Shown here: positions 1 through 64,000 of the stretch, one piece after another | How the letters are laid out: every line of letters starts with the position of its first letter | Position numbering within the stretch: position 1 is the first letter of the stretch | Origin: Bifidobacterium sp. | GTDB taxonomy: Bacteria; Actinomycetota; Actinomycetes; Actinomycetales; Bifidobacteriaceae | NCBI RefSeq assembly: GCF_022647885.1 | Contig: NZ_JALCLM010000001.1 | Location: 186,001 to 250,000 of the forward strand | Reading direction: 5' to 3' | Length of the DNA stretch: 64,000 nt | Notes under the pieces: model-generated | What the model was told of the DNA's origin: nothing | What the model saw: only the letters and a program-made list of their open reading frames with translations | The model's database searches: none | Translations under genes and position numbers: made by a program

Positions 1-758
1 AGATCTCCCGGGCGTTTTACGGCAACGCCTTCAGCTGCAGTATTGACCTGATCCGCCTCAACAACATGGCCAGCTGTAAACGATTCTCTCCACGCAGGCG
101 ATCCAACAGGTGTTGCGCCAATCACACGGACATCAGGACGGAAAGTTTTCACCGCCAGCGCTACACCAGCCGCTAGGCCGCCGCCGCCCATCGGCACAAC
201 GATGTCAGTGACATCAGGCACATCTTCGAGTATCTCCATAGCAATTGTGCCTTGCCCACAAAGCACTTGATAATCGTCGAATGGATGAACAAAAGTCATA
301 TGCCGTTCTTGTGAAAGCTGCTGAGCATAGGCAAAGCTTTCGTCGAAGACATTACCGTGCAGTACTACCTCAGCTCCATATGCCCGAGTGGAATCAACTT
401 TAAGAGGAGGAGTAATTTGTGGCATCACAATTGTCGCCTGAGCTCCTCGCTCACGGGCAGCGAAAGCAACACCTTGAGCATGGTTTCCAGCAGATGCGGT
501 AACAATACCTTTATCGAGAGCTTCTTGAGATAAGGATGCAATCTTGTTGTATGCTCCGCGCAGTTTGAAAGAGCCTGTAATTTGAAGATTCTCAGGCTTC
601 AGCAGAGTGCGATGACCATTTCGTGTGCTCAGAATTTCAGATTCTTCGATTCGCGTATGACGCACCGTGCCTTTAAGTCGCTGCACTGCAGCAAGCAGTT
701 CGGCACGATGATCGCATGAGAGAAACTTTTGGACTTCGTCGCTTTGCATGCCACTCAT
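1..758 (-). CDS. ilvA: Threonine dehydratase (threonine ammonia-lyase), 3' part outside window
   Basis: PLP enzyme that deaminates threonine to 2-oxobutanoate, the first step of isoleucine synthesis. About 252 N-terminal residues are visible; the gene runs off the left edge. The translated minus strand shows the PLP lysine motif SFKLRGAYNK, then SAGNHAQGVA and the glycine-rich phosphate-binding loop PMGGGGLAAG, all in the order usual for the fold-type II family. The start chosen is ATG at 758 (MSGMQSDEV); a second in-frame ATG lies three codons later. It is divergent from the siderophore uptake operon. Whether a C-terminal ACT regulatory domain is present (biosynthetic IlvA) or absent (catabolic TdcB) cannot be seen. 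Confidence 0.9.
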   Translation of the reverse strand, partial: MSGMQSDEVQKFLSCDHRAELLAAVQRLKGTVRHTRIEESEILSTRNGHRTLLKPENLQITGSFKLRGAYNKIASLSQEALDKGIVTASAGNHAQGVAFAARERGAQATIVMPQITPPLKVDSTRAYGAEVVLHGNVFDESFAYAQQLSQERHMTFVHPFDDYQVLCGQGTIAMEILEDVPDVTDIVVPMGGGGLAAGVALAVKTFRPDVRVIGATPVGSPAWRESFTAGHVVEADQVNTAAEGVAVKRPGD

Positions 759-878
759 TATCACGCCCACGCATGACGAGCTTAGCCAATAGAGTCCGGC
801 ATGTTCACTAAGTGGACGTAATTACTGGCAATAACCAGTGCCCTTAGCTCCAGCAGAAGGCTTGCAACGAGGCAGTTC

Positions 879-896
879 CTTAGCCCTTGCGCTAAG
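879..896. promoter_or_regulatory. Inverted repeat in the ilvA / iron-uptake divergent intergenic region
   Basis: CTTAGC, six bases, GCTAAG: a perfect 6-bp inverted repeat in the gap between the divergent ilvA and siderophore genes, about 160 bp before the lipoprotein start. Its outer bases resemble half-sites of DtxR/IdeR iron boxes (TTAGG...CCTAA), so an iron-responsive operator is possible. The match is loose, and it could equally be a small hairpin. Confidence 0.3.
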
Positions 897-1053
897 AAAA
901 GTCAAGACCTATTCAAAGCACTCGCGCTCTGCTAGATTGCTAGATTGATTGCGCTTCCTGCCAGTGTTGCAATAAGCAATCAGCTACTGAGAACGGCATT
1001 TACAACGAAGTGCACATGAGTTATGGCTAAGAGAATATTCGGGTAAGGGAAAT

Positions 1054-2130
1054 ATGATGAACACGAACACACACCACAGGCACAGCTCAAATATGGTCCG
1101 ACGTCTGACCGTGACGGTTTTGGCTGGACTAAGCGTTATCGCTTTAACTGCGTGCTCAGGTACTGGGCAATCAGCCACATCCTCTGACGCAACGTCTAAG
1201 ACTTCAGGCAATTTTCCCGTCAGTATTAAGCACGCGTATGGCACCACAACGATTGAGCAACAGCCCTCACGCGTATCAACTATTGGTTGGACGAATCAGG
1301 ATGCCGTCATCGCTCTAGGAGTTGTTCCAGTTGATATGCCCAAAATTACTGATGGAGCAGCAGGAGACAGTGGCATTTTGCCTTGGACCGAAAGCGCGCT
1401 CAAGAAACTAGGAGCCACAGGCGATAAGGCGCCGAAACTGCATGACGAAAGCGACGATATAGATACAGAGGCCATTGCTTCCACTAGCCCTGACGTCATT
1501 ATTGGTATTCAATCAGGCATCTCCAAGGCTCAGTACCAGACGATGAGCAAAATAGCTCCGACCATCGCATACCCAGGGAAAGCGTGGGCAGCGCAATGGA
1601 GAGAAGTCCTTGAATTGAGCGGAAAAGCACTCGGGAAAGAAAGTGAAGCAAAACAAGTGATCGCCGACGATGAGGAAGCAATCAGTAAGGCAGCGGCAGC
1701 TCACCCAGATCTCAAAGGCAAAAACGCTTCAGTAATGTATTTCGATACCACCAAACTCTCGACCATCAGTGTGTATACCACTGCCGATACTAGGCCAGCT
1801 TTCCTCGAAGATTTGGGACTACAAACTCCCTCTTCAGTCAAGAAGATATCGAATTCTACCGATTCCTTCTATAAAGATATCGCTGCTGAAAACGTCGACC
1901 AATTCAACGACGTGGATATCATTGTGACCTACGGAGACAGCACCACACTCAGCACGCTGCAAAAAGACCCGCTGATCTCGCAAATTCCTGCGGTTAAGCG
2001 CGGTTCTGTAGTAGTTATTGACTTGAACTCTGCGCTCGGCAGCGCAATCGCACCTTCTGCACTGTCAATTCCATCAACAGTGGACGATTACGCCAGCGAA
2101 CTCGCAACAGCCGCCGCAAAAGTCAGTTGA
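1054..2130 (+). CDS. Iron-siderophore ABC transporter substrate-binding lipoprotein
   Basis: Periplasmic-binding-type lipoprotein (358 aa) that captures a ferric siderophore outside the membrane and hands it to the permeases encoded next. The N-terminus has a basic stretch (MVRRL), a hydrophobic segment and a lipobox LTAC with the lipidated cysteine near residue 34. The body reads as a FecB/FepB-type cluster (TroA-like helical-backbone fold), with IGWTNQDAVIALGVVP and SPDVIIGIQSG typical of family XIV binding proteins. It starts ATGATG behind an AAGGGA ribosome site. First gene of a five-gene iron operon; which siderophore it binds cannot be told. Confidence 0.9.
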   Translation: MMNTNTHHRHSSNMVRRLTVTVLAGLSVIALTACSGTGQSATSSDATSKTSGNFPVSIKHAYGTTTIEQQPSRVSTIGWTNQDAVIALGVVPVDMPKITDGAAGDSGILPWTESALKKLGATGDKAPKLHDESDDIDTEAIASTSPDVIIGIQSGISKAQYQTMSKIAPTIAYPGKAWAAQWREVLELSGKALGKESEAKQVIADDEEAISKAAAAHPDLKGKNASVMYFDTTKLSTISVYTTADTRPAFLEDLGLQTPSSVKKISNSTDSFYKDIAAENVDQFNDVDIIVTYGDSTTLSTLQKDPLISQIPAVKRGSVVVIDLNSALGSAIAPSALSIPSTVDDYASELATAAAKVS

Positions 2131-2209
2131 GGTTAGCCAAGCGTTAAGCAATTGGAGTGTGGCAATACCATCACCACTGCAATGAAGAAAGGAAGGAAAG
2201 CCAAGCGAT

Positions 2210-3241
2210 ATGAATGCGCACTATCAGCATGGAGAAGCGAAATCTAGTACGGGCCGCTATGTGATGTATCTGCTGATTGCATTGATAACATTGGCTTTCT
2301 TGGCTGTCGCCTCAATCGCCATTGGCTCACGCTCTGTGCCCTTGTCCGAAGTGTTGCACATTCTCAGCGATTCAAACGTAAACGGAGTCTCTGCACAAGC
2401 AGTTCGTCTACGTATCCCTCGCATGCTGCTAGGTGTTCTTGTCGGTATTGCTCTTGCTGCAGCAGGCACACTGCTCCAAGGAATGACGCGGAATCCACTG
2501 GCAGACCCGTCAATACTTGGTCTTAACGGAGGAGCTGCGTTTGCGATAGTTCTTTCTATGGCAACGGTCGGATTAAGTGCTCCAATTCAATACGTTTGGG
2601 TCGGTATGCTTGGCTCTTGTATTGCTGCCGTATGCGTATGGTTTCTTGGGTCACTCGGAGCTACGGGGGCTACCCCTTTAAAGATGACACTAGCTGGCGC
2701 TGTTGTTGCCGCCATGCTGTCATCTGCAACTTCAGCGATATTATTGCCACGCATTGATGTCATTTCCTCTTACCGTTTTTGGCAGGTTGGTGGCTTATCC
2801 GGTGCACGTTTCTCACTGATGCTACCGATAGTCCCTATTGTGCTCGTCGGCGTTGTAATTGCAATATTCTGCCTTCCAGGATTGAATGCACTGGCAATGG
2901 GCGACGATATGGCTTTAGGACTGGGAAGTAAAGTCCGCGTGGTGCGCGCTGCTGCTTGGGTCTCGGCAGTAATACTGTCAGCGAGCGCCACAGCCTTAGC
3001 GGGACCTATTGGTTTTGTAGGCTTGGTAATTCCGCACGCCGCCAGATTGTTAGTCGGCTCTGACTACAGAAAGATATTTGGACTTTCCATGGCGTTTGGT
3101 CCTGTTCTGTTGGTGGCTTCAGACACCATCGGACGTGTGCTCACTCGTCCTACTGACGTTGAAGTCGGCATTATCACCGCTCTTATCGGTGCGCCCTGTT
3201 TTATATTGCTGGTTCGTCGGCGCAAGTTACAACAGATCTAG
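2210..3241 (+). CDS. FecCD-family iron-siderophore ABC transporter permease (first subunit)
   Basis: Integral membrane permease of 343 aa, the usual length for FecCD/BtuC proteins, with about nine or ten hydrophobic segments. Family signatures visible include RIPRMLLGVLVGIALAAAG, GMTRNPLADPSILGLNGGA and AGPIGFVGLVIPHAAR near the C-terminus (the ATPase-coupling region). It is preceded by GAAAGGAAGGAA as ribosome site. It pairs with the following permease to form a heterodimeric channel for the ferric siderophore. Confidence 0.92.
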   Translation: MNAHYQHGEAKSSTGRYVMYLLIALITLAFLAVASIAIGSRSVPLSEVLHILSDSNVNGVSAQAVRLRIPRMLLGVLVGIALAAAGTLLQGMTRNPLADPSILGLNGGAAFAIVLSMATVGLSAPIQYVWVGMLGSCIAAVCVWFLGSLGATGATPLKMTLAGAVVAAMLSSATSAILLPRIDVISSYRFWQVGGLSGARFSLMLPIVPIVLVGVVIAIFCLPGLNALAMGDDMALGLGSKVRVVRAAAWVSAVILSASATALAGPIGFVGLVIPHAARLLVGSDYRKIFGLSMAFGPVLLVASDTIGRVLTRPTDVEVGIITALIGAPCFILLVRRRKLQQI

Positions 3242-3264
3242 GAAAGTTTAGGAGGGGACCTTAA

Positions 3265-4323
3265 GTGGTGGCACATCCGATTGGGACAAGGGCTATAACC
3301 TACCTGACGCCTTCTGTACAAGTGCGCATGCATCGGAGGCGACGAACAGTAGTGGTGTGCTGCATCCTCGGCGCTTTGGGACTTGCTCTGCTGTATCTCG
3401 ATATCACTTATGGAACCGTGATGTACAGCTTCGATCAACTATTACGGGTTATATCTGGCGAACAACTCCCAGGTGTCTCCTTTGCACTTGGAGAGCTGCG
3501 CATCCCTCGCTCACTTACCGCTCTCATTTGTGGCGCAACCTTCGGATTAGCGGGTTCTTGTTTTCAACATCTTCTTCGTAATCCTCTCGCCAGTCCCGAC
3601 ATCATTGGCATCACCTCCGGAGCGAATACTGCAGCGGTGTTCGGCATAGTGGTGCTGGGTCTTTCTGGTATTGAACTCAGTGCCTTAGCGATAGCGGGAG
3701 GCCTTATTACAGCAGCAGTGGTTTCTGGATTGACGTGGCAAGGCCGACTTTCACTGGGGCGTCTCATCCTCATAGGCATTGCATTTGGAGCCATGCTTGA
3801 TGCGGTGAGCTCTTGGATGTTAGTACATGCCGATCAATGGGATATACAGTCGGCATCCCGCTGGCTCACTGGTAGCCTATCGGGAACGCAATGGAGCGAC
3901 GTGCTGCTGTCAGGCTGTGCCCTGCTGCTTGGTGGAGTCGCACTGATGCCTCTCTCAAGGAGACTGAATATCCTTCGCCTCGGTGATGATCTCGCAGCCG
4001 GACTCGGGGTACGTGTGGGGCTCTCGCAAATTGCTATCGTCATTGTCGCTGTGGCTATGCTGTCGGTCGCTACCGCTGCAGTAGGGCCAATCGCGTTCGT
4101 CTCATTCCTCTCCGGCCCGATTGCTAGACGTATCAGTGGATACGCCAATTCGGCACTCATGGAATCGGCGCTGGTTGGAGCTTGCTTAGTGTTGGGATCC
4201 GATATTTTGGCTCAGCATGTAGCTGCGGAACAGATGCCTGTTGGGGTCATTACCAGCGTGGTTGGTGGACCGGTTTTGGTATTGCTGATGACCATTTCGG
4301 CAAAGAAGGGGAACCTAGAATGA
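3265..4323 (+). CDS. FecCD-family iron-siderophore ABC transporter permease (second subunit)
   Basis: Second permease subunit (352 aa), with the same signatures as its neighbour: ELRIPRSLTALICGATFGLAG, LLRNPLASPDIIGITSGAN and AAVGPIAFVSFLSGPIARR. The start is probably GTG at 3265 or 3268, because GGAGGGG lies at 3251-3257; an ATG about 20 codons downstream lacks such a site. Its stop codon overlaps the start of the ATPase gene in ATGA, which indicates translational coupling. It has the longer hydrophilic N-terminus of the two subunits. Confidence 0.92.
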   Translation: MVAHPIGTRAITYLTPSVQVRMHRRRRTVVVCCILGALGLALLYLDITYGTVMYSFDQLLRVISGEQLPGVSFALGELRIPRSLTALICGATFGLAGSCFQHLLRNPLASPDIIGITSGANTAAVFGIVVLGLSGIELSALAIAGGLITAAVVSGLTWQGRLSLGRLILIGIAFGAMLDAVSSWMLVHADQWDIQSASRWLTGSLSGTQWSDVLLSGCALLLGGVALMPLSRRLNILRLGDDLAAGLGVRVGLSQIAIVIVAVAMLSVATAAVGPIAFVSFLSGPIARRISGYANSALMESALVGACLVLGSDILAQHVAAEQMPVGVITSVVGGPVLVLLMTISAKKGNLE

Positions 4324-5201
4324 GCGATACACCACATCACACTAGTGACAATGCCTTGGCCGCAGCTAGCGAGCGCCTAGCACCACGCAATAGCGACCAT
4401 ATGCACGCTAAGCACGTTTCGCTTGCTTATGGCGCTCATCTTGTCGTCAATGATATTGATTTAGATATCAAACCAGGTTCTATCGGAGCAATTATCGGCC
4501 CGAATGGGTGTGGCAAATCAACATTCTTGCGCGCTTTAGCTCGTTTATTGAAAACTCAGAAGGGCACAGTGCTGCTCAACGGCAGTGATATTGCGTCAAT
4601 GCCCACTAAAAAGGTAGCTACGAAAGTGGGCTTGTTGCCACAGTCATCGATAGCGCCCGAGGGAATCACTGTGAGCGATTTAGTGTCACGGGGACGGTAT
4701 CCATATCATCGCTTCGGCACGTCGTGGTCCCAAGACGATCAACGTGCTGTGGATCATGCTTTGCATGCTACTGGCATGGCTGATTTTGCCGACCGAGCGG
4801 TTGATGAACTTTCAGGAGGACAGCGTCAACGAGCATGGATTGCACTGACTTTGGCTCAGCAAACAGGGATTCTATTGCTTGATGAACCCACGACCTACCT
4901 TGACGTTGCATATCAACTCGAAGTACTCGATTTGCTGTGTGACTTGAACACCAGCGAAGGAACCACCATTGTCATGGTGTTGCATGATGTTAACCTCGCC
5001 GCGCGATATGCAGACTGGCTGCTCGCTATGCGTGATGGTCAACGTGCAGCGCTAGGAGCTCCGTCTGCGATACTCACACAATCGCTGATTCAAGAGGTTT
5101 TTGGTATACACGCTGCAGTACTCGAAGACCCTGTCAGCGGCACCCCGATGATGATTGCTGACCAGAGTCACTCTCTCAAGGGACGACGCACTCAGGATTA
5201 G
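4320..5201 (+). CDS. Iron-siderophore ABC transporter ATP-binding protein
   Basis: Cytoplasmic ATPase (293 aa) energising siderophore import. Walker A GPNGCGKST near residues 60-68, Q-loop LLPQSS, signature LSGGQRQRAWIA, Walker B ILLLDEPTT and the H-loop VLHDVN are all present, so it should be active. The start is ATG at 4320 (MSDTPHH), overlapping the preceding stop as ATGA; the frame stays open upstream but there it lies inside the permease gene. The N-terminal 30 residues before the ABC fold are longer than usual. FecE/FepC subfamily. Confidence 0.93.
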   Translation: MSDTPHHTSDNALAAASERLAPRNSDHMHAKHVSLAYGAHLVVNDIDLDIKPGSIGAIIGPNGCGKSTFLRALARLLKTQKGTVLLNGSDIASMPTKKVATKVGLLPQSSIAPEGITVSDLVSRGRYPYHRFGTSWSQDDQRAVDHALHATGMADFADRAVDELSGGQRQRAWIALTLAQQTGILLLDEPTTYLDVAYQLEVLDLLCDLNTSEGTTIVMVLHDVNLAARYADWLLAMRDGQRAALGAPSAILTQSLIQEVFGIHAAVLEDPVSGTPMMIADQSHSLKGRRTQD

Positions 5202-5267
5202 GACTCTAACGCAACACTTCCATACCCAGATCACCACAACACCGATATATATAGCACGAAAGGTTTG

Positions 5268-6269
5268 ATGATGAATTCCCAGAATTCTCAGAATGCTGAG
5301 GCTCCAAAACAACCTCCTGCATTTCGCCCGTATAAAGTTCGGGTAGCACGCACTGAACGCCTCTCATCAAGTTTTCAACGGATAGTATTCCAAGGCGACG
5401 ATCTGCAATACATCGGTACAGACGGCTACGATCAACGCATCAAAATCTTGCTGCCGCTTCCAGGTAGCAAGTGGTCTGACCCGCAGCTATTCGACGAGGA
5501 ATCTCTTGCGAAGGGCTTGTGGTGGGAACAATGGCGAGCGTTGGCAGTACAAGATCGCAATCCGATTCGCACCTACACGATACGCCAGGCGGACCCTGTG
5601 CAACGTCGTCTCAGCATTGATTTCGTGCTCCACGATAACTCCGGGCCTGCAGGACTCTTTGCTCAGCAGGCAGTCGTTGGGGATGAAGTGGTTATCGTTG
5701 GGCCAGATCGACGATCCGATAATTCTGCTATCGGTATCGATTTTCATCCAGGTCGAGCTAGCACCTTGCTGCTGGTAGGGGATGAGACGGCAGTCCCAGC
5801 AATTGGAGGAATCCTCGAAGGATTGGCAAACTCGGGTTGGAGTGGCTCTGGCCTAGCATTGTTGGAAGTTCCTGAGCAAGACGACATCAACATACCGTTA
5901 GTGAAACCTCAAGATTTTGCAATTGATTGGGTCAGCCGCTCCTCCCCTGAGAGCGCCTCGCCTATCGTCCACGGAGATTCACTAATCAGGCGAGTTGAAG
6001 ACTACGCCGCCGCACACAGCACAATGTTTAGTAATGATGGTGAAAACAACCTTGCCTCAAACACTCATGCTTTCACAGACATCAATGTTGACAAAGAGCT
6101 GCTCTGGGAAGTCCCTGAACAGCCTCAACATGACGGCTTCTATGCCTGGATGGCAGGAGAAGCAGCAACTATGCGAACTCTTCGAAAAATCTTGGTTCGA
6201 GACTACGGAGTAAACCGCAAGAGGGTCGCCTTTATGGGGTATTGGCGGGCTGGGAAAGCAGAGATGTGA
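5268..6269 (+). CDS. Siderophore-interacting protein (NADPH-dependent ferric-chelate reductase type)
   Basis: Flavoprotein of the SIP family (FAD-binding 9 plus SIP C-terminal domain), 333 aa, expected to reduce Fe3+ in the imported siderophore and so release iron in the cytoplasm. Visible motifs are the FAD-binding RTYTIR, LLLVGDETAVPAIGGILE in the nucleotide-binding half, and YAWMAGEAATMRTLRKIL near the C-terminus. It is longer than the usual 250-280 aa because of a polar insert around residues 230-285. Start is ATG 5268 or 5271 (AAAGG upstream); a TTG at 5265 is in frame. Last gene of the iron operon. Confidence 0.88.
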   Translation: MMNSQNSQNAEAPKQPPAFRPYKVRVARTERLSSSFQRIVFQGDDLQYIGTDGYDQRIKILLPLPGSKWSDPQLFDEESLAKGLWWEQWRALAVQDRNPIRTYTIRQADPVQRRLSIDFVLHDNSGPAGLFAQQAVVGDEVVIVGPDRRSDNSAIGIDFHPGRASTLLLVGDETAVPAIGGILEGLANSGWSGSGLALLEVPEQDDINIPLVKPQDFAIDWVSRSSPESASPIVHGDSLIRRVEDYAAAHSTMFSNDGENNLASNTHAFTDINVDKELLWEVPEQPQHDGFYAWMAGEAATMRTLRKILVRDYGVNRKRVAFMGYWRAGKAEM

Positions 6270-6332
6270 CCGCTTACCTTCTGGATACATTCATGGATAT
6301 ATTCATGACGTGTCCGCTGCAAACCACAGCGC

Positions 6333-8189
6333 TCACAGTTGATATGCAAAAGCTTCCCAAGGTGCTAGTTTCCCAGTGAAGAGTGCAGATATGGTTTGTC
6401 CCTTGGGATAATTGCTGATGAGCAAATTCTCCTCGTCGATCGACATACCTGACTCTACTGGGAACGCTATAGGATCAAGGCCCAGTGCTGCTGCAGTTTG
6501 CGGCGGAATGAAGGCAGTGCGGCCAGTAAGGTTCGCCACTACAACCACATGCGATAGCTCAGTGGTATCTGAAAGATCAAATCCTTCTAGCGAGCGTACA
6601 AAAGCATATACACGCTTATCGTCTCCATCAAGTAAGGTCCAGCTACCTGCAGAGATCACAGGGTTGATGTGACGGAGATGAATTAGATCTTTATAGAATG
6701 CCAAAACTGAGTTGGGATCACGCAGCTCATCGAGCGCATTGATGTCTTCTTTATTCGAATTAACCGGAAGCCACGGTGCTGTGGTCGCATCTTCATCAGT
6801 GAAACCAGCATATATAGTGGAATCCCACTGCATCGGAGTACGCGCATTATCTCGGCTTCGCCTACCAAGCGCCTCAAGCATCTGATCGTGTGTAGAAAGT
6901 TTCATTGCCAGCACGCGAAGCCTGTATAAGTCCAAAGACTCAATGTCGCGATATTGATCAAGTGCTGTGAAACCAGCATTAGTCATACCAAGCTCTTCAC
7001 CCTGATAGATATATGGCGTTCCGCGATGCATATGCAACACCAACGCCAGAGCCTTTGCAGAGAGCGAGTGCAGCTGCTCGGTAGTGGTATCTCCCCAGCG
7101 CGATACCACACGCGGTTGGTCGTGGTTATTGAAAAACAAACTTGCCCAGCCAGAATCTTTCACCGCTTCCTGTTCGCTGGCCATAATGCGTTTGAGCGGC
7201 ACAATATCTAGTGGAAGAGGATTCCACTTGCTGCCCCTCGCATCAAATTCAACATGATGGAAGAGGAACAACATATCGAGCTCATGGTTCGATGGATCGG
7301 TTATCGCACGATTACGATCAGGAGTAATTCCAGGTGCTTCACCAACAGTGAGGAAGCCCTCTCTGCCCGCGAAAACTTCCTGACGCATCTCCTTAAGAAA
7401 CTCATCCAACCGTGGGCCATCAGCCATCACAATTTGTGCATTGGCATATCCATCCTCACCAGGCACTCCATCTGGCAATTCCCCATCAACGCCAATAGGT
7501 TTGGAGATCAGCGTAATGACATCCATACGGAAACCGTCAATACCACGGTCAAGCCACCAATTCATCATGTCATACACAGCTTGTCGCACAGCAGGATTTT
7601 CCCAATTGAGATCTGGCTGTTTCTCAGAAAATGAGTGAAGATAGTATTCGTTGCGCTCGGGAGAATACTCCCAAGCAGAGCCGCCGAAGTCTGATCCCCA
7701 ATTATTTGGTTCAGACCCTGGAACGCCAGGCGTATGACCTTCCTTGGCGGGCCGCCACCAGTACCAATCGGCATAGGGTGCAGTGCCTCTACGAGATGCT
7801 TCGAACCAACTATGTTCGTCAGAAGTATGATTCACGACTAAATCAATAATGATTCGCATGCCACGCTCGTGCACAGCATCAATAAGATCGTCCATGTCAT
7901 ACAAAGTGCCAAACATCGGGTCTATATCTTGATAATCAGAGATATCGTAACCGTTGTCGTCTTGTGGTGACTTATACACAGGACTCAGCCAGAGCACATC
8001 GACACCCAAGTCTGCCAGATAATCGAGCCTGCTGATAATCCCTCTGAGATCACCTATACCGTCGCCGTTAGTATCTTGGAAACTGCGTGGGTATATCTGG
8101 TACACCACGGCATTCGCCCACCACGGATTGTTAGTGGCCCCATTGGTACGAATTGAATCCGGTAGGAATTCACGCTGCTCACTTGTCAT
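6333..8189 (-). CDS. GH13 alpha-glucosidase (oligo-1,6-glucosidase type), copy 1
   Basis: Intracellular GH13 glucosidase of 618 aa, releasing glucose from short alpha-glucosides. All four GH13 regions are intact: DLVVNHTS, GFRMDVI (nucleophile D), VGEAPG (acid/base E) and FFNNHDQPR. The opening NPWWANAVVYQIYPRSFQD is typical of the oligo-1,6-glucosidase/trehalose-6-P hydrolase clade (GH13 subfamily 31 or 29). No signal peptide. I place the start at ATG 8189 (MTSEQREFLPDSIR), where family homology begins, although the frame is open for 50 codons upstream. It is the close paralogue of 11473-13332; the two flank the trehalose synthase gene. Exact substrate preference cannot be read from sequence. 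Confidence 0.9.
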   Translation of the reverse strand: MTSEQREFLPDSIRTNGATNNPWWANAVVYQIYPRSFQDTNGDGIGDLRGIISRLDYLADLGVDVLWLSPVYKSPQDDNGYDISDYQDIDPMFGTLYDMDDLIDAVHERGMRIIIDLVVNHTSDEHSWFEASRRGTAPYADWYWWRPAKEGHTPGVPGSEPNNWGSDFGGSAWEYSPERNEYYLHSFSEKQPDLNWENPAVRQAVYDMMNWWLDRGIDGFRMDVITLISKPIGVDGELPDGVPGEDGYANAQIVMADGPRLDEFLKEMRQEVFAGREGFLTVGEAPGITPDRNRAITDPSNHELDMLFLFHHVEFDARGSKWNPLPLDIVPLKRIMASEQEAVKDSGWASLFFNNHDQPRVVSRWGDTTTEQLHSLSAKALALVLHMHRGTPYIYQGEELGMTNAGFTALDQYRDIESLDLYRLRVLAMKLSTHDQMLEALGRRSRDNARTPMQWDSTIYAGFTDEDATTAPWLPVNSNKEDINALDELRDPNSVLAFYKDLIHLRHINPVISAGSWTLLDGDDKRVYAFVRSLEGFDLSDTTELSHVVVVANLTGRTAFIPPQTAAALGLDPIAFPVESGMSIDEENLLISNYPKGQTISALFTGKLAPWEAFAYQL

Positions 8190-8368
8190 GACCGTCCATC
8201 TCGCATAACCAACAACAATCAGTACACCTTCGTTGCAGGTAGCAGCAGCGCAAACAGCAAGCCCATCTTCGTAGAGGCCTTGCGTCTGAGCACATACAAC
8301 AACCTGCGAGAAGGTAAGCCTACAACATTCAATTCGCAAACATGCAGAGCAACGCTCTGTGTCGAGAA

Positions 8369-10798
8369 TCAGTGACTATTTTCTACGCTAGCCACCGCAG
8401 ATTCGGCATTTAAATAACCGATTAGACGATGAAGCGCGGCAGGATTTTGTAAGCGGGTATGCGCTTTGGTGAGTCCTTGACCAATTTTTATAGTCCAAGT
8501 ATCTTCCGGCATCACTGCAAACATAGTTTCATCAGTGCTGTCATCTCCAACAGCCATCATAAAGTCGTAAGCGCCGCTATTCACCAAAGGTCTTACAGCT
8601 TGCCCTTTGCTCGTAGAAACTGGGCAAACTTCAACAACCATGGCATTTTCCATAACCATCAAGCCAAGTTTGCCTGTCACCATACGCAAGGCTTCGAGAA
8701 GCTTAACTTTCTCGTTTTCTGCCACGCGTTGATCGCTGAGTCGATAATGCCAAGCTATAGCATCATCTTTCTGCTCAATTAGTGAATTTGGCACCGTGGC
8801 AACAGCCTGCTCCAATATTGGCTGAATGGTTTTCTTCCACTCTTGTGCATCTGGAAGATTGAGAGCGCGGACCCAACCCTTACTCCAAGTCTCTTCTGGA
8901 TCGATACCTTCAGGGCTTGCACCCACATCGGGATATTTCCAGAACCAAACGCCATGCTCAGCAATCAGCCCAACCGGCAAATCAGAGAACCAGTCGTTCA
9001 TGGTCTCGTGGCCACGTCCAGAAACGATAATCATATCGACTCCAGGTTGAGAAGCAATGCTGCGCATCAATTCTTTTAGAGCTCTTGTGGGTTTCGCCCG
9101 ATCTGGTGTGCGGGCTAAGGGAGTCAGGGTACCGTCATAATCAAACATCACCAGTCGACGCTTCGCTTTACGCCACTGATCCATCAGATCGTTGCGTTGA
9201 CTCATGCGCAGACGCTTGTCCGCAGAACTGACATCTGCGACTTGTTCAAGTGCAGAAATGAATCCCGCACACCATGTAGCAGCGGTACGCGCTTTCAAAC
9301 GAGCTTGCATGGCAATATTGCGCCTGGTTGACTCTTCAGCGCTGGTTTCTAGTGCATCATGCAGAGCTTCGCACACAGCTTCTGTGTCATAAGGGTTCGC
9401 GATGAAAGCCTCGGACAGCTCCGCAGCTGCACCACACATATCCGATAACACCAGAGAACCGTCACGCCCGTCATGGCATGCTAAATATTCCTTGGCGACT
9501 AAATTCATACCGTCACGCAGTGGCGTTACTAGCGCAACATCTCCGGCTGCGTAGATGCCACATACAGGTTTAATCGGTAACGATCGCGTGATGTAGTGAA
9601 TAGGCGACCATGAGAGCAGCGAGTATTTGCCATTAATTTGTCCAACGAGTTGATCGACCTGCTCTTTCAAGCGTTTATAAGTATCGACGTTCTCTCTTGA
9701 TGGTGTAGCTAGCAGATAATAGGTCACATGCCCTGCCCACTCCGGGTATTTCTCTAGCATCCGTTGATAGGCACGTAAACGTTCAGGGATTCCTTTGGTG
9801 TAATCCAAACGGTCAACTGAAACAATGACCTTATTGGGTTTAGGAGAACCAGCCGCAGCGGATTTAGCGAGAGTTAACTCGGGGAGCTCCTCATGCGCAT
9901 AGTGGCTCCACCAGCTGCCTTCCTTAGTGGAAGCTTCAGCAGCTGCATTACTCTCTGCAGTTAGCGAGCTCAAGAAACGACTATGTGGTCGCTTACCTGC
10001 TGCTTCTTCAATACCTCTTCGCATCATGCGTGCAAGATTCGAACGCGAAGTCCTACGATACAAGTTGTAATCAATGCCAATTGGGAAGGCATCAACAGCG
10101 GCATCATGCCCGTCAGGCATGGCGAAACGACCTTCTTTGTCACTGTGCTTATCCAGCAACAACTCCACTGAACCCTCAAAATTCTTCGCGTAGTCGACAG
10201 TATGGAAACCAACTAGGTCAGCTCCGAGCATGCCCTCAAGTATTTCTCTGCTCCACGGTAGTGAACGGAATATTTCTGGGCTCGGGAAAGGCACGTGCAA
10301 GAACCATCCGATAGAGGCATCAGGGAAGCGCTTGCGTAACATCTGTGGCAGCAACATCAGGTGGTAGTCCTGAATCCACACCTTGTCACCTTTACGCAGT
10401 AACGGTATTAATGTCTCCAAGAAGTGTTCATTAACTTCTTGGTATGTTTGCCAAGTGTCAGGATCAAAATTGGCTTCATGAGCAAAATCATGGAGTAATG
10501 GCCACATAGTGTCATTTGAAAATCCTGCGTAATACCCATCAACCTCGTGTTTACTGAGGAATATCGGCACACATCGACGGTCCTCATACTCTTGTCGAAT
10601 ACGATCAATTTCTTCATCAGTATGATCATCAGGATTGATACCGCTCCAACCAACCCAAATGCTGTCTTTATGTGCTTTGTGATATGGGCCAATTGCCGTT
10701 GCTAAACCACCAACATTTTGCCGGAGGGAATACGACCCGTCATCACTGATATCAAGAGACATCGGCAGTCTGTTCGATACGATTATCAGTCGTCCCAC
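8369..10798 (-). CDS. Fused trehalose-6-phosphate synthase / trehalose-6-phosphatase
   Basis: Bifunctional enzyme of about 809 aa. The N-terminal GT20 domain (OtsA) joins UDP-glucose and glucose-6-P: it starts GRLIIVSNRLP and includes VWIQDYHLMLLPQMLR, VDRLDYTKGIPERL and TPLRDGMNLVAKEY. The C-terminal HAD phosphatase (OtsB) has LVMFDYDGTLTPLA as motif I and VGDDSTDETMF as motif IV, and removes the phosphate to give trehalose. The start is probably GTG 10798 directly at the domain edge, behind GAGGAAA; the frame extends 31 further codons upstream without homology. A fusion of both activities in one chain is common in eukaryotes and found in some actinobacteria. Likely role: stress protectant synthesis. 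Confidence 0.9.
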   Translation of the reverse strand: MGRLIIVSNRLPMSLDISDDGSYSLRQNVGGLATAIGPYHKAHKDSIWVGWSGINPDDHTDEEIDRIRQEYEDRRCVPIFLSKHEVDGYYAGFSNDTMWPLLHDFAHEANFDPDTWQTYQEVNEHFLETLIPLLRKGDKVWIQDYHLMLLPQMLRKRFPDASIGWFLHVPFPSPEIFRSLPWSREILEGMLGADLVGFHTVDYAKNFEGSVELLLDKHSDKEGRFAMPDGHDAAVDAFPIGIDYNLYRRTSRSNLARMMRRGIEEAAGKRPHSRFLSSLTAESNAAAEASTKEGSWWSHYAHEELPELTLAKSAAAGSPKPNKVIVSVDRLDYTKGIPERLRAYQRMLEKYPEWAGHVTYYLLATPSRENVDTYKRLKEQVDQLVGQINGKYSLLSWSPIHYITRSLPIKPVCGIYAAGDVALVTPLRDGMNLVAKEYLACHDGRDGSLVLSDMCGAAAELSEAFIANPYDTEAVCEALHDALETSAEESTRRNIAMQARLKARTAATWCAGFISALEQVADVSSADKRLRMSQRNDLMDQWRKAKRRLVMFDYDGTLTPLARTPDRAKPTRALKELMRSIASQPGVDMIIVSGRGHETMNDWFSDLPVGLIAEHGVWFWKYPDVGASPEGIDPEETWSKGWVRALNLPDAQEWKKTIQPILEQAVATVPNSLIEQKDDAIAWHYRLSDQRVAENEKVKLLEALRMVTGKLGLMVMENAMVVEVCPVSTSKGQAVRPLVNSGAYDFMMAVGDDSTDETMFAVMPEDTWTIKIGQGLTKAHTRLQNPAALHRLIGYLNAESAVASVENSH

Positions 10799-11199
10799 AT
10801 TTCCTCGTTTCCGCGAACAGGGCACAGCCCTGCATGTTCTTGGGCACTCTCCATCTGTTGTTAAGCTATAGCACACAAGATTCACAGGCACACTACAAGC
10901 CTATGAGCTATAAACTCTGTGGAATATACGTGGAGCCTTACTCGCTATTAGGATTTTTTAGCTTTCTCAAGCTTAAGAGATTACGCGGTTCGCGCACTAT
11001 CACGAGCTCCTCATAGCTGCGTACACTGGTGACCGCCACACTCGTCTCACAGATTTTGATACACCTTTTTCTTGGCACAAGTGAAGGTTCTCTACGATAT
11101 TCACAGGCAAATCCGTTAACTCGCAACAAAAGACCTTCAATATATTGGATTCATGACGAAAATACAGTGAAATCTTGCCTGTTGGAGCATCGTTCTCCG

Positions 11200-11311
11200 T
11201 TTGTGTAGGGATTATGGCTACATCCAAGAGTAGGAGGAATAGCAGAATGGCGGAATTGCAAGGAAAACGCCAACTTGACGAAGCCTGTTTATTCACAAAT
11301 CCCTACACAAT
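11200..11311. repeat. Dispersed terminal-inverted-repeat element, copy 1 (112 bp)
   Basis: Left end TTTGTGTAGGGATT and right end AATCCCTACACAA are inverted repeats of each other. The centre contains TGGCG...CGCCA around GGAATTGC, a weaker internal palindrome than in other copies. It lies in the gap between the fused trehalose gene (start 10798) and alpha-glucosidase copy 2 (end 11473). Four more copies occur in the window at 18851, 19866, 28506 and 29448. Confidence 0.85.
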
Positions 11312-11330
11312 CGTGAAATCCGTATAACAA

Positions 11331-11368
11331 GGCACGCGGAGCGGTCTGTATTGACTGCCACGCGTGCC
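11331..11368 (-). terminator. Hairpin downstream of alpha-glucosidase copy 2
   Basis: GGCACGCG pairs with CGCGTGCC, with a second inner pairing (GCGGTC / GACTGC, one mismatch). On the minus strand the stem is followed by TTGTTAT. It sits about 100 nt beyond the stop of alpha-glucosidase copy 2 and is a plausible, though not classic, intrinsic terminator. Confidence 0.4.
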
Positions 11369-11472
11369 CATGTGCGCTATGTGAGTTAAGATAATCACCG
11401 CTCTACCGAGAAACAACAGTTCAACAAATCCAAGAAACTGTGAAATCAGCAGGACGTATCCGCTTCACCCCT

Positions 11473-13332
11473 TCAGAGAGCGTAAACCAGTGCCTCCCAC
11501 GCAGAGAGCTTCCCGGTAAGTAGTGAAGCTGCAGTTTTCTCTTGTGCATAGTTGCTAATCAGCACCTTACTTGGGTCGACAGCACCAAGCGATGTAGTCA
11601 TCATTCCCGCCTGATCGATACCGAGCAGCTGCGCAGTCTGCTCAGGAATCTGAGCACTACGGGAAGAAAGATTGACCACTACGAGAAGACGCTCCCCTGT
11701 GGATTCGAGCTCTCTGGTGAAGGCATACACCTGTGCATCGCCTTCATCCAACAGATGCCACGAACCAGCAGCAACCACAGGATTCTTATGGCGCAATTCA
11801 ATGAGTTTGCGGTAAAACGCTAGAACAGAGTCTTCGTCTCTGCTTTCCGCAGCTGCATTGATGGTCGCATGGTTTGGATTTACAGAGATCCACGGCTCCT
11901 TCGGTGCGTACGATGCTGTGAAACCTGCATATGTGGTTGAATCCCATTGCATCGGAGTACGCGCATTATCTCGGCTCATCACAGCCATACCATGCAGCAT
12001 TGAGGCTGAATCTTGAACTTGTGCCTCTTCTACGCGCTGATGATATAGATTGATTGATTCGAGATCACGATATTGATCGAGTCTGGTAAAACCGGCGTTC
12101 GTCATTCCGAGTTCTTCACCCTGATAGATATAGGGAGTGCCACGATGCAGATGAAGCAATAAACCAAGCGCCTTGGCTGACAAGTCGCGTAACTCTTCAG
12201 TGGAGGTATCTCCCCACCGAGACACAATACGAGGCTGATCATGATTGTCGAAGTAGAGACTTGCCCAACCCGCTTGGCGCACAGCTTCCTGTTCACGAGA
12301 CATGATGTCTTGCAACTTCGGCACCTCAAATGGCAGCACATTCCACTTGCTACCTTCCTGATCAATGCTGAGATGATCGAAGAGGAACAACATATCAAGC
12401 TCATGGTTTGCAGGATCAGATATCACTCCTGTGCGCTCAGGTGACAACCCTGGTGCTTCGCCAACAGTAATAACACCCTCGCGACCTTCGAATACATTCG
12501 CACGCATTTCCTTGAGGAATTCTTCTAGCCTTGGACCATCCGTGCAGAACGGGCCAGGATTCGAATAACCTTCTGGGCCGACCGGAGTATCTTCAAGCAA
12601 ACTTCCAGCCTCGCCTGGCAATTTTCCGTTCTCGTCCATAACCTTAGAAATCATTACGATGACATCCATACGGAAACCATCGATGCCACGATCCATCCAC
12701 CAGTTCATCATCGAATACACAGCCTGACGTAGGCTCTTGCTCTCCCAGTTCAGCTCAGGCTGTTTCTTGGAAAAGTTGTGCATAAAGTATTCTCCACGCT
12801 TGGGATCGTATTCCCATGCGGAACCACCAAAGCATGAACCCCAGCGATTTGGTTCAGCGCCTGGAGTGCCTGGTTCAAAACCAGGACGCGCTGGACGCCA
12901 CCAGTACCAATCAGCATGCTCATCCTGAGGGTCGCGTGATGCTTGGAACCATGCATGCTCATCAGAAGTATGGTTGACCACCAAGTCCATCACGACTTTA
13001 ATGCCTCTTGCATGAGCTTGAGCCAGCAACTCGTCCATATCCTCAAGGGTGCCGAAGAGCGGGTCAATATCTTGGTAATCCGAAATATCGTAGCCGTTAT
13101 CATCTTGAGGAGACTTGTATACAGGGCTCAACCAAATCACGTCAACGCCGAGATCAGCCAGATAATCCAAACGAGAAGTGATGCCCTTGAGATCACCGAA
13201 ACCATCACCATTAGAATCTTGGAAGCTTCTTGGATAGATCTGATAGACCACAGCATTTGTCCACCAGGGGTTTGGTGTTTCCCCATTCGTCCGAATTGAA
13301 TCTGCGAGTGTGATTCGTTGGGAATTGGTCAT
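11473..13332 (-). CDS. GH13 alpha-glucosidase (oligo-1,6-glucosidase type), copy 2
   Basis: 619-aa paralogue of the enzyme at 6333-8189, similar along its whole length. GH13 regions are DLVVNHTS, GFRMDVIVM, VGEAPGLSPE and YFDNHDQPR; it opens PNPWWTNAVVYQIYPRSFQ. No signal peptide, so it acts on imported oligosaccharides. Start ATG 13332 (MTNSQRITLADSIR) has AGAAAGGA six bases upstream, a good ribosome site; the frame is open 17 codons further. A LacI-type palindrome lies about 170 bp upstream, and the sugar transporter operon ends about 830 bp upstream. Two such paralogues with slightly different substrates are usual in bifidobacteria. Confidence 0.92.
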   Translation of the reverse strand: MTNSQRITLADSIRTNGETPNPWWTNAVVYQIYPRSFQDSNGDGFGDLKGITSRLDYLADLGVDVIWLSPVYKSPQDDNGYDISDYQDIDPLFGTLEDMDELLAQAHARGIKVVMDLVVNHTSDEHAWFQASRDPQDEHADWYWWRPARPGFEPGTPGAEPNRWGSCFGGSAWEYDPKRGEYFMHNFSKKQPELNWESKSLRQAVYSMMNWWMDRGIDGFRMDVIVMISKVMDENGKLPGEAGSLLEDTPVGPEGYSNPGPFCTDGPRLEEFLKEMRANVFEGREGVITVGEAPGLSPERTGVISDPANHELDMLFLFDHLSIDQEGSKWNVLPFEVPKLQDIMSREQEAVRQAGWASLYFDNHDQPRIVSRWGDTSTEELRDLSAKALGLLLHLHRGTPYIYQGEELGMTNAGFTRLDQYRDLESINLYHQRVEEAQVQDSASMLHGMAVMSRDNARTPMQWDSTTYAGFTASYAPKEPWISVNPNHATINAAAESRDEDSVLAFYRKLIELRHKNPVVAAGSWHLLDEGDAQVYAFTRELESTGERLLVVVNLSSRSAQIPEQTAQLLGIDQAGMMTTSLGAVDPSKVLISNYAQEKTAASLLTGKLSAWEALVYAL

Positions 13333-13502
13333 TACAAATCCTTTCTTAGCTATACCTCTGTTGCAAAGCTCCTCGATGTGCACACAGCACTGCGAGACTT
13401 TCAGACTTGTGAGCGCGGGGTTTGGATTACTAACTCCACTCAGGATTGTGCGCTGTCAATGCTCTGAGAACACGGGAATACTTGTTTGTATTGCCATGTA
13501 GT

Positions 13503-13514
13503 GCAAGCGCTTGC
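13503..13514. promoter_or_regulatory. LacI-family operator-like palindrome upstream of alpha-glucosidase 2
   Basis: GCAAGCGCTTGC is a perfect 12-bp palindrome with the central CG typical of LacI/GalR-family operators. It lies about 170 bp before the alpha-glucosidase start, where a sugar-responsive repressor would act. No LacI regulator is encoded in this window, so the partner would be elsewhere. Confidence 0.5.
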
Positions 13515-13671
13515 TCACAGGCCGCACAACACCTAGCTGACTTCGCTGTCCTGCTGTCACCATCAAGATCTTTGCTTTTCCTCCTACAGTATGGCAACAA
13601 CCGAATAACTTGGGATGCCTCGGCGCGTCTGGCAGTTGGAGCAAGTAAATCGCACACTCACTGTGGCCTTA

Positions 13672-13737
13672 AGAGTGTGCATAATGCTGCATGTGGAAGA
13701 TGATTTTCGACGGGTTATGCAGCACTATGCACACTCT
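13672..13737. repeat. Long inverted repeat (21-bp arms, 24-bp loop)
   Basis: Arms 13672-13692 and 13717-13737 match at 20 of 21 positions; the left arm begins AGAGTGTGCATA. Upstream, CACACTC at 13653-13659 can pair with the same GAGTGTG (13673-13679) used by the long stem, so two mutually exclusive structures are possible. It lies between the transporter terminator and the alpha-glucosidase promoter region. Confidence 0.8.
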
Positions 13738-13772
13738 CGCCTCATTACTTACGCAGCATAGCGAGTTCAACA

Positions 13773-13810
13773 ATAATCGGGCCCCTCCTATGTAGGAGGG
13801 GCCCGATTAT
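13773..13810. terminator. Perfect GC-rich hairpin, intrinsic terminator of the sugar ABC operon
   Basis: Two perfect 18-bp arms (ATAATCGGGCCCCTCCTA and its complement) are separated by two bases. The AT-rich outer stem gives an A-tract before and a T-rich tract after the GC core in both directions, so it can act bidirectionally. It lies about 360 nt beyond the stop of the last transporter gene, behind the hairpin array. Confidence 0.7.
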
Positions 13811-13865
13811 GGCAAATACACTCGTGATTAAGTGAGCTGTATGTTTATGGGATCAGATTGGTGGG

Positions 13866-14166
13866 TGCTCATATCGCTTATGCGAAGCACAGCGCGCTGT
13901 ACGGTTAACAACTCAGGCTTAGCGGGTACTTCACTTCGCCTGATGTCATGAACCATTGCGTAACGTATCACGACGTATGGCAATCGCTACGCGATTCTTA
14001 CTATCGCCACAGCGATAGCCCTCGCGCCCTTTGCGGGCGCTCACTTCGCCTATGTGAAGCGCACCGCGCTTCACACTTAACGGGCTCAGCCTTTGCGGCT
14101 GCTCACTTCGCCTACGGACAGCCCACAGGGCTGTCCGCTTAACGGCTCAGCCCACAGGGCTGTTCG
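13866..14166 (-). repeat. Array of GC-rich hairpins with 62-bp period behind the transporter operon
   Basis: A TCACTTCGCC-type motif recurs at 13869 (degenerate), 13931, 14041 and 14103, exactly 62 bp apart within each pair. Between copies sit perfect hairpins: 13889-13900, 13982-13996, 14001-14018, 14024-14040, 14054-14074 (9-bp arms), 14087-14101, 14115-14137 (10-bp arms, ACA loop) and 14148-14162. A second linker, CTTAACGG(G)CTCAG, repeats between hairpins. The first hairpin starts five bases after the permease stop codon, so the array would form the 3' untranslated part of the transporter mRNA. Confidence 0.8.
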
Positions 14167-15045
14167 TTACTTAACGGCGCCCCTCATTACGCCGGAGATG
14201 ACCCACTTCTGGGCGAAGACGTAGACGATGAGGATTGGTGCCATAGCCATCAGATAGCTAGCGAAAGCCATCGGATAGTTAGTGGCGAACTGAGAGCTGA
14301 ACACATATTGTGCCAGAGGAATTGTCTGATTCGACTGATCAGTCAAAATAATCAATGGCAACAGGAAGTCGTTCCAAGCCCACAGTGCTGTCAGAATTGC
14401 GATAGTAGCGTTGATAGGTCCCATCAGCGGGAAGATAATCTTCCAGAAGATGCGCCAAGTCCCAGCACCATCGATTCTCGCCGCTTCTTCCAAAGAGACA
14501 GGAATCGAACGGATGAAACCGGTTGCGATAAACAAGTTGGTTCCAAGACCAAGCACCATATACAGCAGCACCAAGCCAATCTGATTATCCAAATGCCAGC
14601 TACCGAATTGCTTAGCGATAGGAAGCATGATCACAGGGAAAGGCACAAACATTGCAGCAATGAAGAAGTAATACATAAAGCGGAAGAATCGCTTATCCAT
14701 ATTCCTTGCCACTGCATACGCCACAAAGGTGTTGGTCAGCAATGTCAACACCACTGCAGCCACGGTAATTAACGCCGAGTTCAGTGCTGCCTTTGGATAG
14801 TTAACTTTATTCCAAGCATCAGCAAAATTATGCCATTCCCACGTTCCCGGCAGACCGAATGTACCTGCATCAGCAGGTGTTTTCAGAGCGGTAATGATGG
14901 TGAAATACAGCGGAATAAGAATCGTCAGAGAGAGCACTGCAATGACTGCGGTCAACCACCAATTAATGCGGTGAGAACGACTCTTCTTTATCTTTTCCGA
15001 CCCAGCAGGCTCTGCGCCATTCGTTAAGGTTGTTGCGGCACTCAT
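14167..15045 (-). CDS. Sugar ABC transporter permease (MalG type)
   Basis: Inner-membrane permease of 292 aa with six hydrophobic segments, CUT1 family. The ATPase-contact EAA loop is visible as SLEEAARIDGAGTWRIFWKIIFPL. ATG 15045 (MSAATTLTNG) is chosen because it lies one base after the stop of the upstream permease, with GGAGAAG in front. Last gene of the operon binding protein - MalF - MalG; no ATPase is encoded here, so it probably shares a MsmK-type ATPase encoded elsewhere. Substrate is probably an alpha-linked oligosaccharide given the neighbouring glycosidases. Confidence 0.92.
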   Translation of the reverse strand: MSAATTLTNGAEPAGSEKIKKSRSHRINWWLTAVIAVLSLTILIPLYFTIITALKTPADAGTFGLPGTWEWHNFADAWNKVNYPKAALNSALITVAAVVLTLLTNTFVAYAVARNMDKRFFRFMYYFFIAAMFVPFPVIMLPIAKQFGSWHLDNQIGLVLLYMVLGLGTNLFIATGFIRSIPVSLEEAARIDGAGTWRIFWKIIFPLMGPINATIAILTALWAWNDFLLPLIILTDQSNQTIPLAQYVFSSQFATNYPMAFASYLMAMAPILIVYVFAQKWVISGVMRGAVK

Positions 15046-15046
15046 T

Positions 15047-15973
15047 TCAGATCTTCTCCTTGTTCCCAAAGAACTTCAACTGAACAAACGCGATAATTGC
15101 CAGAACAATAAAGAACAGCACAGCGTTTGCAGTCTGGTAGGCGTATTCGCCGCCGGTTAGACCACCTGTGTAAATCAAGTAAGTCACCGTTTCAGTCTTT
15201 GAATCAGGACCACCATTTGTCAAAGCAACGACCTGATCGAAAGTACCCAAAGCGTTCTTCATGGTCAGCACCAAATTGATGGTGAAGAATGGTCCAATCA
15301 GAGGGAAGGTAATCTTGCTAAAGCGCTGCCAGCCATTCACACCATCGATGGAAGCTGCTTCATAAATCTCGCCATCAATAGTCTGCAAACCAGCAAGGTA
15401 AATCAATGTCGAGTAAGCGATGCCCTGCCAAACAGCAAGGAAGACAATCGGCACCCAAGCATAATGCTCACTAGTCAACAGCGATTCCGAAAGCCAACTG
15501 ATGTTTAAAGCTCGCCCTAGCGCCGGTAAAGGCGTCATGAAGATGTACTTGAATACATAACCAATGACCAGCACACCAAGGGTGTACGGGATGAAGTAGA
15601 TAGCGCGGAACCCATTCTTGAACCACAGATTACTGTTCAAAGCCACTGCCAAGAACATAGCAATAACGTTAATCAGAATCGTAATCGCAATAGCAATCAG
15701 GAAGGTGAACAGGTACGCATGGCCTACACGGTCATCTGAGAACAGAGCAACATAGTTCTTGAAACCAATCCACTTGTAGTCGCCAAAACCTTGCGAATTG
15801 GTAAAGGAATAAGCGACGCCCTGAATGAAGGGAACATACAAGAATAGACCGAAAATAACTGCTGCTGGAACAACCATCCAGTAGTAGGCTCGATCAACCT
15901 TGCGATTGGAGAAAGCACTGCGCTTCTTTGGACGCTTTACAGCAGCGCCCTGCGCGGTTTGTACGTGTGACAT
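15047..15973 (-). CDS. Sugar ABC transporter permease (MalF type)
   Basis: Permease partner of the MalG-type protein, 308 aa with six membrane segments, CUT1 family. The EAA motif reads EIYEAASIDGVNGWQRFSKI. A basic N-terminus (KRPKKRSAFSNRK) precedes the first segment. Start ATG 15973 (MSHVQTAQ) lies just behind the binding-protein gene (26-nt gap); the frame is open upstream but without homology. Confidence 0.92.
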   Translation of the reverse strand: MSHVQTAQGAAVKRPKKRSAFSNRKVDRAYYWMVVPAAVIFGLFLYVPFIQGVAYSFTNSQGFGDYKWIGFKNYVALFSDDRVGHAYLFTFLIAIAITILINVIAMFLAVALNSNLWFKNGFRAIYFIPYTLGVLVIGYVFKYIFMTPLPALGRALNISWLSESLLTSEHYAWVPIVFLAVWQGIAYSTLIYLAGLQTIDGEIYEAASIDGVNGWQRFSKITFPLIGPFFTINLVLTMKNALGTFDQVVALTNGGPDSKTETVTYLIYTGGLTGGEYAYQTANAVLFFIVLAIIAFVQLKFFGNKEKI

Positions 15974-15998
15974 GATGATCTCTCTATCCTTCCTCGGC

Positions 15999-17318
15999 CT
16001 ACTCGAAGGTCCTGGCTTGGATCTTGTCCCACTCGGTCTGCATCGAGGAGGTGAAGTTATCCACATTGCCCGTTGTCACCATCGTCTGGAGATAGCCTCC
16101 GATGTTGATGGATGACGGAATGTAATGATCGCAGAAATCAGCGAGCTTATTCTGCTTGAAGAACGGGAGTACACCCTTGAGGGCATCGTCACCGACCGTG
16201 GTGTCTTTCAGAGGTGTAAATGCCGACTGAGCCTTGGCATAAGCCTCAAGCTGTGGCTTACTCATCAGGAACTTAATGAACTTCATGGCTTCCTTCGGAT
16301 GCTTGGTATTGGCACCCATAGTCAGCATCACATCATCACCTGCGGTAAGAACTTGCTCATCAGCATTATCAGTGGCTGGCATCTGTGCAAAACCAAGATC
16401 TGCTTTGGCGTTCACCAGTTTGATCTGAGGAATAGCATAAGTTCCCAGCGGAATAATTGCGGCCTTACCATTTGCAAAGTCCTGCGTTCCCTGCTGGTAG
16501 GTAACACCCTGATCCGCTTGTGAGTACTTCATTAACTCAACAATCTTGTTTCCTGCATCAGTCCAGATCTTGTCAAAGGTGGTAGCACCAGTCTTCAAAT
16601 CTGTGTACTTGCTTTCAGGCACTAAGGTACCGTTCAGCGAAGCTAGAGGAGCCTGCAAGGTCCAGGAATCAGCAACTGTGGCCTGTACTGGTGTAATACC
16701 AGCAGCCTTGAACTTCTGGAGCATCTGGATAAAGCCAGTCCATGTTGTTGGTGGGTTATCCGGATCTACACCTGCTTGTCTCCACAGCGCCTTGTTATAG
16801 ATGTAACCGCTAGCATTACCTGCGAATGGCAAACCATAGAGCTTCTTTTTGGAGGCGTCAGTAGTTTGAACAAGATTCTTGGCGATAGTTACCATGCCAG
16901 GATTCAAAGTTTTAACGATCGGATCGTCCGTAAAATCATGGAATACGCCCGAGGCAGCAAACATGCCAAAGCTGATATCGCCGTTAAATGTGATGACATC
17001 TGGCACGCGGTTCTTGACCAGACGAGTACGCAAATCAGTCTGCGCACTAGCTGAGTTATTAATATTGATTCGGATATTCGGGTTCTCAGCCTCGAATTCC
17101 TTAGCCATCGCTTTGAACTGATCAGCAGCTTCCGACTTGAACTGGAAGAAGTCCAAAGTTACGACCTGTGCGGTGGATGAACCGCAACCACTGATCGACA
17201 GACCTATAGCAGCAGCTAATAGAGCTGCGCATGTACGGCCCAAAACTGTTTTCATTCGTCCCGACCAACCGGAAAGCATGCCGCTCCCCTTAGGACGAAA
17301 AATGGAATCAGACTTCAT
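15999..17318 (-). CDS. Sugar ABC transporter substrate-binding lipoprotein
   Basis: Extracellular solute-binding protein family 1 (MalE-like), 439 aa, lipid-anchored: a hydrophobic segment ending LSISGC provides the lipobox. Typical features are [25 protein letters not shown] at the start of the mature protein and the [12 protein letters not shown] region. AAGGAG five bases before ATG 17318 fixes the start. It gives the transporter its specificity; the cluster context (two alpha-glucosidases, an alpha-galactosidase) suggests raffinose-, melibiose- or isomaltose-like sugars, but this is inference. Confidence 0.92.
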
Positions 17319-17546
17319 TTCGACTCCTTATTGTCGTGGCTCGACGCGTCGTCGCGTACTGAGCTTACTTTCATTGTGCATCTTAACTATCCCCAATTAT
17401 CATTCCTATCTCTGGCGAGTCAGTTGCAGTAAGCAACAAAATCGAGCTAATTTTATAAACTAAGAAAGAAAATGCTTCCTTCCTGTCTCCAAGTCCTGTG
17501 ATAGACGGTGAGGCAGACCAAAATCTACGAAAGGGAGAAACACGTT
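17319..17546. promoter_or_regulatory. Divergent control region between sugar transporter and ROK regulator
   Basis: This 228-bp gap carries promoters for both directions. Two partial dyads are visible: GTTGC AGTAA GCAAC at 17423-17437 (perfect 5-bp arms) and CTAATTTTATAAACTAAG at 17447-17464 (7 of 9 pairs). Either could be the ROK operator. Confidence 0.4.
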
Positions 17547-18833
17547 ATGGCAGGAGCGTCCAGTCCCGACTCACATAAAATTATCGCTGACAACACAGAA
17601 TCTCAGCAAGCTGACACTCAAAGCACGCCGGTGCCACAATGGTTTAGCGGCTCTCCATACACTCATCAAGTTGCCGCCGATATCGTCCAATATGGGCCAA
17701 TAGCGCGCACTACTCTGGCTCAGATTCTTGACCTTTCACAAGGCGCGTTGTCCCGCATTACCGGAGACCTTCTCCATCTCAATGTCATCGAAGAATCATC
17801 CGACTCTTCTGACACTCGACAGTCAGGCCGACTTCCCTTTGGCTTCTCGCAGCAACACAACGACAATGCTGAGCGAAGGGGACGTCCTCTCACCGCTTTG
17901 CAGATCAATGCAAACGAACGAACGTTTATAGGAATAAACGTTCGAGGTAACAGTGCTTTAGCAGTGGCTGTTAATGCTCGTTGTGAGCCAATCGGAGAAC
18001 CACACACCATCGATTTTTCTTATGTATCTGCTGAAGAGTTGAGCACACTACTAGTTAAACCGATTGAAGCCTGCGTAGCAGATACTAAGAAAGCTGGCCT
18101 GCCTGAACCGGTCTTAGTTGGCGTTAGTCTGGGCGGGCATGTGGTCGATAACCAGATAGTTACTGCAGCACCATTCCTGCACTGGAACGGCAATGCGCCA
18201 CTTGCACAATTACTCACCACCAAATGCACCATACCAACCATCTTGTTCAATGATTTGGAATCCGCAGTAAGGCACGAATGTTGGTTCGGAGCCGGGGTTG
18301 GAGTTTCGCGCTTCGCACTCATCACGATAGGTGCCGGTATTGGATACTCCATAGCCCAAGATGGTGCGCCACTAAACAATTCAGAAACCAGCTATGGAAC
18401 AGCCACGCACATCATCGTTGACCCTGAAGGACCAAGATGCTATCAAGGACATATTGGGTGTGCAGATTGTTTGGTAAATGACTCAATCGCTGAGCAATAT
18501 TCAGAGCTAATCGGCAAGACTTGCTCCTTTGAAGACTTTGTCAGCGATGCGCGCAGAGGACTGAGACAAGCTACTCAGTTATTAAACCGTACATGTTTCA
18601 GATTGGGTGTTTTGATTGCCACGATCACCAACGCTGCGATGCCACAAAAAGTGCTGATAGGCGGAGAATCCTCTTTTCTTGCCGAAATGAGTATGGAGCT
18701 CTTGCGCAAAGGTGTAGAAAGCTACCGACACAGTCAGGCTGAGCCGGTGCCTATAGAAATACTCGATGATAATTGGATTAATTGGGGACGATCTGCTGCT
18801 TCTAGCGCGATTGAACGTTATATCCGAGGCTGA
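17547..18833 (+). CDS. ROK-family transcriptional regulator (NagC/XylR type)
   Basis: 428-aa regulator with an N-terminal winged helix-turn-helix (ARTTLAQILDLSQGALSRIT, about residues 52-71) and a ROK sugar-binding domain (VLVGVSLGGHV, FNDLESAVRHECWFGAGVG, ITIGAGIG). The zinc/ROK signature GHIGCADCLV is a variant of the usual GHxxxxxxxCxCGxxGC, so zinc binding is uncertain. ATG 17547 (MAGASSP) has AAAGGGAG upstream; the longer frame from 17508 does not. Divergent from the transporter operon, which it probably represses. A perfect 11-bp-arm palindrome lies within the gene. Confidence 0.9.
   Translation: MAGASSPDSHKIIADNTESQQADTQSTPVPQWFSGSPYTHQVAADIVQYGPIARTTLAQILDLSQGALSRITGDLLHLNVIEESSDSSDTRQSGRLPFGFSQQHNDNAERRGRPLTALQINANERTFIGINVRGNSALAVAVNARCEPIGEPHTIDFSYVSAEELSTLLVKPIEACVADTKKAGLPEPVLVGVSLGGHVVDNQIVTAAPFLHWNGNAPLAQLLTTKCTIPTILFNDLESAVRHECWFGAGVGVSRFALITIGAGIGYSIAQDGAPLNNSETSYGTATHIIVDPEGPRCYQGHIGCADCLVNDSIAEQYSELIGKTCSFEDFVSDARRGLRQATQLLNRTCFRLGVLIATITNAAMPQKVLIGGESSFLAEMSMELLRKGVESYRHSQAEPVPIEILDDNWINWGRSAASSAIERYIRG
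17919..17944. promoter_or_regulatory. Perfect palindrome inside the ROK regulator gene
   Basis: CGAACGTTTAT, four bases, ATAAACGTTCG: 11-bp perfect arms within coding sequence, in codons for ERTFIGINVR. It could be an intragenic operator (autoregulatory roadblock) or a coincidence of coding for this conserved stretch. Confidence 0.4.
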
Positions 18834-18850
18834 AATACTCCCTTAGACCG

Positions 18851-18950
18851 TTTGTGTAGGGATTCTTCGCCATACCTCGAGTATCGGTGTTGAAAAATCG
18901 CCATTTTTCAACACCGATACATTGGGTTTCAAGAAAAATCCCTACACAAA
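18851..18950. repeat. Dispersed terminal-inverted-repeat element, copy 2 (100 bp)
   Basis: Ends TTTGTGTAGGGATT and AATCCCTACACAAA are perfect 14-bp inverted repeats (16 with flanking CG). The centre 18881-18920 is another near-perfect palindrome with arms starting GTATCGGTGTTGAAAAAT. It sits between convergent genes (ROK regulator and the DUF559 gene) and its right end encodes the last codons and stop of the DUF559 gene. Confidence 0.9.
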
Positions 18951-19834
18951 CGAATCGGGTTCGTTCGATGACCCAATATTTCGACAATATCTTCCACTAA
19001 TAGCTTCCATTGACGCTCAGAAAGCAGTGATTCCCAAGTAATAGGAATAATTGCCCACCCCAAACCCTGAACTGCTGCAATCTTTCGACTATCTCTGTGC
19101 AAAGCATCTCGAGTCGTATGAAATTGTTCCCCTTGGTATTCGAGTGCAACACGATGCTCAGGGTATGAGAGATCAAAAAACCACATTTCCTTAGTCTTCG
19201 GGTGAACCAGGCGATAATTCACCTCAGGACAAGGTAATCCGCTGCGCACTATCTTGAGACGCAAGCGCGTCTCCATCGGAGAATCCGTTCCTTCGCGGCA
19301 ACGCTCAATAGCCCACATTCCATTTTTTCTTCCACGAAATGAAGCTGAATCAGCAAGATACCCTTCGAGCTCATTCAAACTAGCCAGGCGACGGATGGGG
19401 TCTCTGCACACAAGACTGTCAAACATCATTACTGCTTCTTCTCTCGAGCAGAAAGCAAGCATCTGCATGCATGCGGTAATCGGATCGACCACGCTAATGC
19501 TATTTTCGAGGAGTTGGGCTTGCACTGGCAAAGACCACACGCGGAACTGCATACCTCTTACAGTCGAACGCATATCCTGTCGTGGTACACACACATACAA
19601 AAGATCATCACTAAGTCGATGTCCGTAAGGAATGGGGATCCCTAACAACTTTAGAGCACTTAATGCGCAAAACACCAGCGACTGCTTACACCTCTTACTG
19701 GCATCAATGCATCGCTTCATCTCATCCGCAGCCACGCTCAAAGAGCTACCAAGAATTCCGCCATTCACATCAGTTTCATCGAAGTTCATGCTCATAACAT
19801 AGGTAATATCCTCAGATAATGATGACTGTTTCAC
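18929..19834 (-). CDS. DUF559-type endonuclease-like protein with AbiEi-like N-terminus
   Basis: 301 aa. The C-terminal third has the DUF559/Vsr-like nuclease pattern: MWFFDLSYPEHRVALEYQGEQFH, followed by RDSRKIAAVQGLGWAIIPITWE, with acidic and E-x-Q residues of a PD-(D/E)XK fold. The N-terminal two thirds resembles the long AbiEi-like proteins common in actinobacteria, which are usually of unknown role. The start is uncertain: GTG 19834 or ATG 19795. The stop codon and last seven or so residues lie in repeat copy 2, and copy 3 lies just upstream, so the gene is bracketed by two elements. Function unproven; a DNA-processing or phage-defence role is only an inference. Confidence 0.72.
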   Translation of the reverse strand: MKQSSLSEDITYVMSMNFDETDVNGGILGSSLSVAADEMKRCIDASKRCKQSLVFCALSALKLLGIPIPYGHRLSDDLLYVCVPRQDMRSTVRGMQFRVWSLPVQAQLLENSISVVDPITACMQMLAFCSREEAVMMFDSLVCRDPIRRLASLNELEGYLADSASFRGRKNGMWAIERCREGTDSPMETRLRLKIVRSGLPCPEVNYRLVHPKTKEMWFFDLSYPEHRVALEYQGEQFHTTRDALHRDSRKIAAVQGLGWAIIPITWESLLSERQWKLLVEDIVEILGHRTNPIRLCRDFS

Positions 19835-19865
19835 CTATGTGGTCGAATGAGACAGAGTGCGTCGT

Positions 19866-19965
19866 TTTGTGTAGGGATTTTTTGCAATCTCGCAGGTAAC
19901 AACAAAGGTGAGCGTTGGAATTCCAACGCTCACCTTGCATTACTACTTAATAATCCCTACAGAAA
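19866..19965. repeat. Dispersed terminal-inverted-repeat element, copy 3 (100 bp)
   Basis: Ends TTTGTGTAGGGATT and AATCCCTACAGAAA (one mismatch to the consensus). The centre 19905-19936 is a perfect 32-bp palindrome (arm AAGGTGAGCGTTGGAA) with core GGAATTCC. It lies between the DUF559 gene and alpha-galactosidase. Confidence 0.9.
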
Positions 19966-19991
19966 CGGCATTACCAAGCATATTTACGTAT

Positions 19992-22220
19992 TTACTGAGC
20001 TAATTCAGCTTCAAACAGCACTGCTTGCGCCGGATGCAGGGAAGGTGCGCGCAATCCTGAAGACATCAACAGCGCTCCTGGGAGTACTACTCCTTGCTCA
20101 TTCCACCATCCTGAATCAGACTGCGCATTACCGATTTCGCTAATGTCTCTGCTCACAGACAGAGGCTTTACCCGATAGAGAGCATCAGGATCCAGTCCAG
20201 GAAGTCTCACAGGAGCGCTGGGATATATTTTTGAAGTGGTGAGCTGAGTAAAGCGATAGACCCCGTGAGATTTATCTTCACTGACCACACCGTCAAGCCG
20301 AACCCCAGGATCGCTTGAATCCCCGTGCACAGCCTGTCCGGTAGCAAAGATTCCTCTGCGCTCTTTGAACGCTTCGACCCAACCTGCAAGAGTATCAATT
20401 GCCGACTGCGGTTCTTTAAGCAAATTCCACTCAATACCCATATGACCAAAGAACGCAGTTGCCATACGCATTTCTTGACTTGTTGCACGATGCGTCGAAT
20501 GCGCAGGTGATGCACCAACATGCTCACCGATCATCTCTGGAGGCACCAGCAATGAGGTATATCGCTGAATATCCGCACGCTCCACTGGATCGACACAGTC
20601 AGATGCCCAAATACGATCTGCAACTTCAAGAATGCCCAAATCTACGCGGCCACCGCCTGAGCTGCAAGATTCGATTTCCAAACCAACATGGTGTTGCTTG
20701 AGATCACGAAATATCTGATACACCGCTTCTGTCTGCTGATGTACACAAGGACGCCCGCTGCGAGGAGAAACAGCTTCAGTAACCAAACGATTATGGTCCC
20801 ACTTGATGTAGTCGATACCCAGCTGAGCTACTAGTCCATCCATTGCAGAGAACACATACTCATAAGCATCAGGATTGCTGAGATCCAGCACCTGCTGGCT
20901 ACGCCCTGTCATAGGTAATCTGTTTGCTGTCGGTTTGATAATCCAGTCCGGATGTGCGCGAGCGACATCTGAATCAGGATTCACCATTTCCGGCTCAAAC
21001 CACAAGCCAAACTCCATGCCAAGCTTGTGAACATACTCTGCGAGAGCATCTAGACTCTGGGAACCTTCTGGCCAAACAGCTGGATCAATCTGCCAATCTC
21101 CCAAACCTGCGGTGTCATCACGACGATGCATAAACCATCCATCATCAACCACAAAACGCTCAACTCCTGAGTCCTGAGCTTTGTCCGCGAGCGCTTTGAG
21201 CGTATCGAAGGAATGATCGAAGTACACAGCCTCCCAAGTATTGAGAATAACTGGGCGTGGTTTCTTTGCGAATTGTGGGTGTAATGCTCTGAGATACTCA
21301 TGGAAACGAGTAGCAACCTGATTGAGGCCGATACCGTAGGAGCCGTAAATCCACGGAGTGGTATATGTCTGTGACTCATCCAGCTCAATCTCGCCGCCGA
21401 CGAGTGTTTCAGCGCCACCAATGATGCCCTGTGTATATGCAAGTCTTTCGGCAGACAACAGCGAATTGCCACTCCACGCAACATGAACTGAATACACCTC
21501 GCCTTGAGTAAAGCCAAATCCTGGCACTCCAGCAGAAAGGAGCAGGGACGCATCAAAATCAGGACGTCCAACGGTGCTGGCTTTTTCAAGACGGCCAAGG
21601 TTGAAAGGCTGACGCTGTGGAGAGCGCTCTCGCAGGTGATGTCCGGTCGTGGTGAGGATTTCGCTCGCTACTTCGGGCACAGGGAACGCCAATTCGACCT
21701 TGTCGACTGCCAAAGTACCCGAGGCACCTGGCATATTGGTGACGGTCGCTTGTTGTCTAAGCAAACCGGAAGGCGTCAATTCACATCGCCATTCGAGGCC
21801 GACATGCTGCTCTTCATCGCTGGCCTTCACCACAACAACTTGCCCATCGCAATCAGTATCGACATCTATGACGGAGAAGCTGCAGAATAGTTCAATGCCA
21901 TTACGCCTGACCACGAAGCGAGATACTCCTGACCATGCTTCTGCTTGAGTCGGCAGAACGCTAGGCCAATTAGTATCGTTCAATGAACCTGACACTCGTT
22001 GTGGACGGAGTGCATCATAGGTATCAAGCAATTGCTCTGGATGTTTGAGGGCTTTCCCCCAGTAAACAATGCGTGGCATCTGATCGTCCGCTATAACGAA
22101 CGCGAAACCCACATCAGCTTTAGACCTCTGCCCGTAATAAACCTTGATATGAGGTCCCAGAGCAGATTTGCCCTCAACATGGGACCATACGGTCTGTTCG
22201 GATGTGTGTGTATTACTCAT
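19992..22220 (-). CDS. Alpha-galactosidase, GH36
   Basis: 742-aa GH36 enzyme that removes alpha-1,6-linked galactose from melibiose, raffinose and stachyose. The nucleophile motif is YIKWDHNR and the acid/base region IWASDCVDPVERADIQRY; SCSSGGGRVDLGIL between them binds substrate. FVVDDGWF at the barrel entry and the large N-terminal beta-sandwich are normal for the family. No signal peptide, hence intracellular. Start ATG 22220 (MSNTHTSEQ) with GAAGGAAC in front. Fits with the oligosaccharide transporter upstream. Confidence 0.93.
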   Translation of the reverse strand: MSNTHTSEQTVWSHVEGKSALGPHIKVYYGQRSKADVGFAFVIADDQMPRIVYWGKALKHPEQLLDTYDALRPQRVSGSLNDTNWPSVLPTQAEAWSGVSRFVVRRNGIELFCSFSVIDVDTDCDGQVVVVKASDEEQHVGLEWRCELTPSGLLRQQATVTNMPGASGTLAVDKVELAFPVPEVASEILTTTGHHLRERSPQRQPFNLGRLEKASTVGRPDFDASLLLSAGVPGFGFTQGEVYSVHVAWSGNSLLSAERLAYTQGIIGGAETLVGGEIELDESQTYTTPWIYGSYGIGLNQVATRFHEYLRALHPQFAKKPRPVILNTWEAVYFDHSFDTLKALADKAQDSGVERFVVDDGWFMHRRDDTAGLGDWQIDPAVWPEGSQSLDALAEYVHKLGMEFGLWFEPEMVNPDSDVARAHPDWIIKPTANRLPMTGRSQQVLDLSNPDAYEYVFSAMDGLVAQLGIDYIKWDHNRLVTEAVSPRSGRPCVHQQTEAVYQIFRDLKQHHVGLEIESCSSGGGRVDLGILEVADRIWASDCVDPVERADIQRYTSLLVPPEMIGEHVGASPAHSTHRATSQEMRMATAFFGHMGIEWNLLKEPQSAIDTLAGWVEAFKERRGIFATGQAVHGDSSDPGVRLDGVVSEDKSHGVYRFTQLTTSKIYPSAPVRLPGLDPDALYRVKPLSVSRDISEIGNAQSDSGWWNEQGVVLPGALLMSSGLRAPSLHPAQAVLFEAELAQ

Positions 22221-22453
22221 ATTGTTCCTTCGGTCCCTTCACCTTTGAAATAGGATGTTCTAGCTACGAAAATCATTCCTCGGCGCTAACCAATATCGTA
22301 GAAACAGTGCGTTTGCTTGTCCTATTTCTGCGTGTCAACGACAAGTGGAAAGAAAACACCTGTTGCTGACGACTGCTCAATTGGTGCTGAAGTCTGATTT
22401 CACAGTATGTTCAGCGCTATACATTATTTGCGAGGGACTATCTCAACTCACGA

Positions 22454-23005
22454 TTATCTTAATTTACGAAAGAAATTGTTGAGCATCGCGGTACATGCTT
22501 CTTCTTGCACCCCACCGATAACCTCAGGCCTAGCCCCAATATGTGGGTCACGCGGAATATCCCAAACCGAGCCGCAGGCACCCATCTTCGGGTCCCAGGC
22601 TCCAAAAACTATGCGTCCTATATGCGTAGCGAGCGCGGCACCTGCACACATTGGGCAGGGTTCGAGCGTTACTACCAACGTCATGTCTGAAAGATTCCAG
22701 CGGGGCATCGAGGAACTTTCATGTGCAGCTTCGCCACACAGCTGCGACGGTCTGGAAGCATTTATTGCGCAAGATGAACGCCGATCATTCAGCATGCCAG
22801 CTTGTTGAATCGCCACCATCTCTGCATGCGCCAGAGGGTCACCTTTAAGCTCTCGCTGGTTATATCCTTGCCCAACTACGGTTCCGTCTGGTCCTATCAC
22901 CAGAGCACCCACGGGAACATCGCCCTGTTTTGCCGCGACAGCTGCCAGTTGAAGTGCTTGGCTCATACTGTCATGCCACTGCTTGGGTACGGATGCGATA
23001 TTCAT
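22454..23005 (-). CDS. tadA: tRNA adenosine(34) deaminase
   Basis: Converts A34 to inosine in the tRNA-Arg(ACG) anticodon. The zinc-dependent deaminase motifs are present: HAEM (about residue 60) and EPCPMCAGA. 183 aa is slightly long for the family because of an insert between the two motifs (NDRRSSCAINASRPSQLCGE). The start is ATG 23005. It stands alone between alpha-galactosidase and the P-type ATPase, all on the minus strand. Confidence 0.93.
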   Translation of the reverse strand: MNIASVPKQWHDSMSQALQLAAVAAKQGDVPVGALVIGPDGTVVGQGYNQRELKGDPLAHAEMVAIQQAGMLNDRRSSCAINASRPSQLCGEAAHESSSMPRWNLSDMTLVVTLEPCPMCAGAALATHIGRIVFGAWDPKMGACGSVWDIPRDPHIGARPEVIGGVQEEACTAMLNNFFRKLR

Positions 23006-23056
23006 ACCCCAAGTTGTAGCATGGCCCGTTTGCTTTGCGCGACTAGAGGCGGAGTC

Positions 23057-25852
23057 TTAACGACTGGTTTTCAACATAGTGATAATTCCGCGCCTAGCCC
23101 TACGTCCCATGGCCTTAAGTCCTGATTTTGGCCCATGTCCGTGTCTGGCAAGCCATGCTCGGATGATTTTGTCGCCTTCGCAGAAGAACAGCACTGTGAT
23201 GGAAATTAGGAAGCACACCAACCACTGAGTTCCATTCATCGGAGATACTCCGAGTACTGAGGCAATCGGCGATATATACATTGCTCCAGCATGTATTACC
23301 AAGGCAACCACCGATGCGATTAATAGGAATTTGTTACGCAATGGGTTGAGCTGCACTATCAACAGCGTTTCTGATCTGGCTGACATTGACATAAAGAAGT
23401 TGAATAGCACCAACAAGGTTAATGCCATAGTGCGAGCTTGGATAACTTCAGTACCATTGTCGAGCAGCATACGGAACATCACCAGAATGCACATTGCCAT
23501 CCATAGACCACACACAGCTGTTCGTGCCCACAATGCTGCGGAGAGCAGTCCTTCTTTGCGTTCCCTCGGTGGGCGCGTAAGTTCATCACCGCTACCTGGC
23601 TCGAAACCGAGCGCGATATCTTGCACACCGTTGGTAACAAAGTTAATCCATAGCATCTGTAGCGGGAGGAATAGTAACGGCATCTCGGCAATAACGTTCA
23701 CTCCTACTGCAATCATCGCAGCAACTGCAGTTGAGAGCAGGAAGAATGCCGAACCTCGAATGGCCTTGAACGTTACTCGTCCCTCACGAACGGCATCCGT
23801 GATGGTGACGAAGTTATCGTCAGTCAACACCACATCGCTCGCCTCACGAGCAACATCCGTTCCTGATTTGCCCATAGCAATACCCACCGAGGCAGCTTTC
23901 AAAGCAGGAGCATCGTTTACACCGTCACCTGTGACTGCAACAACTTCGCCTTGATCCTGCAGCACTTCGACTATGCGGAGCTTGTCTTGTGGTGAAACGC
24001 GAGCCGCTATAGAAGTCTCTCTAAGTCGTGCTTTGAGTACTTCGTCACTCATCTCCAACATCTCACTACCAGTTAAGGCGTCTTTGGTATGTCGCAACCC
24101 CAGACGTTCTCCTATCGCAGCTGCGGTAAGAGGATGATCACCAGTAATCATTTTGACCTCAATACCAGCATCTGCGCATTGTTTGATTGCCTCCTTAACG
24201 CCCTTACGAGGAGGATCCAACATTCCTTCTAATCCTAGGAATTTCAAACTATGCGGTTCTTGATGATCGTGGAGATCGGTATCAGCGGGCAATTGTTTAC
24301 TGGCAACCCCTATTACTCTCAACCCTTGGCTGCCCATGCTGTTGTACGTTTGATGCATAGCATCGACGTCCATAGCGATTTCTTCGCCGCTGCCGTCATC
24401 CATCGTGGTACTCATAGTGGCTATGCTGTCGGGCGCGCCTTTCACATATTGTGTATAGCTGCCGTCTGGATTACGACGAATAGTCATTGAGTAACGTAAC
24501 TCTGGCTCGTATGGAGTTTCAATCTCTATAGGATATGCAAGTTCCGAAGCACTGATAGCACCGGCTTCATCTGCTATTCGTGCCATGGCTACATCGACGG
24601 CATCACCTGTGTAGGTCATACTGCCGTCATCCTCGGTGTTGCGATAAGCCTCATTGGTTAACGCCCCTGCTTTAAGCAGCTGTATCAAACTAGCTCTCTG
24701 CGGTTCGCTTATTTGGTCACGAGATTCTTCGTCGCACAGTGTTGGACGCTGCTGCCCAACTGCAAACTGTTCCACAGTCATACGATTCTGTGTGAGTGTG
24801 CCGGTTTTATCTGAACCGATCACCGTTGTGGATCCTAGCGTCTCCACCGCAGGCAGCGTTCGCACAATGGCATTACGCTTCGCCATTCTCGAAATGCCAA
24901 GGGCCATAGCGACCGTCAACACGATTGGCAGCGCCTCTGGCATAGACGCTACAACGAGTGAGACTGAGGAGAGAAATGCACCAGTGGCATCTTTGTTGAT
25001 GAATACTCCACCAAGAAAAACGAATACTGCCACGATCAGCACGGCAATGGAAATACCGCGCTCAGTGCGCTGCATGATTTGTTGTAGTGGCGTATTCGCC
25101 TTGGCACCATGCACCAAATCGTTGATTTCACCGAGCTCAGTATCTGAACCGGTCGCCACCACGAGCCCACGCCCTCGGCCACTAGTTACCAAAGTTCCTG
25201 AGAAAGCAACACATTTGCGATCGCCAAGCGATGCATCCTCATCCACAGCTTCAGTGTTTTTCTGGGCATCCGTGCTTTCACCAGTCAACATTGACTCGTT
25301 GATTCGCAGCCTGCTAGATTCAATCAATCTCAAATCAGCAGGTACTCTATCTCCGCTCTCCATAACCACAATGTCGCCTGGAACCAAGTTGGCAGCTTCT
25401 ATACGCTGCATTGAACCGTTTCTCAGCACTCGGGAGGTTGGTGACGACAGCGATGCGAGCGCTTCAACAGCTTTATCAGCCTTGGTCTCTTGGTAGTAGC
25501 CGATAATGGCATTAAGCAGCAGCACGATGAAAATAGCGATGGCATCTACGAAATGCTCCAACAGAATGGTGATAATGCCGCACCCGATAAGTACAGCAAT
25601 CAGAGGACTCTTGAATTGGATGAGGAACATTTTCCACTTCGGCATAGGCGCCTGGGCAGAAAGCGCGTTAGCTCCGAACACCTCAAATCGTCGCTGAGCT
25701 TCTTCTGGGGATAACCCTCGCGGAGAAACCTCTAGAGCGTCAAGTGCTTGTTCGGCGCTAATAGCGTGCCATGAGGTTTCCTCACGGACAGGGGCAATCG
25801 ATTCCTTAAGCTCCGTCGCATTATCTGTTGTCGTATGTGCCATCTCGGTCAT
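23057..25852 (-). CDS. Cation-transporting P-type ATPase (Ca2+ type, P2A)
   Basis: 931-aa membrane pump. Domains in order: cation ATPase N-terminal domain (residues 25-95), actuator with MLTGESTDAQKN, phosphorylation site GSDKTGTLTQNRMT, hinge TGDGVNDAPALKAA, and a six-helix C-terminal cation-ATPase domain. The M4 sequence ASMPEALPIVLT matches the P2A (SERCA/PMR1-like) PEGLP-type motif, with A in place of G, so calcium or manganese export is the best guess. ATG 25852 has AAAGG seven bases upstream. C-terminal tail is basic. Confidence 0.9.
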   Translation of the reverse strand: MTEMAHTTTDNATELKESIAPVREETSWHAISAEQALDALEVSPRGLSPEEAQRRFEVFGANALSAQAPMPKWKMFLIQFKSPLIAVLIGCGIITILLEHFVDAIAIFIVLLLNAIIGYYQETKADKAVEALASLSSPTSRVLRNGSMQRIEAANLVPGDIVVMESGDRVPADLRLIESSRLRINESMLTGESTDAQKNTEAVDEDASLGDRKCVAFSGTLVTSGRGRGLVVATGSDTELGEINDLVHGAKANTPLQQIMQRTERGISIAVLIVAVFVFLGGVFINKDATGAFLSSVSLVVASMPEALPIVLTVAMALGISRMAKRNAIVRTLPAVETLGSTTVIGSDKTGTLTQNRMTVEQFAVGQQRPTLCDEESRDQISEPQRASLIQLLKAGALTNEAYRNTEDDGSMTYTGDAVDVAMARIADEAGAISASELAYPIEIETPYEPELRYSMTIRRNPDGSYTQYVKGAPDSIATMSTTMDDGSGEEIAMDVDAMHQTYNSMGSQGLRVIGVASKQLPADTDLHDHQEPHSLKFLGLEGMLDPPRKGVKEAIKQCADAGIEVKMITGDHPLTAAAIGERLGLRHTKDALTGSEMLEMSDEVLKARLRETSIAARVSPQDKLRIVEVLQDQGEVVAVTGDGVNDAPALKAASVGIAMGKSGTDVAREASDVVLTDDNFVTITDAVREGRVTFKAIRGSAFFLLSTAVAAMIAVGVNVIAEMPLLFLPLQMLWINFVTNGVQDIALGFEPGSGDELTRPPRERKEGLLSAALWARTAVCGLWMAMCILVMFRMLLDNGTEVIQARTMALTLLVLFNFFMSMSARSETLLIVQLNPLRNKFLLIASVVALVIHAGAMYISPIASVLGVSPMNGTQWLVCFLISITVLFFCEGDKIIRAWLARHGHGPKSGLKAMGRRARRGIITMLKTSR

Positions 25853-26282
25853 AGGGGGCCTTTCTCGTGAATGATTCCATCACCGGAGAGGTCGCTGCGA
25901 GTCCAAACCAGTTTGTGCGCGGCGCATACTTCCCCACTCGGTGAACAGCGACTTCGCACGTCAATCAGACCGTTAACAAAAACCTAATTCAACACTAACA
26001 CGTTACTAACGGGCTAATCTGTAGTAATTGGAAACATTATGCTTGTGGCGGCATCCCCAAGACGATTTAAGGAAGAATGAGAAGCTGTAGGTGTTCATTA
26101 CGCTATCGCGGATAATAGTAAACATCAGCCACGGAACGCAGTGAGAGCGAAGCAGTCGGTCGGTGTTGAGATGAGATATGCGCCGGTTGACGATGAGCGC
26201 CCAACATCCATGGCAAAACGGAGCGGGATTCATCACCCGAGCCATCATGCGTACGCGCATGTGACCGAGAAAGAGGGCGGCT
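25853..26282. other. 430-bp divergent intergenic region
   Basis: Separates the divergent P-ATPase and antiporter genes and must hold both promoters. A perfect CATGCG TACG CGCATG dyad lies at 26246-26261, just before the antiporter start. No riboswitch-like structure recognised. Confidence 0.4.
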
Positions 26283-28478
26283 GTGCAGGAGTTCACACTT
26301 ATCCTTTGCATCGTTGGCGCCGTGTTGATCTCCTCGTTTCTCAGTCGTTTTCTTCCAAAGGTTTCAACACCTTTAGTGCAGATACTCCTTGGCGTGGTGT
26401 TAACCCAATTACCCTTTTTCCCTGAGGTTCACCTTGATCCAGAGCTCTTTATGGTGCTCTTTATTGCCCCACTGCTCTATTACGAAGCTCACAGTATTGA
26501 TAAGTCGTCTTTAATTAAGAACCTCGGTATCTCACTTTCACTGGCTATTGGACTCGCAACTGCAACCATGCTCGTAGTCGGATACGCTTTGAACGCCGCA
26601 TGGGCTTCGATACCGCTGGCAGCAGCTTTCGCTTTGGGTGCAGCTCTTGGTCCTACTGATGCTGTGGCTGTATCTTCACTTGGTAAAGAAGCTAGTTTAA
26701 GTATCCGTCAACGAGCCATTCTTAAAGGCGAATCATTATTCAATGATGCGACTGGCGTCATAGGCTTCCAATTTTCCATTCTTGCAGCCGTAACCGGGGC
26801 TTTCTCTCCGGCTCAGGCCATTGGCACTTTCGCTTTCTCCTTCGTTGGAGGAGTGCTACTCGGATTGATATCTGGCGTATGCCTCAACTGGCTTTTCGAA
26901 ACCAGTCGCGAACTCGGTTGGGAAACGACTACTACACGAATCCTAATGGAGATTTTCTTCCCTTTCCTGCTCTACATCGTCGCGGAAGATATTGCCCACA
27001 TATCTGGGATTCTTGCAGTGGTCACAGCTGGCTTACTCATCCGCTTTGACCGCAGCGGTATAGGTCCTAATGTTTCACGAACCAACATTGTGTCCTCAAG
27101 TGTGTGGACGGTACTGTCGTTCAGCTTGAACGGTGCCGTTTTTGTGCTTCTGGGGATGTTGCTGCCAGAGGCCATGCAAACCAGCTGGTCAGATGAAACA
27201 GTGAACAATTGGGCACTCATTGGGATTATCGCTTTAGTTTCAGCAGTAGTTGTGGTTATTCGATTCATTTGGGTTTCTGGCATGCTTGCCATTACCAAAG
27301 ACGCCAACTCACATAGGCGCAGACCTATGACTGCAGAACGTTGGCGTTCCGCAGCAGTGATGACTTTCGGCGGGCCAAAAGGAACTATCACGCTGTCGTT
27401 GGTGCTTACCATTCCGTATTTCCTAGCTTCTGGTAAACCTTTCCCAATGCGCGATGAACTGATTTTTGTCGCTGCTGGGGTGATTATCGTGACTCTGGTC
27501 ATGGCTAATTTCGCATTACCGTTGCTTGCCCCTGTTGGAGCGCACAGCATCCCCACTAAGCATTTTGAAACCGTTATTGATGTGCTTCGTAGAACGGTGG
27601 AGGAGTTATCTTCCAGAGCCACCGCCGAAAATCGTCGAGCAGTTCAAATCGTGCTGTCCTCCTACAACCAAAGGATTGCACGACTCAAAGCCAGAATCGG
27701 GCAGCGCGATCCTAAGGAATTTGAGGCACTTCAGATTGAGGCTTTGACGTGGGAGCAGGATTTCATTGAGCACCGTCTTGCCGTCTTGGATGAGCCAGAA
27801 TCTAAGCACAGCCTTGAAACACCAGAAACTGAGCAGAGTGCCGCAGATTCAACAACCGAGTCATTACCCAGTGCGCCGGATGCACTTGAGCCATCTACGG
27901 ATACGGCTGCAGCGCAGACAGCTACTCTGACTGCTGATCCGATTGATGAGGAAACACGAAAAGAATATGAACGTCGTGCAGCCTCACGTCTTTTGGATCA
28001 GATTTCTCGTTCGCTCAGTCATATCGATGAATCCAGTGAGATGCGTTGGCGACTGCGCAGCATTCGACGTCGCTCGCACAGTTTAGTTAAGCGTCTAAGT
28101 GGACGTATCCGGCATTCAACTCCGTTGATGAATGGTGATGTGTTATTCGCTATCACTCGATCGTTGCAGGCAGACGTAAATCGTTATGTTATCGAGAAGT
28201 TATATGTTGAACTAGGTTCTGACCGCTTTAATACCGAAGATGTGTTGTCACTGCTGATTGAGCACCAGCGGGCTGATAATGCTCTGCGTGCACGTCCGAC
28301 TATGGGCGACACCACAAAAACTTTGGTCACCGTGCAAGAGATTAAACGTGAGGGATACGCCATCGAGCTCAGCATCATCCAAGATATGCTCGAGGCGGGT
28401 GACATATCACGCCCTGAGGCCCGATTGTTGCGCCGCAACGTCTATGTGATGCAGGTTGACGCCGATTCTGGCATCTAA
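26283..28478 (+). CDS. Na+/H+ antiporter, CPA1 family
   Basis: 731 aa. The N-terminal about 410 residues form 12-13 membrane segments with CPA1 hallmarks: ALGPTDAVAVSSLG, KGESLFNDATGVIGFQ (catalytic ND) and GGPKGTITLSL. A long cytoplasmic tail with an acidic, low-complexity linker (residues 515-560) follows and ends in a helical domain. Start is GTG 26283 (QEFTLILCIVG), the first codon before the first membrane helix, with GAGGG in front. Function: Na+ or K+ expulsion against protons; pH and salt homeostasis. Confidence 0.9.
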   Translation: MQEFTLILCIVGAVLISSFLSRFLPKVSTPLVQILLGVVLTQLPFFPEVHLDPELFMVLFIAPLLYYEAHSIDKSSLIKNLGISLSLAIGLATATMLVVGYALNAAWASIPLAAAFALGAALGPTDAVAVSSLGKEASLSIRQRAILKGESLFNDATGVIGFQFSILAAVTGAFSPAQAIGTFAFSFVGGVLLGLISGVCLNWLFETSRELGWETTTTRILMEIFFPFLLYIVAEDIAHISGILAVVTAGLLIRFDRSGIGPNVSRTNIVSSSVWTVLSFSLNGAVFVLLGMLLPEAMQTSWSDETVNNWALIGIIALVSAVVVVIRFIWVSGMLAITKDANSHRRRPMTAERWRSAAVMTFGGPKGTITLSLVLTIPYFLASGKPFPMRDELIFVAAGVIIVTLVMANFALPLLAPVGAHSIPTKHFETVIDVLRRTVEELSSRATAENRRAVQIVLSSYNQRIARLKARIGQRDPKEFEALQIEALTWEQDFIEHRLAVLDEPESKHSLETPETEQSAADSTTESLPSAPDALEPSTDTAAAQTATLTADPIDEETRKEYERRAASRLLDQISRSLSHIDESSEMRWRLRSIRRRSHSLVKRLSGRIRHSTPLMNGDVLFAITRSLQADVNRYVIEKLYVELGSDRFNTEDVLSLLIEHQRADNALRARPTMGDTTKTLVTVQEIKREGYAIELSIIQDMLEAGDISRPEARLLRRNVYVMQVDADSGI

Positions 28479-28505
28479 TGCAGGCAATTTTCAGTGACAA
28501 AATCG

Positions 28506-28616
28506 TTTGTGTAGGGATTATCTTGATAAAGCCTTCTTTATAGTTTTGAAAAGGGCGGAATTCCGCCCTTTTCAAAATTCTTATACTGCCGGTATCGGTT
28601 GAAATCCCTACACAAC
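28506..28616. repeat. Dispersed terminal-inverted-repeat element, copy 4 (111 bp)
   Basis: Ends TTTGTGTAGGGATT and AATCCCTACACAA. The centre 28544-28577 is a perfect 34-bp palindrome (arm TTTTGAAAAGGGCGGAA) with core GGAATTCC. It lies exactly between the convergent antiporter and esterase genes. Confidence 0.9.
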
Positions 28617-28656
28617 TGAATCCGTCAACGAATATTGACGACAATTACTGCGTTTT

Positions 28657-29421
28657 TTACATCATTCCAGACGAAATATTGTTTTGTATGAGCCACTGCC
28701 TGATATCGCTGAACTCTTCGAGGCTGACAGCATGGTCCAATCCTCTATACTCATGGGACGTAAGCCAGGTATGCTCTTCCAACCAAGCATCCATCGCAAA
28801 CAACTCATATCGCGGAATAACATTATCGGAGCTGCCGTATCCGTAGAAAACCGGAAGGTCCAACTGCGCTAATTGTTCGTCAGCGGGTGCTGAACCCTCA
28901 ACATTCCCTGGTGCTAAGAATCCGGAGAGACATACTGAAGCTCGGTATCGTTCGGGGTTGATACGCAATAAATGCACTGCCAGCACCCCACCCTGTGAGA
29001 ATCCCAACAGCACGATGTCTCGATCTGCTGGGATGTGCTCGCGTACCCATCGATCTATGGCAACGGATGCAGCGTAGGCATCTCTATCTAAGTCATCGCC
29101 AGTAGGTACACAATCATGGAACCACGTATAACCGGCAGGACCTACCCCCATAAGTTCTTGGGGCATCTCGAGTGGCGCACGTAAAGCTACATAATCGTTA
29201 TAAGGAGCCACGTAACGCATCAAATCAGCTAAATCTTGCTCGTTTGAGCCCCATCCGTGCAACAGGAGAAACATCGGAAGTCGAGTATTCGCCTGCGCAT
29301 GATCCTTGGAAAACAACGCATGCTGTACTTGCACGGCCTCGCCAAATCTTCCAGCAATTACCTCAGATTCGCGGCCACTTAGCTCACTTTTAAGGTTTTC
29401 CTCACTCATATTGGACACCAT
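28657..29421 (-). CDS. Alpha/beta hydrolase, phospholipase/carboxylesterase family
   Basis: About 254 aa, single hydrolase domain of the phospholipase/carboxylesterase type. Catalytic serine in GFSQGG, aspartate in YGSSDNVIP and histidine in GLDHAV are all present; FLLLHGWGSNEQDL is the oxyanion-hole region. No signal peptide. Start is ambiguous (ATG 29421, ATG 29409, or GTG 29436). Natural substrate unknown. It is bracketed by repeat copies 4 and 5. Confidence 0.8.
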   Translation of the reverse strand: MVSNMSEENLKSELSGRESEVIAGRFGEAVQVQHALFSKDHAQANTRLPMFLLLHGWGSNEQDLADLMRYVAPYNDYVALRAPLEMPQELMGVGPAGYTWFHDCVPTGDDLDRDAYAASVAIDRWVREHIPADRDIVLLGFSQGGVLAVHLLRINPERYRASVCLSGFLAPGNVEGSAPADEQLAQLDLPVFYGYGSSDNVIPRYELFAMDAWLEEHTWLTSHEYRGLDHAVSLEEFSDIRQWLIQNNISSGMM

Positions 29422-29447
29422 AGCGCACAATTTCACCCTTCAGCCAT

Positions 29448-29559
29448 TTTGTGTAGGGATTTGCTGCAATCTCATGACTATCGGCAATGAAAAATCCGCA
29501 GTATTCCGGGGTTTGTAATCATGCGCTAGTAGCAGTTACAGTGCAAATCACTACACAAA
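29448..29559. repeat. Dispersed terminal-inverted-repeat element, copy 5 (112 bp)
   Basis: Ends TTTGTGTAGGGATT and AATCACTACACAAA (one mismatch). The central palindrome is decayed here, though TATTCCGG remains at the middle. The inner flank TGCAATCTC is shared with copy 3, which supports common descent. It lies upstream of the esterase gene. Confidence 0.85.
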
Positions 29560-29604
29560 CGAATACCTGGGCAGAAAACCAGCGAGATTATCACCATTTA
29601 GCTC

Positions 29605-30498
29605 TTAATCGACTGTGCTAATCGTTCCACCCCAAGATTTTTGGAGTTTTTGAATCTCAGATGCCTGGGCAAACACCAGCCACTGTTTGCCATTGAGTAT
29701 GCGCCAGTCCCCCTGCGCCTGCGACTTGTCGCTATATTCACTGAGAAGGCTGGCAATCTTTTGTTCCGCAGCTCCTCTATATAAACTTGCTGCGGATGTA
29801 TTACTAAATACGATGAAAGCCATGCGAGGGCTTTTACATGCTTCAATACTGCTAACACCAGGGTACTCACTGACTCCCATCGATTGCCAGCCATCGGTGC
29901 AAGTGCCAGCAGTTTGCTCCATGCCTTTCTGCATGGCGGACACACTCGTTGTGGGAGCTTCATCGCGAACAGCTTCTTTGATGATGCCCGTTGGAAATAG
30001 ATTGTGCACGACAAATCCGCCTGCGAGCAGTAATAGTGAGCAGACAAAGCACACTATGCTCCATGAACCAGTGGAGTGGCTTCGCTGAAATCGAGGCACT
30101 ATGAATCGTGAAACAATCCCTAGCACTAGAGATATCAACGCGAGCGCAGCAGATGCTATGGCCGCAGCGGTAGTGCCAAATATCCCGTTGAGGAACTGTA
30201 TTTTGGAGGGCGCAACAGCGTAGGCAAGGAATAATCCTGCGACAGCTAGTGCAATAATGCCAATGAGCAGAGCTATCCTGCTTAATGGTGTAGACCTGCG
30301 TACAGTTGGCCTTGAAGCTCTCGGCGCTGTTGCTCCAGAACCAGACTGGTGACGACCAGCGGGATTCCTACCGGTATCAGATTGACTGTCAGCTCCATAA
30401 GGTTGCTTCTCATCAAGCTCTGATGTTGAAGGGTTTTGAGTTGCGCCTTCATCCTGCGATTTAGCATATTCCTCGAAAAAATCGAGATCGTCAGCCAT
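29605..30498 (-). CDS. Hypothetical membrane protein
   Basis: 297 aa, not recognised. The first 80 residues are polar and acidic (MADDLDFFEEYAKSQDEG), followed by three hydrophobic segments (IALLIGIIALAVAGLFLAYA; TTAAAIASAALALISLVLGIV; WSIVCFVCSLLLLAGGFVVH) and an extracytoplasmic C-terminal domain of about 120 residues with two cysteines. ATG 30498 has GAAGGGTG upstream. The architecture (cytoplasmic tail, few helices, outer domain) is common in actinobacterial envelope proteins; no function is assigned. Confidence 0.75.
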   Translation of the reverse strand: MADDLDFFEEYAKSQDEGATQNPSTSELDEKQPYGADSQSDTGRNPAGRHQSGSGATAPRASRPTVRRSTPLSRIALLIGIIALAVAGLFLAYAVAPSKIQFLNGIFGTTAAAIASAALALISLVLGIVSRFIVPRFQRSHSTGSWSIVCFVCSLLLLAGGFVVHNLFPTGIIKEAVRDEAPTTSVSAMQKGMEQTAGTCTDGWQSMGVSEYPGVSSIEACKSPRMAFIVFSNTSAASLYRGAAEQKIASLLSEYSDKSQAQGDWRILNGKQWLVFAQASEIQKLQKSWGGTISTVD

Positions 30499-30612
30499 GA
30501 TGTCACCCTTCTGCTCACACGGACACTGCCGCACTACTCAACATCAGTGTACGCAGAAGACTTGTATGGGGAGACACAAGGGAAGGTTTATTTGGCCTCG
30601 AACAAAGAGAAA

Positions 30613-30635
30613 CCCGGCGGGGGTTGACCGCCGGG
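30613..30635. other. GC-rich hairpin in the divergent leader region
   Basis: CCCGGCGG pairs with CCGCCGGG over a 7-nt loop. No T-tract follows on the plus strand, where purine-rich AGAGAGAAAGGAGAGAG follows instead; on the minus strand TTTCTCTTTG follows. Its role is unclear. Confidence 0.4.
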
Positions 30636-30737
30636 AGAGAAAGGAGAGAGAAGAAGGATTCAGTTATCGGGAATTAAATTCCTGGCCTCGGGTATGTGTT
30701 GTTTTCCTTTGACAACATCTAGTAGACCACTCGAACC

Positions 30738-30766
30738 TTGACGATTTGCTGGGGTTTTCTGATAAT
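30738..30766 (+). promoter_or_regulatory. Sigma-70-type promoter of the DUF4012 gene
   Basis: TTGACG at 30738-30743 and GATAAT at 30761-30766 with an exact 17-bp spacer. About 105 bp of leader separates it from the DUF4012 start. Confidence 0.65.
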
Positions 30767-30876
30767 ACTCTGGGAATTCCAACGCAGATTGTGTGGAGAT
30801 AGCTATCAATTGCTGTTCACAAGTGTATCGATGTTCAGAATTAAGATGTCAGATTACGAAGTTGAGGAGACCAGAT

Positions 30877-32754
30877 ATGAGTAATGCTACAGACGGCGTC
30901 TACGAAGCAAATCCAGACGCATATGCTCGTCACTCAAGACATAACTCTGGTCAGCATAGCCGCGGACGCAAGCCACGGCACACGGTGCGCAATGTCATAG
31001 TCACCATACTGTTACTACTACTCGTACTGGCAGGCGTAGCCGGATTTATGGGATACAAGCTGTACCGAGAAGCTCAAGAGGTCAAGGCACACGAGCAGCG
31101 TGCGATGACTCTACTGTCAAGTGTGCAGAATGTCGATCAACTGCAAGACTCTCAAGCAATTGCTTCAATCCTTCCTCAGCTGCAGTCCGAGACGTCATCA
31201 GCGAAGAAGATTACAGACGGCAGATTATGGAAGATAGCATCCTCTCTGCCGGTTTATGGAGACGACATCACCACAGTCCGAGGAATGGCCAGCGCAGTTG
31301 ATTCGCTGTCTACCGAAGCTCTGCCAAAACTGTCAGAAACTTTAACCACTATGCTGTCGTCAAAGTTGAGCTCAGGGGATGGGAACGTCAATCTGCAGCC
31401 TATTGTTGATGCTCAACAAGGTTTTAATGCTGCTAACACCTCTTTACAGTCTGAACTGAAAACTTTGAAGGCTCTACCAGAACCGCATCTCAGCCAGATA
31501 CAAGAACCCTATGATCTTGCAGTGCAGCAATTCACATCGGTTTCAGACAAGATCGACCAGGTGAACAGCCTGATTCAAGTGTTACCGAAGTTTCTCGGGC
31601 AAAATGGTTCTCGCAATTATTTGATTGTGGCACAGACAACTTCTGAGGCGCGTTCAAGCGGGGGGTTGATTGGTTCTCTTGGTACTTTTACCGCAGATAA
31701 CGGTTCAATAACCATTGGCTCTTTTCATCCAAATACTGAATTCATCAATATTGGCGGTGGCAATGCCAACGCCGATGAGGAAAATGTATTTAAGGCTCCT
31801 TTGGACTTGGCATTCGATATCCGCGATCTTGCCTCATTCCCTGATTTCTCGCGCACAGCTACAACCGTCAATTCGGTTTGGCAGCGATCCGCTTATGCCA
31901 GCACCACAGATGGGGTGATGATGATTGACCCCGTATTCGTGCAAGAGATGATTAAGCTCGGCGGCAATGTTTCACTACCGAATGGCCAACAGCTTACCGG
32001 TGATAATACTGCCGAATTCCTGCTCAATGGGATTTATAAAACTGTGCCCGTTGCCCAGCAGGATGCATATTTTGAGTATGCTGCTTCAACTGCAATGAAC
32101 AACATATTTTCTAATATGACAGCCAAGAAGATGATAAGTATGGCACAATCATTTACCAACTTGGCGAGCCAGCGGCATCTGTACCTGTATTCCTTCCACA
32201 AGGATGATGCTGCGTCCTTCCAAGGGGCGGGGCTCGCAAAAGAAACTCCGAGTAGTGAAACAGAGCCAGAGGTTGGTATCTATCTCAACCAAAACAATCC
32301 TTCTAAGCTTGATTGGTATCTACATCGCAACACCACGATTACACGGAACAGCTGCAATGCTGATGGTTCGCAGAGCTATCATGTGGAATTCACTGCTAAT
32401 AACACCATCACTCAAAGTGATCTAGCTACCGGCAATTCTTACATCCTAGGTGGAGTCAACGGCATCGGCTCCGCTGGTACATCAGTTGAAAAAATTCTCT
32501 TCTATGCTCCTCTTGGTGGCAGTATCTCGAATTTCACAGTGTCCGGTAACGCTGAAAAGCCCGACCAAGCCTCTATGAATGGAAAGAAACTATGGACGAG
32601 TGTCGCTACCATTGCACCAGGCAAGTCTGTAACCTATGCATATGATGTAAACACCTCTTCCAAGGCGACAACAGATTTGAAACTTGATCAGACCCCGATG
32701 GGATGGACGGACCAAGGGGTAACTTATGACACCAAGGCGTGTGCCATTAAGTAA
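30877..32754 (+). CDS. DUF4012 domain-containing membrane protein of the EPS locus
   Basis: 625 aa. A short basic cytoplasmic N-terminus is followed by one membrane helix (VIVTILLLLLVLAGVAGFMG) and a large extracytoplasmic domain of the DUF4012 type, with NYLIVAQTTSEARSSGGLIG and the GLIG(S)xG signature typical of that family. ATG 30877 has GAGGAGACC in front. DUF4012 proteins occur at actinobacterial polysaccharide loci; their fold suggests kinship with cell-wall glycopolymer attachment proteins, but the activity is unknown. Followed by a tyrosine phosphatase gene on the same strand. Confidence 0.88.
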   Translation: MSNATDGVYEANPDAYARHSRHNSGQHSRGRKPRHTVRNVIVTILLLLLVLAGVAGFMGYKLYREAQEVKAHEQRAMTLLSSVQNVDQLQDSQAIASILPQLQSETSSAKKITDGRLWKIASSLPVYGDDITTVRGMASAVDSLSTEALPKLSETLTTMLSSKLSSGDGNVNLQPIVDAQQGFNAANTSLQSELKTLKALPEPHLSQIQEPYDLAVQQFTSVSDKIDQVNSLIQVLPKFLGQNGSRNYLIVAQTTSEARSSGGLIGSLGTFTADNGSITIGSFHPNTEFINIGGGNANADEENVFKAPLDLAFDIRDLASFPDFSRTATTVNSVWQRSAYASTTDGVMMIDPVFVQEMIKLGGNVSLPNGQQLTGDNTAEFLLNGIYKTVPVAQQDAYFEYAASTAMNNIFSNMTAKKMISMAQSFTNLASQRHLYLYSFHKDDAASFQGAGLAKETPSSETEPEVGIYLNQNNPSKLDWYLHRNTTITRNSCNADGSQSYHVEFTANNTITQSDLATGNSYILGGVNGIGSAGTSVEKILFYAPLGGSISNFTVSGNAEKPDQASMNGKKLWTSVATIAPGKSVTYAYDVNTSSKATTDLKLDQTPMGWTDQGVTYDTKACAIK

Positions 32755-32844
32755 GTTGAGTTGAGACGTGTTGAGTTGAAGTACTAGGGCTCAGCCAGAG
32801 CAAAGAAAAAATACACCAGAGTTGATGGGATGTTGAGGAGCACA

Positions 32845-33420
32845 ATGCTGATTTTGTTTGTATGCACAGGGAACATTTGCCGCTCTCCAATCGGGGAGCT
32901 CCTGGCTAAACGCTATCTAGCAGCCTCTTCTATTAACATTTCTAGCGCTGGAACTCATGGTCTTGCCAACCATCGCATCGACCCGTCAAGCGAGAAATTA
33001 CTCACTAGAGCAGGCATTGACTCACAAGCTTTCCGGTCGAAACGATTGACCGCTGAACTGGCAACTTCTGCTGATCTCATTTTCTGTTTTGAGAAAATTC
33101 AACGTCAAGAAATTGCTCTCCTGGCTCCTTCAATGTCTAAACGCATTTTTTTGCTGGGAGATTTCGCTAATATCGCGGTGTACTGCGCCAATAGCAATAT
33201 GGTGCGCGGACTCACTGTTGCTGACCGCTTAGAATCTGTTATCGCTACTGCACCTTTGATTCAAGGGTTGCTGCCAAGCGCTGATGATATTGAAGATCCG
33301 CATCGCAAAAGCTTTGATGTTTTTGAACGTGCAGCGGATCAAACGAATAAGGCTCTACGAACTATACTGCTGAGCTTAAAAAAGCATCCCGCTGTGGTTC
33401 CTGAACTGCAAATCGCCTAG
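32845..33420 (+). CDS. Low-molecular-weight protein-tyrosine phosphatase
   Basis: 191 aa, LMW-PTP family. The P-loop VCTGNICRS gives the CX5R site with C7 and R13, and the general-acid loop appears as DDIEDPHRKS. ATG 32845 is preceded by GAGGAG at ideal distance, so the five upstream in-frame codons are not used. It is probably the cognate phosphatase of the tyrosine autokinase at 34102-35583, together cycling kinase phosphorylation to set EPS chain length. Confidence 0.92.
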   Translation: MLILFVCTGNICRSPIGELLAKRYLAASSINISSAGTHGLANHRIDPSSEKLLTRAGIDSQAFRSKRLTAELATSADLIFCFEKIQRQEIALLAPSMSKRIFLLGDFANIAVYCANSNMVRGLTVADRLESVIATAPLIQGLLPSADDIEDPHRKSFDVFERAADQTNKALRTILLSLKKHPAVVPELQIA

Positions 33421-33439
33421 CAGTCATATAGATCGATTC

Positions 33440-34084
33440 TTACTGCAGAAGGCTAGCTACTAGTATTACCGCAGCTACAACGACTACACCAAGCAGAGCG
33501 CCGCAGCCTATGTACCACAGAATCCCTTTGGTGGCCGGTTCTTCAGTATTAGTATGTGATCTACGTCTTGGCGCTGCTGCCACCTGTTGCTCGTCAGCGT
33601 CTGCCCCCGTTAATATGCTCAAAAACTCCTGATCTTCCTGCACACTTCGTCTAGGAAGAGATCTCGGTACTGCATCCTCTTGGGGAGTCGCTGCAGTTAG
33701 GTTGCGTTCTTCGGGAGTGACTGTTGGGGCAAATAATGGCGCGACTGGCTGTACTGCACTATCTTCGGCGGGATCTAAATCAAGTTTGGCGTCCCACACG
33801 GAGTTGCTTGTCGGAGTAGTTCGTACCTGGTCGGTATGCGCAGGCGGAAATGCCGGAGGCAATGGTACTGGATTGACGCGCAGTGGCTGATGCTCTGTGA
33901 AATCAATCTTGGGTATATCCCAGTTGGTATCAACCACATCTCCAACTGCAGCATCTTGTTGTGCAAAAATGAGCTGCTCATCCTCTGCTGCATTGCTCGC
34001 AGCAGAGGGAGCGTTATCATCCGTGCTAATCACGGGGAACATCAAACTCGGTTGCCCATTGTCGACTGTATGAGAATCATTCAT
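33440..34084 (-). CDS. Hypothetical protein with C-terminal membrane anchor
   Basis: About 214 aa, not recognised. The first 180 residues are polar, proline- and acid-rich and look disordered; the C-terminus is a single hydrophobic helix (GVVVVAAVILVASLLQ), preceded by a glycine-rich turn. The start is ATG 34084 or GTG 34105; the latter overlaps the kinase stop as GTGA, suggesting translational coupling either way. Linked to the kinase gene, so possibly an accessory EPS protein, but no family evidence. Confidence 0.65.
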   Translation of the reverse strand: MNDSHTVDNGQPSLMFPVISTDDNAPSAASNAAEDEQLIFAQQDAAVGDVVDTNWDIPKIDFTEHQPLRVNPVPLPPAFPPAHTDQVRTTPTSNSVWDAKLDLDPAEDSAVQPVAPLFAPTVTPEERNLTAATPQEDAVPRSLPRRSVQEDQEFLSILTGADADEQQVAAAPRRRSHTNTEEPATKGILWYIGCGALLGVVVVAAVILVASLLQ

Positions 34085-34101
34085 AGCGTCGTAAGGCTCC
34101 T

Positions 34102-35583
34102 TCACCGTTTGTCTGTGCGGCGTTGTTGACGCTGCTGGCGCTTACCTTCTGTGTCGTAATAATAGTAGTTGCCATGATGCTTCTTGGATTGCTCAGCGTA
34201 ATTGAGTACTGTGCCGATGACTGGCACTTCCACATTGTGGAGCTGCTGCAGAGTGGTGCCAAGATCTTTCTTGTCGCATATTCCTCTGCCGACAACCATC
34301 ACCACGCCGTTGCCCATACGCCCGAACATGCCAGCGTCTGCCGCGATGGTCATTGGGGTGGTGTCAATAATGACGTAATCGTATTGCCTGAGTGCTTGCA
34401 TCACCATGGCTTCCATGGTGGAAGAGTTCAGCAGCAGAGAAGCATTCGGCGGCTTAGGACCAGCTGGCATGATGTGGAAATTAGCTTTCCAGTAACGCTG
34501 CACAGCATCAGCCACATTCGCCTGACCTGAGAGCACATGGGAAAGACCAACTGCTTCTTCCAGTCCAACCTTCGTCGCAACTGAGGGGTGACGCAAGTCG
34601 GCATCAATCAGGAGCACTTTGCTACCGTTCTCGGCAAAAGCTGCAGCGATATTCACTGATGTCGTGGTCTTACCTTCACCAGGCTCTGTAGAAGTAATAA
34701 CGATTAGACGTGAGTTTAATCCCTTGACAGGTGCAATGAAGGAGAGATTTGAGCGAACACGTCGGTATTCCTCAGCCACCAGCGAGCTAGGAGCAGAAGT
34801 AACCACCGGCGCCGCCTGTTTAACCACATCTGTGTCTGGGATTGAGCCCAACAGCGGAGCATTAGTAATATTCTGCAGGTCTCGAACCGAGCTGAGTCGG
34901 GTATCGGTCATATCTTTGACCAGTGCAGCGAGGATGCCAACGATGATGCCAAGCACAATACCAATTAATAGGTTCAGTTTGATATTAGGAGAGCTTGGGC
35001 TATCAGGAAGAGTTGCCTTTTGCACTACTGCGAGCTTCACTGGTGAGTTGGATGATGAATACAACGATGATTTAATGGTGTTGCTAAGTGACTCAGCAAC
35101 ACCATTAGCAATCTTCTGCGATTGTGCGGCGTCGTCCGTCTCAACTGAGATATCTACAAGCATGGTGTTCGTCGGATTAGTGACCGTGATCAATTCACCA
35201 AGATCCTTCACAGACATATCGAGATTGAGATCCTTGATGACTGGCTCCAACACAGCCTGAGTGGTAGCAAGACTCGGATAAGACTTGATCTGAGTGGCTA
35301 TATATGAGCCTGCGGTGTTTATTGATGAAATGTCTTGCGATGACGAAGAAGTGTCATCGTAGCTGGCGAAGAGCTCTGACGATGCGGTGTACTTTGGCGT
35401 GGCCGCAAGAGAGTAAAGCAGCAACAAACCAACTACTAGCACGAAACCGGTTAAGAAAAACAAAATGCGTTTAGATACGATTCCAAACAAATCTGTAACG
35501 TTAAGTCCCGAATAATTCGAACTACCAACTGAGGGTAACTCTTGATTATAATCGGTACCAGATTTGGTACTCATAGAAGCCAC
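34102..35583 (-). CDS. Polysaccharide biosynthesis tyrosine autokinase (Wzz plus BY-kinase)
   Basis: 493 aa. Wzz chain-length domain between two membrane helices (residues 38-60 and 203-223), then a cytoplasmic P-loop kinase: STEPGEGKTTTSVN (Walker A, about 298-310), VLLIDADLRHP (Walker A'), YVIIDTTP (Walker B). The C-terminus has a tyrosine cluster NYYYYD (about 472-477), the usual autophosphorylation site, and a basic tail. GTG 35583 is the start because AAGGAG lies six bases upstream. It controls EPS polymerisation and export, with Wzy and Wzx encoded beyond. Confidence 0.92.
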   Translation of the reverse strand: MASMSTKSGTDYNQELPSVGSSNYSGLNVTDLFGIVSKRILFFLTGFVLVVGLLLLYSLAATPKYTASSELFASYDDTSSSSQDISSINTAGSYIATQIKSYPSLATTQAVLEPVIKDLNLDMSVKDLGELITVTNPTNTMLVDISVETDDAAQSQKIANGVAESLSNTIKSSLYSSSNSPVKLAVVQKATLPDSPSSPNIKLNLLIGIVLGIIVGILAALVKDMTDTRLSSVRDLQNITNAPLLGSIPDTDVVKQAAPVVTSAPSSLVAEEYRRVRSNLSFIAPVKGLNSRLIVITSTEPGEGKTTTSVNIAAAFAENGSKVLLIDADLRHPSVATKVGLEEAVGLSHVLSGQANVADAVQRYWKANFHIMPAGPKPPNASLLLNSSTMEAMVMQALRQYDYVIIDTTPMTIAADAGMFGRMGNGVVMVVGRGICDKKDLGTTLQQLHNVEVPVIGTVLNYAEQSKKHHGNYYYYDTEGKRQQRQQRRTDKR

Positions 35584-35665
35584 GCGTCTCTCCTTCGCGT
35601 TGAACGGGTGCCGTCAATACTAGCAGACTATATGGAATTCTTTCCTAGGTGTCTTAACTTTTCGC

Positions 35666-35693
35666 CTTATAGAATTCTCTCTATTCAAGTTAA
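35666..35693 (-). promoter_or_regulatory. Likely promoter of the autokinase gene
   Basis: On the minus strand TTAACT (35688-35693) and TATAAG (35666-35671) are 16 bp apart, about 80 bp before the GTG start. The sequence between CTTAACTT (35653) and AAGTTAAG (35687) also forms an 8-bp inverted repeat around the promoter. Confidence 0.4.
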
Positions 35694-36183
35694 GAACCTT
35701 AAACAAACTATTGCTCGCTCAGAGGGAATTGATGATTGCTCCCCAATTGAGGTATCGTTCCTATTCGGATGATATCTAACACTATAGTTCCAACATTCTA
35801 TGCAAATTTCTGGCTCAAAAAGCTCAATAAACATCATAGTGTCAAATTTACAACAAGTTACCCGTACAACACGACAGGCCGCCGCCATACAAATTTGAAT
35901 AAGTATATTGAAAGCCATAACGCGAGACTAATATTGTATACGAATTGGAAAAGAGATAGTTAATATCCACAGCTGCAGAAGACAGGGCAGCCCCTGTTCC
36001 ATTAACTTAGTTTATGCTCTTTCGCCGTAAAAGTTCGTTTCAACGAACATTGAGCAATTCATGCAATTTAGACATTGTATAGAAAACAGCCAAAAACCAA
36101 AAATGAGTATCTGTAGATAATCCTCGTACCGTGTCCACAAGATATGCTGACGGAAAGCTTATTAATGATGTGCCGAGACCATG
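35694..36183. other. AT-rich gap between autokinase promoter and Wzy gene
   Basis: About 490 bp with no supported gene. Base composition turns markedly AT-rich here and stays so to about 50 kb. Confidence 0.5.
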
Positions 36184-37644
36184 CTATTCCATAACTTCTC
36201 GTCCCCGCGCTGATATTGGGAGCTGTTTCATGGAATTAATTTGGGGTTGACGCATGACACCCGTAGCTTTCCAGCAATCTGTTTGACTATTAAAACACAT
36301 TTTTAAAACTACAAACCATAAGAGCACCTTACAAATAAACCCTATAGAGATAATTGATGTCGTAAATAAGTTATCAAAAAATGCGAATACAATACCTCTG
36401 GTTATGTACCCGTACACTACAACAGACAATGCAGTATTGATTTCATTTCCATCGCTGAGCGCTTTTTCAAATATAAATTGACTGAATAATCCAAGTATGA
36501 ACATCACAAGCACTGTACCCAAAAGACCGAAGTCATAGTTCAACGATGCTAGCATAGTTGTTACGTTACCGAGCCAATGACCCTGATAATAACGATGTTC
36601 CACACTGATTCCGGGACTGTGAGTGTCGATACCCAAGAAACCGTACAATGACTTAAGGGACTCAGCCCCAAAAGACCCAGGATTGCGAATATTGGTTCTC
36701 ATAAAGGTGTCAAAATTTTTTATCGGCGCACCCAAATAAACATTCAGAGTATCGAATACTGAAGAAAAACCTCCAGTAGCTCGCCCAACCAGAGCCAACG
36801 AATAATAGAAAAGCGGAATAATAATAATTCCTGCCATTACGAATCCGACGACATATTTCAACTTTAATGCGTTGGCTTTTCGCCCTGTTACGCCGCGCCG
36901 AATTATGACAAACATAACGGTAATAGATAGCAGAGTCCAAATAGCTCCCGACCGGCCGCCCGTAATCATGGAGCCTAATATGCCTAAAAGAATATTTATG
37001 AAGAGGAACAGATTCCGCATCGACAGTTGATACCGTATGTTGGCTTTTCGAACAATCAAGTAATTCCATATGAGAACGAAACCTAATACATTCGGAATTG
37101 CCGTGCACAGGCTAAAGGCCGTATCGAGAACAACTCCAAGTGAAGTATCTACAGAGGAATATTTGGATAGTTGGTCATATACGCCTGCAGTAGAACCTGT
37201 TCTGTCATATGCTAGAGCCCCTGTGTACGACGCAACAATCGTATCAATTTTTCGTTGCACAAAAAAATAGACAACAATTTGCAGAAGGGCTATAATCACG
37301 AGAATTGGGGTATTGATTTTGAACAAATTTCTGCGGGAATAACGTTCTGAGCTCCTTGTCATTATCCGTTTTTCCCCCAGTGCTACGTGTATGGAATAAC
37401 ATCCTAATGAGAAAGCACAACATGCAAATAGAATAGAAAAGCATGTAGAGGCATCAATATCTAGTCCCCATTTTTCGTAAGAAGTGATAACCCCGTCAGC
37501 AACGGAAAAGCAAAATACAGCAACCAACAATACCGCCGGCGATATAGGATCCTTCCCAAGAAAGAACCAGTTCAAGCTGAGCAACATTGCTAAAGCAATA
37601 AGTAATACAATTGTTAACAAAATCTCCCACTCCACTTCCGACAA
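36184..37644 (-). CDS. O-antigen/EPS polymerase-like membrane protein (Wzy type)
   Basis: 486 aa with about 11-12 hydrophobic segments and a large loop (about residues 300-355), as in oligosaccharide repeat-unit polymerases. Within the loop, FGAESLKSLYGFLGIDTHSPGISVEHRYYQGHWLGNVTT-like residues fit the EPS polymerase pattern (no strict motif is known for Wzy). Start is a TTG at 37644 or a GTG three codons later; neither has a good ribosome site, but the gene follows the glycosyltransferase stop by 12 bases and may be coupled to it. Confidence 0.75.
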   Translation of the reverse strand: MSEVEWEILLTIVLLIALAMLLSLNWFFLGKDPISPAVLLVAVFCFSVADGVITSYEKWGLDIDASTCFSILFACCAFSLGCYSIHVALGEKRIMTRSSERYSRRNLFKINTPILVIIALLQIVVYFFVQRKIDTIVASYTGALAYDRTGSTAGVYDQLSKYSSVDTSLGVVLDTAFSLCTAIPNVLGFVLIWNYLIVRKANIRYQLSMRNLFLFINILLGILGSMITGGRSGAIWTLLSITVMFVIIRRGVTGRKANALKLKYVVGFVMAGIIIIPLFYYSLALVGRATGGFSSVFDTLNVYLGAPIKNFDTFMRTNIRNPGSFGAESLKSLYGFLGIDTHSPGISVEHRYYQGHWLGNVTTMLASLNYDFGLLGTVLVMFILGLFSQFIFEKALSDGNEINTALSVVVYGYITRGIVFAFFDNLFTTSIISIGFICKVLLWFVVLKMCFNSQTDCWKATGVMRQPQINSMKQLPISARGREVME

Positions 37645-37656
37645 TCATGCAAAGTT

Positions 37657-38703
37657 TTACATACTGATTTTATTGCGTAATGTCCTAAAACCGTTCAATA
37701 TGATTCGCATGGAATTCACCACTGGATCTGCCACATTCAATTGGGCAAGAAAGATCACAAACAATCCCTTGCGCCCAATAACTTTACGTAAACGGCTAAC
37801 TTTATTGATACCTTTGAGTTCTCTAACAGAATCCGCTCTGAGTTGTTTAGCACGTTTTTTATCCGATATTAAATAACTATCGATATAAGTGACATAACTC
37901 ATTTTGTCCAATTGCAAGTTACATAGTCCAGACAAACTCGGCATAACACCTCGGACGTCATTGTCTCTACTCAAAAAGGCGAACCTCATATCTTCGATAG
38001 TCTTCGAAGTCATTCTGTAAGTTCTTGAGCCCTCGCGTTGTCTGTATAAATAAAGCTTCTGGTTTAGAAAAATCACAGAACCACTATTCATAAGAATCTG
38101 ATACATCACAGACATATCTTCACAATAAACCCTCCCGATGGGAAATCGGATAGAGTTGTTCTGCCAAATGCTCTTAGCAAATACGACTCTCCAAATGAAA
38201 TTCTGAATATGTTCTTCTAGAAGATGCTCAACCGCTTGTTTAGGAGAAACTAAACCATCTTTCGGAAAAGATCTAGATTCCTCGGTCTCCTCAATCAACC
38301 GCCCGTTATCTGCAACTTTCTTGTAACTAAAAACCACTGTCTCTTGTTTTTGCGGAGGAGACAGCAGAGGATAAATCAAAGAAACCGCGTCTCTCCTCAG
38401 CATATCATCAGGATCAACAAATAAAATGAAGTTGCCAGTACTTTGTTCAACCCCGAAGTTTCGAGCGTAAGATACACCAGAATTATTTATATGAAAAACC
38501 CTTATACGATTATCTCTCTTCTCATACGAATCACACAGTTGAGCTGACAAATCTGTTGAACCATCGTCGACCAAAATGATTTCGTGTACTGGGACGGTTT
38601 GTTTTAGCAGACTATCAACACACTGGGAGAGGTAATCTTCAACGTTATAAATCGGTACGATAACCGATAAAAGAGCAGAATCAGACAACTTGCACTGAAG
38701 CAT
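37657..38703 (-). CDS. Glycosyltransferase family 2
   Basis: 348 aa GT-A enzyme. LLSVIVPIYNVEDYLSQCVDSLL and IILVDDGSTD form the nucleotide-sugar site, and FVDPDD is the metal-binding DxD region. Start ATG 38703 with GGGGGTG upstream. The C-terminal half is less conserved and sets acceptor specificity. Adds a sugar to the EPS repeat unit; donor unknown. Forms a two-gene minus-strand unit with Wzy. Confidence 0.9.
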   Translation of the reverse strand: MLQCKLSDSALLSVIVPIYNVEDYLSQCVDSLLKQTVPVHEIILVDDGSTDLSAQLCDSYEKRDNRIRVFHINNSGVSYARNFGVEQSTGNFILFVDPDDMLRRDAVSLIYPLLSPPQKQETVVFSYKKVADNGRLIEETEESRSFPKDGLVSPKQAVEHLLEEHIQNFIWRVVFAKSIWQNNSIRFPIGRVYCEDMSVMYQILMNSGSVIFLNQKLYLYRQREGSRTYRMTSKTIEDMRFAFLSRDNDVRGVMPSLSGLCNLQLDKMSYVTYIDSYLISDKKRAKQLRADSVRELKGINKVSRLRKVIGRKGLFVIFLAQLNVADPVVNSMRIILNGFRTLRNKISM

Positions 38704-38808
38704 TACACCCCCACTTCCTCCAAGTCATGCTACATATATTTGTACAGCGTCAGGCTACACTTGAATATAGAACTAAGCTCAGCAATACTAACATTGGAGC
38801 CAGAAGTT

Positions 38809-39693
38809 ATGGATCTTGGGATAGTCACTTTCAATGCAGATTTAGACTTACTAATGCAATCTTACCGCTTAGCCAAGAAAAGCATTTGTCATTTCATCAT
38901 TATCGACAACGGCAGTCATAATCAACAAGAACTGACGAAAAGTTTTCTGTCTCTTCCAAAAGTTTTACTCATCTTAAATGAGGAAAATCGCGGTGTGGCA
39001 CATGCACTGAATCAGATAGTACAAAAAAGCGAACAGCTCGGTTCAAAGTGGGTGCTACTCATGGATCATGATTCTCTTCTATCACCCTATTTGTTGGCAG
39101 CCTATCATGATCTCATACCCGAAGTTGAAAAAGATGTAGCAATCATCTGTCCTTCAGTGAAATCGCTTCATGGAAAACCTTTCGCAAACTTAGAAAAAGG
39201 ATCCGGTCATCAAATCATTAATGGGCTCTACTTGTCGACAATTGAGCGCTGCATAACATCTGGGAGCTGTATTTCGATACTGCATTGTCGGGATCTAGGA
39301 TATTTTGACGAACAACTATTCATTGATGAGGTTGATTACGAGTACGCGTTTCGTGTGCACCAGAGTGGGCTAGCAATCAAACGAGTCGATAACATTTGCA
39401 TGTTACACGAAGTCATAGCAGACGACCAGATAAAACAACTGCATCTGCTCCATAAAACAATTCAGTATCACGATACATCCCTGAAGAGAACCTATTACAG
39501 AGCCCGCAATCTTACCTACTTAGCAAAACGACATACCGGATATCGAAATTCGAAATCTGAGATCAGCAAAGCAATCATCAAAATAATTATCTTTGAGAGA
39601 CAAAAACTAGCTCGACTGAGGGCTGTTAAACGAGGAATCACTGATGGAAACAAAATGAAACCACTGTTACAAGAAAAAGGATTTGAAAATTGA
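38809..39693 (+). CDS. Glycosyltransferase family 2 (rhamnosyltransferase-like)
   Basis: About 294 aa. LGIVTFNADLDLL at the N-terminus, IIDNGSHNQ, GVAHALNQI and LLMDHDSLL are typical of GT2 rhamnosyl/galactofuranosyl-type transferases (DxD-like DHD). ATG 38809 is at the domain edge, so I prefer it over in-frame codons upstream. The divergent gene beside it is the GT2 on the minus strand. Its stop overlaps the next start (TTGA), so both plus-strand transferases are probably one operon. Confidence 0.82.
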   Translation: MDLGIVTFNADLDLLMQSYRLAKKSICHFIIIDNGSHNQQELTKSFLSLPKVLLILNEENRGVAHALNQIVQKSEQLGSKWVLLMDHDSLLSPYLLAAYHDLIPEVEKDVAIICPSVKSLHGKPFANLEKGSGHQIINGLYLSTIERCITSGSCISILHCRDLGYFDEQLFIDEVDYEYAFRVHQSGLAIKRVDNICMLHEVIADDQIKQLHLLHKTIQYHDTSLKRTYYRARNLTYLAKRHTGYRNSKSEISKAIIKIIIFERQKLARLRAVKRGITDGNKMKPLLQEKGFEN

Positions 39694-40826
39694 CTTTTCC
39701 AATGGACCAGAAAAAATATCATGTCCTTTACTACTCAGAGGGATGGGGATTAGGGGGTATTGAACGATTCATCATAAACGTCATTGCGCACGCTGATCGA
39801 TCGTCTTTTGATTTCGATATTTTTTCCACTCACACTTGGGATACATCTTATGACGAAGTGATTAATGAGCTAGGCGCGCAAAGATATACTGTGTTCAATA
39901 ACAAAAAACCAAATCTTTGCACACGTTTACTCAAAAGTGAAAAAGCATGGCGTGAATTACTCCTTTCAAAGAAATACGACGTGGTCCATATCAACACCAT
40001 GAACGGTATGGGATTTATTTACTCGTCGATAGCAAAAGAGTGTGGAATACCCATCTCAATAGTTCACTCACATAATTCGAGATTCGGTGAAGGACATGAG
40101 CGACTTAAAACTCTGGGGCACCGAATAGGAAAACAATTGTGGAGTAATTCATGTGACATCAGGCTAGCCTGTTCTCAACAGGCGGGCCAGTATCTATTCG
40201 ACCAAGATTCCTTTACCGTAGTGCCCAACGGTATAGACCCCCCAATTTTTTCATTCGACAATTCTTCAAGACAAGCCATAAGAAGACAATATGAAATTGA
40301 TGAAGAAACATTGCTATTCGGATCTATTGGGAGACTTGACACCTCAAAAAATCCTTTGTTTCAATTAGAAGTCCTCTCCAAGATTGTAAAACAAAATATT
40401 AAGGCGAAACTAATGTTAGTGGGAGATGGGCCTCTCGTCCAACAATTACGCACAACCGTCGAACGGGACAACCTTGAAAACAACGTTATATTGGCAGGCA
40501 CAACGACCCATCCAGAAGATTTTCTTTCAGCATTTGATGCCATTTCTATGCCGAGCAAATTTGAGGGGCTACCATTCTCAGTTATCGAGGCCGCATGTAG
40601 CGGACTACCGATTCTAATTTCTGATTCATTTGATATTTCAACATTCCCTTACTCACACATTACAAAACTATCTTTAGATAATCCAGAAATCTGGGCTAGC
40701 ACGTTGTTAACAACCCATCGCCCTTCCACTCAAGAACGTGAATACGGGACGAATGAAATAATCAATTTGGGATATGACATTTCTTCTACAGTCAAACTTT
40801 TGCAAACTCTATATACAACAAATTGA
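39690..40826 (+). CDS. Glycosyltransferase, GT4 family
   Basis: 378 aa GT-B enzyme: GLGGIERFIINV near the N-terminus, VHINTMNGMGFIYS, and in the C-terminal Rossmann domain IGRLDTSKNPLFQLEV, LVGDGPL and the E-x7-E region PSKFEGLPFSVIEAACSG. TTG 39690 is probably the start: AAAGGA lies eight bases before it and it overlaps the previous stop; ATG 39702 is the alternative. Confidence 0.88.
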   Translation: MTFPMDQKKYHVLYYSEGWGLGGIERFIINVIAHADRSSFDFDIFSTHTWDTSYDEVINELGAQRYTVFNNKKPNLCTRLLKSEKAWRELLLSKKYDVVHINTMNGMGFIYSSIAKECGIPISIVHSHNSRFGEGHERLKTLGHRIGKQLWSNSCDIRLACSQQAGQYLFDQDSFTVVPNGIDPPIFSFDNSSRQAIRRQYEIDEETLLFGSIGRLDTSKNPLFQLEVLSKIVKQNIKAKLMLVGDGPLVQQLRTTVERDNLENNVILAGTTTHPEDFLSAFDAISMPSKFEGLPFSVIEAACSGLPILISDSFDISTFPYSHITKLSLDNPEIWASTLLTTHRPSTQEREYGTNEIINLGYDISSTVKLLQTLYTTN

Positions 40827-40861
40827 GCAAACAATAGAGAGATAGCAGTATTCCGCGTAAT

Positions 40862-40905
40862 AATTCACAAGATTCTTATTCGTCGAAAGTAGAATTTTGT
40901 GAATT
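40862..40905 (+). terminator. Hairpin downstream of the plus-strand glycosyltransferases
   Basis: Arms AATTCACAAGATTCT and AGAATTTTGTGAATT pair at 14 of 15 positions around a 14-nt loop, 35 nt after the GT4 stop codon. No clear T-tract, but the position suits a transcript end. Confidence 0.5.
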
Positions 40906-41765
40906 CTCTACAACCCCATCCATAAGGTTCGTTTGATTTTCTGAATTCTTTATCACATGAAACAACAGTATTATCTAGCACAGATTATAAAAAAGACAAA
41001 AGCAAAACTGGGTGATATCCCATTGCGGTTATATTGTCTCTGCAAGGAATAATCCAACCAAGCTGCATTTGCCTAACATTACGTAATACATTCATACAGA
41101 GAATCTCTTTCGATTGTTTTACAACAAATAAGGCTGATTAATCCCCTTAGCTAGTGTGTACATAATGTCGATCTATTCAATACAGCAAACTACCAACCAG
41201 GAGCAATCATAATCTCCTGCTTTGATTACGTTGATACATATTAATTCAATTCAAAAACAAGATATGAATTCAAATTCTCTCGGTTTACGGGGATTCATGC
41301 TCATAATTTCCACTGGAGGGGGCAAACCGGAGGTTGTATGTACCCCGCGTTCGCAACAAATCACAATTTACAAGCTAGCTAAAAGACTTCGTCTGTTGAA
41401 CTAGTATATTATTCTCGTTCCATTCTTATATTCTATGTTTCTACTTCCGTAGTCAAAAACAAAACAAATGTTTTTTTGATTCTTACATATACGCAGGCTC
41501 TGTGGAAGCAATAAAATCAACAAAGGAAATACGAATCTGTATAATCTGTGAGTTTTAGAGATTGCTGTATCAAAATTTCTTGAACCAGCTAATCATGTGA
41601 TAGTACTATCTGTTGTTTTTAGAAGAAAGTCAATAATAAATGCTCAATGCATATAACTAATAGACGTTACCGACCGAACCTATAGCCTCATGAAACCTTT
41701 GACAGCAAGATTAATAACATGAATTACATTGATACAGGATAAACAAAACTCAAAGAATCTATCAT
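40906..41765. other. Gene-free AT-rich region in the EPS cluster
   Basis: About 860 bp without a convincing gene; a 60-codon open frame at 41222-41404 shows no family features. May be relic sequence from recombination in the EPS locus. Confidence 0.5.
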
Positions 41766-42851
41766 TTAATTCTTTAATAGGGAACGCCTAAAACTCGATA
41801 CAGCCTGTTTAGCCTTTATAGCTATAATCGTCGGATAGTATCCTGAACGGACAATCGTTGCATTTATCTTCTCCTTAAAAGTTTGAGAAGATTTCCAAAT
41901 AGCTATTATTTGACCCGAGAGCATACGATTATATTTTTCGAACTCAACATGCCTATTTTGTATAGCTGAAGACAAACATATTTTGATACTCACTTGTACA
42001 AGTTTCTTAGATAAATTCATTCGTGCCATGTAATTTAAGTTTGGATAGGTTACTGCGATGAATCTTTGTAGAGAAAGATGCACGTCCACACTATCCGCAA
42101 TATCTTTAGGTAAAAGAGTATTCTGCAAACTATCAGGCCGATCAACTCGATAATAGTAACGAGGCCCATTGATATAAATTATTTTTTTTGCTCTGCTGAT
42201 TGCTGTAAAGCATGGCACCGAATCCGAGCTGGTCCTCTGCTCAGGGAACAAGTTCTCATTGAACAGTTTCTTGTTGAACAACTTAGCCCAAACTGTTAGT
42301 CCGACACTTGTGCCTTTAAGGAGTTCATAAAAAACGAGTTGTGGTTCACAAATCACAGCGTTCTTATCTATGTGACGTATTGTTTTTGGAAATTCAATTT
42401 CCCGAGGTAAAGATAATTTGCCTTTGTCGATATTTACGGTATCAGTAAAAATAAAATCAGCTGAATACAATTTAGCATAGTTGAGTAGTTGATTCAGATA
42501 ATCGTCGCTTATTTGATCATCAGGATCAATGAAACACAAGTATTCTCCCCGCGCGATTTCTAAACCTTTATTACGCGCTCTTGCGACACCACCATTGGAC
42601 TGGTGTATTACGACAAAAGAGTGTTCCTTCTTCTGAAAGTCATCTAATATCTTTCCAGACTCATCTGTTGATCCATCATCAATAAATATATACTCTGCAC
42701 CAGCGCAATCCTGCCGACTTAGACTCTCAAGGAAAGCCGGCAAATATGTGTCTACATTGTATACCGGGATAATAACAGAAACCTTGACAGAACCCAATTG
42801 AACCAGCTTTCGATCTTTATCAAATGCTCTTTGTTGCTGCCGACTATGCAA
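41766..42851 (-). CDS. Glycosyltransferase family 2
   Basis: Up to 361 aa. KVSVIIPVYNVDTYLPAFLESL and EYIFIDDGSTDESG form the nucleotide-binding start and CFIDPDD the DxD region. No ATG lies at the N-terminus: the frame opens at TTG 42851 and another TTG at 42797 (LGSVKVSVII) is nearer the domain. It stands alone between two long gene-free gaps. Family is certain; donor sugar is not. Confidence 0.78.
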   Translation of the reverse strand: MHSRQQQRAFDKDRKLVQLGSVKVSVIIPVYNVDTYLPAFLESLSRQDCAGAEYIFIDDGSTDESGKILDDFQKKEHSFVVIHQSNGGVARARNKGLEIARGEYLCFIDPDDQISDDYLNQLLNYAKLYSADFIFTDTVNIDKGKLSLPREIEFPKTIRHIDKNAVICEPQLVFYELLKGTSVGLTVWAKLFNKKLFNENLFPEQRTSSDSVPCFTAISRAKKIIYINGPRYYYRVDRPDSLQNTLLPKDIADSVDVHLSLQRFIAVTYPNLNYMARMNLSKKLVQVSIKICLSSAIQNRHVEFEKYNRMLSGQIIAIWKSSQTFKEKINATIVRSGYYPTIIAIKAKQAVSSFRRSLLKN

Positions 42852-44288
42852 CTATAATGAGCATATCAAATTTACCCCGCACAGGAGTTATGTTGCTAAG
42901 AACGTGAGTTGTAAAGTTATCCAAAGCTGTTGACTTCACAGTAGCTAGAGTTTTTATCTTCAGAAAGAATTTGTGGAGAACCTTCTACCTATAATTCGAT
43001 TAACAAGAACCGCGTTTTTCTCCTCAATGAATCCAGCACAAATACCAAATCTCTCATTTTTATCGCAGTCAATATTCGAGTATAAACTGGACTGAGTTGG
43101 GATTCTTTCAAACTTCTAGAAGCCAAGCCTCGACCAATGAGCCGAGTTTAATTCCTTGATGATTTCTTACAAAATCACTCATCTTAATATCAATCGCAAA
43201 GGTAAATCATTAATTAGTGCTGACACACCTTGCGCACAAAGCATAAAGACACAAGAGTAACTATGTAATCTGCCTGCAGTTGAGGAAATACTGGTCAAAA
43301 TTTTCAATATGGAATTAGGAATTTCGTCCTCGCGTCTCATCGTCTATTTTCGACACGTCCGATAGCTAATCAGATCACCGTGACGCTTGTGTCACTCCTG
43401 TCGAACACAGGTATACTCCCCACTTTGCGGATCAGAAGGCAGACTTGGGAGAGATAACAGTCAGCAGTTCTCATGCTGTAGAAGCCTTTCTTTCACAGTA
43501 GCAGAGTAACGAATCTATCAGCTGGTTTGAAACATCTAAAGCGAAGTTGTTGATAACATGTTCTGAACCTACTCACAGTTTTAGCGATACAAAACACTAT
43601 TGGCTACAACAAATGAGAAACAACAGAAATACTACTTACTCTCAACTCATTACGGAACCGAGCTGGTTCTGCGACAAGACGACTCAACCATAAATAGTCT
43701 GCTTCACCCGTAACCAAGTCTTTTCAACAGTACAACTACACGAGTTATAGATAAGCTTTCATGCTTTCACACGCTTGGCGCGACCATGATGTTAGATCAC
43801 CCCACCCCAAAGCATTTTTCAAATTGTTTTAACACATTGATTGAATAAACCACATAGTAGAGTTGTTACCGCGGAGAACGTTTATCTAGAAATATCAACT
43901 TAATGATTTGCTATTTTTTAGACTAGCTTTATCGCTTTAATACTCCAATTCGAGAACACGATAATACAGAATATTGCTCTTCAATTATCCAAACACGTTG
44001 CTTATATTGCACGGCTCTGGAGATATCTGGGCAAGAGAGGTCAACTCGTTTGAACAAAATCAACAAATATTAATAATCTACTCAGGAATTTAGCAACAAC
44101 CACGTACTGTTCTGATACCCCACCAATTTTCAACGCTTTATAAGTGAGGTACAAAACAATCCGTTTAGAACATTGAACTTTCCCCTATGAATATTAAAAT
44201 TTTCTGAGCAGGCTGTGCAAACAATTACTTTTCCTGTACAACCGTACTAGGTATCCATAGTTTACAATTGTTGAAATTCCCCAGGTGG
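42852..44288. other. 1.4-kb gene-free AT-rich region
   Basis: No open frame of 60 codons or more and no recognisable gene remnant on either strand. One small dyad, GTGAC GCTTGT GTCAC, lies near 43380. The longest empty stretch in the window, in the middle of the EPS cluster. Confidence 0.55.
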
Positions 44289-45782
44289 TTAGACACTCTT
44301 GCTCTTCCATAAAGAAGCAAAAATCGACATTTTACCTGTGCAAAATAACCACAGACAATAAGCTGCTACGAAGGTGAGACCAAAAACCAATAATGATAAA
44401 AGAAAATGCTCTGCCAATATCATATAGTGGAACTTCAATACAGCGAGCGGAATGAAAATAATTACTGCAGGGCAAAGTGCGGACACAATCGGTTTAAAAA
44501 ACTCAATTATTGAGTGCCCAAACGCCTTCACTGTAGTGTAGTATGCAACGGATATTGTCTGAAGCACGAAACCTATCGTAATGAAAGCAGTCAGCTTATT
44601 CAGATCATGAGTGAATGAGCCGATAAGAAGCATTCCGAGCATCGTTGTAGTAGCTACGACTCCTTGTCTAAACAAATAATCGGTCCTACCTGCACTCTGC
44701 AGAATTCCTCCTGTAATGTTATTAACCATCTGGAAAGTGATGCTTGCGCAGAGGATTACAAACAATGGAACACTCGATAACCATTGACTGCCGTAGAAAA
44801 AGTAAATAATTTCTTTACCACAAAGGATGAAAGCAAAAGAAATTACAACACCTAAGGACGATAGCAGAAAAATCAGCTTCATCTGTACCTGATAGATCTT
44901 TTCTCGATCATTTTCATATTTAGCCAGATACGGTTGAAGTATAGATCCCAAAACGCCGGGGATAAATTGAATCGGATAGCTAGTGAGCTTATATGATTTA
45001 TCGTACAAACCAAGGGCCACTGAACCGAAAACTTTTCCGATGATTAGGTGATCAAGGTTTCTCGAGAAGTAATTGACGATGCCAAAGCCTGCCTGATACA
45101 CCGAATATTTAGCGACTAATTTGAGCGGCTTAATTATTACAATATCGGTTAAATTAATTTCATCCTTAATACTCACCACATTCCAGATGAATATACTTAT
45201 TGAAACGATGTTTATATTCCAAACCAATGCCATCGTTCCTGCACCCATTACGGCCAATATTATCGCAACTATTCCACCAATAACAGTTGTAATGATTAGC
45301 CTGATACCGATAATGTCGAATCTTTTTTTCTTCAACAAAATTCCGTTAGGAACCATATTCATAGTGCCAAACAAAATCGAAACCGCTGACCAAGCACACA
45401 AGGAAACATAACTTGGTTCATTAAAAAACTGAGAAATCGGAAATCCGAGTGCTACGAAAACAACGGATAGAACTATTCCGAGTATAATCGAAAAAACAAA
45501 TAGTCCCCCGTAATCACTTTTTGTTAACTGCTTATACTGGATTATTGCCGGGCCTAATCCCATATCACCTAAAATTCCAAACAAATTTGTAAAGATAGCC
45601 ACGCCAGCCATTACCCCATATTCGTTGGGCGTCAATAAGCGTGCAAGAATAGCGGTTAGAACTAGCTGGAGGATAACGTTTGCATATCTAGATGCGAATT
45701 GCAGAATCGCTGCTTTACGGAAATTAATTTCTGTTCTTTTAGACTTTCCAGGAAAATCGTTCATCTTTTTTTTAGGATTCAT
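44289..45782 (-). CDS. Polysaccharide flippase (Wzx type, MOP superfamily)
   Basis: 497 aa with about 14 hydrophobic segments. The N-terminal QFASRYANVILQLVLTAILARLLTPNEYGVMAGV is characteristic of lipopolysaccharide/EPS flippases of the polysaccharide-synthesis family. It moves the lipid-linked repeat unit across the membrane for Wzy. The start ATG 45782 overlaps the end of the upstream glycosyltransferase gene by 11 bp, so the two are co-translated; an ATG at 45764 is the alternative. Confidence 0.92.
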   Translation of the reverse strand: MNPKKKMNDFPGKSKRTEINFRKAAILQFASRYANVILQLVLTAILARLLTPNEYGVMAGVAIFTNLFGILGDMGLGPAIIQYKQLTKSDYGGLFVFSIILGIVLSVVFVALGFPISQFFNEPSYVSLCAWSAVSILFGTMNMVPNGILLKKKRFDIIGIRLIITTVIGGIVAIILAVMGAGTMALVWNINIVSISIFIWNVVSIKDEINLTDIVIIKPLKLVAKYSVYQAGFGIVNYFSRNLDHLIIGKVFGSVALGLYDKSYKLTSYPIQFIPGVLGSILQPYLAKYENDREKIYQVQMKLIFLLSSLGVVISFAFILCGKEIIYFFYGSQWLSSVPLFVILCASITFQMVNNITGGILQSAGRTDYLFRQGVVATTTMLGMLLIGSFTHDLNKLTAFITIGFVLQTISVAYYTTVKAFGHSIIEFFKPIVSALCPAVIIFIPLAVLKFHYMILAEHFLLSLLVFGLTFVAAYCLWLFCTGKMSIFASLWKSKSV

Positions 45783-46947
45783 TAGTTCTCGACTCTTGGA
45801 GAGGCATTAATAGCCGTTCCCATACTGCTGTTATTGCTGATACGGAGAAAAAGGCAGAACGCGAAATCCCCAATCTGGCGTATTTCTCTCTCAACTCCCG
45901 GCTCACCGTCAATTTTGAGATCTGCTCCACTAGTGATTGCACATTCCCTGACTTAGCCAATAACCCAAATTGGCCATTTTCTGTTACCTCGCGAAGAGCT
46001 GGAGTGTCAAATGCAACAACAGGTAAACCGAGACTCATTGCCTCAACCGATACCAATGAGAAACCTTCCCAACGACTTGGCAATATGAAAATGCTGGAAT
46101 TCAAATAATGTCTGAGTAAATCAGATCCGAATAAGGCACCTTTTAGTATGATTTTCCCACTCAAGTCGTTTACACGTACCAGCTCAGTGAATTCTTTAGC
46201 ATCGTTTCCACTTCCAGCGACTGCTATCTTCCAGCCATCGGGTAGGCTCTTTGCAACAGCGATCAAATAGTCTAACCCTTTTTGCTCAATTTCAAGCCTG
46301 CCTGCAAACGCAATAGTTTTCGAATCCAAATTAGCAGACTGTGTAGATGGTTGGATCGTCAAAGGATTATGGACTAAATAACAGTTCTGATTGTACTGAC
46401 TCCAACGCTGCAGTGTATATTCTTCAAGGCAAATGACACCGTCAGCCGCATTAACGTTTTCGCAAAGTTCTGTTTGCTGATCCACAAAGTATTTGTTCAT
46501 ATAAATATCAAAATTGTTGTGCATCCATAGCAATACACGCAAATGAGGAAATCGTTTTTTGATATGTGCTGTAGCAAACAAAAATTCCGGATTCAATATC
46601 ACTGTGTCATAACTGTTTGTTTTAAGAACTTTATACAGTTTCGAGACACAAAACGGATTGAGCAAATTTGGGATGATTTTCTCCACCAAGTGACGAAAAG
46701 ATCGTTCGACAAAAGTAACAGGAGTCAATGCACTGTTGATAACAGGGCACAATGTTTCATATTTTGATTCTCTAAAACTTGTATTGAGGAGGGTAACGTT
46801 AAGCCCTTCGTTGTATAGCGATCCTGCAATCACACTGGTAACCCGCTGTATTCCACCTATTTGTAAGTTAGAAACAGTAAAAAGAATCTTCTGTGAGTTC
46901 TGGGAAAAACGCTGATACTCCCATGCTGGTTTCCCGACATTTGTCAT
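45772..46947 (-). CDS. Glycosyltransferase, GT4 family
   Basis: 391 aa GT-B enzyme. NLQIGGIQRVTSVIAGSL at the N-terminus, IAFAGRLEIEQKGLDYLI and PSRWEGFSLVSVEAMSLGLPVVA (E-x7-E) in the donor half are typical. ATG 46947 is preceded by GAGGAAAG. It is the first gene of a two-gene unit with the flippase. Confidence 0.9.
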   Translation of the reverse strand: MTNVGKPAWEYQRFSQNSQKILFTVSNLQIGGIQRVTSVIAGSLYNEGLNVTLLNTSFRESKYETLCPVINSALTPVTFVERSFRHLVEKIIPNLLNPFCVSKLYKVLKTNSYDTVILNPEFLFATAHIKKRFPHLRVLLWMHNNFDIYMNKYFVDQQTELCENVNAADGVICLEEYTLQRWSQYNQNCYLVHNPLTIQPSTQSANLDSKTIAFAGRLEIEQKGLDYLIAVAKSLPDGWKIAVAGSGNDAKEFTELVRVNDLSGKIILKGALFGSDLLRHYLNSSIFILPSRWEGFSLVSVEAMSLGLPVVAFDTPALREVTENGQFGLLAKSGNVQSLVEQISKLTVSRELREKYARLGISRSAFFSVSAITAVWERLLMPLQESRTNES

Positions 46948-47288
46948 CTTTCCTCATTTACAGTTCAATTGCCCATTCGACAAACAACACCTAGCTAAGG
47001 TTATTCTCGCGTCTATACAAGTGGTCTCTCTCTTCTTGTGAAATTTGTTGTGTTTTGCGTTGCTGGAGGGATGTAATTTATTGAACAGCGTTTTCACTAA
47101 TTAACGATTGCAGTCAGCATTAACCTCCGGATTTAGTAGCGATTAGAGCATGAACCACATCAACTATGAAATTAGTCAACAAAGCCTTACTAAAATCGCA
47201 ACAGTAGAAGCAACCGTTCAAGGTGCCGAATATCTGACAGCTCAATAGCAAGCTCACTCATTCTTATAAAGGTATGTCTGAAACCCCA
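46948..47288. other. Gene-free gap
   Basis: 341 bp, AT-rich; presumably promoter for the glycosyltransferase/flippase unit. Nothing specific recognised. Confidence 0.4.
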
Positions 47289-48119
47289 TCAGAAGCTCTT
47301 CCCATACTTCTTCAAACCAAGCTTAGCTAACAAAAACGAGCTCCCCTTGTTAACCCAGTTCACTGGTTCAGTATTCAAAACAGGCAATTCACTATAGCTG
47401 TATCCATTCGTCTCTAACCAGGGATCAAGCAAGCGTTCACTCACACGACCGATATATCTCGCATTAAATGGATCATATTTGCTGGGATCGAGCCTGCGCT
47501 CAAGCTCAAATAACACGGGGAACATGTATTCACAGTATTCATCGAATTTCGAACCACTCATGATGAACATGTTGAAGATGTGCGCACTTTTCGATTCCAT
47601 GAGGTGATCCCAAGCTGGCAAATATGCTGGTCTCATGTCACTCAATACCTCACGGCACACATCGAACTGTTCTGCGTGAAAGGTATGCGCATAATGTGAA
47701 TAGACCGATTCGATGTAATAGTTCCGTTTCCGAGCCACAATAATATCGTGGTCACCGAGCAACTCCATCACTTCTGATTGACCGACTATTCGGTCGAACC
47801 TATCCTTTTTGAATATCCGTGAAATGCTGGAAGTGGCAAAATGCCTACGATAATGCGTAAGCCCCTTATACTCAGACTGCTCATTCTTCCAGAGCCAATA
47901 CAAGCCTGTAAGTTCCGAGTAAAAAGCATTTCGATCAGAGATATTGTCACCTGTATTATCCCCCAACATCTCAGGAAGAACATCGGGGTGAAGTTCTGTA
48001 CCTACGTGAATAGGCACGTACATAGGGTCAGACGGCATGCGATAAGCTTTATGCGTTGCAACCACTACTGAAATTTGTTTGTGCAAATTCTGCGGTTTGA
48101 TTTCGCTTACACCTGACAT
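47289..48119 (-). CDS. DUF4422 family glycosyltransferase-like protein
   Basis: 276 aa. The family pattern ISVVVATHKAYRMP, YVPIHVG, ELTGLYWLWKN and GLTHYRRHF is that of DUF4422 proteins found in capsule and EPS clusters, many of them putative galactofuranosyl/other transferases. ATG 48119 (MSGVSEIK) has AGGGAGAG in front; ten upstream codons are in frame but unneeded. Role in repeat-unit assembly inferred from context. Confidence 0.85.
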   Translation of the reverse strand: MSGVSEIKPQNLHKQISVVVATHKAYRMPSDPMYVPIHVGTELHPDVLPEMLGDNTGDNISDRNAFYSELTGLYWLWKNEQSEYKGLTHYRRHFATSSISRIFKKDRFDRIVGQSEVMELLGDHDIIVARKRNYYIESVYSHYAHTFHAEQFDVCREVLSDMRPAYLPAWDHLMESKSAHIFNMFIMSGSKFDEYCEYMFPVLFELERRLDPSKYDPFNARYIGRVSERLLDPWLETNGYSYSELPVLNTEPVNWVNKGSSFLLAKLGLKKYGKSF

Positions 48120-48622
48120 TTCTCTCCCTAGACCACACGAGTATTGCAAGCCATACAGGAAGTACTTTATCCAACAGATTCAGATATCCATAATTCATTG
48201 AGTTTACTTGTGGACGCGAGCACTTTTCGACCTTAATACATAAATTCTCTATTGAGGTTCTCCAAATAATAGATGTCCCCTTTCAACCTATATTCAGCTT
48301 CAACGTTTTTCGCCGTCAATTATGCGAAACATCTCCACTCACCTGACGCCATATACACCTAGTCGAAGGAATATAGATATCCACCGATATATAACGGAAG
48401 AAAAAGCTGTGCAAAACTCAAACTTCGCAAAATCTAATGCATCCTCTTGTGCATCTTGTATATGTGTTTCCACACGAAGTAACACTAAGATATTTACACA
48501 GCCCTCGCTACAACGGCAGCGGCGTCAATACCTATGACCCCTGTCCGCGTTAAATCATAGCCAGGAAGGCAAATGGTATTAACCACAGAAATTCTTCACC
48601 TCGTGTTGAAAACGATTGAGGA
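48120..48622. other. Gene-free gap between the EPS genes and the reverse transcriptase
   Basis: 503 bp with no supported gene. It may contain the promoter of the DUF4422 gene and the 3' end of the reverse-transcriptase transcript. Confidence 0.4.
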
Positions 48623-50197
48623 TTAGAGTCCCTTGATACCTGTTTTCTTGCTCTCTTCGAATAGCCGTTCTTCAATTTTGAATCGTTCTTCGAGATATTT
48701 ATCTACAGTTGTCTGAATATCCTCCACGCTTCGAACCAGCGATTTTCTTTCAGATAAGTTTCGCTTGTAAAATTCAAGGTAAAACGCTGCACGCGCACAC
48801 TGGCAAGGTGTGGACCTTCCTTTCACAACTTCGGGAATGAGGTACTTCTCAATATTCTCCTCGAGATTCTGATATAAATCTGATGTATTAAGAATCAAGT
48901 GGTAGTTCTGAAACCATTTATCCTCTGACTGAAAACCTTTAAGCGTTTCAACACTAGTATCCGAAAACAGATTGTTTTCAAGGTAAAGTGATATTAACAC
49001 TTGATTCTCAGAGTATAAGACCGACTTCTCATTGTCCTGTGCAATATCTCTAAACTCCGCAATTGAAATAGCATAGAAGTAGTACAGTTGTGCATCTTGA
49101 AATTGATCTTTTAATACCTGCGCATATCGTAATTGAAAAAACTCTTTAAGCCTCCCCATTTCAAAGCCAGACATATCTTTAAATCTATCAATCGAGTAGA
49201 GCATCGCCTCAGGGGATGTCCTAAAAATGAAGCAGAGCTGATGATAATCATAGTCTTTAACATTAAATTTTGATAATTCCAGCGTTCGAAAATATTTCGT
49301 TTTAAAAAAATTAGTTATCAATATCCTCTTTTTCTTTAGTTCCGCAAGAAGAGATGATCGGTACACCAACTGATTGATGAATACAAGCTTATTGTCATTT
49401 TTCTTATCGTTATAGTTCCTGTTACACCCAGCAACAATTCGTTTCCAATACCTTGCTATTACATTATCTGAATTAAATGTTTCATAATCCCAAATTTGAG
49501 TTTTATTGTCATTCGCCTCTAAATCAAATTCGTCGAGAACTAATCTAAAAATTTCTTCAATCATAGAGATATCGTCTGAATTACAAAAGAAGTAAAAATC
49601 ATCCGAAAAATATGAGAACTCGCATCTTATCTGCGCATCCTGTAACTTTTGAGAAATCCTCTTGCTAATTTTTACAAGGTGCTGTTCAGCAAAATACAAA
49701 GATAAGTAGTTTCCCATAATTAGGCCATTCGTAGCACCAAAATTCAGATTCGTAATATATCGATCTGAATCATTTTCATGAAAATCTAGATAATGCGTAT
49801 ACAATCTTCCATAAAATTCATGTATATCAAGCTTAACCAAACAATCGTAGATACAAAGTTTATTGAAATCATCTTCAAGCTGCCGATCAAACTCACCGAT
49901 TGAGAAGTCGCCTATTGTGAGATCTGCGGACAGTCTTTTGTGTTCGTCCATTTCAGGGAGAGAATAGAAATTATCATAGGTATGTAAACGATTTTCTGCC
50001 ACTCGAAATGACAATATGTTCGGGATTTTCAAAGTCCTATAAGAATTGTCTTCTTTTTGTACACGAAATTTAAATGGCTTAGTCCAACATGTATCTTCTA
50101 CTGTCTTACTAGTAAAATCACTAGGCAATATAAGATTATCTATATCAAGAAAATGTCTTATTGTATTTCTAAAATTATATAAGTTGTTAATTTCCAT
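48623..50197 (-). CDS. Reverse transcriptase of abortive-infection type (AbiA-like)
   Basis: 524 aa, RNA-directed polymerase domain in the first half. Motif A: LDIHEFYG with aspartate about residue 124, followed by RLYTHYL; motif B: ATNGLIMGNYLSLYFAE; motif C: FSYFSDDFYF with the catalytic pair about 199-200 (FSDD instead of YxDD). The C-terminal half is helical with no recognised domain. No group II intron maturase region and no recognisable retron msr/msd nearby. This pattern fits the Abi/'unknown group' reverse transcriptases that act in phage defence; AbiA is my best guess. Codon use is strongly AT-rich. It stands alone on the minus strand. Confidence 0.82.
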   Translation of the reverse strand: MEINNLYNFRNTIRHFLDIDNLILPSDFTSKTVEDTCWTKPFKFRVQKEDNSYRTLKIPNILSFRVAENRLHTYDNFYSLPEMDEHKRLSADLTIGDFSIGEFDRQLEDDFNKLCIYDCLVKLDIHEFYGRLYTHYLDFHENDSDRYITNLNFGATNGLIMGNYLSLYFAEQHLVKISKRISQKLQDAQIRCEFSYFSDDFYFFCNSDDISMIEEIFRLVLDEFDLEANDNKTQIWDYETFNSDNVIARYWKRIVAGCNRNYNDKKNDNKLVFINQLVYRSSLLAELKKKRILITNFFKTKYFRTLELSKFNVKDYDYHQLCFIFRTSPEAMLYSIDRFKDMSGFEMGRLKEFFQLRYAQVLKDQFQDAQLYYFYAISIAEFRDIAQDNEKSVLYSENQVLISLYLENNLFSDTSVETLKGFQSEDKWFQNYHLILNTSDLYQNLEENIEKYLIPEVVKGRSTPCQCARAAFYLEFYKRNLSERKSLVRSVEDIQTTVDKYLEERFKIEERLFEESKKTGIKGL

Positions 50198-50879
50198 CAG
50201 GTCTTCATTCTCCTAACCGTTGTGAATCCTATCTAACGAGAAAAACTATTTTCATATCAAACAAGCACCACTGCATGCATAGCTAATACTATCCTTTGCA
50301 AGGAACCGATCTCAACAAGGACAAGATCTGTAGCCTGTTGTTCTAACATACCTTTATAGAATAAAAACTAAGAAGTCACCAGAACAACTGAAACCATCTG
50401 CGCGGGCACATCCTGCGCTGTTCCGCCAAAAGCGGCAGTTTACAATATTTGTAGCATGGGCGACCCCTCCGGACTCCCACGAGTATATTTGTGCGACTTG
50501 AGGAATACGTAGTCCAACCAACCAGGCACCCGAATATTGCAGATCTTGTGAATACGAGATCATTTTTGCTATGGCAAGAAGTGTTTTTAACCCGCCAGTA
50601 TACTCTCTCTATCACGAAACTGATGAATTCACGATCCCTGTCACCCCTGAACCAAACCCTCTGTAACCGCAAACAATCGTAGAGGGAGTCAGACATACTT
50701 CTTTAGCTTCATACATAAACGCTGCGCCTCACATATTCAGATGAGATGCCTGAAAACAATCCCTTTCCACACATAGAAAACATAGAATGTCGTATTTTAT
50801 ATATATTGTATATTTATGTAATATATATAATCTATACATTTTGTATAGATACTTTCGATAGTAAAACGAGGAACTCACT
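50198..50879. other. 682-bp gap upstream of the reverse transcriptase and protease cassette
   Basis: Divergent promoter region. Open frames of 60-106 codons on the minus strand (50354-50696) have no recognisable product. A small hairpin is formed by CCGC CAAAA GCGG near 50425. Several defence reverse transcriptases have a non-coding RNA in the equivalent position, so a structured RNA here is possible but not shown. Confidence 0.4.
50830..50850. promoter_or_regulatory. Operator-like palindrome over the start of the protease cassette transcript
   Basis: ATCTATACA TTT TGTATAGAT: perfect 9-bp arms, directly after a TATAAT (50826-50831) in a very AT-rich tract, 30 bp before the first gene. Position fits a repressor site. 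Confidence 0.6.
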
Positions 50880-51203
50880 ATGGGATACCGCTATATCAAA
50901 CTCAAGAATCGTGGATCATACGTCGCACGGACGAAACTTTCCTGGAGTGGCACACAGGACGGCAATGCTGGAACGGGAACATACGAGGAGTCCGGTTACC
51001 ACGATGTGCTGGTATATGGAGAACGTACCATCGATATGAAAGACCAAGCACATTTTCCAGATGGTGCTGCGGTAACTTTTACTTGCTTTGTGGTGGCAGG
51101 AAGAGACAAGACTGCCTCATTCACCTTTAACGAACAGCCCGGTGACACGATCACTTATCAATGTGATGGCACCACCCTATTTAACTCACTCAAACAAGTC
51201 TAG
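50880..51203 (+). CDS. Small beta-rich protein encoded with a trypsin-like protease
   Basis: 107 aa, no signal peptide, no membrane segment. It reads as alternating beta strands: YIKLKNRGSYVARTKLSWSG, then YHDVLVYGERTIDM and AVTFTCFVVAGRDKTASFTF. This loosely recalls the C-terminal beta-sandwich of thiol-activated cytolysins, but the resemblance is only by eye and should not be used as an assignment. ATG 50880 has GAGGAA in front. It precedes the protease by 12 bases, so the two are one operon and may act together. Confidence 0.7.
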   Translation: MGYRYIKLKNRGSYVARTKLSWSGTQDGNAGTGTYEESGYHDVLVYGERTIDMKDQAHFPDGAAVTFTCFVVAGRDKTASFTFNEQPGDTITYQCDGTTLFNSLKQV

Positions 51204-51215
51204 ATCGGCACCATC

Positions 51216-52055
51216 ATGAGCAAAACTTACAGCGAATCCGGAAATGTCAGTATCACCCTTGCCGACAGTGAAGCCGAGAAGGTTCGAAACTACTGGACTC
51301 CCGAACGCAAAGCAGCAGCACAGCCAGCCGAAGAAATCGTTATCGACAGTGCAGGAGAACAGCCGCAACCGCTTAAGATTGCTCCTGCCAACATATCTGC
51401 CCAACCATTCAGCACTGGCGGAAAGCTGTTTTTTACCAGCTCAGGGCAAGATAAAGTCGCTTCAGCAGAATTCTGCGACGACACCCGCATCGCGCTCACC
51501 GCAGCACATTGCATCAGGAACAGAGATACTGGAGTATGGTCTGAGAATGTTCTATTCGAACGAGCTTATCGATATGGAACTTCAGCCGAGGAATATACAG
51601 CCAATACTCTGACATGCCGTGAGGATTGGACAGTCACTAAAGAGTGGCAATGGGATTTCGCGTTCTTCGTTACCAATAAGCCTTCTCCGATTACTCCCCT
51701 GCCTTATGCACTGAATATGCCATTCGCTAGGGTTACTCAATTCGGATATCCTGTGGCTTATGACGATGGAGAAGTCATGCAAACCAGCGATGGCAACATA
51801 ACAAGAAATGCCATTCCTGACCTTTCAGACAGCAGCAATAATGCGCGCAACAGTTCAACTGTTGGAACCGTAAAGATGGACAACAACCCTGCAGGCGGAG
51901 GTTGCTCAGGCGGCGCATGGGTCGGCATAGGAACAACCACCGTAGCTAGTCTTAACTCTTTCCATTTCACCTCTGACCCATCTACCGAATACGGACCCGT
52001 CTTCGGAGCAGAATTCCAAAGCCTCTACGCCTTTACGAAAGCAAGAATTTACTAG
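51216..52055 (+). CDS. Trypsin-like serine protease without signal peptide
   Basis: 279 aa, chymotrypsin fold (S1). The catalytic triad is visible: H98 in ALTAAHC, D147 in QWDFAFF and S231 in AGGGCSGGAW; C99 and C230 adjoin H98 and S231, so a disulfide is not expected if cytosolic. The first 65 residues are hydrophilic and could be a pro- or partner-binding segment, but there is no export signal. Co-transcribed with the small gene before it. Cytoplasmic trypsin-like proteases are rare in bacteria and often belong to conflict/defence systems; the role here is unproven. Confidence 0.82.
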   Translation: MSKTYSESGNVSITLADSEAEKVRNYWTPERKAAAQPAEEIVIDSAGEQPQPLKIAPANISAQPFSTGGKLFFTSSGQDKVASAEFCDDTRIALTAAHCIRNRDTGVWSENVLFERAYRYGTSAEEYTANTLTCREDWTVTKEWQWDFAFFVTNKPSPITPLPYALNMPFARVTQFGYPVAYDDGEVMQTSDGNITRNAIPDLSDSSNNARNSSTVGTVKMDNNPAGGGCSGGAWVGIGTTTVASLNSFHFTSDPSTEYGPVFGAEFQSLYAFTKARIY

Positions 52056-52288
52056 CAAACCTTTGAAGCAGGTTACCTGATTCAAATCCCGCCACTCACA
52101 GTCAAAATTGCGTGAAAATATCAGGGTGTAATATCTCCAAAGCATCCCCGATATCTATTTCATATATCACGCTTTACACATACTCAATCCTGAAGTACGA
52201 ACAACCCAAATGATTCCTAGACGGCCCATTTGCTGCACTGAAACAAACCTTTCGCATTTCTGTCTATAAAGCGATTTTTTGTACACCC

Positions 52289-52341
52289 AATGTATTATTT
52301 TTTATACATTACTTGTACGATTTTTTATACATTCGATGTAT
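52289..52341 (+). promoter_or_regulatory. TA-rich direct and inverted repeats before the DUF4143 gene
   Basis: ATTTTTTATACATT occurs twice (52297-52310 and 52320-52333), 23 bp apart. The second ends in the dyad ATACAT TCG ATGTAT (52327-52341), and AATGTAT pairs with ATACATT around the first. TATGCT at 52339-52344 would start transcription near the ATG at 52351, giving a leaderless mRNA. Confidence 0.45.
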
Positions 52342-52350
52342 GCTTGTTCT

Positions 52351-53610
52351 ATGAACACATATATTCATCGACCGATTGCGGATGTATTGCTCAATGCCAA
52401 ACGCAAGGTAGTAATTCTTGAAGGCGCAAGAGCAGTTGGGAAAACGCTCATGGCCGAGAGTCAGCTCGTACCGGCTGGTTTCTCCTACGAAACACTCGCA
52501 GATATGAATACCTTCGAACTTGCTCAGCACGATCTCAGCGCCTGGCTCAAAAGCCTGAACCTTCCGGTCATCATTGATGAAGCCCAGCGTATTCCATCGC
52601 TTCCTCTTGAAATCAAAGAAACCGTAGACAAGATAGCCTCACAAGGTATTCAATTCCTTCTTACAGGAAGCGCGATTATCAGCAGAAGTGGCTTAGACGG
52701 GCAGGATCCGCTGGCCCGTCGTGCACAGCGTTTTACTATGAGTCCTTTGACACAGGGGGAGTTTCATCACATTCCAGGAAGCATCGTGGATGACCTCTGG
52801 AGTGCGGAGCCAAATACGAATTTCGAGCAAGAGACGCCACGAGCGGAACTCTATGATCTTATGGCTGCTGGAGGATTCCCTGAATACTCCGGCCAGTATC
52901 CCCAATATGAGGAGTGGGAACGTGAGCGTCTTATCGCTGATGATATCCAAACAGTGTTAGGCGACACCATTCTGCCCGATGAGAAGCTTGATGCAGTTAT
53001 TGCGGGAAGTATTCTCAGCAAACTGTTGTGCATGCCCGGCGGCATTCTGAATGCCAGCGCAATGGGAGATTCCCTTGCCTTGGACCGCAGGACCGTGGAT
53101 CGCTATATCAGCATTTTCATTCGTCGATTCCTGATCCACGCATTACCTAATATCAGAACCGCACCCAACCGACAAAGCTTCACGCGCTCGAAAATCCATC
53201 CGATTGACACATCATTAAGCGTACAGACGATGCTTTCCAAAGGCACGGATCCTCTGATGTCCCCTGTTGCCTATGGCAATCTTCTGGAGTCTTTCGTCAT
53301 TAACCAAATCGTTCCAGCAATCCAGTGGTCACAAACACACCCCGACTGCTTCTACTGGCGCGAACCTGGCAATCACCCCAAAGAGGTTGACCTCGTAATA
53401 GCAAGAAGGCAACAACTCGTGGGCGTTGAAGTGAAATCATCATCCACCATCAAACGAGATGATTTCAAGGGCTTAGCGGAATTGGCGAAGGACTCGCGTT
53501 TCCTGCGTGGCTATCTCGTATACACAGGATCGAAAATTATGAGATGGGCCGACAACCTTTGGGTTCTCCCCGTAAGTGCATTATGGAACTCGGCAGCATT
53601 CACTCGCTAG
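52351..53610 (+). CDS. AAA ATPase with DUF4143 domain
   Basis: 419 aa, AAA_14/DUF4143 family. Walker A EGARAVGKT (about 24-32), Walker B VIIDEAQR (about 73-80) and the sensor TGSA. The C-terminal half has the DUF4143 pattern LLESFVINQI, EVDLVI and VGVEVKSS, like a PD-(D/E)XK nuclease core. The start is ATG 52351 (MNTYIHRP), without any ribosome site; upstream frame is spurious. These proteins are mobile, often islanded, with suspected defence or DNA-transaction roles. It faces the remnant of a second copy. Confidence 0.88.
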   Translation: MNTYIHRPIADVLLNAKRKVVILEGARAVGKTLMAESQLVPAGFSYETLADMNTFELAQHDLSAWLKSLNLPVIIDEAQRIPSLPLEIKETVDKIASQGIQFLLTGSAIISRSGLDGQDPLARRAQRFTMSPLTQGEFHHIPGSIVDDLWSAEPNTNFEQETPRAELYDLMAAGGFPEYSGQYPQYEEWERERLIADDIQTVLGDTILPDEKLDAVIAGSILSKLLCMPGGILNASAMGDSLALDRRTVDRYISIFIRRFLIHALPNIRTAPNRQSFTRSKIHPIDTSLSVQTMLSKGTDPLMSPVAYGNLLESFVINQIVPAIQWSQTHPDCFYWREPGNHPKEVDLVIARRQQLVGVEVKSSSTIKRDDFKGLAELAKDSRFLRGYLVYTGSKIMRWADNLWVLPVSALWNSAAFTR

Positions 53611-53673
53611 CGGCAATCGCACCATCGGAACCGATGCTTGGCAGCACCTTGCCATTGCCGACAACTGACTGCC

Positions 53674-54507
53674 CTAGAATATCGGATTCGCTACCTCCCG
53701 AGGCACCCCAAGGGGATAACGTGCACACCAGAAGGCAGCGTTATAGGCGTATTCGGTCGCGGTGACGATTGCCAGAAACGCCGGATCCCCAACCTTCGCC
53801 GTATCGACCTTATGATTCTTCAACCTCAGCAAATGTTCTTCAGCCTCGGGTATCTGTGAGCTGTCCAGCTTTACTTCTATACCCGCCCACGTATCTGGAT
53901 AATCGATAGCTACATCAATCTCAAGTCCTGCATCATCTCGATAGTGGAATACTTCTCCACCGTCTCGTGAGCTTAGCGAACGCACATCGCGCACCACCAT
54001 CGACTCAAAAACAAAACCGAAGTATTGTGGCTGCATCATCAAACGCTCAGCGCCAATCTTGAGACTCGCCAAGGCTATTGAAGGATCAGCAAAGTGAATT
54101 TTCCCCTTCTTGCGCAACCGAGATCGAGAACGCACATCTACACTCCATGCTGGAAGTGGCTCGTACACGAACACTCGCTGCAAGGAATCGAGATCGGCAC
54201 GCAGCGTTTTCTCATCCACACTACGTACATCGCTATTCACCTCGGCAAGAACGCGAGCATTTGTAGCTTCTCCCGCGATGTTGCGTGCAAGAGATTGAAT
54301 GGTTCTTTCAACCCGTATTGGGTCATAAATTTTTTTCTCAGGCCCTTGCAATTCGATGTGAATAAGATTGTCAACGTAACCGCGACTAAAAACGGAAACC
54401 TTCGCCCCTCCTTGCCCAACTAGCGCAGGCCACCCATAACGGCTAAGGCATCTGAGATTTGCTGGTCGACACTTCGAGAATAATATTTCACATACAAATA
54501 CTATCGA
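53674..54507 (-). pseudogene. 5'-truncated DUF4143 ATPase gene (C-terminal part only)
   Basis: The frame is open from 54507 to the stop at 53674 without a plausible start near its 5' end. Its content is the back half of a DUF4143 protein: CLSRYGWPALVG, then SVFSRGYVDNLIHIEL, DLDSLQRVFVYEPLPAWSVD, FGFVFESMVVRDVRSLS, GLEIDVAIDYPD and GIEVKLDSS. The Walker A/B ATPase half is absent, and an in-frame TGA (54508-54510) precedes the homologous part. A TTG at 54351 would give 225 aa, but I regard it as a decayed gene. Convergent with the intact relative. Confidence 0.78.
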
Positions 54508-54510
54508 TCA

Positions 54511-54951
54511 ATTCAATAATTCCCTGTTTTGCAAACCACAAATTCCCTATTCTGCAAACATTATGAAAGTACGCATTGCTTGGGTTCTACTGATGTCGGT
54601 GTCTTGTTATGTCTGGCTGATGCGCCTGCGCACCTTAGCGACATTTCCCAGAGCTGTCGATACGAGGTATGCGCCTCCTTCATCCATGGCTGCGTTGATG
54701 TAGTCCACTAAATACCAAACGTGAATATACGACAGAAACTCCGCCGCAAAATTCATTATAACGTTATGACATTATGATGTTATAATGGTTTAACAGTTCA
54801 ACGCCGAGATTCCTTACCGCAATACTCGTCAGATTTCTTAGTGCTGAACCACTTGTTTCGCCAAAGAAGGCGTGCAAGAACACAGATCGATGGCAGGGTA
54901 ACTCAGTGCTGAGCGTCTCATGTGTCATCCCTTCGTTGCAAAGGAGCTACG
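54511..54951. other. Gap between DUF4143 remnant and the PTS operon
   Basis: 441 bp. It contains the palindrome/promoter at 54754-54787 and otherwise only short spurious frames. Confidence 0.4.
54754..54787 (+). promoter_or_regulatory. Operator and extended -10 promoter of the PTS operon
   Basis: CATTATAAC and GTTATAATG are perfect 9-bp arms around a 16-nt spacer. The right arm contains TGTTATAAT, an extended -10 element, so a regulator bound here would block RNA polymerase. The GntR/UTRA regulator encoded downstream is the likely ligand. Confidence 0.55.
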
Positions 54952-55410
54952 GTGCTTAGTCAGTATTTCGGAACCGGCACGATTCTCTACTCACCGAGTG
55001 TGTCTGGCTGGGAAGAGGCAGTTGATCGCGTAACACAACCCTTGGTATCCCTCGGGAGCATTCGCACTGAATACGTCGATGCGATCAAAAAAGCAATCGT
55101 CTCTCCTGGGGGCACCTACATCGATCTTGGATATCAGATTGCACTGGCTCATGCTCGTCCAGAAATGGGAGTTGTGAAAACCTCACTTTCTGTATTGCAC
55201 TTAGCTCAACCGTTCCTGCTGGCAGATTCACCAGAGCATCCCATTTCTACACTGTTCTGTCTTGCGGCAGAAAGTAGCGAGCGCCATCTTGAGCTTATGA
55301 AAGAGCTCGCTTCGCTGTTGAGTGATGCACAGTGGCGCCAGCAGATTGAATCAGTCAGCACTGAAGAAGAATTACGGTGTGTTTTCACCAAGGAAGAGAG
55401 TGTCTCATGA
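54952..55410 (+). CDS. PTS EIIA component, fructose/ascorbate type
   Basis: 152 aa PTS_EIIA_2 domain. The phosphorylated histidine is H67 in IALAHARPE, and SLSVLHLAQPF follows as usual. GTG 54952 is the start because AAAGGAG lies six bases upstream; ten upstream codons are in frame but not needed. Its stop overlaps the EIIB start (ATGA). It takes phosphate from HPr and passes it to EIIB. Confidence 0.88.
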   Translation: MLSQYFGTGTILYSPSVSGWEEAVDRVTQPLVSLGSIRTEYVDAIKKAIVSPGGTYIDLGYQIALAHARPEMGVVKTSLSVLHLAQPFLLADSPEHPISTLFCLAAESSERHLELMKELASLLSDAQWRQQIESVSTEEELRCVFTKEESVS

Positions 55411-55712
55411 AATTTTTATCTGTTTGCAGCACGGGCTTGGGTTCAAGCTTCATTACGCAGCTCAATGTTGAGAAGGCGTTAAAACAACTTGGCGTGCAAG
55501 GTGTTGAAACCGATCACAGCGATCTTGGCTCCGTTTCTCAAGGTGATGCTGATGTCATCGTCGTGGGACGAGACATTGCAGAAGCAGCCTCTGGCCTAGG
55601 CGATGTGATTGTACTCAATAGCCTCATCGATATGAATGAAATAACGCAGAAGGTCTCTGCGGCATTGGAGCGCCACGGCATCGCCGTGCCAGAAAAGGAG
55701 CAGAAGCAATGA
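55407..55712 (+). CDS. PTS EIIB component (ascorbate/galactitol type)
   Basis: 101 aa. The N-terminal VCSTGLGSS loop carries the phosphocysteine C7, as in the UlaB/GatB family. Overlaps EIIA upstream and EIIC downstream by ATGA, so the three are one translation unit. Confidence 0.9.
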   Translation: MKFLSVCSTGLGSSFITQLNVEKALKQLGVQGVETDHSDLGSVSQGDADVIVVGRDIAEAASGLGDVIVLNSLIDMNEITQKVSAALERHGIAVPEKEQKQ

Positions 55713-57100
55713 ACGGCGTACTTAAGGTACTTCTCGACATTTTTCGTCAGCCGGCAGTAATCGTCGCCCTAATATCTCTCATCGGTCTGAGCGTGCAACG
55801 TAAGCCGCTCACCGACATTATGAAAGGAACTATCCGCACATTCGTTGGATTCCTAGTACTCGCCGCTGGAGCAGGAGTAGTTAGTGGAGCGCTTACGCCT
55901 TTTGGAGATATGTTCCAAGAAGCTTTCCACGTTCAAGGAGTAGTGCCAAACAATGAAGCCATCGTGGGCACAGTGCTAGTCCAATATGGTTCTATTGCTG
56001 CATTGATCTTCTTCCTTGGCATGGTTATCAACGTGTTGCTGTCAGCAACTACACGCTTCAAATATGTATACCTCTCAGGGCACGTAGCCTTTTATATGGC
56101 CACTATGATCACAGTCATATTTGTTGCTGCAGGCTTCCCAACGTGGGGAGTACTTCTTTGGGGATCTATTGCGCAAGGTCTCATAGTGACTCTATCGCCT
56201 GCAATCGTGCAGCCCTTCATGAAGGACGTCACCGGAACCGATGATGTTGCATTAGGGCACACGGGTGGAGCTGGTATTGCACTCGGCGGTCTGGTAGCCA
56301 GGCTCACCAGGAGCAAGAAACACCCATCGAAGTCAACAGAGGATATTCACTTCCCCTCTGGCCTCGGATTCTTGCGTGATACCACTGTTATCGTTGCGCT
56401 CTCGATGGGCATTATCTACATCATCGTTGCACTTTTCGCCGGACCAACATACATCGAATCCAAACTGAGTAGCGGTGAGAACTTCATCGTGTTCTCAGTT
56501 ATCCAAGCCGCAACCTTCTCAGCCGGTGTATTCATTATTCTCGCCGGCGTGCGCGTGGTGCTAGGCGAAATCATTCCTGCGTTCAAGGGCATCAGCGAGC
56601 ATTTGGTCAAAGACGCTAAGCCAGCTCTTGACGTTCCTGTGACCTTTACATTCGCACCCAATGCGGTAATGATAGGATTCCTCTCTAGCTTCGTCGGAGG
56701 CATTGTAGGCATGACGATTATGGCCGTGGCAGGCACCACCATCATCATTCCTGGAATCGTTGCCCACTTCATGACCGGCGGCGCCACAGGCGTTATTGGC
56801 AATGGTGCCGGAGGACGACGCGGAGCAATACTGGGATCCTTTGTCAACGGTCTTGCTATCACCTTCCTACCGCTGCTACTGCTACCCGTACTTGGCAGTG
56901 TCGGCCAAGAAAATGCAACCTATTCTGACGCAGATTTCGGCGTTGCCGGCGTATTCCTCGGATATCTCAACCGTGGTGGTGGGCAAATCGCCATTATTGC
57001 AGGATTGGTTATATCGGTGATTCTCGTTTATCTTGTTTCATTCCTCATGGGACGGCGCAAAACCGTAAGCGAACAACCAAGTAAGTCAGTAAGTAAGTAA
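55709..57100 (+). CDS. ulaA: PTS EIIC component, UlaA/SgaT family
   Basis: 463-aa membrane permease with about 11 helices. The family motif ALTPFGDMFQEAFHVQGVVPNNEAIVG appears near residue 55, and GNGAGGRRGAILGSFVNGL in the C-terminal half. Ascorbate or a related acid sugar is the expected substrate, but UlaA homologues are broader than that. The gene ends in repeated AGTAAGT units (57079-57106) that also provide the stop. Confidence 0.9.
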   Translation: MNGVLKVLLDIFRQPAVIVALISLIGLSVQRKPLTDIMKGTIRTFVGFLVLAAGAGVVSGALTPFGDMFQEAFHVQGVVPNNEAIVGTVLVQYGSIAALIFFLGMVINVLLSATTRFKYVYLSGHVAFYMATMITVIFVAAGFPTWGVLLWGSIAQGLIVTLSPAIVQPFMKDVTGTDDVALGHTGGAGIALGGLVARLTRSKKHPSKSTEDIHFPSGLGFLRDTTVIVALSMGIIYIIVALFAGPTYIESKLSSGENFIVFSVIQAATFSAGVFIILAGVRVVLGEIIPAFKGISEHLVKDAKPALDVPVTFTFAPNAVMIGFLSSFVGGIVGMTIMAVAGTTIIIPGIVAHFMTGGATGVIGNGAGGRRGAILGSFVNGLAITFLPLLLLPVLGSVGQENATYSDADFGVAGVFLGYLNRGGGQIAIIAGLVISVILVYLVSFLMGRRKTVSEQPSKSVSK

Positions 57101-57234
57101 GTAATAAATAGGTAGGCACTACAGGCCGCTCTCTTCTGAACATCGAGATAACCTCAGTCGAGGGTGGCCTGCACCATATCCAAGTAGCGGAAAGTAATCA
57201 TCACCTCAGATCCGTCAACCGAAAGGAGTGACCG

Positions 57235-57969
57235 ATGGAGACGAATATCGGCATTCCAAAATACATCACCGTCAGAGATCATCTGCGACTACGACTCAAA
57301 GCAATGCAAACAGGCGAACAGCTACCAACCGAGTCAGAACTATGCACACAATACAATGTCAGCCGCATCACGGTACGCCGGGCAGTAGAAGATCTCATTC
57401 GCGACGGTGCCCTGGTACGCAAACAAGGTAGCGGAACATTCAAAACTAAGGACGATCCCTCAACCGGAGAAGTGCTGAGCGAACATATACGTGGATTTTT
57501 TCGGCAACAATCCGATCTTGGACGAGAGGTATATACCAAGGTATTACACAATAGAATCATCACCGACCCGCACATTGCTGCAAAGCTCGATATAGCTGAA
57601 GATGCTGAAATCATCGAATTAGAGCGCCTGAGATATGTGAATGGTGCTTTACAACAACACGTCTTCACCTATCTTCCAGCACAGAGATTCGCTGCAGTTC
57701 TTGAACATGATTTTTCTCGGGGCTCACTTTACGAGTTTATCGAAAAGTCCTATGCGATTGAGCTCTCTCGAAATGAAGTGGTTGTCAGAGTTGAAAAAGC
57801 CGGCGCTGATGTCGCTCGGCACTTTGATATTGCCGAAGGGACAGCTTTGTTAGCCATGGATTCAACGGTGTTTGATACCTTCGGCTCGACTATCGCATTC
57901 GGCATTGCACTTCATCCACCGGAGCACAGCGAAGTCAGATTCATCATCACCAACCGCACAGGCATGTAA
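57235..57969 (+). CDS. GntR-family regulator with UTRA domain (HutC subfamily)
   Basis: 244 aa. Winged helix-turn-helix RITVRRAVEDLIRDGALVRKQGSGTF (residues 43-68) and a UTRA effector domain from about 80 (TDPHIAAKLDIAEDAEIIELERLRYVNG). ATG 57235 has GAAAGGAG upstream. Probably the local regulator of the PTS operon directly upstream on the same strand. Confidence 0.9.
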   Translation: METNIGIPKYITVRDHLRLRLKAMQTGEQLPTESELCTQYNVSRITVRRAVEDLIRDGALVRKQGSGTFKTKDDPSTGEVLSEHIRGFFRQQSDLGREVYTKVLHNRIITDPHIAAKLDIAEDAEIIELERLRYVNGALQQHVFTYLPAQRFAAVLEHDFSRGSLYEFIEKSYAIELSRNEVVVRVEKAGADVARHFDIAEGTALLAMDSTVFDTFGSTIAFGIALHPPEHSEVRFIITNRTGM

Positions 57970-58059
57970 CACTCATAGGTAGTTACCGAGATATCTGCAT
58001 ACTTTAAGTGCGGCAAGAAGCTAGAACCGTCGAGTGCACTAGATGAACAATGAACCCGC

Positions 58060-58088
58060 TTGACGAATTGTCTCCTATAGGAGACAAT
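58060..58088 (+). promoter_or_regulatory. Promoter and perfect 22-bp palindromic operator of the toxin-antitoxin operon
   Basis: TTGACG (58060-58065), 17-bp spacer and GACAAT (58083-58088). The palindrome 58067-58088 (ATTGTCTCCTA and its complement) covers spacer and -10, as an autoregulatory antitoxin site would. A transcript would start near 58095. Confidence 0.6.
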
Positions 58089-58094
58089 CTAAAT

Positions 58095-58397
58095 GTGGAT
58101 ATCATCGAAACTGACACGTACTCACACTGGTTCGACAGTCTGCGCGATTTAAGAGCCAAAGCAAGCATTGATGTCACTATCCGAAAGATCCAGCTACACG
58201 GACGATTGTTGGGCGATGTGAAAGCTGTAGGCGGTTCAGTGAGCGAGATTCGTTTCCACCAAGGCCCCGGATATCGCGTCTACGTCACAATCGAACATTC
58301 GACACTACTCGTCCTTCTGGCCGGTGGAGACAAATCCACACAAAACAAAGACATACGGGCGGCACAACGACTAGCCAAAGAATGGAGAACACGATGA
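58095..58397 (+). CDS. Type II toxin, RelE/HigB-like (COG3657 addiction module killer)
   Basis: 100 aa from GTG 58095 (DIIETDTYSHWFDSLRDLRAK); family members are typically this length and begin at this point. An ATG at 58050 would add 15 residues, but they would be encoded across the palindromic operator. Core motifs are GRLLGDVKAVGGSVSEIRFHQGPGYRVY and LLAGGDKSTQNKDI. Likely an mRNA interferase or translation blocker. Its stop overlaps the antitoxin start (ATGA). Confidence 0.85.
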   Translation: MDIIETDTYSHWFDSLRDLRAKASIDVTIRKIQLHGRLLGDVKAVGGSVSEIRFHQGPGYRVYVTIEHSTLLVLLAGGDKSTQNKDIRAAQRLAKEWRTR

Positions 58398-58672
58398 AAA
58401 CGCGAACATGGGATGTCAGCGAACACCTCGACAGCGAAGAAGCAATCGCCGCATACCTCAACGCAGCTATCGACGATGGAGATCCGACCCTCATACAAGC
58501 AGCGCTAGGCGACATCGCCAAGGCCAAAGGCATGAGTCAAATTGCACGCGAGAGCGGCATGGGACGCCAATCTCTGTACAAAAGCCTCGATGAGGACGGC
58601 AACCCATCATTCACCACAATCATCAATGTGGCAAAAGCCCTTGGGTTGAAACTCACTTTCGCCACCATCTAA
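58394..58672 (+). CDS. Antitoxin of the RelE/HigB-like pair (COG3636)
   Basis: 92 aa. The C-terminal half is a helix-turn-helix: KAKGMSQIARESGMGRQSLYKSL, then TIINVAKALGLKLTF. ATG 58394 has GGAG six bases upstream and overlaps the toxin stop. It should neutralise the toxin and bind the operator before the operon. Toxin-first order is normal for this family. Confidence 0.9.
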   Translation: MKTRTWDVSEHLDSEEAIAAYLNAAIDDGDPTLIQAALGDIAKAKGMSQIARESGMGRQSLYKSLDEDGNPSFTTIINVAKALGLKLTFATI

Positions 58673-58794
58673 GTACAACCAGAGCATGGAGGCAGTTGGT
58701 AGTTCAAGGCTATGGCATAAGTTGATGAGCTATATAGAACTCTGGTCAACCAAGACTGTTTGACACATACTAGTCAATATTTCGAGGATACGAA

Positions 58795-59445
58795 TCACTC
58801 AGAAAGTGTTAACCAATTTTCGCGAGAAGCCTCGGCTGCTCGTTGAGCATCGTGATCTTTCAGCGCAGCAACAATTTTGGCATGCTGCTCCACTGAATCT
58901 GGTGTCAACAATGAATCAAAATGAAAATATTCAGCTCGCCGCAGCAAGGGCATAACCTGCTCAAGGGCATTCACCAGGGTTGGGTTGTCAACTCGATGTA
59001 TAGCAACCTGGTGGAAGGCATCGTCGGCCTCTATTGCCTGCCCAGCATCGGATTGTTCAAGAGCTAGCTGTAATTGCTTATTCGCCAACAGCATCTGTTG
59101 CACATCTTCATCGGTGATATGTATGGCAGCTTCTCGAACTGCCAAAGTATGTAATGCCTCAGCAACGAGTACGGCATGATTCGTGGTCTTCGGATCAATG
59201 CTGGAAACGATAGTAATACGACCAGGGACAGTACGTACTAAACCAGATCGCTCAAGCCTAGCCAAAGCTTCTCTGACTGGAGTGCGAGAAATGCCAAGCC
59301 ACTGCGCTATCACCGTGTCTGTAAGTTTCTCACCTGGTTTGAATTCGCCACGTACAATCGCGGAGCTTATACGATCATATGCTTCATCGCGCAAGAGCTT
59401 TCTTGGCGTAATAGCGTCAGCAGATGAGAGCACAGGGATAGGCAT
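58795..59445 (-). CDS. GntR-family regulator with FCD domain (FadR subfamily)
   Basis: 216 aa. Helix-turn-helix KLTDTVIAQWLGISRTPVREALARLE (about residues 40-65) and an FCD ligand domain with VRE, DDAFH and QHAKIVAALKDHD. The start is ATG 59445; the frame before has only a very short ribosome spacing, so leaderless initiation is possible. Divergent from the SHMT-like gene, with a palindrome between. Confidence 0.88.
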   Translation of the reverse strand: MPIPVLSSADAITPRKLLRDEAYDRISSAIVRGEFKPGEKLTDTVIAQWLGISRTPVREALARLERSGLVRTVPGRITIVSSIDPKTTNHAVLVAEALHTLAVREAAIHITDEDVQQMLLANKQLQLALEQSDAGQAIEADDAFHQVAIHRVDNPTLVNALEQVMPLLRRAEYFHFDSLLTPDSVEQHAKIVAALKDHDAQRAAEASRENWLTLSE

Positions 59446-59559
59446 GCCTCATATTCTATCTGCCCAGCCCCATACATGCTCTTTTGGCAGTGTCACTCCG
59501 GTCTTCTCCTACGGAGAATGTCCTCAGTTACAGCTTGGAAATATCGCAGTAACAAGTGA

Positions 59560-59577
59560 TATGCAATATATTGCATA
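59560..59577. promoter_or_regulatory. Perfect 18-bp palindrome in the FCD regulator / SHMT-like intergenic region
   Basis: TATGCAATA and its complement meet head to head (59560-59577), 46 bp before the SHMT-like start. GntR/FCD operators are short palindromes of this kind, so repression of the enzyme gene is likely. Confidence 0.55.
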
Positions 59578-59622
59578 CAACATATTGATATATCTACTGC
59601 CACTGAGCAAGGAGAATCACTG

Positions 59623-60972
59623 ATGTCTAATCCCAACAACGCTAACGAACAATTTGAGGTCCACGACAGAAACGTGCTCGCAACTGCACGAGACATTATT
59701 GACTCCTCCCCATCACTACGCTTAGTGCAGCAAGAAGTAGTCAATGCAGTCAAACGCAATGCGATATGGCGTGGAGAGGAATGCCTCAATCTTCTGGCAC
59801 CCGAAGCCCCGACAAGCCCTGTAGTCCGGTCACTACTCTCTAGCGAAATCGGCACACGAGCCGCGGAAGGACACATAGGCGCAGTCCAACGCTGGTTCGT
59901 GGGCACACGATATATCGATGAAGTCGAGTCTCTATGTGTCGAATTGCTCAAAAAAGTATTTAATACCAATTATGCAGACCATCGACTCATCGCTTCAATG
60001 CTCGGCAACCTCACGGTATACACGGCGCTCACTAAACCTGGCGATACGATAATGTCAATACCGCAGCCAACCGGCGGGCATTCAGCAAACAGAGTTAATG
60101 GACCTGCAGGCATTCGTGGCCTCAACATTGTTGATATTCCTCTAGACCCCGTGTCTTTAGAAGTTGATTTGGACCAATTCAAGAACATTGCACAACGCGA
60201 AAAACCAAGCCTTGTGGCCTTAGGCGCTTCCATGACACTGTTCCCCTTCCCGATCAAACAAATTAGTGACATCATCGCTCCCTGGGGCGGGAAGGTATTT
60301 TTTGATGGCGCACATCAGCTGGGATTGATTGGAGGCGGTCAATTTCAGGATCCCCTGCGTGAAGGTGCAGTGGTCATGACTGGTTCAGCAGGAAAAACCT
60401 TTAGCGGACCGCAAAGTGGGATCATCGTTTGGAATGATCCGGAACTGACTGCCCCAATTGCAGACACTATTTTCCCGACAATTGCCGCCACCCACCAAGT
60501 CAACAGAGTTGCTGCACTGGCAGCAGCTGCGGCGGAGTTCCTCGCTTTTGGCAAAGAATATATGGCAGGGATTGTCTCAAACGCACAATCGCTCGCGCAA
60601 GCGCTTCACGATCGTGGAATTACTGTGCTCGGTGAAGATCGCGGGTTCACTCGCACACATCAGGTAATACTTGATGTAAGCAAATACGGTAACGGTCTTG
60701 ATGTGGCAAGAACACTTGAACAAGCAAATATCATCACCAACAAAAACCTCATTCCTGGGGATCAACCTGAAGATTGGGATCGTCCAAGCGGCCTACGAAT
60801 TGGGACCACCGAGGTTACGCGCTTTGGAATGGGTTCCGAAGAGATGTCCGTCATTGCAGATCTAATCGTCGATGTGCTTGAGCAACGAAAGCCCGTTGAT
60901 GCGGTGAAGAAACAGGTCACAGAGCTGAGAAAAGCATTCCCGAATCTTCAATACTGCTTTGAAAGCGACTGA
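59623..60972 (+). CDS. SHMT-like PLP-dependent enzyme
   Basis: 449 aa, fold-type I, serine hydroxymethyltransferase clade. PLP lysine K258 in TGSAGKTFSGPQSG; the cofactor aspartate and histidine in FFDGAHQLGLI. Substrate loop regions differ from housekeeping GlyA (for example GSAGK instead of TTTHK), so it probably acts on a different beta-hydroxy amino acid or alpha-methylserine. Controlled by the divergent FCD regulator. The neighbouring UlaA-type PTS may supply the substrate, but that link is conjecture. Confidence 0.82.
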   Translation: MSNPNNANEQFEVHDRNVLATARDIIDSSPSLRLVQQEVVNAVKRNAIWRGEECLNLLAPEAPTSPVVRSLLSSEIGTRAAEGHIGAVQRWFVGTRYIDEVESLCVELLKKVFNTNYADHRLIASMLGNLTVYTALTKPGDTIMSIPQPTGGHSANRVNGPAGIRGLNIVDIPLDPVSLEVDLDQFKNIAQREKPSLVALGASMTLFPFPIKQISDIIAPWGGKVFFDGAHQLGLIGGGQFQDPLREGAVVMTGSAGKTFSGPQSGIIVWNDPELTAPIADTIFPTIAATHQVNRVAALAAAAAEFLAFGKEYMAGIVSNAQSLAQALHDRGITVLGEDRGFTRTHQVILDVSKYGNGLDVARTLEQANIITNKNLIPGDQPEDWDRPSGLRIGTTEVTRFGMGSEEMSVIADLIVDVLEQRKPVDAVKKQVTELRKAFPNLQYCFESD

Positions 60973-61106
60973 TACTACGAGAGCATGGTTACTGTGCGTA
61001 CTCTTTGTAGATAATTGCAACTCTCAAGCTTCTTTATTCTCCCTGCGCTAGGCTCGGTGTCCAATAACGCTTGCATACCGAGCTTCAGCAATCATCGGAG
61101 GATTAT

Positions 61107-62246
61107 ATGGGATATACGCTGCCAACACATGACGGCGATACCCAACCCATACCTATTCGTCAGGAGGATCAACCCACAAACGTTGGGAAACAAGCGGCTG
61201 TACAAGCAGAAACAGCGCGACCAGCAAAACCGCGTCGTCAACCTCAACACGGTTTTCTTAGCTTCATCCTTTGGCTTATTACTGCCGCTTCCATCGTGGT
61301 TATGGCGATGCGAGAAGTGCCCAGCGACCTCGCCAGCATCGGTATTATTCCACTAGCGGTGTCATTCGTGCCATGGATAGCATTCGTATCCCTTGCCGCG
61401 CTACTCCTCGCACTTCTCTGGCATCGTCGTGTGCTCGCCGTAGTGAGCATTCTATGCCTAGCCTTACAACTATTTTGGCACTTTGGATTCATCAAACCAA
61501 CCACTACAATCTCAGCGCAGGCCGAAACAGCCGTCGCAAATTCAACGCTGAATACCACAGATAAATATGCTCGAATCATGACCCTCAACACTCGCACGGG
61601 TCTAGCAAATGTCAACGAAATCGTCCAAACAGTCAAAGAGCAACATGTGGAAGTTCTCGCTTTACAAGAGATGAGCCAAGGTTTCATCCAAAGACTCACT
61701 GCGGCTGGCATATATACTGTGCTTCCACACTCTGTAATTGCTAGTACGAAACACGGAGATAACGGTGGCGTCAACGGTCTATGGAGCGCTGCATCGATGA
61801 GCAGCAAGAATCCAAATCTTATAACTGTTGAGGCATCCAGCATTCCTGCGGCTTCTATCACCTTGGGCACTACGACCGTGCGTTTTGGATCAGTTCACCC
61901 TAACTCGCCTACCAGAGGTAAGCAAAGTGTTTGGAGTTCAGGGCTGGACTCCATCAGTTCACTCAAGAATTACGACCACACCTACGTGCTGATGGGTGAT
62001 TACAACTCCACTTGGGATCATTCCAGTTTTCGGTCTCTACTCGGTAGCCGTTTCGTAGACTCGTCGCAGCAAGCTGGCGAAGGATTCCACATGACGTACC
62101 CCGCCAACTCTAAGATTCCAGCAGTGATTGAAATCGACCACATTGTGCACGACAAAGGCGTAGTAGTAGGCGATATGGAAACCGTAGAAATTGCAGGAAG
62201 CGATCACAAAGCACTACTAGCAACGCTAGAAGCCACAAAGGACTGA
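61107..62246 (+). CDS. Membrane-anchored endonuclease/exonuclease/phosphatase family protein
   Basis: 379 aa. Polar N-terminus of about 50 residues, three hydrophobic helices (about 50-140), and an outward-facing EEP catalytic domain: VLALQEMS (metal-binding E), GSVHPNSP, LMGDYNS and EIDHIV ... SDHKALLATL. GGAGG lies five bases before ATG 61107. Substrate unknown: lipid phosphate or extracellular nucleic acid are options for membrane EEP proteins. Confidence 0.85.
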   Translation: MGYTLPTHDGDTQPIPIRQEDQPTNVGKQAAVQAETARPAKPRRQPQHGFLSFILWLITAASIVVMAMREVPSDLASIGIIPLAVSFVPWIAFVSLAALLLALLWHRRVLAVVSILCLALQLFWHFGFIKPTTTISAQAETAVANSTLNTTDKYARIMTLNTRTGLANVNEIVQTVKEQHVEVLALQEMSQGFIQRLTAAGIYTVLPHSVIASTKHGDNGGVNGLWSAASMSSKNPNLITVEASSIPAASITLGTTTVRFGSVHPNSPTRGKQSVWSSGLDSISSLKNYDHTYVLMGDYNSTWDHSSFRSLLGSRFVDSSQQAGEGFHMTYPANSKIPAVIEIDHIVHDKGVVVGDMETVEIAGSDHKALLATLEATKD

Positions 62247-62363
62247 GCAATCTCAATGCGTACGTGAACCAACATCATTGACACAGTTCTATACCGTTGC
62301 CAACTACACAGCTCAGGTGAATGAGTCTGTCAGATGCGTGGAAAGCGCGAAAGAAGACTGTTC

Positions 62364-63989
62364 TCAGTAAGAACCGACTGCGCGAACAACTGCTAGCACT
62401 GTTTTCATCAAAATTGCGAAGTCCCCAGTAAGCGACCAATTTTCGATGTAATTGACATCTAAACGCTCCGACTCTTCTCTACTGAGATCAGAACGCCCCG
62501 AAATCTGCCAAGGTCCTGTGATACCAGGTTTAACCAACAGTCGTGTCGAATACAGCGTGCTGTATTGATCAACTTCGTAATCTCTTTGTGGACGAGGACC
62601 CACTAATGACATATCACCCTTGAGCACATTGAAAAACTGCGGGAATTCATCCAGAGAGAATTTTCTGATGACCCGACCAACTTTGGTCACACGAGGGTCA
62701 TCTTTGACTTTGAACAATGCGCCATAATCCTGACCATTCTCTTCAGCCAGTTTGGCATCAAGTTTGTCAGCATCCAACACCATAGATCTGAATTTATAGC
62801 AGTTGAACGGTACGCCATTCTGGCCTATTCGCTCTTGCTTGTACACAACAGGGCCATGATCCTCATGTTTAATGGCCAAAGCTACGGGAAGCATTACCAA
62901 AGGGATGCTGAACAATAGTGCAATTGACGATCCCACTATATCGATAATGCGTTTGACAACCCTTGTCGCTATGGAATATTGCGGGAGGCTTGCAGTAAGT
63001 ACTTGCTGTTGAGACGAATCACGTAGGTAGAGCTTATGTCCGCTCAAATCTGCTACAGAAACTGACACTGCAAGCTCGATGCCCAATGACTCTACCGCTA
63101 GCGAAAGAGCATGCAAGGTCACCGATTCACGCTTCAACACATCAGTCACTAGGAGTGTCTGAGCCCCCATTCTCATGATTGTTCTAGGCAGATTTGCATT
63201 GAAAGGTAGCACCTTGATTTCCGCAGCCCCTGGAATATCTGGGTCTGGGCAGAAGTCTGTGAGAATGATGTCTTCTTGCTCACCTTGAGTTTCAATTGCG
63301 ATAGGGCACACTGCAATAGCCTCATAACCTAGTCCGGTGGTGGACTTCAAGGTGTGTAAAGTACGGTTAATGCCTGCTGATGATCCAAGAAGGACTGTCG
63401 AATACCTGCAACGCCCCTTTCGTCGCTTCCAGTGTAAAGACCGGCGCATCAACCATCGCGACACGCATTCGATAACACCAGCCAATAATGACGCAGCGAT
63501 GATTGCGGTACGAGGTAAATCCAACTGCAACATATACACCAAGCAACTTGCTAATACCACAGCGAAGAATGTGGCATTGAAAATCCTGGTATATAGGTCA
63601 TAACCTTCAGAAACAATATGTCGCTGATATGTTCCTGCGAAAAGTAGGCACAACAGCCAAAGGCCGCACTGCAAGGCTAAATAAGCTCCGAGTGGCATAG
63701 AGTCCTCAAGAGCGTTGAATGCGTTGGGCCTGATACCCAAGCAAATTGTTAGCGACAACAACATAGCAACAAGATCAGTGGCTACTAGAGCTGAAACGAA
63801 CCAATACCGCCAAACTGGTGTTCTATTGAGGAAATGTTTGGTTTTAGAAGCTGAGAAAGAATCTGTGAAAACTGAATTACTGAACATCATCGTTCGTTTG
63901 TGCCTCGTTTTAGCACCGATGAGAGGCTCATGTGGTGGACTTTTAGGCATGCGGATTGTTGGCGCCTCTTCTATGGCGTTGCCACTCAC
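62364..63989 (-). CDS. EPS priming glycosyltransferase (polyprenyl glycosylphosphotransferase)
   Basis: At least 541 aa. Four N-terminal membrane helices with a CoA-binding-like loop, then a final helix and the bacterial sugar transferase domain KRIIDIVGSSIALL, YKQERIGQNGVPFNCYKFRSM, DELPQF-type KFSLDEFPQFFNVLKGDMSLVGPRP and KPGITGPWQISGRSDLS. It transfers the first sugar-phosphate to undecaprenyl phosphate, starting EPS repeat units. The frame stays open to the right edge, so the true start may lie beyond the window; GTG 63989 is the first visible. Confidence 0.88.
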   Translation of the reverse strand: MSGNAIEEAPTIRMPKSPPHEPLIGAKTRHKRTMMFSNSVFTDSFSASKTKHFLNRTPVWRYWFVSALVATDLVAMLLSLTICLGIRPNAFNALEDSMPLGAYLALQCGLWLLCLLFAGTYQRHIVSEGYDLYTRIFNATFFAVVLASCLVYMLQLDLPRTAIIAASLLAGVIECVSRWLMRRSLHWKRRKGRCRYSTVLLGSSAGINRTLHTLKSTTGLGYEAIAVCPIAIETQGEQEDIILTDFCPDPDIPGAAEIKVLPFNANLPRTIMRMGAQTLLVTDVLKRESVTLHALSLAVESLGIELAVSVSVADLSGHKLYLRDSSQQQVLTASLPQYSIATRVVKRIIDIVGSSIALLFSIPLVMLPVALAIKHEDHGPVVYKQERIGQNGVPFNCYKFRSMVLDADKLDAKLAEENGQDYGALFKVKDDPRVTKVGRVIRKFSLDEFPQFFNVLKGDMSLVGPRPQRDYEVDQYSTLYSTRLLVKPGITGPWQISGRSDLSREESERLDVNYIENWSLTGDFAILMKTVLAVVRAVGSY

Positions 63990-64000
63990 TGAAGAGATAT

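Follow-up and report, generated by a model that had tools for sequence, protein, structure and literature searches.

A family of two-armed intergenic DNA elements in Bifidobacterium as candidate protein-bound sites at transcription-unit ends

The genome of a Bifidobacterium species (G000; 2,342,264 bp), from which the 64,000-nt stretch analysed here (the window) is taken, harbours a family of at least 91 short elements bounded by conserved inverted arms. We give about even credence to the reading that these are double-stranded DNA sites with two arms and dyad symmetry, bound sequence-specifically by a protein dedicated to them and likely serving as boundaries at the ends of transcription units. 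The arms, the length classes, the location at gene ends, the in-place constraint on arms and length in two species and the rarity of decay are observed in the data reported here; to these the reading adds a putative protein, a putative bridging of the arms and a putative boundary function.

The element family in the window and in the genome

An earlier note on this DNA reported five copies in the window, and all their coordinates are correct (Table 1). The lengths of 112, 100, 100, 111 and 112 bp fall into the reported clusters of about 100 and 111-112 bp. The inverted 14-bp ends are present, the plus arm being exact in all five copies and the minus arm exact in one (18937-18950) and with one mismatch in the other four. 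The copies are short, non-coding and bounded by terminal inverted repeats as described, and they are intergenic or touch a gene end: the predicted minus-strand gene 18929-19834 terminates within the copy 18851-18950. The members of the proposed family of five are real; its count was too low. The note would have abandoned the family had the genome held no more copies, and these are abundant: the exact 14-mer occurs 119 times in the whole of G000, a reversed-pattern control 0 times. It also knew of no described family, in agreement with an Rfam scan of the window at the gathering score (0 matches) and with the literature, where no description was found among the matches listed.

Table 1. Elements of the window and the gene enclosed by two of them
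Feature	Position	Strand	Description	Context
Element 1	11200-11311		112 bp; arms 11200-11213 and 11298-11311	minus-strand genes on both sides: trehalose-phosphate synthase/phosphatase, alpha-amylase family
Element 2	18851-18950		100 bp; arms 18851-18864 and 18937-18950; palindromic centre 18881-18920 with 18-bp stems	ROK-family gene and gene 18929-19834 converge here; the latter ends within the element
Element 3	19866-19965		100 bp; arms 19866-19879 and 19952-19965; palindromic centre 19905-19936 with 16-bp stems	downstream of alpha-galactosidase (melibiase) gene 19992-22220 (-)
Element 4	28506-28616		111 bp; arms 28506-28519 and 28603-28616; palindromic centre 28544-28577 with 17-bp stems	flanked by converging genes for a Na/H exchanger and an abhydrolase
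Element 5	29448-29559		112 bp; arms 29448-29461 and 29546-29559; degenerate centre	between two minus-strand genes
301-aa gene	18929-19834	-	no Pfam match at E 0.001	single gene between elements 2 and 3

Single arms with up to 3 mismatches are only moderately enriched above chance in the window (12 matches against a shuffle mean of 6.0; 1 of 100 shuffles reaches 12), and 10 of the 12 are arms of the five pairs. Arm pairs (60-150 bp, at most 3 mismatches in total) were found 0 times in ten first-order-Markov simulations of the window. Three of the five copies contain a perfect central palindrome with a 16-18 bp stem, different in sequence in each; a scan of the window for perfect palindromes (stem of at least 12, gap up to 7) returned four, three of which are these centres. 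The enclosed 301-aa gene is absent between the ROK and alpha-galactosidase genes of two related genomes, G016 and G024, and none of the called genes longer than 150 aa in the examined DNA of G000, G016 and G024 is related to it. We take its product to resemble the actinobacterial DUF559/Vsr-like endonuclease family.

Genome-wide, the arm is an inverted 14-bp sequence, TTTGTGTAGGGATT, usually with CG in front, and arm mismatches sum to 0-3 of 28. The 91 elements measure 90 (2), 100-101 (16), 110-112 (65) or 121-123 bp (8), classes separated by about one helical turn; as a description, length phasing reaches R=0.93 at 10.95 bp for G000 and R=0.95 at 11.1 bp for G016, in each case the best of periods 9-12. 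In the position profile the arms reach nearly 2 bits per base except at the first base (0.9), C-2 and G-1 are conserved, weak boxes GTAnAC and AGTAT follow, and most other positions hold less than 0.4 bit. Nearly all sequence between the arms varies from copy to copy. Phasing of A+T within elements is weak: the spectrum has its maximum at 8.0 bp and none at 10-11 bp, where the 10-11.6 band gives P 0.0165. A DNA-wrapping signal was dropped on this ground.

Most elements sit behind gene 3' ends. Gene context, assigned with a simple gene caller, is convergent for 39, tandem for 48 and divergent for 3 of the 91 elements, with 1 at a stretch edge and 0 wholly inside genes; the 47 elements of G016 divide into 21 convergent, 25 tandem and 1 divergent. 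This placement could also reflect mere tolerance of insertions there, and the gene-pair background in the examined DNA is biased because stretches were selected around elements. Along the G000 chromosome the sites are randomly spaced (CV 1.06); regular domain spacing finds no support in this and was rejected.

Conservation in related species and another genus

G016 is a second species of the same genus; G024 is a close sister. Of the 47 G016 elements, 28 match a G000 locus, having homologous neighbouring genes in conserved order within 2 kb on each side. In these pairs 747 of 784 arm positions are identical (95%), interiors are 56.0% identical against 54.1% for mismatched pairs, and the length class (within 2 bp) is kept in 26 of 28 against 59% by chance. 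Both exceptions involve an element with a related copy elsewhere, as if replaced in place. An unselected G016 stretch (C2:1-380000) has an element at 12 of 19 G000 element loci (P about 2e-8). Decaying copies are rare: all 17 elements of this stretch have 0-3 arm mismatches and none has 4-6, and copies with 4-7 are scarcely above controls in the remaining examined DNA.

Comparison of orthologous sites, as the earlier note had proposed, found loci both with and without the element in G016, and no site in 287 kb examined of G024. In unselected G016 DNA (C1 and C2), 10 of 24 compared G000 loci are without an element, including 3 of the 5 window loci. The locus of element 1 carries in G016 a 71-bp element of another family and no arm pair, and those of elements 4 and 5 hold no element in G016 or G024. 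At the ROK/alpha-galactosidase locus, elements 2 and 3 correspond to a single degenerate element in G016, whose arms carry 5 mismatches. By eye, the hairpin of element 3 is similar to hairpins that G016 and G024 have at this locus. The view that G024 hairpins are element relics was rejected, as an element-like centre is present in 1 of 34, which lies at an element locus (P=0.09), and a stricter first scan gave 0 of 26; both scans missed the G024 dcd-ATPase hairpin visible by eye.

Related arm arrays occur in six species of another genus, where 19-bp arms stand 1-4 in tandem per side; two species of the window's genus have one 16-bp arm per side. The centres of both arm forms are taken to be related and GGCGGAATTCCGCC-like. 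The arrays keep a strict lattice: for 76 of 77 direct repeats the distance is 19 bp, and the inner spacing is 46, 56-57, 65-66 or 75-76 bp. Six distinct loci among 34 arrays (several mutually orthologous) share a gene 3' end with G000 or G016 sites, a seventh match having been left out as it joined a 5' end to a 3' end; since about 3 would be expected by a hand estimate, position conservation across genera is suggestive only. A recurrent gene family beside the sites was among the ideas set aside; shared loci aside, the array neighbours gave one weak match (two ABC-type proteins) among the matches listed. An origin from phages or plasmids was rejected: viral contigs contained no array, and one array tested had no match in plasmids and phages. 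Four single 16-mer matches in viral contigs are about the number expected by chance, an estimate and not a computed value. In eight further species (100 kb each) no inverted-arm 8- or 9-mer occurred at more than two places; the G016 control lists of equal size were filled by its 71-bp family, so that a family with about 4 copies per 100 kb may have gone unseen.

Alternative explanations

Unlikely in our estimation, and yet the strongest alternative, is that the elements are non-autonomous mobile elements of REPIN/MITE type, with arms that would be recognised by a transposase, interiors that drift and occasional new copies. REPINs, as described in the part of the source consulted (PMC8049555), likewise have paired inverted arms around a variable middle. 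REPINs (REP doublets) with their RAYT share with our elements dispersed extragenic short inverted arms, a diverse spacer and long inheritance; the two conserved inverted arms around a diverse spacer are indeed found here. MITEs are also short and non-coding, with terminal inverted repeats and occasional copying, and close species differ in the presence of elements. Similar interiors between unrelated flanks occur in only two groups among 138 elements (G000 and G016 together): the G016 L111 pair 3051/6958, with 79 of 82 interior positions equal, and the inverted G000 pair 1180817/1190324, with 78 of 82 aligned interior positions alike. Elements can still copy or replace one another occasionally.

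However, old mobile copies at matched loci should lose their arms as fast as their interiors, whereas the arms are kept, as is length, while interiors have diverged to background, and decaying copies are rare. No target duplication was detected in the 138 elements (k = 2, 3, 4, 5, 6, 8; four offsets), no value exceeding the maximum of 200 flank re-pairings. The examined 0.48 of 2.34 Mb of G000, which holds 117 of the 119 exact arms, contains no longer element with the same ends; 115 of the 117 lie in short elements and the other two in inside-out pairs. The RAYT transposase (Y1, PF01797) is absent from G000 and G016; it is present in 11 of 189 genomes of the bacterial family and, of the six array genomes, only in G055. 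REPIN-RAYT was rejected on this absence. Unlike in REPINs, the arm is not palindromic and has no GTAG-tagged hairpin (GTAG is internal, at positions 6-9 of 14), and there are helical total-length classes and constrained arms at matching loci; unlike MITEs, the elements have no common interior and no visible partner transposase. Of the miniature inverted-repeat element suggested in the earlier note, occasional self-copying thus stands, and a young MITE was rejected, the interiors being unrelated and duplication and a decay series lacking.

Clearly improbable, and behind mobile elements, is that these are attachment sites of a site-specific recombinase, at which cassettes would enter or leave, leaving one element on each side, and interiors would be exchangeable. 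In two places genes stand between two elements where the sister genome has one. G016 has dcd-E-[lacI, transporter, GH32]-E-ATPase (E, element) with near-identical direct elements, and G000 a single element there; G000 has ROK-E-[301-aa gene]-E-alpha-galactosidase, and G016 a single degenerate element. The apparent in-place replacement in both length-class exceptions fits as well. Against this, only these two cassettes are seen, the flanking elements of the G000 case differ, and the gene between elements 4 and 5 is in place in G024 and G016 too, without elements. The centre of the profile has no strongly conserved core, although single positions reach 1.2 bits. Of the 5 PF00589 matches in G000 (E 0.001), read as XerC, XerD and three phage-type enzymes, none are adjacent as in a recombinase trio, and no integron-type integrase was recognised among them. 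Integron attC sites have conserved ends and a variable, imperfectly palindromic middle and sometimes flank one gene, as do the elements, whose ends are however 14-16 bp and lack the 7-bp core, and which are scattered over the chromosome. The ends were also compared with those of mobile integrase cassettes and RIT elements: within the parts of the two sources consulted (PMC2430713, PMC3414803), the 96-bp inverted repeat of the B. longum cassette holds, by reading, repeated arm-like motifs, and the cassette/RIT end sequence (TTAAGCCGGG) is unrelated to the elements. This origin was rejected on the unrelated repeat and the missing trio.

Slightly less probable still are transcribed 3'-end RNA elements, that is bidirectional terminators or mRNA stabilisers closed by the 14-bp stem. 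In their favour are the gene-end location, the likeness of the hairpins that three species have at the ROK/alpha-galactosidase locus, and perfect central stems of 14-21 bp, present in 5 of the 91 G000 and 5 of the 47 G016 elements; shuffles reach stems of at least 9 bp in 0.05% and 0%, and palindromes that are imperfect or off-centre, for example 250894 and 930062, do not enter the count. Against them, central perfect stems are at most 7 bp in 86 of the 91 G000 elements, an RNA would give no reason for helical length classes, and the Rfam scan of the window was empty. The structured RNA of the earlier note is disfavoured, and an RNA family was rejected, because most arm changes hit a single arm: in G000, 63 are one-sided, 2 alter both arms and keep the pair, and 3 alter both and do not (32, 2 and 2 in G016). 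A simple decaying MITE or structured RNA fits poorly; the note's third suggestion, a repeated structured DNA site, is supported.

Candidate boundary sites

Ends that are near letter-perfect between species while the middle changes freely point to a protein gripping both ends. One protein unit would bind each half-site of about 35 bp, made up of CG-TTTGTGTAGGGATT and then the weaker boxes GTAnAC and AGTAT. Both half-sites would have to share one helix face, which would restrict length changes of the centre to whole turns, and once bound the pair would bridge the intervening DNA or bend it. The complex would most likely act as a boundary at transcription-unit ends, blocking read-through or insulating neighbours, at sites lying mostly directly behind genes and often between convergent ones, a minority of which enclose a terminator-like hairpin. 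Sites that organise chromosomes, such as matS, and BIMEs, to which architectural proteins bind, are likewise numerous, intergenic and sequence-specific or palindromic; the elements differ in being longer and two-armed, with helical spacing and a random genomic spread.

Against protein-bound sites stand the 10 of 24 loci empty in G016, the lack of sites in 287 kb of G024, the copying or replacement, the random chromosomal spread and the weak A+T phasing. No protein binding the arms was found in this computational analysis; a binder encoded beside divergent sites was rejected, the neighbours reading as housekeeping genes.

Somewhat more tentatively than the site reading itself, we propose a new class of bifidobacterial chromosomal boundary sites, about 100 per genome, with two helically phased half-sites, a lineage-specific protein and lineage-specific arm forms. 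The whole set may be lost together with the protein, as perhaps in G024, where some loci may keep only the central terminator hairpin, and cassettes would enter or leave preferentially at such sites.

Bacterial transcription units are thought to end mainly via RNA hairpins or Rho. If the reading is true, about a hundred protein-bound, helically phased sites behind genes would constitute a new gene-end or chromosome-organising device. G024, a close sister without sites, would provide a natural control, and the arm sequence an immediate bait for the candidate protein. If the sites also take in gene cassettes, chromosome organisation would be linked to gene gain in gut bacteria.

Number, anatomy and gene context of the elements

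The five window elements of the earlier note, described there as intergenic or touching a gene end, were confirmed, as were their inverted ends: each arm departs from TTTGTGTAGGGATT or its reverse complement at one position at most. Ten Markov-simulated windows contained no comparable arm pair. The five interiors align with each other in no more than a few columns, and three of them contain perfect palindromes with stems of 16-18 bp, each of different sequence.

The window's own genome (G000) is a single contig of 2,342,264 bp, with the window at 186001-250000. The whole contig contains 119 exact 14-mer arms (58 forward, 61 reverse; reversed-pattern control 0) and 68 pairs of the 9-bp arm core with a gap of 64-94 bp (control 0). 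In 482,866 bp, comprising the window and the stretches around arm matches, 91 elements were counted, which is a lower bound, since elements with both arms altered beyond these 482,866 bp would escape. Summed mismatches of both arms amount to 0, 1, 2 and 3 in 32, 46, 12 and 1 elements. The examined DNA contains 117 exact arms; the only two outside elements belong to 'inside-out' pairs, whose arms point apart.

Element lengths in G000 are 90 (2), 100 (13), 101 (3), 110 (13), 111 (28), 112 (24), 121 (1), 122 (6) and 123 bp (1). Over the scanned periods 9-12, length phasing is strongest at 10.95 bp in G000 (phase concentration R=0.93) and at 11.1 bp in the related species G016 (R=0.95), both computed without a null. 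The 130 half-sites of the 65 elements measuring 110-112 bp were used for a position profile. Arm positions carry about 2 bits each, except for the first base (0.9), and are preceded by C (88%) and G (75%). Weak boxes follow inward, GTAnAC at about positions 22-25 and AGTAT at about 30-34, then a nearly unconserved stretch and A46-A47, G53, A55 and T57 near the dyad. In the 100-bp class both outer boxes keep their distance from the arm and the centre is shorter. Because the boxes track the arm while the centre shrinks, we take the half-site to be about 35 bp long and the distance between half-sites to vary by turns. Central perfect stems are bimodal, 16-20 bp in 5/91 elements of G000 and 14-21 bp in 5/47 of G016, the remainder being at most 7 bp; imperfect and off-centre palindromes are left out of this count.

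Concerning gene context, called by a simple codon-usage gene caller, none of the 91 elements lies inside a gene. Neighbouring genes are tandem in 48 cases, convergent in 39 and divergent in three, and one element is at a stretch edge; G016 shows 25 tandem, 21 convergent and one divergent. Of the 48 elements between tandem genes, 35 lie closer to the 3' end of the upstream gene than to the start of the next (medians 73.5 versus 154.5 bp), and those between convergent genes are a median of 23 bp away from the nearer end. Spacing along the chromosome is random (CV 1.06).

Features of the window and of the related genomes
Feature	Position	Remarks
Element	window 11200-11311	
Element	window 18851-18950	
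Element	window 19866-19965	
Element	window 28506-28616	
Element	window 29448-29559	
Inside-out pair	G000 353494-353622 (L049)	arms 353494/353609, starts 115 bp apart
Inside-out pair	G000 1003415-1003501 (L063)	arms 1003415/1003488, starts 73 bp apart
Palindrome	window 13773-13810	perfect, G+C-rich, 18-bp stems, not of the element family
56-bp repeat	window 13856-14145	three diverged copies
GCTCACTTCGCCTATGCG run	G016, locus of G000 element 895453	similar to the window 56-bp repeat
Direct repeats	window 6799-7774, 11918-12917	diverged, ~5.1 kb apart; probably two paralogous alpha-amylase family genes
71-bp family	G016 L114:9038-9108, L119:728-798	and eight more
71-bp family	G000 878124-878194, 1271324-1271394	
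Genes between two elements	G016 L111:3161-6957	lacI-type regulator, DMT-like transporter, GH32 gene (names by reading)
Gene between two elements	window 18929-19834	301 aa
Array cluster	L221:5076-10700 (G087 C12)	three arm arrays in <6 kb, densest among arrays read, around an ABC-F gene and a two-component system (names by sequence reading)

Conservation and replacement in place

Twenty-eight of the 47 exact-core elements of G016 match a G000 element by homologous genes on both sides (within 2 kb, same order). Across these pairs the arms are identical at 747/784 positions, the interiors reach 56.0% identity versus 54.1% in mismatched pairs, and the 18-bp flanks 49%. The length class is retained in 26/28 (59% expected). 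Since the other G016 loci had been picked by their elements, an unselected stretch was added (contig C2:1-380000 plus 20 kb of contig C1). C2:1-380000 contains 17 elements; an element occupies 12 of the 19 G000 element loci placed in it (both flank homologues at most 5 kb apart; P ~2e-8, given 17 elements among 173 intergenes of 100 bp or more). Over C1 and C2, 14 of 24 loci carry an element (two being the same degenerate one) and 10 do not. In G016 the element is absent at three of the five window loci, and the remaining two map onto that one degenerate element.

Decayed copies are rare. In regions selected around intact elements, the range of 4-6 mismatches is empty in G000 and two copies have 7, against control means of 0.15 at 6 and 1.0 at 7; G016 has 22, 16, 6, 3 and 1 copies at 0, 1, 2, 3 and 4 mismatches and none at 5-7. 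The unselected C2 stretch has its 17 copies at 0-3 mismatches and no copy at 4-6; the 20 kb of C1 hold a single degenerate copy with 5.

Similar elements with unrelated flanks form two groups, L111 3051/6958 in G016 (79/82 interior positions equal; L113 is a more distant member) and 1180817/1190324 in G000 (inverted order, 78/82 aligned positions equal). The matching G016 loci of the latter are both occupied, by elements with interiors outside the similar pairs. Moreover, two pairs break the length rule (1190324 and 333569, each paired with its G016 counterpart), and both contain an element that has a related copy at another site. This pattern looks like replacement of elements in place. Two loci hold a single element in one species and two elements enclosing genes in the other: the two lie in G016 at one locus, where they are nearly identical and direct, and in the window at the other. 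Target duplications, which the earlier note proposed to look for, were not seen around the elements.

Another family, with a fixed length of 71 bp, has the arms GATAACTGC...GCAGTTATC, with 10 fairly homogeneous copies in 264 kb of G016 and two with diverged interiors in the G000 DNA examined. It occupies two G016 loci whose G000 counterparts (197200, 883541) carry a TTTGTGTAGGGATT element.

Distribution among relatives

Exact core pairs occur in two of the 27 species examined in the genus, G000 and G016 (47 matches in the latter), and in 7/189 genomes of the family; the pattern detects about half of the elements (9/17 in C2:1-380000), and species with few or altered elements may escape it. A third species, G024, stands at about the same distance from both as separates the two (86.5, 85.2 and 85.0% median protein identity, by 93, 43 and 16 reciprocal best hits between the examined parts of G024, G000 and G016). 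Over 287 kb, G024 shows no outstanding arm pair and no other inverted-arm family, and none of 16 element loci located there (13 from G000, three from G016, some of the same intergene) has arms, with gaps of 49-356 bp. At the ROK/alpha-galactosidase locus a G024 hairpin resembles, by eye, the element centre of both species; it is the one such centre among 34 G024 hairpins (P=0.09). We lean towards a loss of the arms in G024, short of proof.

A scan of named genome contigs yielded Bifidobacterium reuteri, myosotis, callitrichidarum, jacchi and miconisargentati, and palindromes in unrelated organisms. The five bifidobacteria carry arrays of 19-bp repeats (CAYGRTGTAGGGANNNNNN), 1-4 per side, inverted around a GGCGGAATTCCGCC-like centre; context (n=34) is convergent in 15, tandem in 11, divergent in three and a stretch edge in five. 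The 13-mer CAYGRTGTAGGGA has 5-72 copies in each of six species of another genus (G055, G074, G079, G087, G092, G107) and 0-2 copies per genome in the remaining 183 (control 0-1). Five of the six correspond to the species named above, judged by shared sequence and position. Direct spacing is 19 bp in 76/77 cases read, and inner spacings are 46 (13), 56-57 (5), 65-66 (11) and 75-76 bp (4).

The uncultured Clostridia bin BRZ_PC__bin92 (L018, L019, L030, L031, L033) has five long-stem palindromes of 106-111 bp, likewise ending in AATCCCTACA; their interior with CCCCGTCCCC looks unrelated, as of an independent repeat family.

A putative binding protein and a possible transcription boundary

Open-licence papers matching the arm sequences included, among the matches listed, none about bifidobacterial repeats and no description of these elements. 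Nor were the elements described in any of the listed matches on bifidobacterial MITEs, on intergenic repeats or on REP sequences. GTAG and CGTC repeats with spacers are described in PMC3733652, in whose main text 'bifidobacteri' and 'actinobacteri' do not occur.

The earlier note considered a miniature inverted-repeat element or a structured RNA/DNA site. It proposed to look for an autonomous transposase; Y1 transposases are absent in G000 and G016. The tyrosine recombinases of G000 resemble, by reading, XerC, XerD and phage integrases. The neighbour genes read, of elements and arrays, include no candidate binding protein. A protein gripping both arms best explains the constraint on arms and helical distance, the free interior and the location at gene ends; it would hold both arms on one helix face. 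From this location and the terminator-like hairpins in some centres, we infer that the elements may act as a transcription boundary.
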